Source: Prorocentrum cordatum (Eukaryota; Sar; Dinophyceae; Prorocentrales; Prorocentraceae). Taken from it: a DNA stretch of 64,000 nucleotides. The stretch spans positions 640,124 through 704,123 of the forward strand of contig CAUYUJ010020516.1 in assembly GCA_963575745.1 (NCBI GenBank), read 5' to 3'. The position numbers were made by a program, and so were the translations under genes. Positions 1 through 64,000 of the stretch are shown here, one piece after another. The notes under the pieces are model-generated. The model worked only from the letters and a program-made list of their open reading frames with translations. It was not told the origin of the DNA and did no database searches. The first letter of the stretch is position 1, and each line of letters begins with the position of its first letter.

Positions 1-440
1 GGGGGGGCGGAGGAGGAGAAGGCGCAGGAGGAGGGGGAGGAGAAATGAGAGCGCTGGAGGAGAGGGGGGTGGGGGTGTGGGGGGACCGGGGAAGGCGGGG
101 GGGAGGGCGCGGGTAGGGGGCGGAGGAAGATGCGAGCGAGGAGGAGGGGGAATGAGAGCAGGAGAAGATTGAGGTGGGGAGAATGAGGATGATGAGAAGT
201 AGGAGGAGGAGGAGGAGGAGGAGGAGGAGGAGGAGGAGGGGGAGGCAGAGGAGGAAGCGGATGAAGAAGGGGAGGTGGAGAAGGAGGCGAAGGGCGGAGG
301 AGGCAGGAGAGGTGGGACGAGGAGAAGGACGTCGACGACGACGAGGGGGGGCGATGATGATGAGGAGGAGGGGTAGGAAGAGGAGGAGGGGTAGGAGGAG
401 GGGGAGGATGGGGAGAAGGAGGAATGGGAGTACAAGCAAG
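1..440. repeat. GGA/GAG polypurine tract
   Basis: Almost pure purine on the + strand: GGA, GAG and GGGGGA units with a pure GGA run near 204-240. On the minus strand it reads CCT without a stop in the frame of the neighbouring exon, so that exon's frame runs off the left edge of the window. The Arg- and Gly-rich frames here are repeat translations. It may be an intron of the gene at 440-1413. Confidence 0.85.
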
Positions 441-1413
441 TGAAGGAGGCGGCGCGGCGCCTGCTTCTTGTTCGGCGCGACGCCAGCAGAGTCGACGCGG
501 CCGCGGCAGTCGCGACCAAAGGTGAAGTCCAGCACCTCGCGCACATGCTGGACGCAACGAGGCTCGGGAAGCCCGACCTCGTCGTAGACGAAGTCCTCCG
601 AGATGACGTGCTCCAGCTGGGCGACCACCTGGTTGTGGAGGTGGGTGTTGCGGTGCACGACGGTGTGGGCGTGCACGTCGCCGGCGTACTTCTGCTCATT
701 GGTGGCCCCCAGCATGACCCTGTGCTCCTGGTGGACCATGCACATGTCGAGGGGCAGGCTCAGCACGTTTGGTATGTCCAGCAGCTGGGTCTGGACGTGG
801 GCCATGATCCTCTGGTTAGACTTGGCCGCGTCGGGCGTCGTCGCCAAGAGGATGTACGGGACCGTCGCAGCGAGCCGCGGAATCTCCGCGAAAGCCAGCG
901 GGGGCAGAGCTCGGGAGACTGCATCGTACATGGTCGACGCGCGGCCGCTCTGCAAAAAGACGGGCGCGATGGGCAGGTCGTACCATTCCGAGGGGCCATC
1001 GACGCACGCCCAAGCCACGTGGACGCGCTGAGCCAGCACCTCGAGCACGCCCCGGTCTGGAAGCGCACCCGACGGTCGGCCCTGTTTGTACTCCTCCAGG
1101 CTCACGGTGGTCCAACGCCCGTCACCGGCCAGCCGGAAGTACCGCGCGTGCGGTGCGACCTCCGCCGCGAGGCCAGCGAAGCGCACTGTCCACGGAGTGG
1201 CGTCGAAGGCGCGACAGATGAACAGGCCAGCGAGGCCGCGGCGCCTCGCATCGGCGAGGCGCCGCGTGAAGGCCTGCTCCAGGGCCCGCTGCGACACCCG
1301 CGCGACGGCAGACACCAGCTCCGCCGTGCGCCGAGTGCACCCCAGGGCATTCTTGCCGCGCGAGGCGACCCGTGCCGCGCGGCGCCCCACGCTGCGGTAC
1401 GCCGCCGCCGGCG
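440..1413 (-). CDS. Hypothetical protein, large 3' exon (partial)
   Basis: An open minus-strand frame of about 320 codons with normal amino-acid composition and codon bias. It includes FICRAFDATPWTVRFAG and, further on, YILLATTPDAAKSNQR, VLSLPLDMCMVHQEHRVM and VVAQLEHVISEDFVYDEVG. The opposite-strand frame (440-1603, +) looks like its antisense shadow (many LVVDEV/VEVGV runs). The proposed exon start follows a long CCT tract ending CCCCCAG, which makes a good pyrimidine tract plus 3' splice site. The frame stays open into the purine tract to the left, so the true 3' boundary is unknown. I recognise no domain. It belongs with the two smaller exons at 1967-2102 and 2450-2547. Confidence 0.6.
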
Positions 1414-1966
1414 CTGGGGGAGGAGGAGGATGAGGAGGCGGAGGCGGGGGAGGGGGGCAAGGGCGGGGAGGAGGAGGAGGAGGAGGAGGAAGAGAACGAC
1501 GACGACGACGCGGAGGACGACGAAGAGGAGGATGAGGACGAGGAGGAGGATGACGAGGAGGTCGAGGAGGAGGAGGAGTAGGAGGATGAGGGAGGGAGGA
1601 TGAGGAAGAGAAGGATGAGGAGGAGGAAGAGGAGGAGGAGGAGGAGGAGGAGGAAGACAATGAGGAGGGGGAGGAGGAGGGAAGGTAGGAGGCGGGCGAG
1701 GAGACGGAGGGGGAAGAGGAGGGGGGGGGGAGGGTGAGTCGGGCGACCAGGAACCGGAGGAGGAAGAAGAGGAGGGCCAGGAGGAGCAAGGGGATGCGGG
1801 GGGGAGGGGGGTGGGGGGGTGCACGGCGCGGAGAAGGGGCGACGGAGGGTGAGAGAGCGGGTGAGGGAGTGGAGGCAAGAGGAAGAGGAGGAAGGAGGAA
1901 GGAGGTGGGAGGGCGATGGGCGGTGGGGGGGGGGACGGGCGGGGTGGCGGCGAAGAAAACGGGGGC
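1414..1966 (-). repeat. Intron-like CCT/GGA microsatellite
   Basis: On the minus strand a GC-rich lead-in is followed by about 450 bases of CCT/CTT repeats ending in CAG. It separates two coding exons. The long Pro/Ser/Leu frames across it are repeat translations. Confidence 0.6.
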
Positions 1967-2102
1967 CTGGCACAGCGCCAAGTGCCAGGACCGAGGGTTG
2001 CGGCGCGCCATGCTGGCGAGCATGGCGCGCTGCTTGACCGAGCCCCCCAGCGCCACCATGTCGCCGACCCGGAGCTGCCTCGATAGGGAGGCGTCATACG
2101 TC
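1967..2102 (-). CDS. Hypothetical protein, internal exon
   Basis: About 45 codons on the minus strand with ordinary composition: TYDASLSRQLRVGDMVALGG then SVKQRAMLASMARRNPRSW. It is preceded by a 3' site (GCGGAG|GAC). The phase fits the upstream exon exactly: CGC GAC AG| + G ACG TAT gives an uninterrupted frame. The 3' boundary is less certain. CAG|GC (a GC donor) is used here, but it does not match the phase of the next exon, and an alternative end one codon earlier (CTG T|GC) would. Confidence 0.5.
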
Positions 2103-2449
2103 CTCCGCATCCCCCTCCTCCTCCATCCTCCTCCTCCTCCTCCTCCTCCTCCTCCTCCGCCCTCCTCCTCCTCCTCCTCATCGCCTCGTTCCGCGTCCTC
2201 CCTCCTCCATCCTCCTCATCCGCATCGTTCCTTTCCTCCTCCTCCGCCTAGTCCCTCCGCCCTCTTCTCATCGCCCCTCCGCCCTCCTCTCGTGCTCGTG
2301 TCCCGCCCCCTTCCTCCGCTTCCTCCCTCCTCCTTACTCCTCCTCCTTTCCACTCCCTCCTCCGCCTCCTCCTCCCCTCCTCCTCCTCCTCCTCCGCCTC
2401 CTCCTCCTCCTCCTCTCCTCCTCCTCTTCCTCGTCCTCGTGGGCGCCTC
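2103..2449 (-). repeat. Intron-like GGA microsatellite
   Basis: About 330 bases of CTC/CTT on the + strand (GAG on the minus strand) between two coding exons whose reading phase matches across it. The 5' boundary would be GACAG|GAGGCG, a GA donor. Non-canonical GA and GC donors are known in dinoflagellates. Confidence 0.5.
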
Positions 2450-2547
2450 CTGTCGCGGGCCTTGGCGAGCGCGCAGCACTTGGCCTCCAGCTCGGACACC
2501 GCGCTGCGCACCCGCCTGGCCATCTGCGCCGCCAGCACGCACTCGTC
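2450..2547 (-). CDS. Hypothetical protein, upstream exon
   Basis: About 32 codons on the minus strand: DECVLAAQMARRVRSAVSEL followed by EAKCCALAKARD. It would form a charged amphipathic helix. It is preceded by CCCCAG|GAC, a normal 3' splice site, so this is probably not the first exon. Nothing upstream could be assigned with confidence; the region to 2,860 has Gly/Pro/Ala-rich open frames only. Confidence 0.5.
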
Positions 2548-2584
2548 CTGGGGACGGGCGGGGGGGGGAGGGCGGGCGCGCGGC

Positions 2585-2720
2585 GCGCGGGGGGGGTGAA
2601 CACCCGACGCCAGACCTGTCGGCGCCCGCCGCAGGGGGGAGGGGGGGGGGGCGGTCGCAAGGCACGCGGGAGGGTGAACACCCGATGCCAGTCCTGCCGG
2701 CGCTTGCCGCGGCGACGGGG
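2585..2720. repeat. Direct duplication of about 75 bp
   Basis: GGGTGAACACCCGACGCCAG at about 2597 and a near-identical copy at about 2672, each followed by CCTG(T/C)CGGCGC. The GGGTGAACACCC core is itself a short palindrome. Confidence 0.6.
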
Positions 2721-3059
2721 CCGGGCTCGATGCCGACGCCGACCTGGCGCCACCGGCGCCGCCGCCGCGAAGCCCCCGCGGATGGCCAAGCCATCGACGA
2801 GGCTCGGCAGGCCGAGCTGCTGGCCTTGGGCCCCCGCGGGGCCGCGGACCCACAGGTCCAAGATCGACATTCCAGCCGAAAGGGCTCCGGGCCAGAAGGA
2901 GCGGGGATCGAGGCGGGATCGGTGGTCCCAGGAGTTAGGGGGTGATAATATTGAAACGTGGCGGGGCTCCGAAGCAGGCGCTATGAGAGGACGGGGGAGC
3001 TCCTCACAAGCCCCGCCTGTGTCCCTGGGCGAACCGGAGGTGTCCACGAAGGCTTCCCA

Positions 3060-3759
3060 GAAGGAACGGGGGGGGGGGGGCTAAGAACCACGCGCCATGC
3101 CGAAGTCGCACGTCCCCTCCCGTCAGTGATGCCCCCATGCCTACCGACCAGCCGTCTCCCCCGACACGTTCCCATTCCACTACCCACCCCTCCCCCCGAA
3201 TCGCCAACACCCCACCCCGCCCCGCCCCGCCTCTCTCCCCCCCTACACCCAACCCCCCATCCCCCACCCACTCACGCACGCGCGCACGCACGCACGCACG
3301 CACACGCGCGGGCGCGAACACACGCACGAAAACCCACCTTCGCGCCCACGCACGCACGCACGCGCTCACACACACGCGCACACACGCGCACACGCGCTCA
3401 CGCTCGCACGCTCACACGCACGCCACCACGCACGCACCAACGACACACTACGACGACACACTACGACAACGACGACGACGACGACGACGACGGTGACTCC
3501 CACCACCACCACCAACACAAACATCAACACCACCAGCACCACCCGACACAAAAGCCCCCCCCCCTCCGAAAGCGACGAACAACCGCCCACCCACCCCAAA
3601 CGACCTCTCTACACGGCCGCCACCCCCGCCCCCGCCCAAGTGCACCTCCCCGCTACCAACCCCAACAACCACTCCCACCCCGCGCCCCCTCCCACGGCCC
3701 CTCCAAAGTGTTTTAAGAACAACAGCAACAACAACAACAACAACAACCACAACAACAAT

Positions 3760-3813
<54 letters not shown>

Positions 3814-3900
3814 AACAACAGGAACAACAACAACAACAACACCATCAAGAACAACATTAACAACAACAACAACAACAACAACACCAACAACAACAATATA
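3060..3900. repeat. Compound microsatellites: CACG/CA, GAC, AAC
   Basis: A poly-G run, then C-rich sequence, then CACG/CA alternation (about 3270-3440), ACGACG (3440-3490), CAC/CAA, and a long CAACGA/AAC block (3717-3900). Alternating purine-pyrimidine in the first block could form Z-DNA. No gene is seen in 2,860-4,100. Confidence 0.85.
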
Positions 3901-4269
3901 ACACAACCGGATACGACATTTGGACGGCGGTGGTGGGTGGCAAGGTCAAGAATTGCGGGCTATGGAGCGCGAGTGACGGTCATCGGGGCACGGTTACGGT
4001 TGGTGTGGCTATGTCCACCTAGTCGTGTCGGGGCGACGCTAATGCCGTGGTGGATGATGGCGGAAGCGTTACCTACGATGGTCGATGATCGACATGTTGG
4101 CTCTAGTACAACATAACCAACAATACACGTATTGATATTTCTGGTTTTGCTGACGAATATGTGGTAAATGTATTGTTTTTGGTATTGATATGTTTGGTAT
4201 TGTTGGTAATATCCGGCGCAGATATCCGGTGCAGTACCCGCAGTGCGCCAGGATCTGAGACCCCATCGG

Positions 4270-4445
4270 GCGCGTCAAATAATGGCAGTACTACGACTAC
4301 TAAGAATAGTAATCGTAGCAATAGTCGTAATTGTCGTAGTAAGACTAGTAGTTGTAGTAGTAGTTGCAGCAGTCGTTTCGTAGCAGTCGTAGTCTGGTGT
4401 AGCATTGCTCGAAGTAGTAGCCTGGTGATGCTGTAGTACCAATAG
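4270..4445. repeat. TAG/GTA imperfect trinucleotide array
   Basis: GTA, TAG and TCG triplets repeated imperfectly (AGTAGTTGTAGTAGTAG and similar). Frames across it are repeat translations. The AT-richer stretch 4,080-4,560 shows nothing else. Confidence 0.75.
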
Positions 4446-4779
4446 TGTGATGCTGACGATGATCATCATAATGCTGGTACTTATCGTAACAAAAATATTC
4501 AATGTGCGATTGTTACGTTCCCTGATGGCATTCAAATTTGGACCCGGAGTTCCCCACTGCCGACCAACATTGTCTTGGCGAGAGATTGTCCTGAGATTCG
4601 TGGGAGCGGGGGGGGGGCTTGATTATCGGAGGCATGCGGTTCGAAGATTTCTAGTTCTCGCGCGCGTGCAGCCCCTGGGGGTCACTGGGCGAAATAAAAA
4701 ACCCGACCAATCTCCGGCAAGGTCCGGTCAGAGATGGTTCTGCTCCTGGGCGCCGGCCTCGGGGCTCCCCAGAGAGCTC

Positions 4780-5330
4780 CAATCAGGGCAAAGAGGCTCC
4801 CAAGATGTCCCCAAGAGGCCGCTCAAGAGGCCTCCAAGACGCCCCACGAAGCCTCCCAGAGCACTCCCAAGAGCGCCCCCAGAGGGAAAAAACATGTGTG
4901 TCCTCAGGTGTTTGAAACATGTTGGCGTTCTCGCCATTTCGGCTTCTCGACGCTCCAAGACGGCCCAAGAGGCCCCCAAGATTACCCCAAGACGGCTCCA
5001 GAGGCCTCCAAGAGGGCCTGAAGACGGCCCAAGAAGGCCCCAAGAGAAAGAGGCCTCCAAGACAGCCCAAAAGGGCCCCAGAACGGCCCTAAGAGAGGGC
5101 CCGAGGGGGATCCCGAACGAACATCTCGAGCCCTCGCCCCCAAGAGACGCCCAAGAGACGCCCAAGAGGCCCCCAAGAGCCCCTCAACATTTCCAAGGGT
5201 CCACCAAGAGGCCCCAAGAGAGTCCCAAGAGGCCCCCAAGATGCTCCCAGGACGCTCCCAAAAACTGCTCCCCAGGGACCCCCGAGAGCCCTGCGAGGAT
5301 ACCCCAAGAAGCCTCCACGAAGACTCTGAC
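4780..5330. repeat. Degenerate 10-12 bp tandem repeat (CCAAGAGGC family)
   Basis: Dozens of diverged units of the form CCCCAAGAGGCC, TCCAAGACGGCC or CCAAGAGCGCC. The minus strand gives Trp/Leu/Gly-rich frames that are not protein-like beyond the repeat. The same family recurs near 63,850-63,960 and, reversed, at about 23,395-23,480 and 55,270-55,360. Confidence 0.8.
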
Positions 5331-5687
5331 CCACAACCCAAGCACGGTTCCCCGCAGCGCCGCATGGTGTAACGAACCTGCGGGCAAATGCCAGCGATGC
5401 AGCAATTTGGGCGGGCGGAATGAGCGAAACGATCAAATGACAGCTCAACAACATGGAAAATGAGAGGGCGGCGCCAGAATGGGAACCGGAACCATCGTAA
5501 ACACAGCGACGGGCCCAGGACAAGGACGGCACAACGGGACCAGAACAACACAAACAGCACTGACGTTTCCAGGGCCCGCTGAATGCGCGCGCGGGCCGCC
5601 TGCAGGGCCGCGGCATCCCCTCGAGAACCCTACCTGGTCGGCGCCCGCGGCAGCGTGCCATCACGCCCCATCGGGTACGCACATTTT

Positions 5688-5780
5688 GCCGTCGCTCGGA
5701 CGTCCATTTCCCGTTCATTTTTCGGTTTCGTGCGTGTTTTTTGCTGCCGACAAAAAAAATGCACACGTCCGAGCGATGCC
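5688..5780. mobile_element. Short inverted-repeat element, copy 1
   Basis: GCCGTCGCTCGGACGTCC at the left and ACACGTCCGAGCGATGCC at the right are inverted copies sharing a 12-bp core (TCGCTCGGACGT). They enclose about 57 bp containing TTCGGTTTCGTGCG. A second copy with the same arms and the same internal words lies at 52,911-53,035, so this is a dispersed MITE-like hairpin. No clear target duplication is visible. Confidence 0.65.
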
Positions 5781-5879
5781 AAGACAAGAGTGGCCCCACG
5801 GTCGCCGTCCGAAGGGGAGAACAACTGGGGCAAGCAGGAGTCGTCGGAGGCCCGCGCGGCACTGCGAGAGTTCGCCTGC

Positions 5880-6220
5880 AGCAGCGAGCGCTGGAGAGGG
5901 AACCCAGGGACCTCTCGGGCCACGGCGAGCAACGGTGAGCCTCGGCCAAACATACAGCAGGGGCCCGACCACAAGAAGCCTTCCACAGGAAGCCCGACCC
6001 TGAGACCCCAGGACGTCCATCGATTTTTGGAGTGGGAACGTCACGCCTTCCGTGGCGCAACCATCGACACCCAAGCAGCCCAGGGCACCCTGGAGGCAAG
6101 CAGGGTGCTTCTTGACATGGACCCCCCCCCCCTGTATGTCTGCAACAATGAGCGCCGAAGAGGGAACCAAGGCACCTGTCGGGCCACGGCGACCCTCGGC
6201 CAATCATGGGCTCCTCGCCA
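5880..6220. repeat. Diverged direct repeat, about 260 bp apart
   Basis: GAGCGCTGGAGAGGGAACCC... at about 5889 recurs as GAGCGCCGAAGAGGGAACC... at about 6149. Both continue with ACCT-TCGGGCCACGGCGA. No gene supported. Confidence 0.5.
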
Positions 6221-6433
6221 TAAATCGAAGGGTCGGCCCGAAAACCGGAGTCCCTCCTGAGCCCAGTGCGGTGCATATCTCAGCGTTTTGACTACAGGGA
6301 AAGACTGACCTTCGGTGCACGGCTCAAGACAGCCGCGGGGAGGGGCAAATCCAACCGCACAAGCCCAGTGCTGGGACGCGCGGGGGGGGGGGGCATGAAC
6401 CTGCACCTCAGGTTTCTCCGGCGCAGAGCCACT

Positions 6434-6631
6434 TAGGGAAACAAGCATTGACATAAGCATGACATCTCGGAGGTCGGCGCATATTGATCGGATCGGCGCT
6501 GACCCCAGAGCGCGCCAGGTGCGGCGCGGGAGGCGTCGCCAGGGCCTGCCAGGGGGCCCCAACACTGATCCGAGGAATCCGCGCGGCCCTCCGATTGTTT
6601 AATTATGTGTATGACATCGTTTGTTCCCCGA
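6434..6631. mobile_element. Inverted-repeat element, TAGGGGAACAA family (degenerate copy)
   Basis: Left arm TAGGGAAACAAGCATTGACA pairs with a right arm whose complement starts CGGGGAACAAACGATGTCAT. Inner arms TCGGATCGGCGCTG and CTCGGATCAGTG also pair. About 198 bp, the same size as the intact copy at 15,208-15,405. Target duplication not clear. Confidence 0.6.
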
Positions 6632-6954
6632 CCTGTGAGCCTGCAACACAGGACCCTCCGGCGAAGGGCCACTCTTACGCTTGGCCGATTCTACGTCTGC
6701 TTGTCTGCGTCTCGGCGACTCCGAAGGGAGTGATTTAACCTGGGGGGGCACCCTGGGGGGCGGGCGAGGACCTCGACAGAGCTCTCCGCCGCGACCCGAG
6801 GAGGCCCGGCGAAGACAGCGTCGTGCTCCCCAGGTCCCACCAACGGCGCCGATCGCAAACCACACCCTAGCGTAACTTGGATGCTCATTCCGGGGAGCTT
6901 CTTGGAGACACTCGCTCCACTCGTGCGTCGAAGCTGCGTCGAACGTCCGTCGAT

Positions 6955-7056
6955 TTGAATCGACCTTGAGTCGAATCTGAGTCGAACCTGAGAGGAACCT
7001 GAGCCGAACTCGAATCGAACTTGAGCCGAACTTGGGTCGAACTTGGGCCGAACTGG
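6955..7056. repeat. 10-11 bp minisatellite (GTCGAACCTGA)
   Basis: Nine or so units such as GTCGAATCTGA, GTCGAACCTGA, GCCGAACTTGG and GTCGAACTTGG. Similar GAACC-type arrays occur at 55,575-55,740 and 56,580-56,700, and the reverse complement at 62,815-63,000. Confidence 0.75.
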
Positions 7057-7129
7057 GGGGGAACAGGTCCCTTAGGTGGGCCCCGGGAAGGTCCCCCAGA
7101 CGAGCATCGAACGTAACTCGGGGGTGGAC

Positions 7130-7310
7130 AGATCCCCCTTTAGTAAAACATGGTTTTGTGAGAACGACCTGAGGCCCAAATCTGGCGGGCGCAAGCCTGG
7201 AAAATAACGGCCGCGGCGCCCTCTCGAGGACCGAAAACGGACAATTCACTAATCGACGTGTCACTGTTGGGGGTTCTGTCCAACCCCGAGTACCCGTACC
7301 CTTTGTAGCC
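7130..7310. repeat. Dispersed repeat R150, copy 1
   Basis: Shares about 150 bp with 23,150-23,310 and 55,040-55,195, including TAGTAAA..., CTGGCGGGCGCAAGCCTGGA, CTCGAG(G/A)ACCGAAAACGGAC and AATCGACGT(G/A)TCA. On the minus strand one frame keeps RRLVNCPFSVLER...ARFGP in all three copies. A second frame is also conserved, so coding status is unresolved. Confidence 0.7.
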
Positions 7311-7484
7311 GCCGAGCCTACCCTGCGCACCCCTCAGGCTCCCCGGCGGGGGGCGCGGCCGCCCACAGCCTGCCCGCAGCCGGGGCCTCCACGGGGCGCC
7401 GCCCTATGCGCCACCGGCCGCCACCGCGGGCGGCTCGGCCGCCGCCTCCTGCTGGGGTCGTCATCGTCGTCACCGTCGTCGTCG

Positions 7485-7735
7485 ACAGAGGAGAGGGAGG
7501 AGGAGGAGGAGGAGGAGGAGGAGGAGGAGGAGGAGGAGAGGAGGAGGAGGAAGGAGGAGGAGGAGAGGGAGAAGGAGGAGGAGGAGGAGGAGGAGGAGAG
7601 AGGAGGAAGACGAGGAGGAGGAGAGGGAGAAGGAGGAGGAGGAGGAGGAGGAGGAGGAGGAGGAAAGGAGGAGGAGGAGGAGGAGGAGGAGGAGGAGAAG
7701 CAGGAGGAGGAGGAGAAGGAGAAAGGGAAACAAAG
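7485..7735. repeat. GGA microsatellite
   Basis: About 240 bp of GGA with rare interruptions. The three Glu-, Gly- and Arg-rich frames are repeat translations. Confidence 0.9.
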
Positions 7736-7994
7736 CATCTCGCTAGAAAGGTCCATGGCCCAAGGGGCCCCTAGGATTCCCGTAGAGCCCCCCCTCACCA
7801 GGTCCCGAAGGCCCCCAGTGGAGTCCAGAATGGCACGTGTAGCTAGGCACAGCTGAGGCCATAACCACTTCTAGCAACACCCGAACACCTCGTGTTTGTT
7901 TCGCATGCTTTCTTGGTGAGTGAACGTTTTCTTATTCGGCGTTTCGACATTGGGCGAGAGGGGGGAGGAGGGAGAGGCTGGCTCCTGACCTCTG

Positions 7995-8420
7995 CTTAGC
8001 GCGACTGTGTGAGACAGTGGGGAACCCTATGGGGAATCGAATGGGGAATCTTATGGGGGAATCGAAAGTGGGAGTCATACGTGGGAGTCCTATGGCGAAT
8101 ATGATTGAGGAATCCTATGGGGGAGCCTCATTGGGGAAATAATGAAAAGGATGAGAGCCCTATGGAGGGAATCTTCACGGGGAATCCTGTAAGGAATTCT
8201 ATGGTGATCATGGAGAATATTACGTGGGAGCATTATGCGGGAATCCTATGTGAGTCCTGTTGAGAATCTTATATAGTGAAATCATGTGAGGAATCTCGTG
8301 GGGACATCCCATTACGAATCCCATGAAGGAATCCTGTGGGGGGGGACTTCTGGGGGAATCCCAGAAAGTGAAATCCGAATATAGTTCGAATTAATTTGGA
8401 ATCCGATTGGAATCTTGAGG
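7995..8420. repeat. Degenerate GGGGAATCCTATG repeat
   Basis: Roughly 20 diverged units of (G)GGGAATC(C/T)TATG of variable length. A reverse-oriented relative (GGATTCCTAA) forms the array at 18,050-18,320. No gene is seen in 7,750-8,700. Confidence 0.7.
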
Positions 8421-8744
8421 ACTTGCAATCCCACAACAACCGACTACCCTAGGTTGTGTGTTTTTTGTATCACATATGGCGCCCTGAAACACATGTCTTA
8501 TTGTCCCGAGAGCCACCCCAGAAACACAATGCACAGTTCCGAGAAACGCGTGTCCACCAGCAGGGAAAGGGGGGGAGGCGGGGCCCCTTGTTCACTCCAC
8601 CTGCTTGAAACAGGTGCCCGAACACAGCCAATCTCTACTGCATCTGCATGGGGAGCCCGCGCAGATCGGCTAAACGATAGGTTCTGTTTGTCTGTCCGGC
8701 CGTTGGCCCTAGACTGGGGAGTGGTCGGGCAACAAACGTAGGAC

Positions 8745-8870
8745 TCTTCATGCGTGTAAATACCAGCGCGGAGGGGGATATCCAACATGCATTCGGCACG
8801 CGTGCACTTAGAACGCGTTTCCACGCGTGTAGGCACCAAAAGGGGTTCCGACATGCTGCCAGCGGAATCC
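8745..8870. repeat. CACGCGTG-rich dispersed repeat, copy 1
   Basis: Contains GCGCGGAGGGGGATATCCAA, CATTCGGCACGCGTGCAC and CCACGCGTGTAGGCACC. The same order of words appears, tandemly repeated, at 16,795-17,010. Confidence 0.6.
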
Positions 8871-9095
8871 GCCGGCCCCCTTGTGGGGCCACCAGGCTGT
8901 AGGCCGGGAATTCGCAGTTTCCTGTACCAGTTGCGGCTTCCAGCTTCCACTGTAACAGTTCTGCTTCTTGCTGCTTACTGTTCCTTGTTGACTTCTTGCT
9001 GCTTACTGTTCCTTGTTGATGGACCGCGCGAGGGGGGGAGGCCCGAAACGGGCATTTTTACCGCGGCCAAAAATGGTTCTCAGAATTTCTGGGGA

Positions 9096-9304
9096 CAAAT
9101 TGACACCCCTCACGCAGATTGGCGGGGTCAGGGTGCAAAAACACATGGGATTTGCCACATGTTTGACATTCGGTGGCACCCCTCACGCAGATCGGCGGGG
9201 TCAGGGTCCATAAACTCATGGGATTTGCAACATTTCGCAAAATTCCTGGCACCCCTCATGCAGATCGGCGGGGTCAGGGTCCAACAACGCGGATTCACAA
9301 ATAT
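9096..9304. repeat. About 73-bp tandem repeat T, left block (3 units)
   Basis: Units of CACCCCTCACGCAGATCGGC-GGGGTCAGGGT followed by CAAAAACACATGGGATTTGC and ACATGTTTGACATTCGGTGG, starting near 9,106, 9,178 and 9,252. The same repeat, same orientation, resumes at 14,655 on the far side of the retroelement, so the element probably landed inside a T array. Confidence 0.8.
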
Positions 9305-9384
9305 GAAGCGTAATCTCTCTGCCCCCTCCCTCCGCACTTGCATGCATCCGTCTCACTTCCTCCTCTGCTCCCTCGTCTTCTCCG
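9305..9384 (+). repeat. Split direct repeat A1
   Basis: 80 bp from GAAGCG to TCTTCTCCG, about 90% identical to A2 at 14,426-14,509. Includes CTCCGCACTTGCATGCATCC and TCTCACTTCC. Confidence 0.85.
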
Positions 9385-9398
9385 AGCTCCTGGGGGCC

Positions 9399-10741
9399 AT
9401 GCCTGCAAAGGGCCACTCGGCCAGGCCCGTCTCCGAGGCCGCCCCGACAGGCTCCGCGATGCCTCCGTTCGACGGCCCGCCGGGCGACTGGACAGGGGCG
9501 TTGCCCTTCCACCCTCCAGCCGGCCAGGCCGCAGCCAGCGGCAACCTCTTCTTGGGGCAGGTCGTGGCGGCGGCTGTGAGGCAGGACGCCAAGGCGCTCG
9601 AGGAGCTGGCGGCGCAGCACGACCCGGCCGACCAGCTGGTGCAGGCCGCCGGCCAAGGAGAACCACTTCGCAGCCTCGAGCCCGACGACTCCGCCATGCG
9701 CGCCGCCGCCGCGGCGCGCAAGGCCGGGCGGTTCCTCCAGACACCTGCGCCCAAGGTGGAGGACGTGGGCCGCTTACAGCGCCCGTTGGCGCAGACCTTG
9801 TGCCAAGAGTTGCCGCGCGTCTGGGCCGCTGCCCTCCAAGGCCGCGTCTCTTGGGGCGACGCCCTGAACTGGGCCGGCCAGGCCGCCGCTGCCGCGGCAG
9901 ACATCGCCGCCCCGCCCGGGCAGGCCGAGAGGGCGTCGGCGTGCTGCGCCTTACCCTTACGGTGGCACCGTAGGGGTATAAACTTTCCAGCCGCCCAGGG
10001 ACAGGCGCCCCCGACAGCGAAAAAGTGTATTTCATACCGCTCTCCAATCGCTGAGAGATGGACTGGTCTCTCCTGTCGCGCTACCAGGCCGAGGGCGGGG
10101 CAGAGGCCGGGCAGCAGCGCGGGGCCGCCGGCGCGGGGCAGGCTGCCGCCGCGGCCGGGCAGGGCGAGCGCCGGCAGGCGACGCCCTTCCCCTGCCGGCG
10201 GTGCCTTGTCGGGAGAACTGCGCGAACGCGAACAAGTGCACCTACCTGCGTGCAATATCTATATCCATATCCAGTGCGTCTTGGACTTTCTTCGAAAGGG
10301 GCGCCGCAAGGCCGAGGCGCACTGGATATGGATAAAAATTGAGCCTTTTGGAAGCAGATTATAATCCATATCCCGTGCGCCTCATGTCTCTTGAAAAGAG
10401 TGTCCGAAACTCCAAGACGCACTGGATGTGGATAAAGACATTGCCCGCACTACCGGCACGGCGGCCCGTTCTGCCGCACCACAGGCCCCGGGCCCACGAG
10501 GTGCTTCCTTTCGCACCTCGAGGCCAACGGCAGGGAACTCCTCCGGAAGGACAACTCCGCCGGGGGCCGCGAGCAGCCGCACCCCCTCCGCCGAGGGGGC
10601 GCGGGCCCGGCGAGCGCGCCACCCCGCAGCGCAGGTGAGGGGCCAGCCCGCGGCAGGCCGCCCTCGGCCTGGCACCGCGTGGCCAGGGCTCGGCCGCGAG
10701 GGATTCTGTGCAGCGGCGCGCCGCCTCCCCGGTGCAGTTGA
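9399..10741 (+). pseudogene. Gag-like protein, interrupted
   Basis: Starts at an ATG 15 bp after A1 and reads MPAKGHSARPVSEAAPTGSA, then an Ala/Gln-rich helical region (VVAAAVRQDAKALEELAAQH; LCQELPRVWAAALQGRVSWG) to about 9,950. The frame then changes. A different frame near 10,225 reads ENCANANKCTY, is cut by the element at 10,247-10,449, and resumes after one copy of the 5-bp duplication as RHGGPFCRTTGPGPTRCF, ending at TGA 10,739-10,741. The rejoined cluster C-x5-C-x3-H-x4-C would be a nucleic-acid-binding zinc finger, as in Gag proteins. Role in particle formation or RNA binding is inferred from position and this cluster only. Confidence 0.6.
10247..10449. mobile_element. Inverted-repeat element, TGCGGGCAA family, copy 1
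   Basis: 203 bp with about 40-bp inverted arms: left TGCGTGCAATATCTATATCC then ATATCCAGTGCGTCTTGGA; right arm complement TGCGGGCAATGTCTTTATCC. Flanked by an exact 5-bp duplication CTACC (10,242-10,246 and 10,450-10,454). Internally it carries a second ATATCCAGTGCG hairpin. Removing it and one CTACC restores the Gag zinc-finger frame. Non-autonomous (no ORF). Confidence 0.9.
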
Positions 10742-10859
10742 CAGTCGGCCCGTCCTCGCCCGCCTCCCCGCCTCTTCCTGCCTCCTCTGCCCCTTCCCTG
10801 GCCTCCCCTCCCCCGCTTCCGCGTGCTCCGCCGAGCGCGCTGAGCTTTCAGGTTTGAAG

Positions 10860-11205
10860 TTCCAACGCGGACCTGCTAGCGTTGGCGCCTGCAGCCGCCG
10901 GGCACGCCTTGCCTGGCGAGGGCGCAGCGTTCTCAGTCGTCTACGGCTGGCGTGGCGACCCTTCTGTGGCAGTGCAGCCACGCCGCGTGTTTAACGTGGT
11001 CCAGTCTTCGGGCCTGCTGCCCAGCGAACACGTCGCGGCAGCGCTCGACGCGGCAGGTCGTGGTGCTCACCCTTTGAACCAGCCACCCGATGTGGCCGAG
11101 GGCACGGCGATCGGCATTGCAGGGCAAATTCGCTTCGGTAGCGCTGTCAATGACACTCGCTTGAAAAGGTTGGCTGTGCTTAGAGTCTGGAAGCGGCGGA
11201 GATAA
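10860..11205 (+). CDS. Retroelement polyprotein, segment upstream of RT
   Basis: An open frame containing GEGAAFSVVYGWRGDPSVAV, VVQSSGLLPSEHVAAALDAA and HPLNQPPDVAEGTAIGIAG. It lies between Gag and RT, where DIRS-type elements continue their pol frame. I recognise no domain. 10,745-10,860 is Pro/Ser/Ala-rich with no clear frame. Confidence 0.4.
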
Positions 11206-11219
11206 TATAGTCTTCTGCC

Positions 11220-12550
11220 GCAAGTTTCCAGTGTGGCAGCGCAAGTGGTCGGAGGACAGTGCCGCTGCGCCGTCCTGCGCCTGGGAGGTCCGTACGTGCG
11301 CGGATGCGTCGGATTCCCCGGGCGGGTGCTGCTTTAACAGGGCCTGGGCGGCTAGTGAGAACATCGTATGTTCAGACAGCGAGGTTATGCTTGCGCAGAT
11401 GGCTACCTCGCAGCTCGCGTTCGGTGCGCCTCCTGTTGGCAGCAACTCTGATTTGCGAAAAGCGTACCATCAAATCGGCCGCTGCCGTTTTAAGGTGCGA
11501 GCCGTCCAACTTTTTGGGGACCCGCAGAGCCGCGAAATTGTTTGACGGGAACCTCTGTCGCGGGACTTCGGCACTGGAGGTGCCGTAACTATCTCCAATG
11601 TCGTGTTCCGCTGTCTGCGCGACGTGCTGCACCGGTGGTTTTTCATGAATGCAAATAATTATGTTGATGACTTCTGGTCGTGGAAACCACCGTGGTCCGC
11701 CTCGTCGGCTCAATTCGTCCTCCGCGAGGTGCTGAAGGCTTTAGAGCACGACGCCAATGAGACGCAAAGCGCGCACGGCTTACAGCATCCCCTCCTGGGG
11801 CTTATGTTCACCTCCCGCCAGGAGGGCCCCGAAGTCGGCAACCGCAGTTGCCAGCGCGAGCCGCTTGCTCTGGAATGCGAGGAACTCGCTGGCTCTCGCC
11901 CGCAGGCAGGGCCGGCGTCCACCTGCATCGGCAGGCCCGTGTTCGCCTCTGGGGGGCTGCAGGGGAAAGCCGGGGCGCACGCCCGGCGTCCACTGCACGA
12001 CGCCCTCGGGCACCTTGACGCCGCCCAGCGCGCTGGCGAATGGCCTCCGCAGGCACAGGTGGCCCTCCGCCAGTGGGCGCACCTGCTGCGACGCGCGCGC
12101 CCGCGCACGCAGCCGCTCGCTTCGCCGGCCACTCCCGTGGCTATTTTGTATGGTGATGCAGCATTGTCGACCAGGCGTGCCGCAGCCATGATCGTCATCC
12201 CCGGTGCGGCGCGGGAGCGCCGCGAGGGCTTCTCGGTTGTGCTGCCGTGCGCGGCGCTTGAACAGCTGGGGCCGTCCCATCAGCACGCCATCAACGGGGC
12301 CGAAGCCTGGTGGATCGCCAAAGCACTAGAGGTGTGGGGCGAGACAATCCGCTCGCATCGTCTTCTCTGCTTCGGAGACAACACCGCTGCGCTTGCCGGC
12401 TGCGTCCGGGGATACAGCGGGTCCCCCTACGTAGCGTGCGTTGTCGGTGCCGTGCACGAGCTTCTCTGCCAGCATGACATCGGGTGCTGGTTCGAGTATG
12501 CTCACACCAAGTCGATCCCGCTGGACGCGGCGTCGCGGGAGGACCGTTAA
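11220..12550 (+). pseudogene. Reverse transcriptase-RNase H (frameshifted)
   Basis: RT motif A is NSDLRKAYHQIGRCRF near 11,450. Between the two frames the glycine-rich motif B region reads FGTGGAV. Motif C is NNYVDDFWSW at about 11,660 in a frame open from 11,603. The same frame runs into RNase H: AILYGDAALSTRR (first Asp, about 12,150), INGAEAWWIAKALEVWG (Glu, about 12,290), LCFGDNTAALAG (Asp, about 12,370) and IPLDAASRED (last Asp), ending in TAA at 12,550. One frameshift around 11,540-11,600 breaks RT. The RT-RH order with no DDE integrase and a YR downstream fits DIRS-type pol. Acts in copying element RNA into DNA. Confidence 0.8.
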
Positions 12551-12654
12551 AATGCTCTCACCGGGCTCGGGGCCTCTGTTCTGCAGGTCGCGCCAACCTT
12601 GGGCGTCGATCTGTCCCGCTACCACACGAGGGTTGTTTCGCGTGGCTAAACAAC

Positions 12655-12790
12655 GAGGGGCCGCTGCTGCTGCCGCCGCCGCTGGTTGCTGCTGCTGCTG
12701 CCTCCTCCTGGCTCCTGCTGCTGCTCCTTCCTCCTCCTCCTCCTCCTCCTCCTCCTCCTCCTCCGACTCCTCTCACTCCAAGGGCCTGCG
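12655..12790. repeat. CTG then CTC tract inside the retroelement
   Basis: CTGCTGCTGCCGCCG followed by CTCCTCCTC. It sits between the RNase H stop and the YR domain. 12,790-13,240 is GC-rich with no recognisable protein. Confidence 0.75.
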
Positions 12791-13239
12791 GGGCGGTCGC
12801 CGCCGTGGCAGCGTGGCGAAGTCTGAGGGCAGGGTGCTCCGCCAAACCCTCTTCGCCCCTTCCCCCCCCCTCCCTCCTCTCCTTCCGGCCCAGGGGAGAG
12901 GGACGGCCGGGCGGACGACGCCGCCCAGCGCTACCAAGCTCAAGCTCGGCGTGCCCACATGCGTGCGGCTCCCAGCCCGCGGGCCCCGCCGGGCGCGTGG
13001 CCCCGCGCTTGCGTATAGGTGCGCGCCCCGTGCCGCCGCCGCTGCGGCAGCACTCCGGGCCCCGTCGGGCCCCGCTCCTGCAACCGCGCGGGTTGTGTTG
13101 CCGGTCGCCCAGGGGCCTTCCGAGGCCCCTGGCTGCCCCGCCGGGCAGTCTTGCACCGCTGTGCCCAGGGGCAGCGGCAGCGCGCTCGGCTGCCTGCGTG
13201 CTGCTGCAACCCCCCGCGGGGTCCAGGCCACTGCTTGTG

Positions 13240-14345
13240 GTGCTCCGCGCGAGCCTGGCCCCGCTGAGGCCTGGTCGACGTATTTGGGCGTGGTGGACAG
13301 TTTGCGCAATGCTGCCGCCAGACGGAACGTCGACATGATGACGGCGCTGAGCCGGGACAGGCGGTGCTCCTTCAGGCACCCAGATGGCGCCCCGCCCCGC
13401 GAAGTGCTGCAGGCCATGAGCGAAGCTCGTGCTCAAAGTGCGGACCTGCTCCGGCTGGCCGACGCAGTGGTTGAGAGCCGGTTTCTGTGCAAAACGGTAC
13501 CGTCTACACGTTACATACGCGTCGCATCTGCGTATGGTTGCATGGGCTTCCGAGCTCCTGGGTGAGCCCCCGCTGGGGTGCAGTGTGCAGCACATTCGCC
13601 GCGTCGCGGCGGTGTGCGCGTGCGCGTCAACGCAGCGTGGTTGGTTGAGCGCGTGGGCCCTGGCTCACCAGGTAGCCGGCGTGCCGTGGCAGGGTGACCA
13701 AAATGTAATTTTGAAAGGCATCAGGCTCGGCACCACAAAGTGCTGGACGCCCAGAGTGCCGAGGCAGAAGGTTGATGGCCGGCTTTTGCGGCGTTTGCTC
13801 CGCCATGCGCTGGCGCACCAGCGACAGTGGTGCTACATCATCGCCGTCTTGGCATACAACCTTTTGTTGCGAATGCCCGCTGAGTTGTTCGCGCAGTGCA
13901 AGCGTAATCTTGTACAGGTAGTTGGGGGGCGTTTTACGTATGACCCCCATCCGGCGAAAGCAGCGCGTGGATCTGTGCACCCTTCATGCTTTTTGCTTGT
14001 GCGGCGCAGATGAGAGCATCTGTTTGCACGCTTGGCTTCCTGTGTGGGACCATGCGATCGCAGCTGGGGGCCCTCCGTTCGGCGGGTATACGCCTGCGAC
14101 GTGGACCGACGCCACTTGCAAGCCATCGGGGTCGCTAACCCCGAAGTGTGGTTTGGGCACGATGTCCGGCGCGGAGCTGCGAGCGACGTCTTCGCGGCCT
14201 CCAGAGTCGAAGCCATGCTTTCCCGTGGCGGCTGGCGTTCTGTCACGTCCGCGCGACCGTACGTGCCGGGCGACGAGGTTGCAGCCGGCTTGCTCGCGCA
14301 AGGGGTCATCGATGATTCGGGGCCCGAGGAATTGAGCGCGGCCAC
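13240..14345 (+). pseudogene. Tyrosine recombinase (frameshifted)
   Basis: An N-terminal helical part reads AEAWSTYLGVVDSLRNAAAR and, after a frameshift near 13,530, HQVAGVPWQGDQNVILKGIR. The first catalytic arginine lies in VLAYNLLLRMPAELFAQC (about 13,865). A Cys/His stretch CLCGADESICLHAWLPVWDH follows in another frame (about 13,990). Then GHDVRRGAASDVFAASRV (H-x-x-R, about 14,157), LSRGGWRSV (the H/W position) and SARPYVPGDEV (catalytic Tyr, about 14,257). All five usual YR positions except the less conserved Lys can be placed. At least two frameshifts make this copy inactive. Would integrate the circular DNA copy of the element. Confidence 0.8.
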
Positions 14346-14390
14346 ATGGGCGCGCTTGCCCGCTGCACCGTGGCCACCCCCTGGCACTGG

Positions 14391-14425
14391 GGCCGGGGTG
14401 TGGCCTCGTGTGCGCGACTTGGCCA
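14391..14425 (+). repeat. Split direct repeat B1
   Basis: 35 bp from GGCCGGGGTGTGGCCTCG to GCGACTTGGCCA. Matches B2 at 14,577-14,611 with one mismatch. Confidence 0.85.
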
Positions 14426-14509
14426 GAAGCGCAGTTCGTCTCTCTGTCCCCTCCCTCCGCACTTGCATGCATCCGTCTCACTTCCCCCTCTGCTCCCTTG
14501 TCTTCTCCG
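14426..14509 (+). repeat. Split direct repeat A2
   Basis: 84 bp, directly abutting B1. Matches A1 apart from a 4-bp gap and a few substitutions. The contiguous B1-A2 block is the diagnostic junction of Ngaro/PAT-type elements. Confidence 0.85.
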
Positions 14510-14576
14510 GGGTCACAAGGGAGGACCGCTTGTCCCGCCCTCCCACCCTCTTTCTCCCTCTGACGCCGCTGCGCCT

Positions 14577-14611
14577 GGCCGGGGTGTGACCTCGTGTGCG
14601 CGACTTGGCCA
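14577..14611 (+). repeat. Split direct repeat B2
   Basis: 35-bp copy of B1. It marks the right end of the retroelement. The tandem repeat T resumes about 45 bp later. Confidence 0.8.
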
Positions 14612-14654
14612 ATGAAGAAAAGAACGCGCAGGAGAAGGATTAGGAGCAGGAGCT

Positions 14655-14937
14655 AACACAAGGGATGTACCACATTTCTGACATTCGGTGGCACCCCTCA
14701 CGCAGGTCGGCGGGGTCAGGGTGCAAAAACACAAGGGATTTACCACATTTCTGACATTCGGTGGCACCCCTCACGCAGGTGTGCAAAAACACATGAGATT
14801 TGCCACATGTTTGACATTCGGTGGCCCCCCTCACGCAGATCGGCGGGGTCAGGGTCCCAAAACACATGGAATTTGATACATTTTTGAAAATTCTGTGGCA
14901 CCCCTCACGCAGATCGACAGGGTCAGGGTCCAAAGAC
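14655..14937. repeat. About 73-bp tandem repeat T, right block (4 units)
   Basis: Same unit and orientation as 9,096-9,304. The second unit lacks about 25 bp after CACCCCTCACGCAGGT. Interrupted array on both sides of the retroelement. Confidence 0.8.
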
Positions 14938-15207
14938 AAACAGGTCCCGACACTGCTTCACGGCGAAGCCGAAGCCTCATGACTTCGCTCTTCCATGGCC
15001 CATTCTCCGAGAGAGGGGGCCGGCGGCAGGGTGGGAAGCCCTTACGTATTTCCACGGGGCAAAAAAGTTGCGTTCGCAGAGGGGTGACCCAATGTCCGTT
15101 TCGGAACGCGTGAGATTGGCACGCGCGCCCGCCGGGGGAGGGGGCGAGGGCGTGACGAACCCGCCCCCGCCCCAAGCAGAGGCCATCGACGGCGGCGCCG
15201 ACGACGA

Positions 15208-15405
15208 TAGGGGAACAAAAAGTAACACAAACATAAAAACTCGGAGGTCCGCGCGGATTTCTCGGATCGGCGCTGGGGCCTCCCGGCGGCGCCTCCGGCG
15301 CCGCCCCTGGCGCGCTCCGCGCGCCAAGGATGGGGTCCAGCGCTGATTCCAGAAATCCGCGCGGACCTCCGAGTTTTTATGCTTGTGTCACTTGTTGTTC
15401 CCCTA
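15208..15405. mobile_element. Inverted-repeat element, TAGGGGAACAA family (intact)
   Basis: 198 bp with arms of about 80 bp. Left begins TAGGGGAACAAAAAGTAACA and continues CTCGGAGGTCCGCGCGGATT; the right arm complement begins TAGGGGAACAACAAGTGACA and carries the same 20-mer. The centre is GGCGCC-rich. Exact 5-bp duplication GACGA at 15,203-15,207 and 15,406-15,410. No ORF. Relatives at 6,434-6,631 and about 20,455-20,640. Confidence 0.9.
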
Positions 15406-15731
15406 GACGAGGCGCCAGAACCCATCTTTCTGCGCGCAGCAGCGGTGGGGTGCGCGCAGCCGAGGCCGGCCACGGAGGAGCCGGGCAGGAGAGCAGAATC
15501 CCCCTGGACCGGCTTAAATAAAAACGCGGTGGCCTGCCCTGGCCTCATGTTGCTCCCATCCTACTTGAGGACCACATCCCAGAAATAATTTCGAGCACCC
15601 AGAACAGTGCCAGAAGAGTGTCAAAGGAGTGTCGAGACAGCGTCGGGCAAGTGTCTCCCAGGGCCCGACGCGTGAAAACCCTTGAGCTTCGGTATTCCTT
15701 TCTGGCGCTCGAAATTCTTTCTGGTGATCAA

Positions 15732-15937
15732 TGCGGGCAAGATTCGATTCATGTCCATATCCAGTGCCTCTTGGACTTTGGAAGCGGCGCCACAAAGCCG
15801 AGGCGCACTGGATATGGATAACAATCGAGCCTCTAGGGGGCAAATTTATCCATATCCAGTGCGCCTCGGGTTTCTTGGGAAGGGAGCCCGAAACTCCATA
15901 ATTACTGCAGTGGACATAGACAGAAGTATTGCCCGCA
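15732..15937. mobile_element. Inverted-repeat element, TGCGGGCAA family, copy 2
   Basis: 206 bp, begins TGCGGGCAAGATTCGATTC and ends TATTGCCCGCA. Contains the same paired CATATCCAGTGCG hairpins as the copy in gag. Exact 5-bp duplication ATCAA at 15,727-15,731 and 15,938-15,942. Confidence 0.9.
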
Positions 15938-16175
15938 ATCAAGGCCAAAGCAGGTTGGAACATCATGGCCCTGCCCACGAGCAGGGCCAGGGCGGGCGGG
16001 GACTTCTTGAAAGAGCAAACGCCGGGCGTCGGCCGCGGAACGCCGAGCGCCCACCTCGGGGAGAGCCGGCTGGAGTCCAGCGCGACGGACCTCGGGCACT
16101 CGAGCAAGACAGCCTCATGAGTGGTCAGCCTGGGTCGTGTCGGGCGAAAGGGGGGGATAGCAAAGGGGGGGGTTG

Positions 16176-16230
16176 AGAATCAGCTCACGTAGCTGATTTT
16201 CCCGGCGCCTCCCGGCGCCGGAGGCAGCTA
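16176..16230. other. Small GC-rich palindromes
   Basis: AATCAGCTCACGTAGCTGATT (8-bp arms), immediately followed by CCGGCGCC-CCGGCGCCGG. No surrounding gene; 15,940-16,790 shows nothing else I can support. Confidence 0.4.
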
Positions 16231-16794
16231 TGTGTCGAGGAATGGCCCCCTCGGTGAAGCCGAAACCAGCTGCATGCGGCAAATTTCGTAACCCCCCCTT
16301 CCCTTTCCCAATCCCCCCCTTTCGTCTGGCCCGACTGGGGGCGCGGCCCTGACCGTGCAGGGTGCGAGATCCACGCCACGTCCACGCACCCCCGAAACCT
16401 ATAGCCCGCCTTCCCCCTCTCAGGGAGCACGACGCGTGCTCCCAGGGGCCCCTCCAGGGACATGTCCGGAGTGGCGAGAATCATGTCCCCAGAAGCCTCC
16501 CTTGGGACATGATTGGATGGGGTCCACGATAGGCCCTCTTGCACAGAGTGTTTTCCGCTGCCGAACTTCCGGATGGGCGCCTACCTGTTCTGAAGGCCGG
16601 TGCTCAGATGCAGGGCACGTCTGATCATTTGATCTGCCGGGCGTGGCCCGCTCACACGGGAGTCAACAGGGAGGGCGAGCGGCAGACACGCCGCCGCCGC
16701 CAAGGCCGAGCGACGCCGCCGCAGCGGCTGACACGAACCCATGGCCCTGCCAACCATACCGTTGCCCGGGGACCATGTTCGCCCCTGTAGCCAA

Positions 16795-17010
16795 CATGCG
16801 GACGGCGACTTCTCTACACGTGGAAAACTGCATTCGCGGATGGGGGGATCCAACGTGCGTTCGGCACGCGTGCACATGGCACGACTTCACGCGTGTAGGC
16901 CCGCAGGGGGGGTACCCAGCATGCGGCCAGCGGATTCTTCACACGTCGAAACACGTGCGCGGAGGGGTGTATCCAACACGCGCTCGTCATTTGTTCGCGT
17001 AACACTTGCT
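16795..17010. repeat. CACGCGTG-rich repeat, tandem copies
   Basis: About 75-bp units: ACACGTGG-AA, GCGGATGGGGGGATCCAACG, TCGGCACGCGTGCACATGG and CACGCGTGTAGGC, then a second unit ending CACGTGCGCGGAGGGGTGTA. Related to 8,745-8,870. 17,010-18,000 has no gene I can support. Confidence 0.6.
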
Positions 17011-18049
17011 TTACGTGTGAGGGCGCCGTGCGGCAGCCTCTTGACGGAAACCTCGCCCCCCAGAAAGCGACTTAGATCATACCCCGCTAAAAAGTAAGCC
17101 AGACCACCCATCAGACGCGATAACTATGTACGATATGGCGCGGCTGCAACTGCATCCCAGGTGAGGGCTATCGTTGCCCAGGTTAGGGCTTGCGGCTGCA
17201 TACCGCGCTATGAGGAGAAACAAAAAACCCGACTGAACCAGCAAGGCATCTGGCTCCACGGTGCACGTGTCGCGATGTCCGCCCTCAGTCGCAGCAGCGT
17301 CCAGAGAAGCACGGAGCACGCAGACATAACCGACGGTCTGACACTTAGTTCGGTCCGAATGAAGAGCGACTCCACACGTAAGGCGTATCAAGAGTCTCGC
17401 GAGGCATCATAACGAGAAAGGAACAACGAGGACAGGGAAGACGGAAGGCGGGCTGGAATATCAAGATGGGGAAGGTGCAACGAGTTATATATTTGTACTG
17501 CGCTGGGGTGTTATGGAACATCAACTGGATCTATGGCCTCGAGCAACCTGGACGCAGCGGGGCCGCAAGATCATGGGGATACCCTTCTTCATCTTAACAC
17601 GGCATTTCCTCCTCCGCCCTTCCTGCCCCTCCTCCCCCTGCTCCTGCTCGCGCCACTACTCCGTCTCCTTCCCTCGCGGCCAACCCCACTTCTCCCACTG
17701 ATCATGATCGGGGTGATTCCCATTCTTCCTGCATGCATCGCCCCCCCCGCCGCTCTCCTCGGCCTCCGGCTGTGATTCTCTGAAGGCCGCCAGGATCCTC
17801 TTGAGCCATCCTGTTCGCAGAACTGGCAGGGCCCTTCGAGCAGAACCGAGCAGAACCGATCGGCGAAGGCCCTTAGGGCCTGAAAATTACGGTGACATCG
17901 TTGTGTGTGAACATTATCCCGGCAAAGCAACCTAACAGCGATGTATATAAGCATGTCTGGAAGCATTTCCCTTACGATTCAGGTGGGAATCCAGTTGTAG
18001 AATTCTGGGGTTCTCGCAGTCGCAGTCGCATTCGCAATGACAGTCGCAG

Positions 18050-18325
18050 TGGCAACGGCCTTAGGATCCAATGGAATCCTAAGGATGCCTAAGGATTCCT
18101 AAGACATCCTTAGGCATCCTTAGGAATCCATAGGAATCCTTAGGAAACGTTAGGAATCCTTAGGAATCCTGATTCCTAGGGATTCCTGGGAATCCCAAGG
18201 ATTCCTGAGGATTCCTGAGGATGCTTAACTATGCCTACGGATTCCTAAGGATTCCTAGGGATTCCAAAGGATTCCTAAGGATTCCTCGGGATTCCTAAGG
18301 ATTCCTATGGATTCCTACGGATGCC
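18050..18325. repeat. 10-bp GGATTCCTAA array
   Basis: Units AAGGATTCCT and its inverse AGGAATCCTT alternate, so the array is both tandem and locally palindromic around CCTTAGG/CCTAAGG. Confidence 0.8.
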
Positions 18326-19550
18326 TCAGCCTGCCTCAGTTTCAACCTCAGCCTCAGCCTGCCTCGGCTTGCCTCAACCTCAGCCTCAGCCTGCCTCGGC
18401 CGGCCTCAGCCTCAGCCTGCCTCAGCCTCAGCCTCAGCCTGCCTCGGCCTCAGCCTGCCTTGGCCTCAGCCTGCGTCAGGCTCAGCCTCAGCCTGCCTCA
18501 GCCTCAGCCTGCCTCAGCCTCAGCCTCAGCCTCAGCCTCAGCCTGCCTCGGCTTGCCTCAGCCTCAGCCTCAGCCTGCCTCGGCCTCAGCCTGCCTCGGC
18601 CTCAGCCTGCCTCAGCCTCCCCTCCTCCCCCCCCCTTCCCCCCCCCCCCATTCAGCCTCACCTTGTCTCAGCTTCGGCCTGCCTCGGCCTCATCCTCAGC
18701 CTCAGCCTCAGTCTCAGCCTCAGCCTGTCTCGGCCTGAGCCTGCCTCGGCCTCAGCCTCAGCCTGCCTCAGCCTCAGCCTGCCTCAGCCACAGCCTCAGC
18801 CTGTCTCAGCCTGCCTCAGCATCAGCCTCAGCCTCAGCCTGTCTCGGCTTGCCTCGGCCTCAGCCTCAGACTCAGCCTCGGCCTCAGCCTGCCTCAGCCT
18901 CAGCCTGCCTCAGCCTCAGCCTCAGCCTGTCTCAGCCTCAGCCTGCCTCAGCATCAGCCTCAGCCTCAGCCACAGCCTGCCTCGGCTTGCCTCGGCCTCA
19001 GCCTCAGCCATCCTCGGCCTCAGCCTCAGCCTGCCTCAGCCTCAGCCGCAGCTAGCCTCAGCCTCAGCCACAGCCTCAGCCTCAGCCTCAGCCTGCCTCA
19101 GCTTCAGCCTCAGCCCCAGCCTGCCTCGGCTTGCCTCAGCCTCAGTCTCAGCCTGCCTCGGCCTCAGCCTCAGCCTCAGCCTTCCTCAGCCTCAGCCTCA
19201 GCCTCTCAGCCTCAGCCTGCATCAGCCTCAGCCTTAGCCTCAGCCTGCCTCAGCCTCAGTCTCAGCCTGCCTCAGCCTGCGTCAGCCTCAGCCTCAGCCT
19301 CAGCCTCAGCCTGCCTCGGCCTCAGCCTGCGTCAGCGTCAGTGTCAGCCTCAGCCTGCATCAGCCTCAGCCTCAGCCTGCCTCAGCCGCAGCTTGCCTCA
19401 GCCTCAGCCTCAGCGCTTGCCTCAGCCTCAGCCTCAGCCTCAGCCTCAGCCTCAGCCTGCCTCAGCCTCAGCCTCAGCCTCAGCCTGCCTCAGCCTCAGC
19501 CTCAGCCTGCCTCGGCCTCAGCCTGCCTCGGCCGCAGCCTGCCTCAGCTC
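18326..19550. repeat. 1.2-kb CCTCAG hexamer array with CCTGCCTCAG inserts
   Basis: CCTCAG units regularly broken by CCTGCCTCAG or CCTGCCTCGG, with one C-rich interruption near 18,620-18,655. All three + frames stay open for hundreds of codons (Ser/Leu/Ala/Gln/Pro only), which is a repeat artefact. Confidence 0.9.
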
Positions 19551-19554
19551 GGGC

Positions 19555-20087
19555 ATTCAAAATATGGCACAAGACTGGTGTTCTGGGAACACGAAGATCA
19601 CGAAGTGGCCTACAGTTGGCTCCGGGCAATCAACATATGGTACAAGAATGGTGTTCTGGGAACACGAAGAACACGAAGTGGCCTACAGTTGGCTCCGGGC
19701 AATCAACATATGGTACAGGAATGGTGTTCTGGGAACACGAAGAACACGAAGTGGCCTACAGTTGGCTCCGGGCATTCAAAAAGTGGCCTGGGAATGGTGT
19801 TCTGGGAACACGAAGAACACGAAGTGGCCTACAGTTCGCTCTGGGAATTCAAATTGTGGCCTGGGAATGGTGTTCTGGGAACACGAAGAACACGAAGTGG
19901 CCTACAGTTGGCTCGGGGCGTTCAAAATGTGGCCTGGGACTGGTGTTCTGGGAACACAAAGAACACGAAGTGGCCTACAGTTCGCTCCGGAAATTCAAAA
20001 TGTGGCCTGGAAATGGTGTTCTGGGAATGGATCCCTTTGGATTCCTGAAAATTCCTAAGGATTCTGTGGCTGACGGATCCGTCCGGT
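19555..20087. repeat. 73-bp tandem array, 7 units
   Basis: GGTGTTCTGGGAACACGAAG recurs at 19,577, 19,650, 19,723, 19,796, 19,869, 19,942 and 20,015, exactly 73 bp apart each time. Because 73 is not a multiple of 3, each + frame passes through the same three peptides in rotation (WCSGNTKNTKWPTV, GVLGTRRTRSGLQ, MVFWEHEEHEVAYSW). All three + frames are open through the array. The unit carries the palindrome GTTCTGGGAAC. It directly follows the CCTCAG array. Confidence 0.9.
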
Positions 20088-20330
20088 TGCTTGTCCCGAT
20101 CCCGCCCAGACCCCCTGGGGCGTCAATATGCTCTCTTTGGAAACCACTATAAATCTACTAGCAAAAGCTGTTGGGAAATATGGCAACGGCGGGACCTCGG
20201 GTAAAAAACGTGGGGCACACTGGGCCAGGATCACACTTCAGCCGAGCATCGTTGCCACTGCAGCTCGTGATTGCACACGATCTGCATGAGTCGCTGCAGG
20301 TGTGCAGGGTTTCATGAGACTGTGCTGCGG

Positions 20331-20352
20331 ACCGTAGCCACCGAGGCTCAAG
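20331..20352 (+). other. Spliced-leader-like 22-mer (relict)
   Basis: ACCGTAGCCA + CCGA + GGCTCAAG. The dinoflagellate trans-spliced leader has CCGTAGCCA, TTTT, GGCTCAAG in the same 22-nt frame, so 18 of 22 positions agree and the four differences are together in the middle. It is followed by TCTAGAAG rather than a GT donor, so it is not an SL RNA gene copy. It could be a relict from an mRNA that was copied back into the genome. No ORF follows closely. Confidence 0.5.
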
Positions 20353-20454
20353 TCTAGAAGTCGCAGGACACGTCCTAGAGCCAGGCGGGAAAATTGCGCA
20401 GTCACAGCTTGAGAGCTCAGTGGTATCATCGCACCCCCCCCGGAGGACGACGCG

Positions 20455-20640
20455 GATCGAAGAAGAAAGAACGGCATTAACATAAACTGTTGGCGCTCCG
20501 CGCGGATCTCTTGGGTCCGCGCTGGACCCCCCTCCCAGGCGCGAGGAGCGCGCCAGGGGCGGCGCCGGAGGCGCCGCCAGAGGGGCCCGAGCGCAGATCC
20601 AAGAAATCCGCGCGGAGCGCCAAAAGTTTGTGTTCAGGAC
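20455..20640. mobile_element. Inverted-repeat element, TAGGGGAACAA-related (diverged)
   Basis: Left arm AACATAAACTGTTGGCGCTC then CGCGCGGATCTCTTGG pairs with right arm complement AACACAAACTTTTGGCGCTC then CGCGCGGATTTCTTGG. The centre has GGCGCCGGAGGCGCC as in the copy at 15,208. Ends approximate. Confidence 0.65.
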
Positions 20641-20642
20641 GG

Positions 20643-20790
20643 GCGTGTCCTCCTACAGGCGGGCGTTGTACGAAAAAACTGAAACGATCAAAAAAAAACG
20701 ACACATGCAAAACAACACTGAACAAATCGCCCCCGTACTACTTCTCGGCTACTCTTGAATATTCCTCCTGTAGAGGGACAGGCCCGACTT
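20643..20790. mobile_element. Possible inverted-repeat element
   Basis: GGGCGTGTCCTCCTACAGG at the left and CCTGTAGAGGGACAGGCCCG at the right pair imperfectly over about 20 bp around an A-rich centre. No target duplication recognised. Confidence 0.4.
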
Positions 20791-21000
20791 AGGTTTATGC
20801 GTATGCCCCCTCGCCCCGGAACTCCCACTGCGCGCCCGCCGCCCCGCGGACGCCCGCACCTCACAGCGACAGCTTCGTGGCTGCAGGGCCGCGCCGCGCT
20901 GCGCCGAACGCAGGCTGCCCAGCGCACCGCGCGACCGCGGCGGCGAGCGACAACACCTCATGGGGACGGGGGAGAGGAGGGGTGAGGAGGTCCTCCTCCT

Positions 21001-21620
21001 CCTCCGCCTCCTCTACTTTCCTCCTCCTCCTCCGCCTTCTCCTCCTCTCTCCACCCCTCCTCCTCCTCCTCCTCCTCCTCCTCCTCCTCCTCCTCCTCTC
21101 CCTCCTCCTCCTCCTCTTCTTATTATTGTTCTTATGATTAGTATTCGTGCTCTTATTTGTAGTAGTATTAGTAGTATCCGTCTCCTTAGTAGTATTCTTC
21201 TTCTTCTTCTTCTTCTTCTTATTATTATTATTATTAGTATTAGTATAATTATTATTACTATGATTATTGATATAATTCTCAGTAGTCGTCTTCTTCTGCT
21301 TATTAGTAGCTGTCTTATCATGCTTCTGCTTGCTATTCTTATTCTTGTGTTTATTCGGCTGCTTCTTCTTCCTCCTCCTCCTCCTTCTCATCCTTCCCCT
21401 NNNNNNNNNNNNNNNNNNNNNNNNNNNNNNNNNNNNNNNNNNNNNNNNNNNNNNNNNNNNNNNNNNNNNNNNNNNNNNNNNNNNNNNNNNNNNNNNNNNN
21501 CCGCCTCCGCCTCCGCCTCCGCCTCCGCCTCCGCCTCCGCCTCCGCCTCCGCCTCCGCCTGCGCCTCCGCTTCCGCCTCCGCCTCCGCCTCCTCCTCCTC
21601 CTCCTCCTCTTCCTCCTCCT
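21001..21620. repeat. CTC/CCT and CCGCCT tracts around the gap
   Basis: CTCCTC, then TTCTTATTATTA-type AT-rich repeats (21,115-21,380), the gap, then CCGCCT and CTC. Frames are artefacts. Confidence 0.9.
21401..21500. other. Assembly gap (100 N)
   Basis: Exactly 100 N inside a simple-repeat region; 100 is a conventional scaffold-gap length, so true size is unknown. The frames reported across it are not real. Confidence 1.
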
Positions 21621-23149
21621 CATCCTTCTCCTCCTCCTCCTCCTCTCCTACCTATGGCAGCGGTGATGGAAAACGAGCCCGTCAACACCGGCTCCGGCCC
21701 CGCGGCGGGGCCCGCAAGCGGCGTCCTGGCGCCAGGTTCTCGACGGCCATGCAGCAGGGGCAGAACGGGGGGTGGGCCTCGGCCAGCTCCTGGGAGGCCA
21801 GCCAGCGGCTCGCGAGGGCCTGGCGCCGCGCCCGCCGAGGAGGAGGAGGAGGAGGAGGAGGAGGAGGAGGAGGAGGAGGAGGAGGAGGAGGAGCGAGGAG
21901 GAGGAGGAGGAGCGAGGACGCAGCGAGGAAGAGGAGCGAGGAAGAGGAGCGAGGAGAGCTCAGCGCGCTCCTGCCGCCTCGCGTCCGTGCGGATGCCGCG
22001 CGCGGCGTGCGTCAGATCCGAGGTGTTCGCGCAGACGGTGGTCGCACCTGAGCATCTTGGAAGCTGGGCGAGGGCTGGCAAATCCGTGGCTGCTAAAACA
22101 ATCGTCCCGGAAGGAAAAAACAGGTTCCCAGAATCAAATTCAGCGCACTAAATAATAAACGGACTGCTTCCCAGGAGGGAGAAAACAATTTCCCAGAGCT
22201 CCGTTTTAGAAGCCACGGGTTCGCCAGCCTTCGCCCGGCTTCTGAGCATCGTTTATCCGACCCCCATTCCCAGCGGCGTAGCCTGGGCCCCACTTGCCGA
22301 TTGACCCCCCCCTAGAAGGGTATATGGGCCGTTCCCTTCGAACTTCGAAAGGCATACCCCAGCTGGGGGGGCAATTTGGTGGGGGTCTCGAAGGGGATGG
22401 GGATGAGGATGGGGATCGGTTCAACGATACCGAGCACCTGTGGCGTTAAAGTCGTCGTCGAGCCAGCAGTGCCTGCAGTGGTTGCCGTTGCTGGCAACTT
22501 TGGTTGTCTGGATGGCCTTGCCGAGCAGGCATGGCAGCTCTAGATCTTGTAGCGCCTGCATTATGATACAATGCGTGTGGCCAATTCTTGTAAGATGACT
22601 ATGGTATAATACAACGCGATGCGTTATGACACAATGCGCACGCTGGAGAAAACCCTTGAGCCCAAACCGGCATGACCTTAAATGGCCAGGGAATGTTGTT
22701 TGTTTGAACTTCCCGACCACTTGTCAGGATCAGTCAACATCGTATGGGAATGTGCGTCGGATCGGGCTGCCTCGGCACGGAAAATGAACTCGAACCAGGG
22801 CGGCTGCGCCATGATGCACAACGGCACCGTGCGAGCATCGGGCCGCTCCGCATCGACGGAAGAACATCGGAATCGGATCGGGCCGGGGCGGCCGAAATCG
22901 GCACCGAATCGGACAGAGCGGATCGGGATGGGCACTGCCTGTGGGGGCGAATCTCTGGGGCGGATGCAGACCTGGGTCCGTGTCCCGTGCGGTCCCTGCT
23001 CCGTCCTCCTGCTCGTTCCACTCCTCCTGCTGCTCCTCCACGCCCCCTTGCAAAAGTCAGGCGAGCTTAGATGACCTTGGACCGTGGCGCCTGCATCCTC
23101 CGCCTCCGCGTGCAGCTTCTTCTCCGCTCCTCGGGGATGGACAGCGCCC

Positions 23150-23310
23150 ACCTGTAGTAAAGCGTGGTTTAGGGGAAGCGACCTCGGGCCAAACCTGGCG
23201 GGCGCAAACCTGGAAAGTGACGACCAGGCCGCCCTCTCGAGAACCGAAAACGGACAATTCACTAATCGACGTATCAGGGTGGGGGTTGTCCACCCCTGAT
23301 CTCCCTGCGT
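23150..23310. repeat. Dispersed repeat R150, copy 2
   Basis: CCTGTAGTAAAGCGTGGTTT, CTGGCGGGCGCAAACCTGGA, CTCGAGAACCGAAAACGGAC, then GGGTGGGGGTTGTCCACCCC. Lies within duplicated segment A; its partner is 55,040-55,195. Confidence 0.75.
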
Positions 23311-23939
23311 CAGCTCGTCGCCGTCGTCTTCCTCCTGCTTCTCGTCCTCCCCCAGCTGTATCTCCTCCAACTGCTGCTCATGCTCTTTGGTCTGTCTTGG
23401 AGCCCTGTGGGCCCGGTTGGGGGCCCTCTTGAGGGGCTTCTTGGGCTGTGTCTTGGTGCTGTCTTGGAGGCGACGGGCTCCTCCGAGCATCTCTTGATCG
23501 TCATCCTGTATTATATTACGGTCAGTGCCCACAGTGAGGGTGGAAGGTGCAGCGAAGGAATACCAGAATAAACGCTGAAACAATAGGAAATGATGCCACT
23601 TTTTAGCCCTAGCAGCGCCTGGTTGCACGAGGAGCGATAGAAGGCGGACGACGGAGACCCTTCCTGAGCCAAACTGCAACCTCAGCGTCTGGGCTCTAGA
23701 GGGCCAGGGGGATTCCCACAGTCAAACCCAGAACGAGGATGCAGGGTGGGGAGCTGTGCCCATGGATGGGCGGGTCGCAGAAGCAGGGATGCCACGGGTA
23801 GCCCAAGTGCTGCGTCCCCAGGTGAAGGGGGGACAAACGGCTCGATGGGGGGGGAGCCCGAGCGGCATTTCCCCGGGGCAGGGCGAGGCACCCAGACCCC
23901 GATCGGCGACGAATGGGCGATTGCGATTGGAGGTCGATG

Positions 23940-24110
23940 TCCCCCCCCCTCCTCCTCCTCCTCCTCCTCCTCCTCCTCCTCCTCCTCCTCCTCCTCCTTT
24001 TTATCTTCCTTTTTATCTTCCTTTTCCTCCTCCTCCTCCTCCTCCTCCCTTCTTCCAACTCCTCCTCCTCCTCCTCCTCTTTCTCTTCCTCCTCCGTCTC
24101 CTCCTGCGGC
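23940..24110. repeat. CTC tract at the 3' flank of the RT element
   Basis: CTC repeats with TTTTTATCTTCC interruptions. The second copy of the duplicated locus has one continuous CTC tract at the matching place (about 57,800-58,010), so the RT retroelement was inserted into this tract. Confidence 0.75.
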
Positions 24111-24570
24111 ACTGCGGGCAAAGCGGTCCTTCTCCGCCGAAGCCCGCGCCGCGCCCGCGCCCGTCGCGCGCAGCGCGACGCACGACCCCCTTCCTCAGAG
24201 ATCCTCTGGAGGGGGACTCAAAGAGCCTCTGGGTTCCTGGGCACCCCGCAGCCAGGAAAAAGAGATGCCTCGAGGGCCTCGGCGACAGGAATGCGGGAGC
24301 CCCGAAAACCCAAGTACGAAAGGGCGACGGGACCGCGCGAGGACAAGCGAGGACGAGGGGCCTCCTGGAAGCGAGAGGGAGGGGCCTCCTGGGCGATCGA
24401 GGGGGAGGGCGACCGAAGTCGACTGCCAGCGGCCGCCGCCCTTCATTACACCTGATGATTCTCCTCCTCCCCCTCGCCACGCGAGGGGGCGTTCTGGATG
24501 GTGTAGTTCGGCCGCTTGTGGGCGCTCTGTCCGTTCTCGTAGGAGTTGCTCCTGTGCTTGTTCCTGTGCC
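24110..24570 (-). other. Probable 3' region of the RT element
   Basis: Sequence absent from the other copy of the duplicated locus, downstream (minus strand) of the last RT-linked frame. No ORF recognised. Confidence 0.4.
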
Positions 24571-24574
24571 CCTG

Positions 24575-26766
24575 TTACGGGCGGGACGTCAGGGTACCGT
24601 CGTAGTGCGGGTCGTTTGCGTGTCGTGGTTCCATCATGGTGCCATCCCTGGTGATCAGCATCCTGCACTCGTCGAGGTTGTCGTCGTAGTGCCAATCCTG
24701 CGCATGTCGTGACGCATCCACCGCACGTTGGATGGTCTCACCGATGATGTCCCCGATCTCGTTGTGGCTGGTCGTGTGTCCGCCGGTCATAACAGAGGTG
24801 TAGTTGTCGCTGACCTTCACGTGCGGGTGCCTTCTGAGCATCTGGTGCTCGTCTATCTTCAGGTGTCGTATGGTCTTGTCAAGCACGATGGCGGGGGTTG
24901 CAGCTTCCAGTGTGGTGAACATCGCCGATATTATGTTGTACATGATGTGGTTGTCGCGAGTGCTGTTGCACTGCTGTTGTGGGTTGAGTTGCTGGTGTTC
25001 CCATGGGTGGTTCAGTGTGCGGCATCGGTTGTCGGCATGGAATGACTCGAGGTTGGTGTCGATGATATGGAGAGCAACGCGCCCATTCGCCATCTGCTCG
25101 TGAGCGCGTTTGTGCATGTCGTCGTAGTTCTCGCTGTCTGGTCGGATGATGTTAGTCTCGATGCTGGTATCGTGCAGGGTCACGTGCTGCTGGATGGTGC
25201 CAGGGAGTTCGTGGGCGGTGGTGGTGCTAGTGGTCGTGATCAAGATGATTGTTGGTGTTGTCCTGCTGCGTGTATTCGTCGTGATGCAGGTGTCAACGGT
25301 GGTGGTTGGTGTTCTGTTGGCTGCCGTGTGGGGTCCGCGTCGAGATTGGGGCGCTGGGGTCGGGGTCGTTGATGATGGGCCCGATAAGTGGTCCGTGAAG
25401 CTGAAGTGGTAGTTGTTCAGCGAAATCTTCAGGGAGGCCAACACGTCGACTGTTGCGTCGGATACGCCTTCCTTCCTCTCTGCTGGCTTCCACCCCGTCG
25501 GGCTTGGCCCTGTATCTGCTGGCACGCCAGGCGGCCGAGCAAGTTGCGGACGCTTTGACGTGCTTGATGAGCCTGTTGGCGGTGTGGCAATACTTCATGC
25601 AGATCTGGCAGGTCTCACCGCTGACGATGTTGCTGATGTCGTTGTCACTTTTGTGGTACGTGTGTTACGTGTGTACACGCTTGTTGTGGGCTGCTTTGTT
25701 CTTGAAGGTCTCCCCGCAATGGTAGCACATAAGTGGTTCGTGGTCGAGCTCTTCGTGTACGTCGTCAGCCTGGCATGGTGATTGCAGTAGTCCAAGTGAT
25801 TCGGCAGAGGTCGTAATAGTTGCCCGCCAAGTATCGCGTCTTGTCTGCTCAATTGTATGGTCGTTCGAGCGTTTGTAGGCGTGGGAAAATGTGGACTTGA
25901 GGTAGCTGAGGTCGTTCCTGGCCATGCTGACGAGCTCCGTGATGTCGGTGGGTGCTCTGTTCTGCCGGCTGCAGTCGCAGTGACGGCAGTAATGTTGGAG
26001 GTCGTTGTTGATTGCAGTCGTCCAAGCCCCGCTTCGCTCTATATCGTAGTCCGCTAGCGCTTGTAATTATGGTGGGCACTGGCGTGCGATTCGTGTCACT
26101 TGTCGTACTCGGAGTCGTCGTAGCCGCTCTTGTAGTGTCGGGAGTCCAGCTTTCTCGATGATCTGGTCGTTGGTTGGTGATGCGATTGTTGCGCATCTGG
26201 TCGTGGGTGATGCCTATGACCTGTCTGGCTGCAGATAGTATGCTGATGTCAGTCGGTTCGTGTCGCGTTGCTTGCTGGTGATCCAGGTGCCTGCGTTGAA
26301 CAGAAGAATCGAGTATCCAAACGCTTCGAGGTAATGTATCTTAGCTTTGGTAGTAACTGCTCGTCTTTTGAATAGCGTCTTCCGTAGTGGTCCCGTTGTC
26401 TGCCGAAGTGCGATGGACGGTGCTGCTACTTCCTGCCCGAGGCCGTTCCTGTCGTTGAACATCGCTCCAAGTAACTTAGTGCTCCTGGTGGTGGTAAACG
26501 TGAAACCCATGTCGGAGATACTACGGCCCTCTTGGATCATGGTGCGCGCGACTCGCTTTCCCACGACGGTGTTGGGGTAGACGGTGAATTTTGACTTGTC
26601 CGTGTTAATGGGCAGGCATCTGCTCAAGGTTGATCGAATCAAGTGCCCCCACATGGTTGTGGTGAGGTCGTGGATGTCGTTGCCGTTGTCGGTCATCGCT
26701 GCTGCCTTGACGTCGTCGACAAAAGACGCGGACGACAAGTGCTGGTCGCTGTCGTGCTGTTGAAAA
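24575..26766 (-). pseudogene. Non-LTR-type reverse transcriptase, 3' part (FVDD, zinc fingers)
   Basis: Reads from 26,766 downward. FQQHDSDQHL, then SASFVDDVKAAAM (motif C, about 26,720), NTDKSKFTVYPN (motif D region), STKLLGAMFNDRNGLG, TKAKIHYLEAF and LLFNAGTWI, the usual RT palm/thumb order. After frameshifts near 26,215 and 26,100 come SAARQVIGITHDQMRNN and AGLPTLQERLRRLRVRQV. Then CYHCGETFKNKAAHNKRVH (about 25,690) and, in another frame, TCQICMKYCHTANRLIKHV (about 25,610), two Cys/His clusters. A further frame (25,460-24,575) adds a long unrecognised C-terminal part. Its missing 5' half is at 47,974-49,390, beyond the inserted element. Confidence 0.8.
26761..26766. repeat. Target duplication TGAAAA, left
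   Basis: Same 6 bp as 47,974-47,979. It is RT coding sequence (TTTTCA on the minus strand, codons for Phe-Gln). Confidence 0.8.
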
Positions 26767-26802
26767 CTGGGCGGGCCACCAAGGGGGCAAGCATTATATT
26801 AA
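26767..26802 (+). repeat. Left terminal inverted repeat
   Basis: CTGGGCGGGCCACCAAGGGG followed by GCAAGCATTATATTAAG; pairs with 47,940-47,973. Confidence 0.8.
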
Positions 26803-26837
26803 GGGCCCGCGGTAATATGATGTTACCTTCCTGGGCC

Positions 26838-26945
26838 TGATGATGATGATGATGATGATGACGCTGGCGCTGATGATGCTGGTGATCACGATGACGATGA
26901 TCGTGGTGATGGTGATGATGTTGATGCCTTGTCCTCGTCCCCATC
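26838..26945. repeat. GAT-type microsatellite, left
   Basis: TGATGATGATG passing into GACGATGATCGTGGTGATGG. Similar tracts recur through the element at 29,375-29,550, 32,390-32,580, 32,815-32,930, 35,150-35,330, 42,290-42,410 and 47,830-47,930. Confidence 0.8.
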
Positions 26946-27184
26946 GTCATCGTCTTCCTTCTCCTCGTTCTGATCATGGCCCTCGTTCTCTCTGGCTGCT
27001 CACCATTCTCTGTATACTCCCCCTCCTCCCCCCTCCCTCATCCTGCATCATCTAACCCCTCCTCTTCGTGCTCCTCCTTCTTTTCCTGCTCCTCCTCTTC
27101 CTCGGATGCCCATCCTTATTATCCAACCCCTCCCCCAACCTTCACCATCCAACCTTCCTCCGCCTGTAGTTAAAAATCATAAAT

Positions 27185-29370
27185 GACAGCCGAAAAGTGA
27201 ACAAGACCCCCCCCCAAAAAAAAAAACAGGACCAACCAACACATACTAAGGACCGCGAGAAAAAGAAACAGGGCCACAAAGAGACCAATCAAACGAACCG
27301 AACATTCAACATAACCAAGCAAACCACTAAAAAGGCCCACAGAGATACTAAACAGGACCACCCCAAAAAGCAAACAGGACCACGCAACAAGTAAACAAGA
27401 CCAAAAGACAACTCAACAGGACCACGGAGAAACTGAACAAGACCATTCCCCTAAAAAAAAACAGGACCACGAAAAAAAACACCGACACACTAAGCAGGAC
27501 CAACCTCAAAAGTAATCAGGACCGCACAAACAGTAAGCAGGACCACGCCAAAACTAAACATGACCACAGAGAAACAAACAGGACAACAACGAACAATAAA
27601 CAGGACCACACAAACAATAAATCAAACCAAACAACAACTAAACAGGACCACCCGGAAAAGTAGACAGGACCACGCGAAAAGTGGACCTGGAGAAAACTAA
27701 ACAGCACCACAGAGAAACTAAACAGGACCACACGACAAAGTAAACAGGACCACGCCAAAAGTAAACAGGACCAGGAGAAAACTAAACAGGACCACAGAGA
27801 AACTAAACAGGACCATCCAAAAAAACACAGTAACAGGAGAACAGTGAACAGGACCAAAGTGAAACTAAACAGGACCACGCGGAGAAGTAAACAGGACCAC
27901 GCGAAAAGTCAACAGGACCTGGACAACACTAAACAGGACCACAGAGAAACTAAACAGGACAACGCGGAAAAGTAAACAGGACCTGGCGAAAAGTAACCAG
28001 GACCAGTGGAAATATACACAGGACCACGCAAAAAAGTAAACAGGACCACCCCAAAAAACAAACAGAACCACGAGAAAACTGAACAGGACCAGAAGAACAC
28101 TAAACAGGACCACAGAGAAACTAAACATGACCACCCTAAACAGGACCAGGAAAACATTAAACACCACCACAGAGAAACTACGCAGGACCACGCGAACAGG
28201 CATCAGGACCTGGGGAAAAAAAAACTAACCAGGACCACGGAGAAACTAAACACGACAACACGAAAAGTAAACAGGACCTGGCGAAAAGTAAACAGGACCT
28301 GGCGAAAAGTAAACAGGACCACAGAGAAACGAAAGAGGACCACACGAAACAGTAAACAGGACCACGCGAAAAGTAAACAGGACCAAGAGACAACTAAACA
28401 GGACCACGAAGAAACGAAACAGGACGACCCCCCCAGAACAACCAGGACCACGGAAAAACTAAACAGGACCGCGCAAGAAAGTAACCAGGACCACCCCAAA
28501 AAACAAACAGGACCACGAGAAAACTGAACAGGACCAGAAGAAAACTAAACAGGATCACAGAGAAACTAAACAGGACCACCCCAGAAACTAAACAGGACCA
28601 CGCCAAAAGTAAACAGGACCAGGAAACACCAAACACGACCACAGAGAAACTACGCAGGACCACGCGAAAAGCCATCAGGACCTGGCAGAAACTAAACAAG
28701 ACCACAAAGAAACGAAACAGGACAACACGAAAAGTGAACAGGACCGGGCGAAAAGTAAACAGGACCTGGCGAAAAGTAAACAGGACCACAGAGAAACTAA
28801 ACAGGACCACGCGACAAAGTAAACAGGACCACGCCAAAAGTAAACAGGACCAGGAGAAAACTAAACAGGACCACAGAGAAACTAAACAGGACCACCCCAA
28901 ACAGCAAACAGTACCACGAAAAAACGAAACAGAACCACGAAGAAAGTAAACAACACAACCCAAACCAAAATAAACAGGACCACGGAAAAACTAAACCAGG
29001 ACAACAGGAAAACGAATAAACATGACCACCCCAAAAAGTAAACAGGACCACGCCAAAAGTCAACCGGACCAGGAGAAAACTAAACAGGACCACAAGCAAA
29101 CTCAACAGGACCACGCGAAAAAGTAAACATGACCACGCACATGAATCAACAGGATCATGCAACAAGTAAACAGGACCGCGGAGAAACCAAACAGGACCAC
29201 CCCAAACAGTAAGCAGGACCACGTACAAACGTGAACAAGACCACAGAGAAACTAAACAGGACCAACCCAAAAAGCAACCAAGACCACGCCAAAAGTAAAC
29301 AGGACCACGCGAAAACTAAACAGGAACACGGAAAAACTAAACAGGACCAACCCAGAAAATGAACAGGACC
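27185..29370 (+). repeat. 21-bp satellite array, left (AACAGGACCAC)
   Basis: About 100 units of AAACAGGACCAC plus 9-10 variable bases. Tails fall into a few types: GCGAAAAGT, AGAGAAACT, GGAGAAAACT and CCCCAAAAAGC. The 21-bp period keeps frame, so Lys/Thr/Asn/Asp-rich heptad frames (KQDHRET) stay open. I treat these as repeat artefacts. The same satellite runs in the opposite direction at 42,705-46,320. Confidence 0.9.
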
Positions 29371-29747
29371 TGTCGCTGATGATGATTGTGCTGATGGTGA
29401 AGGCGCCGGGGGTGATGATGATCGAGGTGGTGGCGATACTGGTGGCGATGATGACTGTGGTGGATGTCGCTAGGGATGAGGATGAGGAGCGATGATGCCG
29501 ATGATGTGGACGCTGATGGCGACGACGATGATGGCGGCGATGACAACGACATGCTTTCCTCTCTCGCGCTGGCGCAGGCGGAAGGGGCCGCCCAAAACAG
29601 CGCGCGACCGCGGGACCACCGCCAAAGGCACGTTCACCAGCGGGGCCACCGCCAGAGGCCTCTACACTAGGCCACGCTTTCACTGTGGCTCCCGCGGGAG
29701 CCCCCACTGGCCTGTCTCGTGGTGGCGCAGGCGATGGGCGTTTCTCA

Positions 29748-31576
29748 TCAGCATCGCCTCCGGCTTCTTGGATTCGGCGCGCCGCTTCTTCGACGCAAAG
29801 ATCGGCCGTCGAAGGCGCAGGGCGCGCAGGAAGTGGCAGGAACACAACTGGCGCCCGCAGTTAAAAAATTCAATGGGACCTGGCCACCACCCCTGATATA
29901 CCGCGCCTCGCGCTCGACAGAGGCGGAGCCGCGCCCGACGTTCTCAAACTCACGCTTAAGAAGTGCGGTCTCGCCGCCCTCTTCCTGCAGGATCCGCTTG
30001 ATCCCCGCCGCCCGCAGGTTCTCCTCCCACTGGTTCTCGCGGCGCCAGTGCGCCCAGCGACGCGCGTCGCTGGTCTTCGCGAACTGGTAGCGCCAGAACT
30101 GCGCGCAGGTGAGCCTGGCAACGAAGGCATCAGGCAACCGCGCCCGCCAGCGAGCCCCCCAGTGCCGCACCTCGCCGTCGCGCCTGTTGAGGATGTGCAT
30201 GACGCATTCGTCGTCGGTGGCGACGTGCGCGGAGACCTTCGCGGCCTCGAAGGCCTCGGCCGTCAGCGCCGCCCAACCGTCGCCGAGCGCGGCATCTGGG
30301 TTTGCCTCGCACAAGGGCGCGCCAGAGGAAGCGCCATCACGGCCGCCCCAGACCGCCTCCCGCAGCTGCGCCCTGCAGTGCACATCTTGGGAAACAAGCG
30401 CGCAACGCCCCACAGCTGCCCGGCTTTGTCTGGGGCGTTGTTTCGGTGGGCGATGCCTGCGAGAAAAGCTTGCGCTGGATGGGGTCGGGTCGCAGTGAAA
30501 GTCGAGCGCCTCCCCCATGGCTCGCGCGCTGCCGAAGGCGCCAGTTCGCGCCAGAAACAGCGACGGCGTTTGCCTGCCAGCCATCCCTATTATCGCAGAA
30601 GTGCCGCTGCTTCCAAGTCTTTCTGACGATTCGGCGAAGTTCGGCCTTTTGCTCATCCGACAACCGAGCAATGCGCACCTCCGAGAGATAAGTCGTCAAG
30701 TCCACTTCGCTATCCCCGTCGTCGCACGCGCCAGAAGCAACGCCCGCGTCGCGCGGTCTCGCCCGGCTACTGGAGCGCGGCCTTGTCCGGCGTTCGGCGA
30801 AGCCCTGGGGCCCCCCCCGCTGGCTCGCCGCCAGCTCGCCCTCAACCTCTGGCCCGCTATCCTCGGCGTCGCCCTCCTGAGCCGGACCCTCAGCCGGAGG
30901 GGCGCCCCCAGCCGCAGCGGCTGGAGGCGCGGGGGCAGGTGGGGCGCCACGGAAGGGCAGCCGGCGCAGCGCGCGGAGCGTACCACGCGCCAGGCGGCGG
31001 CAAGCGCGCCACTGAGCCGAAGTAGATTGGCGGCGGCGGCGGCGGTAGCTGACGCGCTGGCACGCCTGGCGGCGCGGGCGTGAGCGGCGGCGGCGCCGGG
31101 ACATCATCGGGCACATGTGCCTCCGCGGGCGCCCCCGCTGGCGTCGGCCTCGGCGGCGCATGGCAGCTCGCGCGCGAAGGCGCCGCCGCCGCGCGGGCAC
31201 GACCGCCAGGGGCAGGTAGGAACGGCGCAGCGCGAAGGGCCATGGCCGCAGCAACCGCTGGTGCCGCCATTGACGTGGCCGCCGCCGCAGCCACCGCTGC
31301 CGGCGCTCCCGAGGAGCGCGCGTGCCCGCCGTAGGCAAGCTGCATCGGCGCAGCTGTCGAGGTCGAGGGCGCAGCAGCGCCGTGGCCACGTGCCTCGGTC
31401 GTGCTATTACTGCCCCCTGCAGGGCACCCCGAGGCAGCGCCATCGCTGCCAACGGCGACGCTGGCGCCGCCGCTCACGCTCGCCAGCGCGGCTGGAGCAG
31501 CAGCAGCGGACGCGCCAGAGGCGGCGTTGTAGTCCGCGGCGCGCGCGCGGGGGACCTCGTGGGCTGCTTCCGCCAA
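29748..31576 (-). pseudogene. Cargo coding remnant with FW..QFA..RRW module (a)
   Basis: The 5' part (31,576-30,900) is Ala/Pro-rich low complexity. Then, after a frame change, DDGDSEVDLTTYLSEVRIAR and LSDEQKAELRRIVRKTWKQR (about 30,740-30,610), a plausible helical segment. After further frame changes: EAAKVSAHVATDDECVMHIL, NRRDGEVRHWGARWR and FWRYQFAKTSDARRWAHWRR (30,250-30,040), ending in LQEEGGETALLKREFENVG. The last module resembles 33,120-33,692. Function unknown. Two copies of the cargo motif lie here (30,321 and 31,514). Confidence 0.45.
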
Positions 31577-31579
31577 CTC

Positions 31580-32208
31580 CTAAAACACCGCCTGCGCCAG
31601 GTGTTCTTGCTCCCGCGCGAGTTTGCACCCTGCGGCGGGGCCCCGCCGCAAGCTCAGCAGGCCCTTGCGGGAAGCTTTCACAGAGCACCCCACGATCATC
31701 GCCACGCGGGGCCCCAGCGAAAGACGGAAGTCAAATTGGCACTGGCGGTGCGACGCGGCTCGGCCGAAATTGTCGCACTTCGACTGGCCCAGCGCCTTCG
31801 TAGGTTTGCGCTGCTCCACCGTCACCACCAGCGGGCGGCGGCTCGCCGAGCGCAGGACACGGTGGATGTCGGTGCAATGTTGCAATGTTTTAGGCCCACC
31901 AGAGGTAGGGTCAAGACAGAAACTGCATCAAAACCTCCTGTCCCGTCCCCCCCCTGCACCGATGCAGCGTCTGCAATCGGCACGAGGAACGGCGGCGTCC
32001 ACCATTCCTGGAGGACGCTGCCCGCAGGTCCTCGCGCAGTGTAGAAGGACAACTCCTCCTGCAGCGACTTGATGGGCCGCGGAGTGCAACTGCGGTGAAC
32101 CTCGCCCGTGGCACGGATGGGGTACGAGGCTCTCCGGGCGACCCACCTGTCGGTGAGACTCCTGTCGAAGGCGGGGTCGTCGTCCGCGACAGGGGCAGCG
32201 TCGGCCAA
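31580..32208 (-). pseudogene. Cargo coding remnant
   Basis: A frame reading DDDPAFDRSLTDRWVARRAS, RPIKSLQEELSFYTARGPAG and LQEWWTPPFLVPIADAAS (32,190-31,960), then in another frame FDFRLSLGPRVAMIVGCSVK and AGCKLAREQEHLAQAVF ending in a stop at 31,580. Ordinary composition, no recognised domain. Upstream (32,210-32,935) is GGA/GAT repeat. Confidence 0.4.
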
Positions 32209-32329
32209 GCGGGCGCGGCGACCCGTGGCACGGTCGCGCGATGAGCCCCTGTTGCTCGAGCCTGCACGCGCCGCGGAAATCGGGCCCTCCGGCAGCAGGA
32301 GGACCGCGGAGGCACCCGACAGGAGGAGG

Positions 32330-32935
32330 AGCGAGGAGGAGGAGGACGACGAGATGGACTGCTAGGAGGAGGAGACTGACGAGGACGACGCAGGCGATGA
32401 TGATGACGAGGAGAAGGAGGAGAAGGAGGAGGAGGAGGAGGGGCACGAGGAGAGGCACGATCAGGAAGATAAGCATGATGGTGATGATGATGACGGGGAA
32501 ACTGCTGATTGCGAGGGCGCTGATGGCGATGATGAGGATGGGGGCGATCAGGATGACAATGGCGATGGTGCTGATGAGGAGGGGGAGGGGGGGAGGAGGA
32601 GGAGGAGGAGGAGGAGGAGGAGGAGGAGGAGGAGGAGGAGGAGGAGGAGGAGGAGGAGGAGGAGGAGGAGGAGGAGGAGGGGGAGGGGGAGGGGGGGGGG
32701 CAGGCGGGGCAACACGAGGAGGGAGGAGGGGAAGGACCAGGGGGAGGAGGGGGGCCAGGAGGAGCAGGAGGAGGACAAGGCAGAGCAGCAGCAGCATTGC
32801 TGTTCAGGGGGATAGTGCTGATGATGACAGCGATGGTGATGGTGATGTTGATGTCAGCGATGATGGCGATAATGGTGGGGTTGTCAAAGACACTGATTGA
32901 CGGCGAGAATGATGAGCATGATGACGCCGACGACT
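32330..32935. repeat. GGA and GAT tracts
   Basis: GGAGGA, GATGAT and a pure GGA run at about 32,598-32,680, then GATGATGACAGCGATGG. Separates two cargo coding blocks. Confidence 0.9.
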
Positions 32936-33119
32936 AATAGCATGATCATGCGATGTTTTTTTTTGCGCGCGCGGCGACGCCAACGCGAAGCAGCCCAGAG
33001 CTCTCTCGGCAAGGACAAGGCAGCGACAGAGGCAGCTGGGAGCCGCTGGCGAGCATGACTCCAACGCTCGCCTCCACCAGTGTGGCGCCACCGCTAGAGA
33101 CAGGTCTGCAGTCGCCCGA

Positions 33120-33692
33120 CTAATCCCCAAGACGCCGCTGACTCTCAAAGCGCTCGCGCTTGTGTTTGTGGACGAACGTGGGAAAGTCCATGTGCAACTT
33201 GTAGATGTCGTAGGCAGTGCACAACGGCCATCCGTAGTAATACATCTCTGCGAGCGCAACAATCGTTGCCGATTTGATCTCAAACGTTAGGCGCGCCAGA
33301 GGCAGCGCCGACCCTGCGGATCAGCAGCGCTTGGCCGCCGCGCCGGTCGAAAACCCAATGGGCCTCTGACGCGGTGAGCCACTGGTCGGGTTCCCCCAGT
33401 AAAGCCAGCGCCGCGAGGCGTCGGTCCTCGCGAACTGAGACCACCAGAACGCTGGGTGGCGGACGTCTTCCTCCAAAGGCAACCAGTCTTCCTCCAAATG
33501 CAACCAGTCGCCCTCCTCGATCAGTCTCGCCTCCCCGTCGTGCTTGTTGAAAAGGTGCTTCAAGTCATCGGGGGGGGGGGGGGGGGGCGCTCCCCGCGCG
33601 TCCCGTTGCGCAGCCCAAATGGGATGGTCTCGGTCCACGTACTCCACGCGCTGATCACCGCCAGAGGCAGGTTGCAGGCTCGGAAAAGCCAA
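33120..33692 (-). pseudogene. Cargo coding remnant with FW..QFA..RRW module (b)
   Basis: One frame from 33,692 with a single internal stop (TGA, about 33,321): DRDHPIWAAQRD, LFNKHDGEARLIEEGDW, AFWWSQFARTDASRRWLYWG, then after the stop RLTFEIKSATIVALAEMYYY, GWPLCTAYDIYKLHMDFPTF and VHKHKRERFESQRRLGD, ending in TAG. Aligns with module (a): N-(R/K)-x-DGE-(V/A)-R and FW-x2-QFA-(K/R)-T-x3-RRW-x2-W. Function unknown. The cargo motif occurs at 33,295 and 33,660. Confidence 0.5.
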
Positions 33693-33737
33693 GTCAAAGA
33701 AACGGTTGCCGTCGAAGCCCTCGCCGTCGAACTCACG

Positions 33738-34957
33738 TCAGAGCACGCCGAGGAAGTGCATCTCGGTCGACGCGAAGGCCCGCGCCACGGGAAACAGCTG
33801 GCCATCGTTCTTCTCGGTGTCGCTCGCGCGCGGGGTGCCAGATAGGAACTCGCTCGCCAGATGGGCGGGACAGCACTGGTCCTTCAACCTCGCGATCAAC
33901 TTCGACATGCGCCTCCGCCTGTCACTCGCCATGCGACTGATGCATAACCGCATGTGCGAGTCTTCGGGCCAGTCAAAGTCGCGAAAACGCACCTGACGGT
34001 GCACCTGTGTCGCTCGCGCCCGGAGCCCCCCCTGATCCTCCGCCGACGCGCCGTCGAGGGTCGATTGCTTCGCAACGCCGCGAAAAGAGCCAGAGGCAGC
34101 ACCGCGCGGCTCTTCCCCCTCAAATCTTCCTCGCCAGACTGAGATGCTAAGGCCTCGGATGATGCGAAATCGGTCGGGTCGCTTTCCTCCTGCGCGTCGC
34201 TTTCCTCCTTCGGCTCGCTTTCCTCCTTCTTGTCTGGAACAATCGAGTCCGCGTCCTCCAAATCCACCGCGTTCTCATGCTCGCGCTGAAGCTGACGCCC
34301 CGCATTCGCTCTTTCCTCGGGCGCGCCAGAGGCGGCGCCGGCAGCGGCGGCGGCCCAATCCTTGTCCTCCGCGACCGGAAACACATCGGCCGAATCCAGC
34401 TCCACCAGGTCGAAGAACAACAGCCGCGCAGCCTTCGTTTCGGCCTCTGTCCAGTTTGGGCCTCGTGGGGGCCCACCGCAACGCAGACATCGACGAGTCC
34501 TTTGCCGTGGAAATCCCCATCGCGAACGCCCTCCCAGGCACGGCGGGGCTGAGTGACAGAGCGAAGTCGCTCTGGTCACCTGAGCTTGCATGGCCTCGGT
34601 AGTCCAGCACACGGTCCTGGAGCACATTCCGCATGGATGGCGTTGATCGTCGCCGACAGTGGATGCGTCTTCGCCTGTGCCATCGCGCGCCGCATGCTCA
34701 CGGTGTGCTGAAACATCTCGCCAGAGGCAGGAGTCCTGATACACGAGCAGAGCATCCGATTCCCCAATTGACTTGATTCCCATTCCCTCCGCAATTTTCT
34801 GAGCGAAGGGAACGCACGCGACTTCCCGATGGACCGCCCAAGGCGGTGGCGCGCCAGAGGCAGCGCTTTGCAAGATACAGCCTGCGAGCTTAAGGCGCAT
34901 GTGCACGCCCCCGGGAAACAGCTCCGAAATCGCTGTAGGCATGCCCAACTTCTTCAT
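33738..34957 (-). pseudogene. Cargo coding remnant, acidic protein
   Basis: From 34,957: MKKLGMPTAISELFPGG, GCILQSAASGAPPPWAVHRE, CVPFAQKIAEGMGIKSIGES and DALLVYQDS. At the cargo motif (34,720) the frame changes to MFQHTVSMRRAMAQAKTH. Further on FDLVELDSADVFPVAEDKDW, LEDADSIVPDKKEESEPKEE and DPTDFASSEALASQSGEEDL. After another motif (34,089) a new frame reads VRFRDFDWPEDSHMRLCISR and KLIARLKDQCCPAHLASEF, ending at 33,738. The acidic stretch is nuclear-protein-like, but I recognise no fold. Confidence 0.45.
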
Positions 34958-35149
34958 TGCGTGCTGAAGGGGCGCCCCGATGTTGGCTCTTGGCGGATGC
35001 TCGCCCCGCCACCCGCCAGCCGAACCATCGGGTCGTCCGCCTCCGCCTCACCCACGAAGCGGGCGTCGTGGGCGCCCGCGCGAGCCGCCCCGCGGCGGCG
35101 GCGGTCGCCAATGCCGGCCGCGCACTGGAGCGGAAATGGCTGCGACTGG

Positions 35150-35340
35150 TGACAACGACGGCGGTGGCGACGGTGGCGGCAATCATGCTGACGAGGGTGG
35201 CAGCGATGATGGACGCGAGGATGACGATAATGATGACGGCGACGGCCATGCGAGTGATGAAGACGATCGCGAGGATGATTGGTTGTGGTGGCGGCAGTGA
35301 TGATGATGATGACTGGAGTGACGACGATGCAGATCCTGTT
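35150..35340. repeat. GAC/GAT microsatellite
   Basis: GACGACGGCGGTGGCGACGG then GATGATGATGATGACTGG. Separates cargo coding blocks; 34,960-35,150 has no clear frame. Confidence 0.75.
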
Positions 35341-35355
35341 GGTGCACGCGACCTG

Positions 35356-36020
35356 TCACAAGACCACGTGGTGCGGATGCTGGGGATGGGCCCCGATGCT
35401 TGCTGGAAGGTCTACAAATCCGAGATCGGGCCGCGACTCGCACGCAACGGCCCAGCGCGCGAAGTCCGAGGACGCACACGGGCAGATCATCTTCTTCCTG
35501 GGCATGTGCTCACCCTCTGCCCAACGAGAACCGCCGCGCCAGAGGCAGCGAGCGTTCTCGCATTCGCATGACCAGGAGGCACTCCGCTTTCTCCACGCCC
35601 TGCCGGTGCAGACACCCTCCTGCGCGGAAATGCTCGCCCAGGGCGTTCGCCTGATCGGTGGCGAGCTCGAACTTGAGGTTGCATCGCGCAAGTGCCAAGG
35701 CCAGCAGCGGCACGTCTGCGGGGACGGGCTGCGAACTCAGACGGTCGCACACATCCATCGCGCACCCGATAGCGCGGCACAGTGACCCGACGCTCGCGCC
35801 AGAGGCAAGGACTGCTGCGCTCGCGGGCACATCCTGGTGCTTCGTCTCCACCGCAACCGCGCGGACGGCATGCCGGCACTTGGGCCCCCACCGCACCGCG
35901 CGACGCAGGTATCTGCTGAGATCGATGCGTGAGCTGCGAGAAAACCTCACCTGATCAGGAAGCGGTAAGAAGGCCATGATAAAACCAAGGCACACCTGCA
36001 ATATGAGTTGCCAGCGAAGA
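35356..36020 (-). pseudogene. Cargo coding remnant
   Basis: From about 36,020: LQVCLGFIMAFLPLPDQVRF, SRYLRRAVRWGPKCRHAVRA, VAVETKHQDVPASAAVLASG, SLCRAIGCAMDVCDRLSSQP, ARCNLKFELATDQANALGEH and VEKAECLLVMRMRERS. At the cargo motif (35,538) the frame steps by one to GEHMPRKKMICPCASSDFAR and GFVDLPASIGAHPQHPHHVV. No domain recognised. Not a clean gene because of the step and low-complexity flanks. Confidence 0.45.
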
Positions 36021-36164
36021 TACGGCCGCAGGCAACTAGCGCGCCAGCGCGGGCGCCGACGGGCAAGCGGACCAGCGGGAGAGGCGGCGCCACGTCCTGC
36101 CGCAGAACCCGCGGCGAAAGCATGCCTCGACGGGCCGGCCTGGGGAGTCTCCATGCGGAGACTG

Positions 36165-37223
36165 CTAGGTGGAACCTGCGCGCTCGGAACAAGACACGGT
36201 GAGGGGAGGTGCCGGCTGCGGCAACTTTTCGCACAGGACCACCTCTGTGTTCTGGGACAGACACAGGAAACACGCCAGATCATCCAGTCCATACTCGGCG
36301 CCAGAAGTAGCCCGCGCATCCTGTGAAACGAGATCGCACACTTCGACGGCGTCCTCATGCGCGATATTCCCGGCAGCCGCCACCCCCTTCTCGGCGCCAG
36401 ATCCCATGCCAGCCAGAAGTGCCCAGTCCTCCTCGGACGACTTCACTCTGACGTCCTCGACCTTGTAGAGCCAGCGCAAGAACGTTGTCCGCGAGTGCGT
36501 CGCCTTCGCCCAAAACTGTACCGAACGCAAATGCACTTCGCAATTTGAGAAAGTCGCGCCAGAGGCAGCGAATGATGTCGCGAGTTTAGCCGTGGCATCC
36601 GCCAAACGGCCGGATCGCAGGTCCCCCAATAGGACGCCGAACTCAACCTCCGCCGTTCTCCCCTTTGCCGGATTCATCGCGGGATGGCGCAAAAAAAAAA
36701 AATCAACTGCCGCGCCGCCGAGCGATCGCACCTTCGCCCGTGGCAAGAGCTCCACGGTTTCCTGGCGGCCATTACAGACGACGGGAGACTCCGTCGGCCG
36801 CGGACTCAACATCGCCTGCACCCACGAACATTCATGCAAGGCTGCGCGGCCCTGCGCGTCGGCCCCCAGGAGCCCCTCCACGCGGCGCAAAATGTTCAGG
36901 AGACACGCGGCCGCCCACCTCCAATAGCAGAGGGACAGCACGCACAGCACCTACAAGCGCAGGGTGGCGCTGGCGATATGCCCCCGCAAATGCATGCCAG
37001 AGGCAATGCCCATGCGAACGTCGCGCCGACGGCGCAGCGAAGCGACGCGCCCGCCCTGCGCGAGGTCACCGAGGCAGTTGGCAACGTCGCCGAGCGCCGA
37101 CCGCAGCCGATTCAGCTTGCAGTGCCTCCCAGAGCGACTGTCGAAGAACTGAGGGCAACCAGCGTTATTGCACGACCCGCCCGCGAGGGCACGCTGTTTG
37201 CAGGCGGAGCAGGCAGACGCCAT
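36165..37223 (-). pseudogene. Cargo coding remnant, Cys-rich start
   Basis: ATG at 37,223: CSACKQRALAGGSCNNAGC, then LRSALGDVANCLGDLAQGG. After a frame change near 36,950: LLNILRRVEGLLGADAQGRA, ECSWVQAMLSPRPTESPVVC, VELLPRAKVRSLGGAAVDFF, VEFGVLLGDLRSGRLADATA, SNCEVHLRSVQFWAKATHSR and TTFLRWLYKVEDVRVKSSEE, then AEYGLDDLACFLCLSQNTEV. The Cys cluster at the start could bind zinc. The cargo motif lies in frame at 36,558 (AASGA) and 36,996. Function unknown. Confidence 0.5.
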
Positions 37224-37576
37224 CCGCGGAAACGCGCTGTAGACAGCGGCAGTGCACCACCCTGTAGAGCAGAAAGGGAGCGCGACATCGGCAGCGCGTC
37301 ACTTGAGCCAGACACGCGCCTTCGCGGGAGGAGACGCGCTGGGCGCGCGCGCGGGAGGCTGGCGCCTCGCTTGCGCGCGCCCTGGAGCAGGAGGAGGAAG
37401 AATATGCTCCCTGCTCTGCGTCCGCTCCTCCCCCGGCCCCCATCCCCTCTTCTTCCTCGTGACCCCCCCCCCCCCCCCCACCGCCGCCACCGCCCGCCCT
37501 TCATCCCCCCTCCTTCTCCTCTCCACCCACCTCCTCCGACCTACTCCCCCCTTGAGTCCGCGACGAGGGGAAGTTC

Positions 37577-38432
37577 CCTTTGCGCAAAGAGATGCGATGT
37601 CGCTCCCCTTTCTGCAGAGAGCCAAATCGTGGCCTGCAAGGAGCCGAAATGTCGCTTCCCTTCTTGCAAAGAGCCGGGCCGTCGCTTCCCTTTTTTGCAA
37701 AGGGCCGAGTTGTCGCCTCCCTTTGGCCAGCGCCGTCGACAACTCGACTCCCCAACTAAAGAATTTCGCAAGTTACAAAGGCAACTCATTCTGCAAAGGG
37801 CTCCCTCCACACTCCGCCACAACTCCAAGATCCATAGCGTGTCAAAGTTCAGCCTGCAACTCGCAGGTCCATATTAATGATTCTCTATGTTATAAGGGCA
37901 GCGATTTTCAAAATCCGCTGGCCTTGAAATGAGATGCCCTTATGTTGGAAACATTCGTTGTGACCACTGTATGAAATCAATAAATGCCCACAACTCATGG
38001 TCCCAAAATGATGAGTCCTCTTGTTGTCAGAACAGCGAATGCTGAGAACCGCTGTCCTTAATAACATCATCCTCCTGATCCTCGCCGCGCGTTGTTGCGC
38101 TGAAGTGAACGCGCTGGAGATGCTGGAGTTGCGGCGGAGTGTATGGGGGCCCTTTGCAGAATGAGCTGTCCTAATGACTTGCGAAATCCTAAGTAGATAA
38201 TTCGAATTGTCGACAACGCTGGCGAAAAGGGCAGCGACAACTCGGCTCTTTGCAAGAAGGGGAGCGACAACTCGGCTCTTTGCAAAAAGGAAGGCGACAA
38301 CTCGGCTCGTTGCAAAAGGAACAGTGACAACTCGGCTCCTTGCAAACAACAACTCGGCCCGTTGCAAAAAGGGAAACGACGGCCGGCTCTTTGCGCGAAG
38401 GGAAGCGACAACCCGGCTCCCCGCGCAAAGCA
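37577..38432. mobile_element. Fold-back element with tandem subrepeats in both arms
   Basis: Two arms of about 385-445 bp around a loop near 37,963-37,985. Outer parts carry about 30-bp subrepeats: CTTTGCAAAGAGCCG-GTTGTCGCTTCCC in the left arm and its complement, CAACTCGGCTCTTTGCAA, in the right. Inner parts pair as GCGCCGTCGACAACTC / AATTGTCGACAACGCTGG, CCTTTGCAGAATGAG and TTATAAGGGCAGCGATTTTC / its diverged complement. Long inverted arms built of tandem subrepeats are characteristic of Foldback-type transposons. No ORF and no certain target duplication. Lies close to the middle of the 21-kb element. Confidence 0.75.
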
Positions 38433-38579
38433 GGAATAGGGGATGAGAAGAAAAAGGAAGAAGCAGGAAATCAAGGATAGGGGCATGGTAAATTACGAGT
38501 AGGACGAATTCGATGTTGGTGATGAAGATGTTCGAATAATTAAAATGACGATGCAGTCAGAGTGCAAATTGATGTTCGT

Positions 38580-39123
38580 TGAGCGCGATGGCGAGGAGAA
38601 TGTCAGTGGCGACCCGCCGGCGCTGAGAACCTTCGGCCCCGCTTCATTGAGGACCTTCCGGGCTGAGACAGCCCGGCCCGCCGCGGCCCGGAGCGCGACA
38701 AAGGAAACGCCGCTAGAGGCAGGCGCGCCGACGGCGCCCACGACGATCCTGCTCCCAGGCGCCGAACGCCACGACGTAGAGAAACGACGCCGTCATATCC
38801 ACGCCAGCGGCGAGCGACGCCGCGTCGTGGAGGATTGAAAGATCTGGGACGACAACCAGATATTGCCTCCGCGCATCTGCGTGGGCCCGTCGCTTCTCTG
38901 GACCCCCATCGCTCGCGCGTCCCCGGTCGCGCCAGAGGCAGTGAGCGCCGCCGCCTTGCGGCGCGGAGATGGCCCCGCCGGCGCCGCGCGAGCGCCCCGA
39001 CAGGCGCCGAGGGCAACGCCTGGAGGTTTCAGGAAAACGCCGCCTGGCGCGGCCGGGGCCTTCGTCGCGCCCGGGGCGTCGCGCAAAGGTCGCCGGTGAA
39101 ACTTCCCCATCGCGTCGTTCCAC
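38580..39123 (-). pseudogene. Cargo coding remnant, low confidence
   Basis: Minus-strand frames include MTASFLYVVAFGAWEQDR, VPDLSILHDAASLAAGVD and ASGVSFVALRAAAGRAVSAR with cargo motifs at 38,712 and 38,931. Much of the block is Arg/Ala/Gly-rich and frames change often. No domain recognised. Confidence 0.3.
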
Positions 39124-39129
39124 CGAGTG

Positions 39130-39900
39130 CTACGCCCCGTGCCTGCGCCAGGATGCAGCGCTGCACTGGCAGCGCGCGCGCTTGCACAGCGCAGCCGAGC
39201 AAGCGGCAGCGAGAACGCCAACAGCGGCGCGGCGCAGAGGGCCTCTTGACGAAGCGGCCCTCTTCAGCGTGGCCGCGCGTGTGGCGGCAGGGTTATGATG
39301 GCCAGAGCGCGTGCCGTGAAGTTGCCGCCAGAGACAGGCGCACTTTCTAGAAGAAGGCGCAAGCTCATCTCTGGGCGACGAAACACCATCCACCTCGGAC
39401 TCAGCGACCGTTCGTGGGCCGCGTAGTTTCGCGATCAGGCAATCGTCGAGGAACTCTACGTTAGCTGCGCGATGCCCAGCTAGCTCGTTGCGCAAAAAAA
39501 GCAAACTCGCGTTCCACAGTGCACTCGCCGTCTTCACTGGAAATATTGAACCTGACGAGGTCACGGAGGACGTGAGACGCACCAGCCGAAAGCCTCGGAC
39601 ACGCCGCGTGCCAGAAAGCGTCGTCAAGCAAGCGCGCCCACGCTTGCTGGTTTGTCTTCTTCGCCATGGGCTGTCCTGGGCAGAATTGCGTCACCGCGCA
39701 TGGGATGACGTCGTTATACTGCAGCGCATTTGTAGTCTCATCGCGACCGAGCGCCGCGGCTACCTGCCCCACGCCTCGGAGCATAAACCGACGCGCGTTC
39801 AGGCGGGGCAAATCCCCGAACCATTTCCGAAAAAGGCGCCGATCGAACATCGCCAATGCCGAACGGAAATCGTGGAGGATAATCAGCTAGCAGTCGCCCT
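39130..39900 (-). pseudogene. Cargo coding remnant
   Basis: From about 39,890: LIILHDFRSALAMFDRRLFR, KWFGDLPRLNARRFMLRGVG, ETTNALQYNDVIPCAVTQFC, TNQQAWARLLDDAFWHAACP, HVLRDLVRFNISSEDGECTV and EREFAFFAQ. Near 39,490 the frame changes to NELAGHRAANVEFLDDCLIA and ESEVDGVSSPRDELAP. Good composition; not recognised. Probably the same gene as the ORF immediately upstream at 39,905-40,579, which ends in a stop at 39,905 in a different frame. Confidence 0.45.
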
Positions 39901-39904
39901 TTCG

Positions 39905-40579
39905 TCAGACACGCCACGTTCCGCACTCTCTCTCGAGTAATTCTTCCTCGCGCGCTTCCCGAGGCCCCCCAGTGCAGCGCGGGCCCCCCCCAGCCAAGAA
40001 AAGGCACTTGCGCCGAAGATTTGACATCGCGGCGGTCGCAATGAAGCCAGCCGCCCCCCCCTGCGCGCCCACGCGCGGCAGCGGTTCGCCCCGCGCGGCC
40101 GCCGACGAGGCCGGGGCCGCGGCGGCGCCAGAGGCAGCCTGCATGATAGTCTGGAGCACGCGCCCTTCCAAGAAGACAGCGTCCAACGTATCCGCCATGC
40201 AATCGATCTGCGGTTGCGATGAAGCAATGTCGCGGTTGGCAACATCGAACAAGCGCAATAACCAGTTGCAAATAAAGCCCCGATCCGCCGACGCGCCAAC
40301 AGCCATGCGACATTTAGTGCCGAGCTTTCTCAATGCTGCCAGGGCTCGCCCCTGCAAAGCCTTGTCGCGACGTCTGTCCGACGATATATAGGCTAGCGAA
40401 GTCGCTGCTGGCAACAAAATCAGCGCAATTTTTCCCCCACTGGCCCCGCCGTGGAATCGAACCGTCGCTTGGCGAACGATGAATTCCGCACGAGGCAGGA
40501 CGTTGTCCTCTTGAATGGCCGCGAAGAGGTTGCTCCACTTGTCGCCGTTCATTATGTCTGGCGCCGGAGTGTCTGCCAT
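39905..40579 (-). CDS. Hypothetical protein, 224 codons
   Basis: The longest uninterrupted cargo frame with a true ATG: MADTPAPDIMNGDKWSNLFA, AIQEDNVLPRAEFIVRQATV, GGKIALILLPAATSLAYISS, ALAALRKLGTKCRMAVGASA, DRGFICNWLLRLFDVANRDI and QIDCMADTLDAVFLEGRVLQ, then TIMQAASGA (the cargo motif, 40,127) and an Ala/Gly-rich tail. Mostly helical. No family recognised. The next frame downstream may belong to the same gene after a frameshift or an intron. Confidence 0.5.
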   Translation of the reverse strand: MADTPAPDIMNGDKWSNLFAAIQEDNVLPRAEFIVRQATVRFHGGASGGKIALILLPAATSLAYISSDRRRDKALQGRALAALRKLGTKCRMAVGASADRGFICNWLLRLFDVANRDIASSQPQIDCMADTLDAVFLEGRVLQTIMQAASGAAAAPASSAAARGEPLPRVGAQGGAAGFIATAAMSNLRRKCLFLAGGGPRCTGGPREAREEELLERECGTWRV

Positions 40580-41097
40580 CGAAAAGCGCGCCGCGCCTCG
40601 CCGAGCGCGTCGTCGCAGCGCAAAGACTGGCTCGCGATGCGCATGGCCGGCGCCGGACCGCGCATCACTGTCAAAAGAATGGGGGAGAGCTCGCGAGCAG
40701 CCAGGAACAGTGCTCGCCGCTCCGGTGCAGCACCATCTGCTGACAAACTGGTGACGGACCTTGTGACGTGCGACTTTAGCGCTTCATCGCGCGCCAGAGG
40801 CGCTGCTTTCCTTCTGCCCCTCCGCAATGGCGCGCATAACTTCGCCAAGAAACTGCCGAGCTGCTTCGCGGCCGTCACGGCGTGATCCTCCTCGAACTCG
40901 GCTGCGTGGCTCTTCTTGCAACTGAGGATGCCGAGCACGCCTGCGCGGCAGTGACCTGGGGCCCCGATGCTCCGAGCGACGCCGCGCCCCCCGCCATGAG
41001 GGGCAGGCGCACCAGCGCGATATCTCACGATCTTGCGGTTGTTCGACTCGTCCAGGCAGGGAAAGAGATATCGACGCGGCGCTTCGCATTGCATCAC
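40552..41097 (-). pseudogene. Cargo coding remnant
   Basis: Contains HAAEFEEDHAVTAAKQLGSF, LAKLCAPLRRGRRKAAPLAR, DEALKSHVTRSVTSLSADGA, ERRALFLAARELSPILLTVM and RIASQSLRCDDALGEARRAF. The cargo motif at 40,793 is read as PLAR. It overlaps the start of the next ORF by 28 bases in another frame. Not recognised. Confidence 0.4.
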
Positions 41098-41124
41098 GGG
41101 CCTCCACGCGCAGAACCTCGGCGA

Positions 41125-42451
41125 TCACGCAGAGCTGCTTGCGCCTGACTCCCCGCATTCCACGCCCCCGCGGACAGGCCGCGGGGAACTGCTCCTGCCG
41201 CGCGCGAACGCACCTGCGAAGAGATGGCGTCTCAGAGAGCAGCGCCCACGCATCCCTCCATTCCGTGGCCGACGGCGCGTTTTTCCCGCAGAAGCGCAGC
41301 GTCTGCCGCCGCAAAAGCAGCATCGCGCGCAAGAGGCTGCGGCTGACGCGAGAATTCTTCGCGGCAAATCTTGGCATGCTTGACTCCCGCTACGCGTCGG
41401 TGCGCCGCTGACCTCTGACGACGTTCTATCTGGAATATGCCGTGGAAGCCTGACGCGGGTCTGACCTGGAAAGTAACAAGTTTGGAGAACCTCCCCGCAG
41501 AGCACTTCTGTCCTGAGGCCGCAGCCTTTGCGCGCACTCGGCAACCCAATCCCCGCATGCAGCGATGCGCACCTGCTGCCAGCCACGACGAACCATTCGG
41601 CAGGAGGGATAGCGCCTCGCACGTCTTGCGACGTTTGTGAAAATCGCAGATTATACAGAACGCCCTGCAAGGAGCATGCTCGACGAAGTGCTGCGCATCG
41701 GCGTCGGCCCCTGAGGGCGCGCGCGGGCAGACAACCGACTAAGACCCAAGCCTCGTCGATGATCTACCGGATGGGCCCCTTGCCCGCCCCCCCCCCGCCG
41801 CGCGACGCCCTTCCGGGACTGAACCGCCTTGTTCGGGGATCTCCTGGCCCAGGTCAGGCAGGCCTGCAGAGTGCTGCGAGCTTCTGCAGGGCGAAGGACC
41901 CTGCAGGATCCTGCGCTCGAACCCGGGTCAATGCGACCCTGGCCCTGCAGGATCCTGCAAGATCGGGCGCTCTTGCTGGCCCCCGTTGGCATTGACCCCC
42001 GCCTCGAGGCCCCCGACTTGTCCTTTCCCCGCGTCGCCGGAGGCAGAGCCTTCCGCCTCGCCAGAGGCAGAAGTATCTTCTTGGCAAAAGACGCCCCGCT
42101 GCGGGCTAGTCCGCCACGCCCCCGCGACGGCCACGACTGCCCCACAGTCGCTGCCGACTTCTTCTTGAGACAATCCCCAAATCGAAAAAGAAGCGGCGCC
42201 AGCATCGCCCCGAGCACAACGCCCCCCGTCGCCGTGCACCCCAGATGCTTGACGCTCGGAACGTGCCAAAACGGCTGCATGCCAACGGCGAGCTCGATGA
42301 CGATGGCGACGGTGATGATGACGGTGAGGATGCTGAGCATGATAGCGAACGCACTGATGTCACTACTGATGGTGGTAATGTTGATGGCGCGCTGAAGGTG
42401 ATGATGTTGCTGGCGCCCATCAATGGTGGCGACGAAGGTTGCCCCTTCCAT
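41125..42451 (-). pseudogene. Cargo coding remnants with CCTGCAGGATCCTGC repeat
   Basis: Between 42,450 and 42,290 the frame passes a GAT tract that translates as a hydrophobic stretch; I do not take this as a membrane helix. 42,270-42,150 reads QPFWHVPSVKHLGCTATGG and MLAPLLFRFGDCLKKKSAAT. Two close copies of the cargo motif (42,036, 42,060) and two copies of CCTGCAGGATCCTGC (about 41,908 and 41,945) follow. 41,640-41,125 has Arg/Ser/Cys-rich frames with TSSEVSGAPTRSGSQACQD. Weak coding evidence overall. Confidence 0.3.
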
Positions 42452-42704
42452 CGTGCCGACGAATTACCTCAAAAGTAGAATAGGCCACCGCGCAAAATAA
42501 AACCGAACCTGGCCAAACTGAGCGCAGGTGAGGTGGTCCTTCTAGCTTTCTGCGACGATGCGTTTGCTGTTGGTGCGAAGATCCTGAGCCGGACTGCGCG
42601 CAGGATCACCCCGAAAGGAAGCAGGGCCACTTCGCAACGTGATATCATGCCCGATGGGCTGCGCAGTCGCGTTGCTTTTTTTAACGTTCGCTCTTATGTA
42701 TTAC

Positions 42705-45700
42705 TCGCGGCGTGGTCCTGTTTACTTTTGCGTGGTGAGCCTGTTTACTTTTCGTTGTGGTCCTGTTGAGATATCGCGTGGTCCCGTTTAGTTGTTGGGG
42801 TGGTCCTGTTTAGTGTTTCGGTGGCCTTGTATGGTTCTTGCATGGTCATGTTTCCTTTTTGGGGTGATCCTGTTTTGTTTCTCTGTGATCCTGTTTAGTT
42901 GTCGCCTGGTCCTGCTTACTTTTTGGGGTGGTCCTGTTTAGTTTCTCTGTGGTCCGGTTTAGTTGTCTCCTGGTCCTGTTTACTTTTCGCGTGGTCCTGC
43001 TTACTCTTTTGCGGTGGTCCTGTTTAGTTTCTCTGTGGTCCTGCGTAGTTTTCTGTTGGTCCGGTTTACTTTTCGCGTGGTCCTGTTTGCTTGTTCGCGT
43101 GGGTCTTTTTAGTTTCTCCGTGGCCACGGTTTGTTGTCCCCAGGCTCCGTTTACTTTTCGCGTGGTCCTGTTTACTTTTGCGGGTGGTCCTGTTTAGTGT
43201 CTCTGTGGCCCTGTTAAGTTTCCCCCTGGCCCTGTTTGCTGGCTGGGGTGGTGATGTTAAGTTTCTCGGTGGTCCTGTTTCAATTTTCTCCTGCCCAAAC
43301 CTATTGTTTTGCGTGGCCAGGTTTACTTATTGATGCGATCCTGTCTAGTTTCCTGTGGTCCTGTTGAATTCCCCCCCGGTCCTGTTTATTTGTGTCGTGG
43401 TCCTGTTTACTTTTTGCGGGGCCCTGTTTAGTTTTTCGCGTGGACCTGTTGAATTTACCCGCGGCCTGGTGTACTTTCTCTCCAAGCCCCGTTTACTTTG
43501 CAGGTGGTCCAGTTTACTTTTTTTCCGGGCGGTCCTGTTTAATTCCTCTGCGTGCCTGTTTAGTTTTCTCCTGGTCCTGTTTACTCTCTTTGGGGTGGCT
43601 TTGTGTAATTTCTCTGTGGCCCTGTTTAGTTTTCTTATGGCCCTGATTGCTTTTCGCGTCGTCCTGTTGACCTGTTGGGGTGGTCCTGTTTAGTTTTCTG
43701 TGGCCCTGTTTAGTTTTCTTCGGGCCCTGTCTAATTGTTTCCTGGTCCTGCTTACTTTTTGGGGTGGCCCTGTGTAGTTTCTCTGTAGCCCTGTTTAGTT
43801 TTCTTCTGGCCCTGCCTACTCTTCGCGTGGTCCAATCTAATGTTTTGCGCAGTCCGTTTAGTTTCTCCGTGGTCCTAGTCAGCTTTCTCCGGGCCCCGTT
43901 AACTCCTCGCGTGGTCAAATTTACTTTCCGGGGTGGCCCTGTTTAGTTTCTCTGTGGTCCTGTTTAGTCTTCTTCCCCTGGTCCTGTACACTGTTTGGGG
44001 TGGTCATGCTTAGCTGCTCTGCGGCCCTGTTTCAATTTTCTCATGGCCCCGTGTTTTTTTTTGTTGCGTGATCAGGTATACTTTTTTGGGTGGCCCTGTT
44101 TCGTTGTCCGCGGTCCTGATTCGTTTTCCCCTGGCCCTGTTTATTTGTATGTTCGTGGTCGTGTTTAGTTTTTGGGTGGTCATTTTTAGTGGTCGGTGGT
44201 CTTGGTTAGTTTTCTCCTGGCCCTGTTGAATTGCGTCGTGGTCCCGTTTGCTTTCCCGGGTGGTCCTGTGGAGGTTCTCTGTGGTCCTGCGTGGTGTTCC
44301 CCTGGCCCCGTTTACTTTTCGCGTGGTCCTGCTCACTGTTAGGCGTGGTCCTGACTGAATTCTCTGTGGCCCTGCTTAGTTTTCCCCTGGTCCCGTTTCC
44401 TTTCCCCGGTGGTCCCGTCTACATTCTCCGCGCCTCTGTCCAGCGTTCTCCTGGTCCTGTTTAATTTTCGGAGAAGTCCTGTTTAGTTTCTTCATGGTCC
44501 TGTTTAATTGTCCCCTGGCCCTGTTTACTGTTGCGTGGCCCTGTCTACTTTTTGGGGTGGCCCTGTTTTGTCCTGTTCCTGATCCTGTTTAGGTTTCTCC
44601 TGGCCCTGTTTAGATTCGTCGTGGTCCTGCTGCCATTTTTGGGGCGGTCCTGTTTACTTTCTCCGTGGCCCTGCTTAGTTTTCATCTGGTCCTGTTATCT
44701 ATTTGCGCGGTATTATTTGCCTGTTCGCGTGGTCCTGTCTAGTTCCTCTGTGTTCCTGTTTAGTTGTCCCCAGGCCCTGTCTACTTTCGCGTGGTCACGT
44801 TGCTTTTTTGGGTGGTCATGTTTAGTTGTCTGTGGTCCTGTCTACTTTCACCCTGGCCCTACATGAATTCTGGGGTGGTCCTGCTCAGTTTCCCTGTGGT
44901 CCTGTGTAGTTTGCTCATGGTCCAAGTTGTTTTTTTTGCGTGGTCCTGATTACTTTTTTTTTTTTTTTCGACTGGTCCTGTTTAGTTTTCTTGTTCTCTT
45001 TAGTTTCCTCCTGGTCCTGTTTGTGTCTCTGTGGTGGTCCTGTTTACCAGCCCTGTGGACCTGTGTATTTCTTGCAAAGTCATGTTTCCTGTTTGGGTTG
45101 GTCCTGCCTACTTTCTCCCTGGTCCCATTTACTTTTTTTGGCGTGGTCCTCTTCGCGTTTTCTGGGGGCCCTGCTTAGTTTGCCTCTGGTCCCGTTTAGT
45201 TTCTCTGCGGTCATGTTTAATGTTCTACTGGTCCTGTTTACGGTGTTGGTGGTCATGTTTACGTTTTTGGGTGGTGCTCTGTAGTTTCTCAGTGTTTTTT
45301 TGTGGTCCAGCGTTCTGTTTTGGGCGGCCCTGTGCAGTCGCTGCGTGATCCTGTTTAGTTTGTTTTGCGTGATCCTCTTTCCTCGTTGGGTTGATCCTGT
45401 TTAGTTTCTCCCCTGGCCCTGTTTACCTGTTGGCGTGGTCCTGGTAACTTTTTCGGGTGGTCGTGTTTGATTCCTCCGTGGTCCTGTTCGGTTTTCCCCT
45501 GGTCATGTTTACTTTTTTTACGCGGCCGTGTGTTTGCATTTTGCGGTGGTCCTGTTTAGTCTCTACGTGGTTCTGTGTGGTTGTCTGGTGATTATGCTTC
45601 CTTGGTGGGTTGGTCCCGTTGAGTTTCTGCGTGGCCCCGTCCAGTGCTCCTGGTCTTGTTAGGCGCGTGCGTGGTCCTGTTCACTTGTTGTGGGTGGCTC

Positions 45701-46320
45701 TGTTTAGTCTCTTCGTGGTCCTGATTTGTTGTTGCGTGGTTTTGTGTGCTTTGTGGTGTGATCATGTTTCGTTTCTCTGTATGCTTCTTACTTGTTGCGT
45801 GGTCCACTTTGCTGGTTTTGCGCGGTCCCGTTTACTTTTTTCTCGTGGTCCTGTTTCGTTTCTCGGTGGTCCTGTCCAGTTTCTCCGTGGTCCCGTTTAG
45901 TTTTCTCGTGGTCCTGTTCACGTGTTTCGGTCGTCCTGTTTAGTTTCTCTGCTGTCCTGTTCACTTTTTCTGGTCCTGTTTACTCCTCGCGTGGACTTGT
46001 TTTGTTTCAAAAGTGGTCCGATTTAGTTTCTTCGTGGCCCCGTTTAGTTGTTGCGCGGTACTGTTTAGTGTTCACGTGGCCCTGTTTGATTTATCCGTGG
46101 TCCTGTTTACTTCTCTCGTGGTCCTGGTTACTCTTTGGGGTGATCCTGTTTAGTTTCTCCGTGGTCCTGTTTCGTTTTCACGTGGCCCTGTTTACTTTGG
46201 GGTGGTCCTGTCAACTTTCCGGGTGGTCCTGTTTACTTGTGGGGTGGCCCAATTGTATTCTTGTTTGGTCTTTGGTGGCCCGGTTCAATTTTGGTTTTGT
46301 GGTTGGTTACTTTTGGGATG
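42705..46320 (-). repeat. 21-bp satellite array, right (GTGGTCCTGTTT), inverted
   Basis: About 160 units of GTGGTCCTGTTTA plus a variable tail (GTTTCTCT, CTTTTCGC, CTTTTTGGG or GTTTTCTCCTG), the reverse complement of the unit at 27,185-29,370 with the same tail classes. Phe/Leu/Val/Ser-rich frames are artefacts. Confidence 0.9.
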
Positions 46321-47743
46321 GCCCTGCTGAAAGTGGCGGCGCTGATGGCGGCGGCAACGACGAGGATCGCGACCGCGACCTGGCGCTGGCAACGGCGACG
46401 GCGGCGATGACGGCAACCATGGTCGCTGGCCACGACGATGACAACGAAGATTGCGAACGTCTTCTCCCAACCGAGCGTTTCCGCAAGCGCATGTCAAGCG
46501 CGGCCAAAAAATCATCGTCGGCAGACGCATCGCCGGCTGAGCGAGCGAACCAGGCCCTCCACGAATGCGCAGCGCACGCGGCGGCGCGCGCCGCGGAACG
46601 CCGAGAAACCTCTGCGATAACAGACGCGCCAGAGCCGGCGCCGCTGGCCACCTCTCGCACTCGAGCGCTCCTCCGCTCAACTCGAATGCTCTCCCATGTG
46701 GCGCGTGGCGCGCCAATGACAGCGCCGCGGCGCGCCGGAAGCAGCATCTCTGGCAACCGTCTAGTTCGAGTCCGAGCTCCCCTCAGCCTCGCCCCCCTCC
46801 TCGTCGTCGCCGCCCTCGGCGACTGGCATCGACGACCGGCGCGCCGCGCTGGTCAAGCGGCGCGCTTTGTCTGCGAACCCCCAGATGGAATATGCGCCAG
46901 AGGCAGCGCGCGAAGCGAACGTCGCCTGTGAAACGACCGGGGCGGCCACGTGCGTCGCGTCACCATCGGGCAGCGCGCGCGTCCTGGAGGGAACGGACAA
47001 AGCGGCGTTAAACAGATGCCACACGCGGTCATCGTTGGACTGCTGGAGCGCCTCGCCCATAGCAGAGCACCACGTGATCACCGCCGCGCGCCCCGCGAGC
47101 GCGGTGGCTCGATCGCGCAAGCCCCAGGCTTGCCAGGCTGATCGCGCTGGGCGACCTCGGCGTCAACCACCCAGACTGGGAGAGGCGCGTCGAAGGAGAG
47201 GCGCCGCGAAGGCGCGTGACTGGAAGAGAGGCGGTGCGTCTCCTCCGACCGCGCGCCCATGGCGCCCTCCAGCTGGCTCGCGCAGACGTCATCGATGTCC
47301 GAGCAAATCGGATACGACGCCCTCGCCGTCCCCGCTGCCTCGCACTGCTTGGCCCGGGAGAAGCTCGCAATCAGGTTGTCGTAGTCCATCGCCTCGCGAA
47401 GCGCAGCGAGGTTTGCGCCGGAGGCAGCTTGAGCGATGGCCAACGGCGGAATCATAAAGCACTTCTGCGGCAACGCGAAGGGCAGCTCGCGCTGGCGCTC
47501 CTGCCAGAAACCGCGCGAAGCATGGTCGACGTAGTTCTTCACTTGGCGCGCCCACTCCGTGAGCTGAGCGGGCTGCCTCGACGCGCTCACCGTCTCCAGG
47601 AGTTGCGTGGTGCGCAGCGGGGCCGCGGGTGCCTGAGCGAGAGGCGGCGCGCCAGAGGCAGCGGCGGGCGCAGCGACAGGCGGGCTGGGTTTCTGCGCCG
47701 GTGGCCGGGCCTGAGCTGCCACACCTGGCCTCTTGCCCGTCAT
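46320..47743 (-). pseudogene. Cargo gene, 5'-most; hypothetical protein
   Basis: ATG at 47,743 gives MTGKRPGVAAQARPPAQKPS, a Pro/Ala-rich head, then LLETVSASRQPAQLTEWARQ, VKNYVDHASRGFWQERQREL, FALPQKCFMIPPLAIAQAAS, REAMDYDNLIASFSRAKQCE and ICSDIDDVCASQLEGAMGAR. Near 47,120 the frame shifts to LRDRATALAGRAAVITWCSA, EALQQSNDDRVWHLFNAALS and YSIWGFADKARRLTSAARRS, then an acidic EGGDDEEGGEAEGSSD. From 46,750: GASVIAEVSRRSAARAAACA and DDDFLAALDMRLRKRSVGRR. It ends where the satellite begins. Cargo motifs are in frame as AASGA at 47,651, 47,417 and 46,896. Function unknown. Confidence 0.5.
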
Positions 47744-47762
47744 GGCGGCCGCTTGTTGTGAT

Positions 47763-47795
47763 GGTTCGGGGGGGGGGGGGGGGGGGGGGGGGCGC
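47763..47795. repeat. Poly-G run
   Basis: About 26 G in a row just upstream of the first cargo ATG, followed by the right GAT tract (47,830-47,930). Could form a G-quadruplex. Confidence 0.8.
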
Positions 47796-47939
47796 GCGAA
47801 AAGCAAAGTGATCGCGTCCGAGAGCCGAAACCGCTGATGATGATGCTGACGATGATGATTGCTGCTAGTGATGTGATGACGGCGATGGTTATAGGTGGTG
47901 GTGGTGACGATGATGATGACGACGGCGATGTTGCAAATT

Positions 47940-47973
47940 CTTAATATGATGACCCCCCCGTGGTGGCCCGGCC
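47940..47973 (-). repeat. Right terminal inverted repeat
   Basis: Complement reads GGCCGGGCCACCACGGGGGG then GTCATCATATTAAG; pairs with 26,767-26,802. Confidence 0.8.
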
Positions 47974-47979
47974 TGAAAA
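47974..47979. repeat. Target duplication TGAAAA, right
   Basis: Same 6 bp as 26,761-26,766. Confidence 0.8.
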
Positions 47980-49390
47980 TGCCGAGGTGCTGGAGGCATC
48001 GGTGCGACGACGCCGTCCCGCGCAGCGAGTTGGTGGCATTCGCGAGTGACGTCGGCCATGAGTGCGTTGAAGGGCAAGTCCGCAGTCGGCACTCCAGGCC
48101 TCGCCCCCAGCCTGGGGGCAGCACAGGCAGCGTCCAGGTGTGCGAAAACCCACGTCTCTTTGTGTGATTCGATGAGCATCTGGAAGATGTGCTGGTTGTC
48201 CACGTGCCGGTTGACGATTCCGTTGTCGGCCATCAGCTTGGTGATGGCTGGGATCATCGATCGGGGATATCGACGTGGTCGAGGATGTCACTGGTCTGCT
48301 CTTCGCTGGGTTCCATGCTGTAGACGAGCTTGTTGATCACCTTATGAAACAGCTTTGAGGTCAATCATGATGATGACAAGGTCGTTCTGAAGCGATTCGA
48401 AGGCGTCGAAGAGCAACCTCATGCTGCCTGCCTCCTGTCTGTGTGGAACACATCATGTCGGGAATGAGATCTTTCATGCACTGCCTGATGTAGCGGCAGT
48501 GGTGTTTGATGACAGTGTTGGCGAGCGTGGTGGATCGATGGTTTTTGAATGCCCCCTGTGCTCCTTTGCCCTGCCAGAAATAAGTCATCCGTGACTCTTT
48601 GTGGGCGACGCTTTCCCTGCAGTAGAGCGCGGCCTTGGTGATGACGGGATGCATGTGTCGCGCTACCTCTCGTGGCGCGGCCTTCGCCAAATCGTCGGTG
48701 ATGCCGTCGGGCCCAGGAGCGCGGTAAGGCTTGGCTTTCGCTAGCATGTCCCCAAGCTCGTAGATGCTGGTGAAGTTGTCTATGCGTCTGCTGATGTGGC
48801 TGGTGTCGGGCTGGTGGGTGTGATTGCATTGGTCGACCACCTGCCGCTGCGTCATGATCTCCGCCGCCTCGTTGCTGCCGAAATGCTTTGTGGCTTCTGT
48901 GGCTTTACTTTGCCGTGCTATCAAGAGCGTCGCCGTCCGTGGAGAGCATCATGGGGCACGCTCTCTTTCTCAGTCTTTTCCTTCCGCCGAAAATGAGCGG
49001 TTTCTTGGTGTACTTCCACTTGGTGAAGGAGTCGCCTCGTTCTTTGGCCAACATAGCTAGCTGCGCCTGATCTTGCAAGAAGTGGTCGGGGTCCTTGTCG
49101 ATCATTCTGACGATGCATTTTCGAATCGTGTGGATCCACGGTTTTACGATGTTGAAGAATGTCGTGTGGTCGACGTTCCCGTCAGTGTGGTGCGCGAGGT
49201 AGTGATGCTGATACGTTTCGCTGTACGCCTGCTGGATGGTTTCGGCTGTCATGTGCAGGGTGGGGTTTTCCTTGATCAGGATGAGGAGCTTCTTGGCCCG
49301 CCTTTTCACAGCCTGCTGTAGTGGCCCTCCGTCGGTCGCCTCCCTGACGTACTTCATGGATTTCCCCCTACAGAAATGCAAATGTCCTCC
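47974..49390 (-). pseudogene. Non-LTR-type reverse transcriptase, 5' part
   Basis: From about 49,370: MKYVREATDGGPLQQAVKRR, HMTAETIQQAYSETYQHHYL and FFNIVKPWIHTIRKCIVRMI. After a frameshift near 48,905: LGDMLAKAKPYRAPGPDGIT (RT fingers motif, about 48,720), SRMTYFWQGKGAQGAFKNHR and STTLANTVIKHHCRYIRQCM. Then FDAFESLQNDLVIIMIDLKA (motif A), frameshifts near 48,337 and 48,250, and RLGARPGVPTADLPFNALM (motif B region, about 48,107). It stops at HFQ exactly where the 21-kb element begins and continues at 26,766. Upstream lies a CTC tract. Confidence 0.8.
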
Positions 49391-49450
49391 TCCTCCTCCC
49401 CCTCCTCGTCCTCCTCGTCGTCCTCCTCCTCCTCCTTGTCCTCCTCCTCC
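49380..49450. repeat. CTC tract at the 5' flank of the RT element
   Basis: CTCCTCCTCC with GTCCTCGTCG interruptions, then CTCCTCCATCGCCTTGGCAG. The identical junction CTCCTCCATCGCCTTGGCAG occurs at about 57,995-58,015, where no RT is present. Confidence 0.75.
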
Positions 49451-49689
49451 ATCGCCTTGGCAGGTGCAGGGCTTGCGGAAGCGAGGGGGGGGGCGCTTCA
49501 AAGCCATGCCACTCCCGCCTCCTAAGAGTCAGACAGGGCGGTCCAGTCCTCGGCCGTGGCGGCGTTCGCCTTCGCCTCGTTTTTCACGAGCCCAGTGCTC
49601 GAGGGAGCCTCCTTTTGGGCCGTCGGTCGTCCTAGTCGTCGTCGTCCTTTTCCTCCTCCTCCTGGCCCTCCCCCTCCCCCTCCCCCTCC

Positions 49690-49860
49690 CCCCTCCCCTC
49701 CTCCTCCTCCTCCTCCTCCTCCTCCTCCTCCTCCACCTCCTCCTCTCCTCCTCTCCTCCTCCTCCTCCTCCTCCTCCTCCTCCTCCTCCTCCTCCTCCTC
49801 CTCCTCCTCCTCCTCCTCCTCCTCCTCCTCCTCCTCCTCCTCCCCCTCCTCGCTCTCCCC
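49690..49860. repeat. CTC microsatellite
   Basis: About 170 bp, nearly pure. Confidence 0.9.
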
Positions 49861-50219
49861 CTCCGTCTCTCCTCTCCCTTTGCTCATTTTTCTCTTCCAT
49901 CTCCTTTATCCCACCCCCCATTTCTCATGTGGCCGTGGGGGGTGGGAGGGAGGAGGGGGAGGAGGAGGCCGAGGAGAAGGACGAAAAGGAGGAGGGGGTG
50001 GGAGGGTGGATGGGGCAGAAGGGGATTCAATTGATCACATCCCCCTTCAAGGCAACTGCCCAACACGCGTGCCAATGACCTGCTCCAAGGAGAAAAGTTT
50101 CACGAGTGCCCCGCTCCGCGACGGACCAAAAGATGGCCGGCAAGAGGAAGCATGCCGCGGCGTCAAGCTGGGGAAATGATTCTGGCGAAGGACCCAGACA
50201 TATGCAGTTGTGAATGCCG

Positions 50220-50629
50220 CGGTTGTCAGTATCGTCTTCGGTGGAACTCCCTGTGGGGCCGCGGAACGTGTGAGGGGTGGTGACGAAGTGGGCGCGACGG
50301 TGCCATGCGGGCGCTGCCACTGGGCGTTCAGGGAGGCTCCCTGTGGCCAGATGGGGCCACGAAACTCGTGCGGGGTGTGCCGCAACGGCCGCGGCGGTGC
50401 CGTGCGGGCGCCGCGACTGGAGCCTCAGGTGGAGCTCCACATGGGGTCACGGAGCCTGCGAAGGGGCGTGCCGAAAGGGGCGTGGCGGTGACTTGCGGGT
50501 GCTGCCACTGGCGCCTTACATCAAACTCCCTATGGGGTCAAGCAGTGTGTGATGTGTGTGTGTGTGTGTGGTGTGTGTGTGTGTGTGTGCGTGCGTTTGT
50601 GTGTGTGTGTGGTGTGTGTGTGTGTTGTG

Positions 50630-50713
<84 letters not shown>

Positions 50714-51210
50714 TGTGTGTGTGTGCGTGCGTGCGTGCGTGTGTGTGTGTGTGCCAGCATGGGCGCGGAGTGCTACGTGGGCGCAGCCACTGCTGACTTC
50801 GGTGGAGCGCCCTATGGTGCCACAAAACGTGTGAGGGGTGTGACGGAACGGGCGCAGCGGTGCCATGCGGGAACTGCCACTGGAGCCCTAGGTGAAATTC
50901 CCTACGGGGCCACGGAACGTGTGAGGAGTGTACCAAAGTGGGCGCGGCGGTGTCATGCAACTGCCTCTGGAGCCTGAGGTAGAGGGCCCAATGGAGCCAT
51001 GGAACGTGTGTGGGGTGTGCCGGAACGGGCGCGGTGGTGCCATGCGGACGATGCTGCTGGAGCGTCAGGTGGAGCTTCCTATGGGGCCGCGGAACGTGTG
51101 AGGTGTGTGTGTGTGTGCCTGAACTGGTATGGCGGTGCCATGAAGGCACTGCCACTGGGGCGTTAGGTGGAGCTCCACATGGGGCCACGAAGCGTGTGAG
51201 TGGTGTGCCC
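50220..51210. repeat. About 90-bp tandem repeat, copy 1
   Basis: Units contain GGGGCC-CG-AACGTGTGAG, GG-GTGCC-AA-GGGCGCGG and CGGTGCCATGCGGGCGCTGC followed by CACTGGAGCCT-AGGTGGAGC. A GT/GTGC expansion (50,550-50,755) interrupts one unit. The second array is 58,740-60,130. Confidence 0.8.
50548..50756. repeat. GT and GTGC microsatellite
   Basis: About 200 bp of alternating purine-pyrimidine (GTGTGT, then GTGC, then GTGT). Frames such as VCVCVCV and RACVRACVRA are artefacts. Confidence 0.95.
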
Positions 51211-51335
51211 CGCAGCCTTCACACTGCCAGCTCATCGGTGAGGTTGCTACGGATTCCAAGTGTTCTGGTTTGCTCCTGGCTCGCGCTGGCGGCTGCACGC
51301 AGCTGCACCCTACGCCCCATCTTATGAACAACCGA

Positions 51336-52195
51336 GCCGTGAAAGAAAACTGACCACGGGCGCTGCGCTGCGCAAGGCGACGTCGTCTATCCCCGCGGCC
51401 GAGCATTTCACGGCATCAGAAAAGCCTCGCGTTCAAAGAGTCGCTTTGAAACTTCAAACTGGACGCCCTGCCCGAGAAGGAGCCGACGGCAGAAGGTTCA
51501 GGAGGGCAGGAGGAGATGGATGATGAGATTAAGGATACGTACGGAAGCGGCACCATCAACGCCGAACTCCTTGTAGCTCGCGCAGCCCATGACTGTACAG
51601 AGTCAACAAACAAATCAGGGCAATTAGGTCAGCTCGCCAATCCTTGTAGCACGCCGTGAAAGAAAACTGACCGCGGGCGCGGCGCTGCGCAAGGCGACGC
51701 CGTCCATCCCCGCGGCCGAGCATTCCACGGCATCAGAAAAAGCCTCGCGTTCAAAGAGTCGCTTTGGAACTTCAAACTGGACGCCCTGCCCGAGAAGGAG
51801 CCGACGGCAGAAGGTTCAGGAGGGCAGGAGGAGATGGATGATGATATTAAGGAGACGTATGGAAGCGGCACCATCAACGCCGAACTCCTTGTAGCCCTCG
51901 CAGTCGAGGACTGCACAGAGTCAACAAAAAAATCAGGGCAATTAGGTCAGCTCGCCACTCCTTGTAGCACGCCGTGAAAGAAAACTGACCGCGGGCGCTG
52001 CGCGGGGCGACGCCGTCTATCCCCGCGGCCGAGCATCCCACAGCCTCCGACAAAGCCGCGCATTCAAATAGTCGCGCTGGCAAGTGGACGCCCTGCCCGA
52101 GAAGGAGTCGACTGCAAACGGTTCAGGAGGGCAGGATGAGATGGATGATGAGGAGACTAAGGAGCCGCATGGAAGCGGCACCATCAAGGCGCGTA
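51336..52195 (+). CDS. 318-bp tandem repeat with coding-like frame (2.7 units)
   Basis: GCCGTGAAAGAAAACTGACC recurs at 51,336, 51,653 and 51,971 (317-318 bp apart). In each unit one + frame reads FK-LDALPEKEPTAEGSGG, QEEMDDDIKETYGSGT and INAELLVALAVEDCTEST, an acidic, protein-like peptide. The third unit diverges (WTPCPRR; MDALPEKESTANGSGGQD) and leads into a GAC-rich end. It may be a tandemly duplicated exon or a small tandem gene array, as is common in dinoflagellates. Reverse frames are also open (repeat effect). No domain recognised. Confidence 0.4.
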
Positions 52196-52350
52196 GGCGT
52201 CTTGCACTCCCTTGGGAAGACGACGACGGCGACGGCGACGGCGACGGCCCCTTGCGGATGGCAGGATGGGGAAAGGGGGCGGGAGCTGCGTAGGCGTCTT
52301 GCGGTCATGGGGAAAGACGACGACGATGCCGACGGCGATGACGAGGACAG
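52195..52350. repeat. Direct repeat with GACGGC tract
   Basis: GTAGGCGTCTTGC at about 52,194 and 52,291, each followed by GGGAAGACGACGACGGCGAC-type sequence. 52,350-52,900 has no gene I can support. Confidence 0.55.
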
Positions 52351-52910
52351 GATGACGACGACGGAAGACGGCAACCGACGGGATGGCTACGGCGAGCGCG
52401 ACGCCACTCAACAAATCTAGTGGGGGTCGACCCGAAAAACAGCTTCGCCCCCCCAATACTACTCATCTGCGCTGCACAGTAGTACAGGGGGCAAACAAAC
52501 ATACCTCGCTTTTGACCACCCTCGCTTCCAAGAGATACCAAGCGATGCCAAACTACGGCCTGTACTGGTCAGGCCGCTTGACGAGGGGGCGCGTGGTATG
52601 ACTTGGTATTGCCTGGAAGCGAAAGCGGGGTAGGTAATTCACGCTCTGATGGAAGGCGACCCCCCCAGACGGGAGGGGGTATCTCTTTCATCGTTCACGT
52701 CCGTTCGCCCGGGGCGGTCTCAACACCCCGGCCCTGGGGCGTTTCGCGCCCCAGGGGCGCAGCCGCCAGAGACGGCGCCAGGGTGCCGAGACCGCCCTGG
52801 ACTCCTCGGGGGGACGGCCGAGGACAGCCCGGCGCTGCCTGGGGGAGGGGCTGCCCGGGCGCGACCCGCAGCCGTACCAGGCGCAGGAGCATGAGGACGA
52901 TGGGCAACTG

Positions 52911-53035
52911 GCCATCGCTCGGACGTCCATTCCCTGTGTTTTTGTCGGTTTCGTGCGCGGCTTTTTCGCCGAATGATCAAGGATGCTCCTCGATGGTCCT
53001 CGCCGACGGAAGACTGCACACGTCCGAGCGATGCC
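52911..53035. mobile_element. Short inverted-repeat element, copy 2
   Basis: Left arm GCCATCGCTCGGACGTCC, right arm ACACGTCCGAGCGATGCC (identical to the right arm at 5,763-5,780). Shares TCGGTTTCGTGCG inside but is 32 bp longer, with its own small inverted repeat around TTCGCCGAATGATC. Confidence 0.7.
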
Positions 53036-53689
53036 AGGGCAAGGGGTGGGGTGCTGCCGTCGTGCCGGTCGGACCCCAGGGGGGGCCCGTCGTGACTCCG
53101 GGGCCGCCGCCGCTCCTGCCCTCCGCCCCCTCGCCGCCCCCTCGCCCCGGGGCTCCCGCCGCGCGCCCGCCGCCCCGCGGACGCCCGCGCCTCACAGCGA
53201 CAGCTTCGTGGCTGCAGGGCCGCGCCGCGCTGCGCCGGCAGCAGGCTGCTCAGCGCACCGCGCGGCCGCGACCGCGGCGGCGAGCGACAACACCTCATGG
53301 GCAAATGTTCCACCACCTACCAAGTGTAGGACGGGGGAAAGGAGGGATGAGGAGGTCCTCCTCCTCTTCCGCCTCCTCCTCTACTTTCCTCCTCCTCCTC
53401 CTCCTCCTCCTCCTCCTCCTCTCGCCTCCTCCTCCTCTCGCCTCCTCCTCCTCCTCTCGCCTCCTCCTCCTCCTTCTCCTCCTCCTCCTCCTCCTCCTCC
53501 TCCTACCTATGGCAGCGGTGGTGGAAAACGAGCCCGTCAACACCGGCTCGGGCCCCGCGGCGGGGCCCCGCCCCGGCGGCCCGGCGCCAAGACCTGAACG
53601 GCCGTGCAGCAGGGGCAGAGCGGGGGGTGAGCCTCGTCCAGCTCCTGGGAGGCCAGCCAGCGGCTCGCGAGGGCCTGGCGCCGCGCCCG

Positions 53690-53870
53690 CCGAGGAGGAG
53701 GAGGAGGAGGAGGAGGAGGAGGAGGAGGAGGAGGAGGAGGAGGAGGAGGAGGAGGAGGAGCGAGGAGGAGCGAGGAGGAGCGAGAAGGAGCGAGGAGGAG
53801 GAGGAGGAGGAAGAGGAGGAGGATGATGAGGAGGAGGAGCGAGGAGGAGGAGCGAGGAGAGCTCAGCGCG
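53690..53870. repeat. GAG microsatellite
   Basis: GAGGAG with GCGAGGAG interruptions; matches 21,837-21,960 in copy 1. Confidence 0.9.
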
Positions 53871-55039
53871 CTCCTGCCGCCTCGCAGACGGTGGTCACAC
53901 CTGAGCATCTTGGAAGCTGGGCGAGGGCTGGCAAATCCGTGGCTGCTAAAACAGTCGTCCCGGAAGGAAAAAAACCGGTTCCCGGAATCAAATTCAGCGC
54001 ATGCAATGATAAACGAGTTGCTTCCCGGAAGGAAAAACATCCCGGAGCTCCGTTTTAGCAGCCACGGGTTTGCCAGCCTTCGCCCGGCTTCTGGGCATCG
54101 TGTATCCGACCCCCATTCCCAGCGGCGCAGCCTGGGCCCCACTTGCCGACTGACCCCCCCTAGAAGGGGATATGGGCCGTTCCCTTCGAACTTCGAAGGC
54201 CATACCCCAGCTGGGGGGGGGCAATTTGGCGGGTGTCTCGAAAGGATGGGGATGGGGATGGGGATGGGTTCAACGATACCGAGCACCTGTGGCGTTGGAG
54301 TCGTCGTCGAGCCAACAGTACCTGCAGTAATTGTCATTACTGGCAAGTTTGGTTGGCTGGATGGCCTCGCCGAGCAGGCATGGCCGCTCTAGATACTGTA
54401 GCGCCTGCATTATGATACAATGCGTGTGGCCAAGTTTCGCAATATGGCTATAGTACAGTACAACGCGATGCGTTAATTATGACACAATGCGCACGCTGGA
54501 GAAAACCCTTGAGCCCAAACCGACATGACCTTAAATGGCCAGGGAATGTTGTTTGTTTGAAATTCCCGACCACTTGTCAGGATCAGTCAACATCGCGTGG
54601 GAATGTGAGTCGGATCGGGCTGCCTCGGCACGGAAAATGCAATCGAACCAGGGCGGCTGCGCCATGATGCACAACGGCACCGTGCGAGCATCGGGCCGCT
54701 CCGGATCGACGGAAGAACATCGAACTCGGATCGGGCCGGGGCGGCAGGAATCGGCACCGACTCGGACAGAGCGGATCGGAATGGGCACTGCCCGTGGGGG
54801 CGAATCTCTGGGGCGGATGCAGACCCTGGTCCGTGCCCCGTGCGGTCCCTGCTCCGTCCTCCTGCTCGTTCCACGCCTCCTGCTGCTCCTCCACCCCCCC
54901 CTTTGGAAACGTCAGGCGAGCTTAGATGGACTTGGATCGTGGCGCCTGCATTCTCCCCTCGTCATGTTCCCCCTCTTGCTCCTCCTCCTCCTCCTCCGCG
55001 TTCAGTTTCTTCTCCTCTCCTCGGGGATGGACAGCGTCC

Positions 55040-55195
55040 CCCTGTAGTAAAGCGTGACTTAGTGAAAACGACCTCGGGCCCAACCTGGCGGGCGCAAGCC
55101 TGGAACATGACGGCCAAGGCGCCTTCTCGAGAACCGAAAACGGACAAGTCAATAATCGACGTATCAGGGTGGGGGTTGTCCACCCCGGATCCTGC
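55040..55195. repeat. Dispersed repeat R150, copy 3
   Basis: CCTGTAGTAAAGCGTGACTT, CTGGCGGGCGCAAGCCTGGA, CTCGAGAACCGAAAACGGAC, then GGGTGGGGGTTGTCCACCCC. Confidence 0.75.
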
Positions 55196-55574
55196 GTCAC
55201 CGTCGCCGTCGTCTTCCTCCTCCGTCTCGTCCTCCTCCAGCTGTATCTCCTCCAACTGCTGCTCATGCTCTTGGGTCTGTCTTGGAGCCCTGTGGGCCGG
55301 TTTGGGGGCCCTCTTGAAGGGTTTCTTGGGTTGTCTTGGTGCTGTCTTGGAGGCCTCTGGGCAGTCTTCAGCTGCCAGAGGGTCGTCCTGGGCAATCGGG
55401 GAACCTATAACTTGGCCAGGAGAAGGATCCCAGTTGAACCTTCACTGTTTGAGGCCACTCGTCCTTCGAAGAAAACGCGGCGGCTTCTAAGAAGGCGGCC
55501 AAAAATAACTGGGGGGGGTAAGGCGGCTGGGGGCTTTTCCGAAGGCGTCTGAAACATCTCGTGACCCCTTTCTC

Positions 55575-55740
55575 AGAAACAGCGAACAACTGAACCGAAC
55601 CGCGAACCGCAGAACCGAACCGACCGAGGGAGAATCGACGGGACCAGAACCCGTCAGAAACCCGACGCGAACCGAAACAAAGCCGAACCAGAGGCGGTGG
55701 AACCGAACCGGGCCCGAACCCGGAACCGAACCAGCAACCG
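55575..55740. repeat. GAACC minisatellite
   Basis: GAACCGAACCG-type units of 8-11 bp, continuing diverged to GGAACCGAACCAG. A second block is at 56,580-56,700. Confidence 0.75.
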
Positions 55741-55863
55741 GTCGTGGAGGTGGACCCTTGGGAACTACCCGATGCGAGCGCCCACTCTTGCGCTAGGTCC
55801 ATCCCACCCGCTCCCAACTCCTCCCCTGCGCCCCCGAGTTCCCTCGTCCTATTTTGCTGCTTG

Positions 55864-56215
55864 TCCAGGGCCGAACTGGGGGCGGAAGTGTGGCGGAAAA
55901 ACTCAAATCGCACTTTTTGACGGTTCGACAATGCGTTTTGGGCCTCCAGGTGGCTTCGGAGCCTGCAAGGCTGCTCTGGGGATGGCAGGGCGGCGGAAAA
56001 GCTCAAATCAAATCGGACGGTTCGAACATGCGCTTTGGGCCTCCAAATGGTTTCCGGGGCCTCCAGGGCTGCACTGGGGACGGACGGGCGGCGGAAGAGC
56101 TCAAATCGCATTTTGGGTCCCATGCGGTTCGAAAGTGCGCTTTGGGTTTCCAGGGGTCGGTCCTCGGGGCCTCCAGGGCCGAACAGGGGACGGCGGCCGG
56201 GGCTGGGCCCCCACC
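55864..56215. repeat. About 105-bp tandem repeat, 3 units
   Basis: CCAGGGC(C/T)G-ACTGGGGA-GG, GGCGGAA-AGCTCAAATC, GGTTCGA-A-TGCG(C/T)TTTGGG and CCTCCA recur near 55,864, 55,967, 56,061 and (partly) 56,178. Confidence 0.7.
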
Positions 56216-56579
56216 ATCCTGCGCGCGCCCGGTGAGGGCGCGGGCGGCGCCCTTGCCTTCCCAGTTGTCATTCGAGACCCATGCCAGGAGTGAGTGGTGC
56301 GCAGTCCCAGACCGTAATCCAAGCGTTCTCTATCCTGGCGCTGAGGAATCGCCCGCTGTCGCCAGAGCCCCCTGGTCCAGGGGGCACGATGGTGTCGACT
56401 GGTCCGTCGAAGGCACCATGTGTGGGCACCATGCGTAACGTCTGGGCCCAGTGGCTCCCCTGGCTCGTCCGGTGGCTGGGCCCACTGGCTCCCCTGGCCC
56501 CAGGGTTCCTCCTGACTTCTGGTTGAACTGAACCTCAAACACCTCCATATGATCATGTAGACGCACACGCGCACACGTC

Positions 56580-56700
56580 ATCAACAAGAACCGAAAAACG
56601 AAATGGAACCGGCTGAAACGGAACCGGCACCGGAACCGTACTGAACCGAACCAATTTCCCCCGAACCGGAACGAACCGAACGGAACCGGGACACGCTGAG
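56580..56700. repeat. GGAACCG minisatellite
   Basis: GGAACCGGCACCGGAACCG and relatives. 56,700-57,095 has no gene I can support. Confidence 0.7.
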
Positions 56701-57423
56701 AAAGCACCCGCCTTCTAAGCGGCCCTCCCACCCCTCGCAATCTCAAAATGTCGCCACCCTCTCGCCGCCCCACCGGTAGATGCCGCCAAGCCTGAGACCA
56801 CTCGCCCTCAAGGCCTCGCCCCTCGGAGCCCAGCCGCTGAACGCCGCCGACATAGTGAGGGGGAACGAGAGGGGGGGGACCCCCACCCGGCGATGGAAAC
56901 AGCACACACAACCTGTACAGACAGGCGGTCAATGGATAAACACGGGGGGTGCGGTGAACGAAATCGCTTTCTGCCGCTGGCAGAGATTGTGGAGAGGACG
57001 ACCAGAGAGCCTCAATGACGATGATGACAACGACCACCACCACAGGCACCCCTGGAACCCAACGTATTAATCGTCGCCCAAGTTGCTGCTTCGTGACGGC
57101 TTCCTCCGAGCATTTCTTGATCGTCATCCTGTATTATATTACGGTCAGTGCCCACAGTGAGGGTGGAAGGTGCAGCGAAGGAATACCAGAATAAACGCTG
57201 AAACAATAGGAAATGATGCCACTTTTTAGCCCTAGCAGCGCCTGGTTGCACGAGGAGCGATAGAGGGCGGACGACGGAGACCCTTCCTGAGCCAAACTGC
57301 AACCTCAGCGTCTGGGCTCTAGAGGGCCAGAGGGATTCCTACAGTCAAACCCAGAACGAGGATGCAGGGTGGGGAGCTGTGCCCATGGATGGGCGGGTCG
57401 CAGAAGCAAATATGCCACGGGTA

Positions 57424-57657
57424 TTGAGCAGGGACCGACCGTCCCGGCATTCCTGTAGTCCTACCACGAAATGTTCTTAGAACCCAAAAGTGTTCTAATA
57501 ACAAAAGCAATGCTCTTAGACCATAAACCCGATGTGATACAACAAGACAGACTCCGCCAGAAATGTTCTGAGAACATCTCGTGGAAACCACAAAAAGGTT
57601 CTTAGAACATTGCTTGGTAGAACTATAGGCGAGCCAGGACGCTTCGGCACTGCTTGA
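57424..57657. mobile_element. 234-bp inverted-repeat element, TTGAGCAG family, copy 1
   Basis: Begins TTGAGCAGGGACCGACCGTC. The complement of the end begins TCAAGCAGTGCCGAAGCGTC, a TIR of about 21 bp. Exact 5-bp duplication GGGTA (57,419-57,423; 57,658-57,662). The empty site with a single GGGTA is present in segment A copy 1 at 23,796-23,800. Internal palindromes include ATGTTCTGAGAACAT and several GTTCTTAGAAC. Confidence 0.95.
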
Positions 57658-57799
57658 GGGTAGCCCAAGTGCTGCGTCCCCAGGTGAGGGGGGGACGACC
57701 AGCTCGAGGGGGGGGGGGGCGCCCGAACCGCATCTCCCCAGGGCAGGGCGAGGCACCCAGACCCCGATCGGCGACGAAGGGGCGATGGGAGGTCGATGT

Positions 57800-58010
57800 C
57801 CCCCCTCCACCTCCAGCTCCTCCTCCTCCTCCTCCTCCTCCTCCTCCTCCAAGTCCTCGTCCTCCTCCTCCTCCTTCTCCTCCTCCTCCTAGTCCTCCTC
57901 CTCCATCTCCTCATCCTCCTCCTCCTCCTCCTAGTCCTCCTCCTCCACCTCCTCATCCTCCTCGTCCTGGTCCTCCTCCTCCTCCTCCTCCTCCTCCTCC
58001 TCCATCGCCT
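57800..58010. repeat. CTC tract joining segments A and B (uninterrupted site)
   Basis: Equivalent to the tract that holds the RT retroelement in the other copy. Confidence 0.8.
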
Positions 58011-60130
58011 TGGCAGGTGCAGGGCTTGCGAAGGCGAGGGGGGGCGCTTCAAAGCCATGCCACTCCCGCCTCGTAAGAGTCAGAAAGGGCTTTCCGGTCC
58101 TCGGCCGTGGCGGCGTTCGCCTTCGCCTCGTTTTTCACGAGCCCAGTGCTCGAGGAAGCCTCCTTGTGGGCCGTCGGTCGTCCTCGTCGTCGTCGTCCTC
58201 CTCCTCCTCCTCCTGCTGGCCCTCTCACTCCCCCTCCTCCTCCTCCTCCTCCTCCTCCTCCTCCTCCGCCTCCTCCTCCTCCTCCTCCTCCTCCTCCTCC
58301 TCCTCCTCCTCCTCCTCCTCCTCCCCCTCCTCCTCCTCCTCCCCCTCCTCGTTCTCCCCCTCATTCTCTCCTCTTCCTTTGCTCTTTTTTCTCCTCCATC
58401 TCTATTATCCCACCCCCCATTTCTCATGTGGCCGTGGGGGGTTGGAGGGAGGAGGGGGAGGAGGAGGAGGCCGAGGAGAAGGACGAAAAGGAGGAGGGGG
58501 TGGGAGGGTGGATGGGGCAGAAGGGGATTCGATTGATCACATACCCCTTCAAGGCCACTGCCCAACACGCGTGCCAATGACCTGCTCCAAGGAGAAGAAT
58601 TTCACGAGTGCCCCGCTCCGCGACGGACCAAAAGATGGCCGGCAAGAGGAAGCATGCCGCGGCGTCACGCTTCGGAAATGACTCTGGCGAAGGACCATAT
58701 GCAGTTGTGAATACCGCGGTTGTCAGTATCGTCTTCGATGGAACTCCATGTGGGGCCGCGGAACGTGTGAGGGGTGTGACGGAATGGGCGCGACGGTGCC
58801 ATGCGGGCGGTGCCACTGGGCGTTAAGGGATCCTCCCTGTGGCCCGATGGGGCCAAGAAACTTGTGAGGGGTGTGCCGGAACGGCCGCGGTGGTGCCATG
58901 CGGGCGCTGCTACTGGAGCCTCAGGTGGAGCTCCATATGGGGCCACGAAGCCTGTGAGGGGTGTGCCGAAACGGGCGTGGCGGTGACATGCGGGTGCTGC
59001 CACTGGGGCCTTACATCAAACTCCCTATGGGGTCAAGCAATTTGTGATATAGGTGTGTGTGTGTGTGTGAGTGCCGGCATGGGCGCGGCGTGCTACGCGG
59101 GCGCAACCACTAGTGCCTTCGGTAGAGCGCCCTATGGTGCCACGAAACGTGTGAGGGGTGTGACGGAACGGGCGCAGCGGTGCCATGCGGGAACTGCCAC
59201 TGGAGCCCCAGGTGAAATTCCCTACGGGGCCACGGAACGTTTGAGAGGTGTGCCGAAGTGGGCGCAGCATTGCCATGCGGGCGCTGCCTCTGGAGCCTGA
59301 GGTAGAGCGCATATGGAGCCATGGAACGTGTGCGGTGTGTGCCGGAAGGGCCGCGGTGGTGCCATGCGGGCGCTGCCACTGGAGCCTCAGGTGGAGCTTA
59401 ATATCGGGTCACGAAGTCTGTGAGGGGTGGCGTGGCGGTGACATGCGGGTGCTGCCACTGGGGCATTACATCAAACTCCCTGTGGGGTCAAGCAATGTGT
59501 GATGCGTGTGTATGTGTGAATGTCGAAATGGGCGCGGCGTGCCACGCGGGCGCAGCCACTGGTACCTTCGGTGGAGCGCCCTATGGTGCCACAAAACCTG
59601 TGAGGGGTGTGACGGAATGGGCGCAGCGGTGCCATGCGGGAACTGCCACTGGAGCCCAAGGTGAAATTCCCTGCGGGGCCACGAAACGTGTGAGGAGTGT
59701 GCCGAAATGGGCGCGGCGGTGCCATGCGGGCGCTGCCTCTGGAGCCTGAGGTAGAGCGCCCAATGGGGCCATGGAGCGTGTGTGGGGTGTGCCGAAACGG
59801 GCGCGGTGGTGCCATGCGGACGATGCTACTGGAGCCTCAGGTGGAGCTCCATATGGGGCCACGGAACGTGTGAGGTGTGTGTGTGTGTGTGTGTGTGCCT
59901 GAACTGGTATGGCGGTGCCATGCGGGCACTGCCACTGGGGCGTTAGGTGAAGCTCCATATGGGGCCACGAAACGTGTGAGTGGTGTACCGGAACGGCCGC
60001 GGTGGTGCCATGCGGACGCTGCCATTGAGGCCGAAGGTGGAGCTCCATATGAGGCGACGAAGTCTGCGAGGAGTGTGCCGAAACGTGCGCGGTGGTGCCA
60101 TGCGGGCGCTGCCACTGGGGCCTGATGTGG
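57995..60130. repeat. Duplicated segment B, copy 2
   Basis: Matches 49,440-51,230 and has more units of the about 90-bp repeat (58,740-60,130) but only short GT runs at 59,050 and 59,875. Confidence 0.85.
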
Positions 60131-60429
60131 AGCTCCCTTCGAATCAGTCCACCAACTCAGGAGTTCGTTCGACGGTCCCAGTGTCAAGAGACGAATCCCC
60201 GAGACCGAAAACGCGAACAAGAACAACAAGAACTGGAGATATCGCGGTCGTCAAGTGAGGAACTACGCCGCTGTACTGCGGCGCCATGCGCGCTAATTGA
60301 GGAAGCGGCGCGCGCGCCTCTTTGCCTATACTTGACCCTCGCGACGATCAGCTACAATGGGCGGCCCTGCTATTCGCGGACGGACACGGCTACAGCGAAG
60401 TACTTTGCTGGGATCAGGCTTGCTGCGAT

Positions 60430-61570
60430 GCGTGGTCGGGCACTTTGGGGCGGAGCCTGGCTTGCTTTGCTGGGTGACCTGGCTTTTTTTCGACGGGAGG
60501 TCTGGTTTACTGTTGGGCAGGATCGGGTCAACTTTTGGGTGATCTGGCCTGCATTCACGTGTGGTCTGGCTTAATTTTGGGACAGGTCTGGTGTACTCTT
60601 TGGTGGTCTGACTTGCCTTGGTCGGTGGTCTGTTACACTTTTGGGCGGGGTCGGGTCAACTTTCGGGAGGCGCAGCGTGCTGCGTAGACGGTCTGGTTTA
60701 CTACTGGGCAGGATCTGGTCTACGATTGGGAGATCAGGCCTGTTGTGGCGGGTGGTCTGGTTTACTTTTGGGGCAGAATCGGGTCAACGTTTAGGTGGCA
60801 TGGTTTTCTTTGACGTGTGGTCTGGCTTGATTTTGGGACAGGTCTGGCATACTGTTGGGCGGTCTAGCTTGCCTTGTTCGGTGGTCTGCTTTACTGTTGG
60901 GCGGGGTCGGGTCAACGTTCGGGAGGCCTAGCTTGATGCGATGGACGGTCTGCTTTGCTATTTGGCCCGGATTGGTTTATCAGTGGGTGGTGCAGTTTAC
61001 CTGTGGGAGGGAACTGCTCTACGTTTGGGCGGTAAAGTAAAACAGGGCTAGGATCGGGATAAATCGCTCCAGAGCGTTCCGAAGCGCTCTCAGAGCGTTC
61101 CGGAACGCTCTGGAGCGGCCGCGGCGCCCAATACATCCTCCAAACCCGCCGATTCTCAGAGATTTCGAGTTATCCGGATCCGATTTTGTCCCGATCTTCG
61201 CGTCGTTTTATAAAGCCTGCTGCCATTGATGGTCTGGTCTACTGTTGGGCGGGGTCGGGTCTATGCTCGGGCAGCAAAGCTTGCTACGATGGCTGGTTTG
61301 CTTCACAGGTGGGTGGAGACTGGTCTATTGTTGTATGGCTTGGCGTGCCTTCATGGGTGGTCTGGCTTACTTGTTGGCGGGGCGTGGTCTACTCTGGGGC
61401 GGTCAGGCCTGCGGTGATTGGTGGTCTGGCTTACTTGTGTGCCAGGTCCGGTCTACGTTCGGGAGGCCTGGATTGCTCTGGCGGGTGGTCTGGCTTACTT
61501 TAAAATGGGGTCTGCCCTACAGATGGGCGGCGTTGCCTGCCTTGCCGGATGGTCCGGCTTACTTTTGGGC
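60430..61570 (-). repeat. Degenerate GGTCTGG(T/C)TTACT repeat
   Basis: Dozens of diverged units such as GTGGTCTGGTTTACTTTTGG and GGTCTGGCTTACTTGTTGG, 20-25 bp each. The unit resembles the 21-bp satellite of the 21-kb element (GTGGTCCTGTTTACTTTTGG), so they may be related families. Confidence 0.7.
61065..61117. repeat. 53-bp palindrome
   Basis: CGCTCCAGAGCGTTCCG at the left is the exact complement of CGGAACGCTCTGGAGCG at the right (17-bp arms). Each arm contains the smaller palindrome GAGCG...CGCTC, so several cruciforms are possible. Confidence 0.85.
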
Positions 61571-61594
61571 GAGGCTTTCGGGGAGCGGGCGGTT

Positions 61595-61830
61595 GGAGCG
61601 ACGCGACGGAGAAACCACCTCCGAAGAGAAGGCAGGAGCGGCAGGCAGGAGGGGGGGGGGTGGAAAGGGGAGAGGCAGGAGGGAGGAGGGAGCAGGAGAG
61701 GCGGGAGCAGGAGGCAGGAGGGGGAAGGACGGGGGGGGAAGGGTACAGAAGGAGGATATAGAGGCGGAGCAGGAGGGACGCGGAAGGAGGAGCGAGGAGC
61801 GAGGAGGAGGAGGCGGGGACAATCGAACCA
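61595..61830. repeat. GCAGGAGG/GGA purine repeat
   Basis: AGGCAGGAGGGGG, GGAGCAGGAG and GAGGAGG units. The Ser/Pro/Leu frames on the other strand are artefacts. Confidence 0.8.
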
Positions 61831-62199
61831 CTGAGCGTACACAACGTGACAGCAGAGCATTACACAGGAGATACACAGCAGGAATTGGGAACACAACACA
61901 CACACACACAGAACACCAGCGCATCGAAGACATGCCGAAGCAATAGCACATTCATTTCTGGATTCGTGGGTCCCTCAAGCTTTGAGCTTCCTTGAGGTAT
62001 TCGGGCCTCAGGTGGCGCCGTCTGGGAATGGCCAGAGGCACTTCATCCACATGCGGCACCAGCGCGACTCAGTTCCCCCCCATCCACGCCGACGCGGCTG
62101 TTGACGCCAGCGGCTGAACTACAACTGGCTCTATTCGGGCCCCGGTGCCTCGTCTTTCCCTGTACGCGGTCGCCCTGAAGTCCCGACCCTTCCCCAGGG

Positions 62200-62432
62200 T
62201 TGAGCAGGGATCGACCGTCCAGGCATTCCTGTAGTCCTACCACGAAATGTTCTTAGAACCCAAAAGTGTTCTAAGAACAAGAACAATGTTCTTAGAGCAA
62301 AAGCCCGATGTGATAAAACAAGACAGGCTACGCCAGAAATGTTCTGAGAACATCTCGTGGAAACCACAAACGGTTCTTAGAACATGGCTTGGTGGGGCTA
62401 TAGGCGAGCCAGGACGCTTCGCCACTGCTCGA
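62200..62432. mobile_element. 233-bp inverted-repeat element, TTGAGCAG family, copy 2
   Basis: Begins TTGAGCAGGGATCGACCGTC. The complement of the end begins TCGAGCAGTGGCGAAGCGTC. Exact 5-bp duplication CAGGG (62,195-62,199; 62,433-62,437). About 90% identical to the copy at 57,424. Confidence 0.93.
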
Positions 62433-62449
62433 CAGGGCCCGCTACCCAT

Positions 62450-62770
62450 CCCGAGCCCTGTCTGGGCGGCCCCGAGGCCTGGCCGAGCACGGAGCCGAGC
62501 ACGGAGCCCCGAGCCCCCACGAGGCCGAGCACGGAGCACAACAGCACATCCGCCCTCGAGCTCGGCCCGCACGCCGGAGGCCTGGGCCCCGCCGCGCCTC
62601 GGCGACGGACCCTCCGTCGGCTGCACTCGCCAGCAGCAGCCCTTTCCCCAGGGCCGGCTATACCCATGCCGAGCCCTGTCTGGGCGGCCCCGCGGCCCGG
62701 CCGGGCCCCCCAACGAGGCCGAGCACGGAGAGCAACCGCACATCCGCCTTCGAGCTCGGCCAGCACGCTC
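62450..62770. repeat. Direct repeat of about 110 bp
   Basis: GAGCCCTGTCTGGGCGGCCC at about 62,452 and 62,672, each followed by GAGGCCGAGCACGGAG and ACATCCGCC-TCGAGCTCGGCC. Confidence 0.75.
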
Positions 62771-62814
62771 TGGAGCTTAGTGGGCCCTGGATGGAAGCGA
62801 CAGGGCCGTTTTCT

Positions 62815-63000
62815 TGTACCGGTTCCGTTTTGACGTTTTCTTACCTGTTCCGACGCCGTTATTTTGCCGGTTCCGTCGCCGTTGTTTGACCGGTTCCGGC
62901 TCCAGTTCCAATCCCGGAGCCGTTTTTTTTGCCGTTTCTGGTTGCCGTTTCCATTTTCAAGGGACATGTTTTTGGAAACGGTGGAAAAACGGCCCTGCCG
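62815..63000. repeat. GGTTCCGTTTT minisatellite
   Basis: CCGGTTCCGTTTTGACG, CCGTTATTTTGCCGG and CCGTTTCC units, the complement of the GGAACCG arrays at 55.6 and 56.6 kb. 63,000-63,215 has no gene I can support. Confidence 0.65.
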
Positions 63001-63214
63001 TTTCCAGGGCCCACAAAGCTCTGGAGGTCTGGGCCCCGCTGCTGCGCCCCGGCGACGGACCCTCCCATCGGCCACACACACGCGCAAGGAGCGGCCCCTG
63101 CGCAAGGAGTGGCCTGTGGTGCGCAGCGTTCGGGGGCCGCGGGGAGCCAGATTCCGAGCGCGCAGAGCGCTGCTATCGCATCGTGCTCAGTCATGTGGGG
63201 GCTCCAGTGTACCC

Positions 63215-63375
63215 GGACCACAGGTCAATCCGATACATCGCCCATGTGTCGTCGATGCAACTCGTCCCATGTAGTTATCGTGTCTCTATCGTCGATACAT
63301 CGCCCTGGGGTCCACGATGCATCCTCGATGCACCAACCTTTCGAGGTCGATGCATCCCCCACTGCAGTCAAGGCT
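63215..63375. repeat. CGATGCATC/CGATACATCG repeats
   Basis: Five or six copies of TCGATACATCGCCC or TCGATGCA(T/A)C within 160 bp, partly palindromic. Confidence 0.55.
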
Positions 63376-63714
63376 GATAGTAAGGATGCGCGATAAGCAT
63401 GCAAGCCCCTTGGACGCCCATGCTTTTCGACCAGGGTCGGTAATCGAAAGGAAAGGGGTTCAGGATAGACCGAGGAAGCAAGGATGCAAGGGAACCCTTG
63501 GGACGGTCGCCCATCCTTACTCTCGATTTCGACCGTGTGCCCATCCCCCCCTACCGTTGCCCTCGACGGCTGCGCCTCGTCGAGGGCCCTCAGGGGAAGC
63601 CTCTTGGGCAGTGGGGCGTGCTAGAATGCTAAGTGCTGCCGGGTAGGGAGGCTTCTGCAATCTTCTAGGCCCCCCCCCCCTCTCGCCACGCTGCGCTGCA
63701 TGCACTCCCCCTGT

Positions 63715-63855
63715 CTAGAAGCCAAGACCCCTTGCAAAGCACGACCAGTTCGCAGTCTCCAGGCCACAATTCGCTATAAAATTCAACAAAATTCGCGCGC
63801 ACGAGGCCACAACCCCTCGTAAAATACAACTGATGCGCGCTCTCGAGGCCAAGAT
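63715..63855. repeat. 42-bp tandem repeat, about 3 units
   Basis: AGGCCACAA-TCGCTATAAAA, AGGCCACAACCCCTCGTAAA and AGCCAAGACCCCTTGCAAAG, spaced 42-43 bp, each ending in a G-C-GCTCTCG-type word. Confidence 0.65.
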
Positions 63856-63965
63856 GCCTCCAAGACGGCCCAAGACGGCTCCAAGACGGCACCCAAGGGG
63901 CCACCAAGACTGCCTCACAAGAGGCCACCAAGGCAGCCCCAAGATGGCCAAAACGAAGTCCATGA
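63850..63965. repeat. CCAAGACGGC degenerate repeat
   Basis: TCCAAGACGGCCCAAGACGG and relatives; same family as 4,780-5,330. Confidence 0.75.
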
Positions 63966-64000
63966 GAGCTACACAAGCAGTGCAGACGAAAGGCGACACA

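What the first reader, a model, noticed from the sequence alone, without database searches (positions are those of the whole stretch)
26761..47979. A 21.2-kb inverted-repeat element cleanly splits a reverse transcriptase gene
Seen: the minus-strand RT frame stops at ...APRHFQ (47,973) and resumes at QHDSDQHL (26,760). Both breaks carry the same 6 bp (TGAAAA on +). The sequence between has about 35-bp imperfect inverted ends (GGGCCACCA core, ATATTAAG). Deleting the insert plus one duplicate restores Phe-Gln-Gln in frame, a few codons before FVDD. Inference: one transposition event of a very large TIR element with a 6-bp target duplication. I recognise no transposase, and the architecture (inverted satellite arrays, central fold-back, decayed cargo) matches no family I know.
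Basis: partly seen in the sequence, partly recalled or inferred. Interest (0 to 1): 0.93.

Follow-up and report, generated by a model that had tools for sequence, protein, structure and literature searches.

The report
Giant five-gene dinoflagellate DNA transposon
The 21-kb insert is one copy of an apparently undescribed family of very large "jumping genes" in a dinoflagellate alga; it carries five genes, one of which looks like its own transposase, so it is a mobile genetic unit and not debris or an ordinary intron.

Summary
A terminal-inverted-repeat element (26,767-47,975; 21,209 bp) interrupts a decayed LINE-type RT. Aligned ends of other copies fix the terminus as 5'-CTGRCTGG(G/T)CCACCA, so the target duplication is 4 bp (AAAA), not 6: the extra TG is the element's own end. 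The 5 copies whose two ends I located all have 4-bp duplications (AAAA, GAAG, ATGC, GAGG, CTGG) and span 21-34 kb. The 4 copies I read inside carry the same five genes, A-B-E-C-D, in one order on one strand. Pfam, PHROGs and NCBIfam recognise none of them. Gene B has a D, D, DPAH, E series; two low-confidence models both rank Hermes (hAT) first in PDB. Of 84 B matches in the genome, 22 lie in open frames of at least 1,286 codons. A 15-bp motif is scattered through the genes almost only in sense (148 sense, 2 antisense in four copies). The 8-bp hAT, TTAA Kolobok, CAC Chapaev and 6-bp Polinton hallmarks are not met. Best reading: a new giant multigene cut-and-paste family. Its superfamily, the four accessory genes and the motif remain open.

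The parts
26763..26766 (.). 4-bp target site duplication, left copy (AAAA)
   Evidence: Terminus set by comparing the left ends in 25 fetched places; flank read
47976..47979 (.). 4-bp target site duplication, right copy (AAAA)
   Evidence: Terminus set by comparing the right ends in 15 fetched places; flank read
26767..26803 (+). left terminal inverted repeat, CTGGGCGGGCCACCAAGGGGG...ATATTAAG
   Evidence: 27 further matches to 26761-26900 in the genome
47939..47975 (-). right terminal inverted repeat, CAGGCCGGGCCACCACGGGGG...ATATTAAG on the minus strand
26767..47975 (-). whole element, 21,209 bp; genes run on the minus strand
27190..29370 (+). 21-bp satellite array (ACTAAACAGGACCACGCAAAA)
29686..31915 (-). 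gene D, decayed; family P0029-P0035, unknown function
   Evidence: tblastn
33153..35017 (-). gene C, decayed; P0023, distant paralogue of D (homologues 29-36% identical)
35552..37223 (-). gene E, about 550 aa, one stop and one frameshift; N-terminal C..C cluster; weak F-box-like stretch in a homologue (E 0.12)
39118..42205 (-). gene B, decayed; putative DDE transposase
42712..46247 (-). 21-bp satellite array, inverted relative to the left one
46839..47746 (-). gene A, N-terminal 250-300 codons only, one frame change; a longer form is in copies C16805 and C14302
30319..47662 (-). 25 dispersed copies of GCTGCCTCTGGCGC (up to 2 mismatches), all on the coding strand
26217..26762 (-). 3' part of the interrupted RT frame (QHDSDQHL...FVDD)
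47980..48232 (-). 5' part of the interrupted RT frame (...APRHFQ)

Best explanation
The insert is a decayed copy of a giant, self-contained cut-and-paste-type DNA transposon family, 21-34 kb long. Shown: conserved terminal inverted repeats, 4-bp target duplications without a fixed sequence, and five genes (A-B-E-C-D) colinear in four copies. Inferred: the B protein is a DDE transposase that binds the TIRs, brings the ends together and inserts the element with a 4-bp stagger. A, C, D and E are accessory proteins that travel with it. The satellite arrays are spacer DNA common to the family. The sense-strand 15-bp motif is a family mark of unknown use. Here the element entered an RT that is now decayed, and is itself decayed. 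Other loci keep long open B frames, so the family was probably active recently.
For: Ends: 27 other left-end matches and 44 other right-end matches (26 and 38 distinct places), the latter from 40 scored of 373 candidates. The 5 copies with both ends located all have 4-bp duplications: window AAAA, C2603 GAAG, C16805 ATGC, C14302 GAGG, C15099 CTGG. Genes: all five families in the same order and direction in 4 of 4 copies read inside. End and B matches on one contig agree in side and strand in 10 of 10 right-end pairs and 6 of 8 left-end pairs (one of the 6 is 67 kb apart; both misses are contig C19382). Activity: 84 B matches from 83 scored of 1,187 candidates, 22 in frames without a stop in the match and open for at least 1,286 codons (three of these read). 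Transposase: D, D, DPAH and E are in L079 and L080; models of two B homologues both rank Hermes first of 350,542 PDB chains. Linkage: homologue P0034 fuses A and D sequence on one 1,272-bp contig. No relatives in viral contigs with four queries, of families B, E, A and D.
Against: No Pfam or PDB-sequence match supports B as a transposase, even at full length, nor PHROGs or NCBIfam with B pieces. Both models are poor (mean pLDDT 38 and 39; Foldseek E 0.044 and 0.48). Whole-sequence comparison with Hermes is not significant (p 0.49), the segment around the second D is not (p 0.33), and hhalign scores below the median of 60 shuffled Hermes. The similarity around E is absent in L079 and L080 (p 0.45, 0.51). 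D1 is G in L082, and DPAH is GPAH in L081 and L082. I did not show excision, nor that the loci with long open B frames have the same termini. In C16805, 6 of 22 E hits lie on the opposite strand. Genome searches for A, D and E did not complete.
Confidence: 0.88

Rival explanations
1. It is a giant spliced intron of the introner kind: the RT is expressed and the insert is removed as a GC-AG intron (CATTTTCAG|GCCGG ... TTTTCAACAG|CACGAC), which also keeps the frame.
For: The alternative splice reading is in frame by eye (sequence). The P. cordatum paper reports mean intron length 4,709 bp, 51.4% GC donors, and looked for introners as introns with 8-20-nt inverted and 3-5-nt direct repeats near the ends (passages); this element meets that form.
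Against: The RT shows, by eye, at least three frame changes within about 500 nt upstream of the insertion, so no working gene needs splicing. Five genes inside are not what introners carry. Acceptors followed by G (AGG) make up 79.7% in that genome, whereas here it is ACAG|CAC.
Confidence: 0.06
2. Several independent events: host genes, satellites and a LINE brought together by nested insertions, the matching ends being chance.
For: Related 21-bp-type arrays also occur outside at 60.5-61.6 kb (related by eye). Copy C2603 has unrelated repeats inside its left array.
Against: Same ends, same five genes and same order in four copies at different sites with different 4-bp duplications.
Confidence: 0.02
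3. A Polinton-like virus or other integrated virus with TIRs.
For: Size, TIRs, several genes (general knowledge of Polintons).
Against: Duplication 4 bp, not 6 (5 of 5). No PolB, integrase, capsid or packaging-ATPase domain among the families listed for 108 of 137 insert ORFs (29 low-complexity ORFs and the arrays were left out) or for 10 homologues; no relatives in viral contigs by four queries.
Confidence: 0.04

Closest known systems
hAT superfamily (Hermes, Ac)
   Same: TIRs; D, D, C/DxxH, E order; helix-rich stretch before E in the model; Hermes is the first PDB match for two models
   Different: 4-bp, not 8-bp, duplication; 21-34 kb with five genes; no hAT Pfam domain; terminus CTGRCTGG (length and duplication size of hAT from general knowledge)
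Kolobok / KolobokP
   Same: C/DxxH group; KolobokP duplications of 3-5 bp (PMC9587614, passages)
   Different: Kolobok makes TTAA duplications and has RR..YY termini; here 0 of 5 duplications are TTAA and the termini are CT..AG
Chapaev (CMC)
   Same: 3- to 4-bp duplication (PMC4079192, passages)
   Different: Chapaev termini are CAC..GTG; here CTG..CAG
Enlarged En/Spm elements of Chondrus (16-20 kb)
   Same: Very large DNA transposons of an alga (PMC6431247, one passage)
   Different: Not compared by sequence; duplication and gene content not compared
Dinoflagellate introners
   Same: Short inverted repeats and 3-5-bp direct repeats at the ends (passages)
   Different: The Amoebophrya introners are short and lack transposase genes; this is 21 kb with five genes and sits in a decayed gene

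Membership tests
hAT | 8-bp target site duplication | tested here: not met
   4 bp in 5 of 5 copies with both ends located
hAT | D, D, C/DxxH, E catalytic series | tested here: met
   by motif; the C/DxxH motif is shared with P, MuDR, Kolobok and Dada
hAT | hAT-type fold | tested here: inconclusive
   Hermes is Foldseek rank 1 for two models, but these have mean pLDDT 38-39 and E 0.044 and 0.48
hAT | recognisable hAT Pfam domain | tested here: not met
   none in B homologues or four B frames of 1,058-1,337 aa
Kolobok | TTAA duplication and RR..YY termini | tested here: not met
Chapaev/CMC | CAC..GTG termini | tested here: not met
Chapaev/CMC | 3-4-bp duplication | tested here: met
Polinton/Maverick | 6-bp duplication | tested here: not met
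Polinton/Maverick | PolB, integrase, capsid, ATPase genes | tested here: not met
   no such Pfam domain listed for 108 of 137 ORFs or 10 homologues
Introner | terminal inverted repeats plus 3-5-bp direct repeats | tested here: met
Introner | spliced out of a transcript | not testable with these tools
   no RNA reads

The most novel reading that the evidence does not exclude
This is a new DDE transposon superfamily (4-bp duplication, CTGRCTGG ends, a transposase of about 1,300 codons, four accessory genes, a sense-strand 15-bp motif), and its machinery is the missing autonomous partner that mobilises the short dinoflagellate introners, whose inverted repeats and 3-5-bp direct repeats have the same form.
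Probability: 0.12. Interest if true: 0.95.

Novelty: new variant of a known kind. Interest (0 to 1): 0.86.

Why it matters
Multigene giant DNA transposons of eukaryotes are few (general knowledge), and this one is multi-copy, with long open transposase-like frames, in a 4.1-Gb alga. It gives a concrete, testable engine for dinoflagellate genome expansion, offers candidate transposase copies to assay, and bears on what moves the introners of these genomes. The sense-only 15-bp motif across all five genes has no explanation yet.

Tried and rejected
Rejected readings. 6-bp duplication. 8-bp duplication TGAAAACT/TGAAAATG, which I favoured before seeing other copies (note). Polinton-like virus. Phased A-tract curvature of the arrays: no clear phase. 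Extra selective conservation of the 15-bp sites: mean identity 0.89 (19 sites of the window copy) and 0.90 (21 sites of C2603) against block identities of 0.84-0.88, about what choosing little-mutated sites would give. Functional intron: see rivals.
Full report
What is there. The window lies in a 4.128-Gb, 21,875-contig genome. Its GC is 0.61 (base counts), and one homologue is named Prorocentrum cordatum (P0022), whose published genome has GC 59.7% (PMC10666404, passages); I infer P. cordatum or a close relative. A minus-strand RT frame stops at the right junction and resumes at the left one, and removing 21,213 bp restores it. By eye the RT itself has at least three frame changes upstream of the junction, and it has only a sub-threshold Pfam match (E 0.049), so it is a dead retroelement now.

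The ends. Scanning the window with each end finds only the two ends themselves at a score of 26 or more. No random pair out of 198,865 matched both the TIR score and a 6-bp repeat. The genome holds 27 further matches to the left end (26 distinct places) and 44 to the right end (38 distinct places); the right-end search scored 40 of 373 candidates, so counts are lower bounds. I fetched 25 left-end and 15 right-end places. Most share 5'-CTGRCTGG(G/T)CCACCA, with departures of one or a few bases in several (a strict pattern found 22 of 25 left-end places). This puts the window element at 26,767-47,975. The TG that made the duplication look like 6 bp is the element's own right end.

Target duplication. 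Both ends were located for five copies: window (AAAA, 21,209 bp), C2603 (GAAG, 23,430 bp), C16805 (ATGC, about 30.5 kb), C14302 (GAGG, about 34 kb, with a mismatch in the last base of the right terminus, read by eye) and C15099 (CTGG, 34,363 bp; its right end was fetched after the left flank was known). In all five the repeat is 4 bp and does not extend to 5. For a sixth, C17857, the partner end was not in the 10 kb fetched. A short end pair on C8002 lacks a right terminus.

The genes. Pfam found nothing convincing in 108 of 137 insert ORFs of at least 75 aa (29 of low complexity and the arrays left out). Protein searches with one ORF and two composite queries found 37 homologues, which I group in five families. 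Mapped back by tblastn they give five minus-strand genes, A, B, E, C, D, and no match outside the insert. C and D are distant paralogues. P0034 joins A and D sequence on one short contig, independent evidence that these families share a unit. In C2603, C16805 and C14302 the same five families occur in the same order and direction. Gene A is cut to its first 250-300 codons in the window and C2603; in C16805 matches reach P0021 residue 622, in three frames and with a gap, and in C14302 P0020 residue 425. In C16805, 6 of 22 E matches lie on the other strand; the wide D spans of C16805 and C14302 come from the A part of P0034, and some C matches there fall on gene D.

Gene B. Three frames read in full have 1,286, 1,337 and 1,328 codons between stops. 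The genome search gave 84 matches from 83 scored of 1,187 candidates; 22 of the 84 have no stop inside and an open frame of at least 1,286 codons. I did not check that those loci carry the same termini. B has D in SLDES, D in SADG, DPAH about 30 residues later and E in ECxVERD; L082 has lost the first D, and L081 and L082 read GPAH. [quoted passage not shown] A loose N-terminal C..C...H...H pattern matches L079, L080, L081 and P0027. AlphaFold models of two B homologues are poor (mean pLDDT 38 and 39) yet both put Hermes transposase first among 350,542 PDB chains. Against this: E-values 0.044 and 0.48, no whole-length sequence similarity, hhalign no better than shuffled Hermes, and the local similarity around E found in P0024, P0037 and L081 (p 0.002, 0.0045, 0.015) absent from L079 and L080. 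I therefore call B a putative DDE transposase that works like this group, and do not file the element under hAT, whose 8-bp duplication was tested and not met.

Arrays. The 21-bp arrays flank the block of genes D to B in the window in inverted orientation and likewise in C2603, where other repeats split the left array. In C16805 the arrays on the right have the same orientation as the left one, and in C14302 only a left array passed the filter. Inverted arrays are thus not a fixed feature. A satellite that looks related also exists outside the element at 60.5-61.6 kb.

The 15-bp motif. GCTGCCTCTGGCGCG recurs in the genes. Counting 14 bp with up to 2 mismatches, sense/antisense numbers are 25/0 (window element), 29/0 (C2603), 65/2 (C16805) and 29/0 (C14302); the window and C2603 share most sites by descent, so copies are not independent. 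The expectation for the whole window on both strands was 1.77 against 37 found; of the 12 matches outside the insert, 8 on the plus strand lie in two satellite regions at 50.5-51.0 and 59.0-60.1 kb. The 37 homologues hold AASGA 48 times against 0.15 expected, LPLA 18 against 1.0 and CLWR 4 against 0.07, the three frames of the motif. Five fetched B loci have its core CCTCTGGCG 4-10 times in sense and never in antisense. Its role is unknown.

How it most likely works. B recognises the TIRs and inserts the unit with a 4-bp stagger; the accessory genes ride along or regulate it. The ends, duplication, gene order and multiple copies are shown; catalysis, end binding and the part of A, C, D and E are inferred.

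Novelty. Listings for dinoflagellate DNA transposons, hAT in dinoflagellates, giant transposons and large hAT elements showed nothing like it; I saw listings only, of an open-access library, with 8-20 papers listed per search. The P. cordatum genome paper, in the passages I saw, mentions introners and transposable elements but not this; I did not read it whole.

Noticed in passing
30319-47662 minus strand; also L079-L083: A 15-bp sequence, GCTGCCTCTGGCGCG, is scattered through the element genes in all three frames, almost only on the coding strand; function unknown.
   Followed up: partly
11546-14586 plus strand: ORFs that by eye look like an RNase H-containing RT product followed by a tyrosine recombinase (HDVRRG...), possibly a DIRS-like element; Pfam gave no convincing match to the two scanned.
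   Followed up: no
21506-23471 and 53356-55354; 49385-50579 and 57938-59073; 57424-57657 and 62200-62432: Large direct duplicated blocks at 87-91% identity within the window.
   Followed up: no
60492-61574: A satellite that by eye is related to the element's 21-bp arrays lies outside the element.
   Followed up: no
L038 (G000 C19382): Two left ends 2.17 kb apart with the same flank, suggesting a tandem duplication; the B match on this contig is on the wrong side.
   Followed up: no
L059 and L060 (G000 C15055 and C13619): Right ends with the same flanking sequence on two contigs, suggesting a segmental duplicate or the same locus assembled twice.
   Followed up: no
37635-38420: Inverted 30-bp repeats (GAGCCGAG.TGTCGCTTCCCTT) between genes E and B, also present in copy C2603.
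   Followed up: no
P0034: A homologous protein that fuses the C-terminal part of family A to family D.
   Followed up: partly
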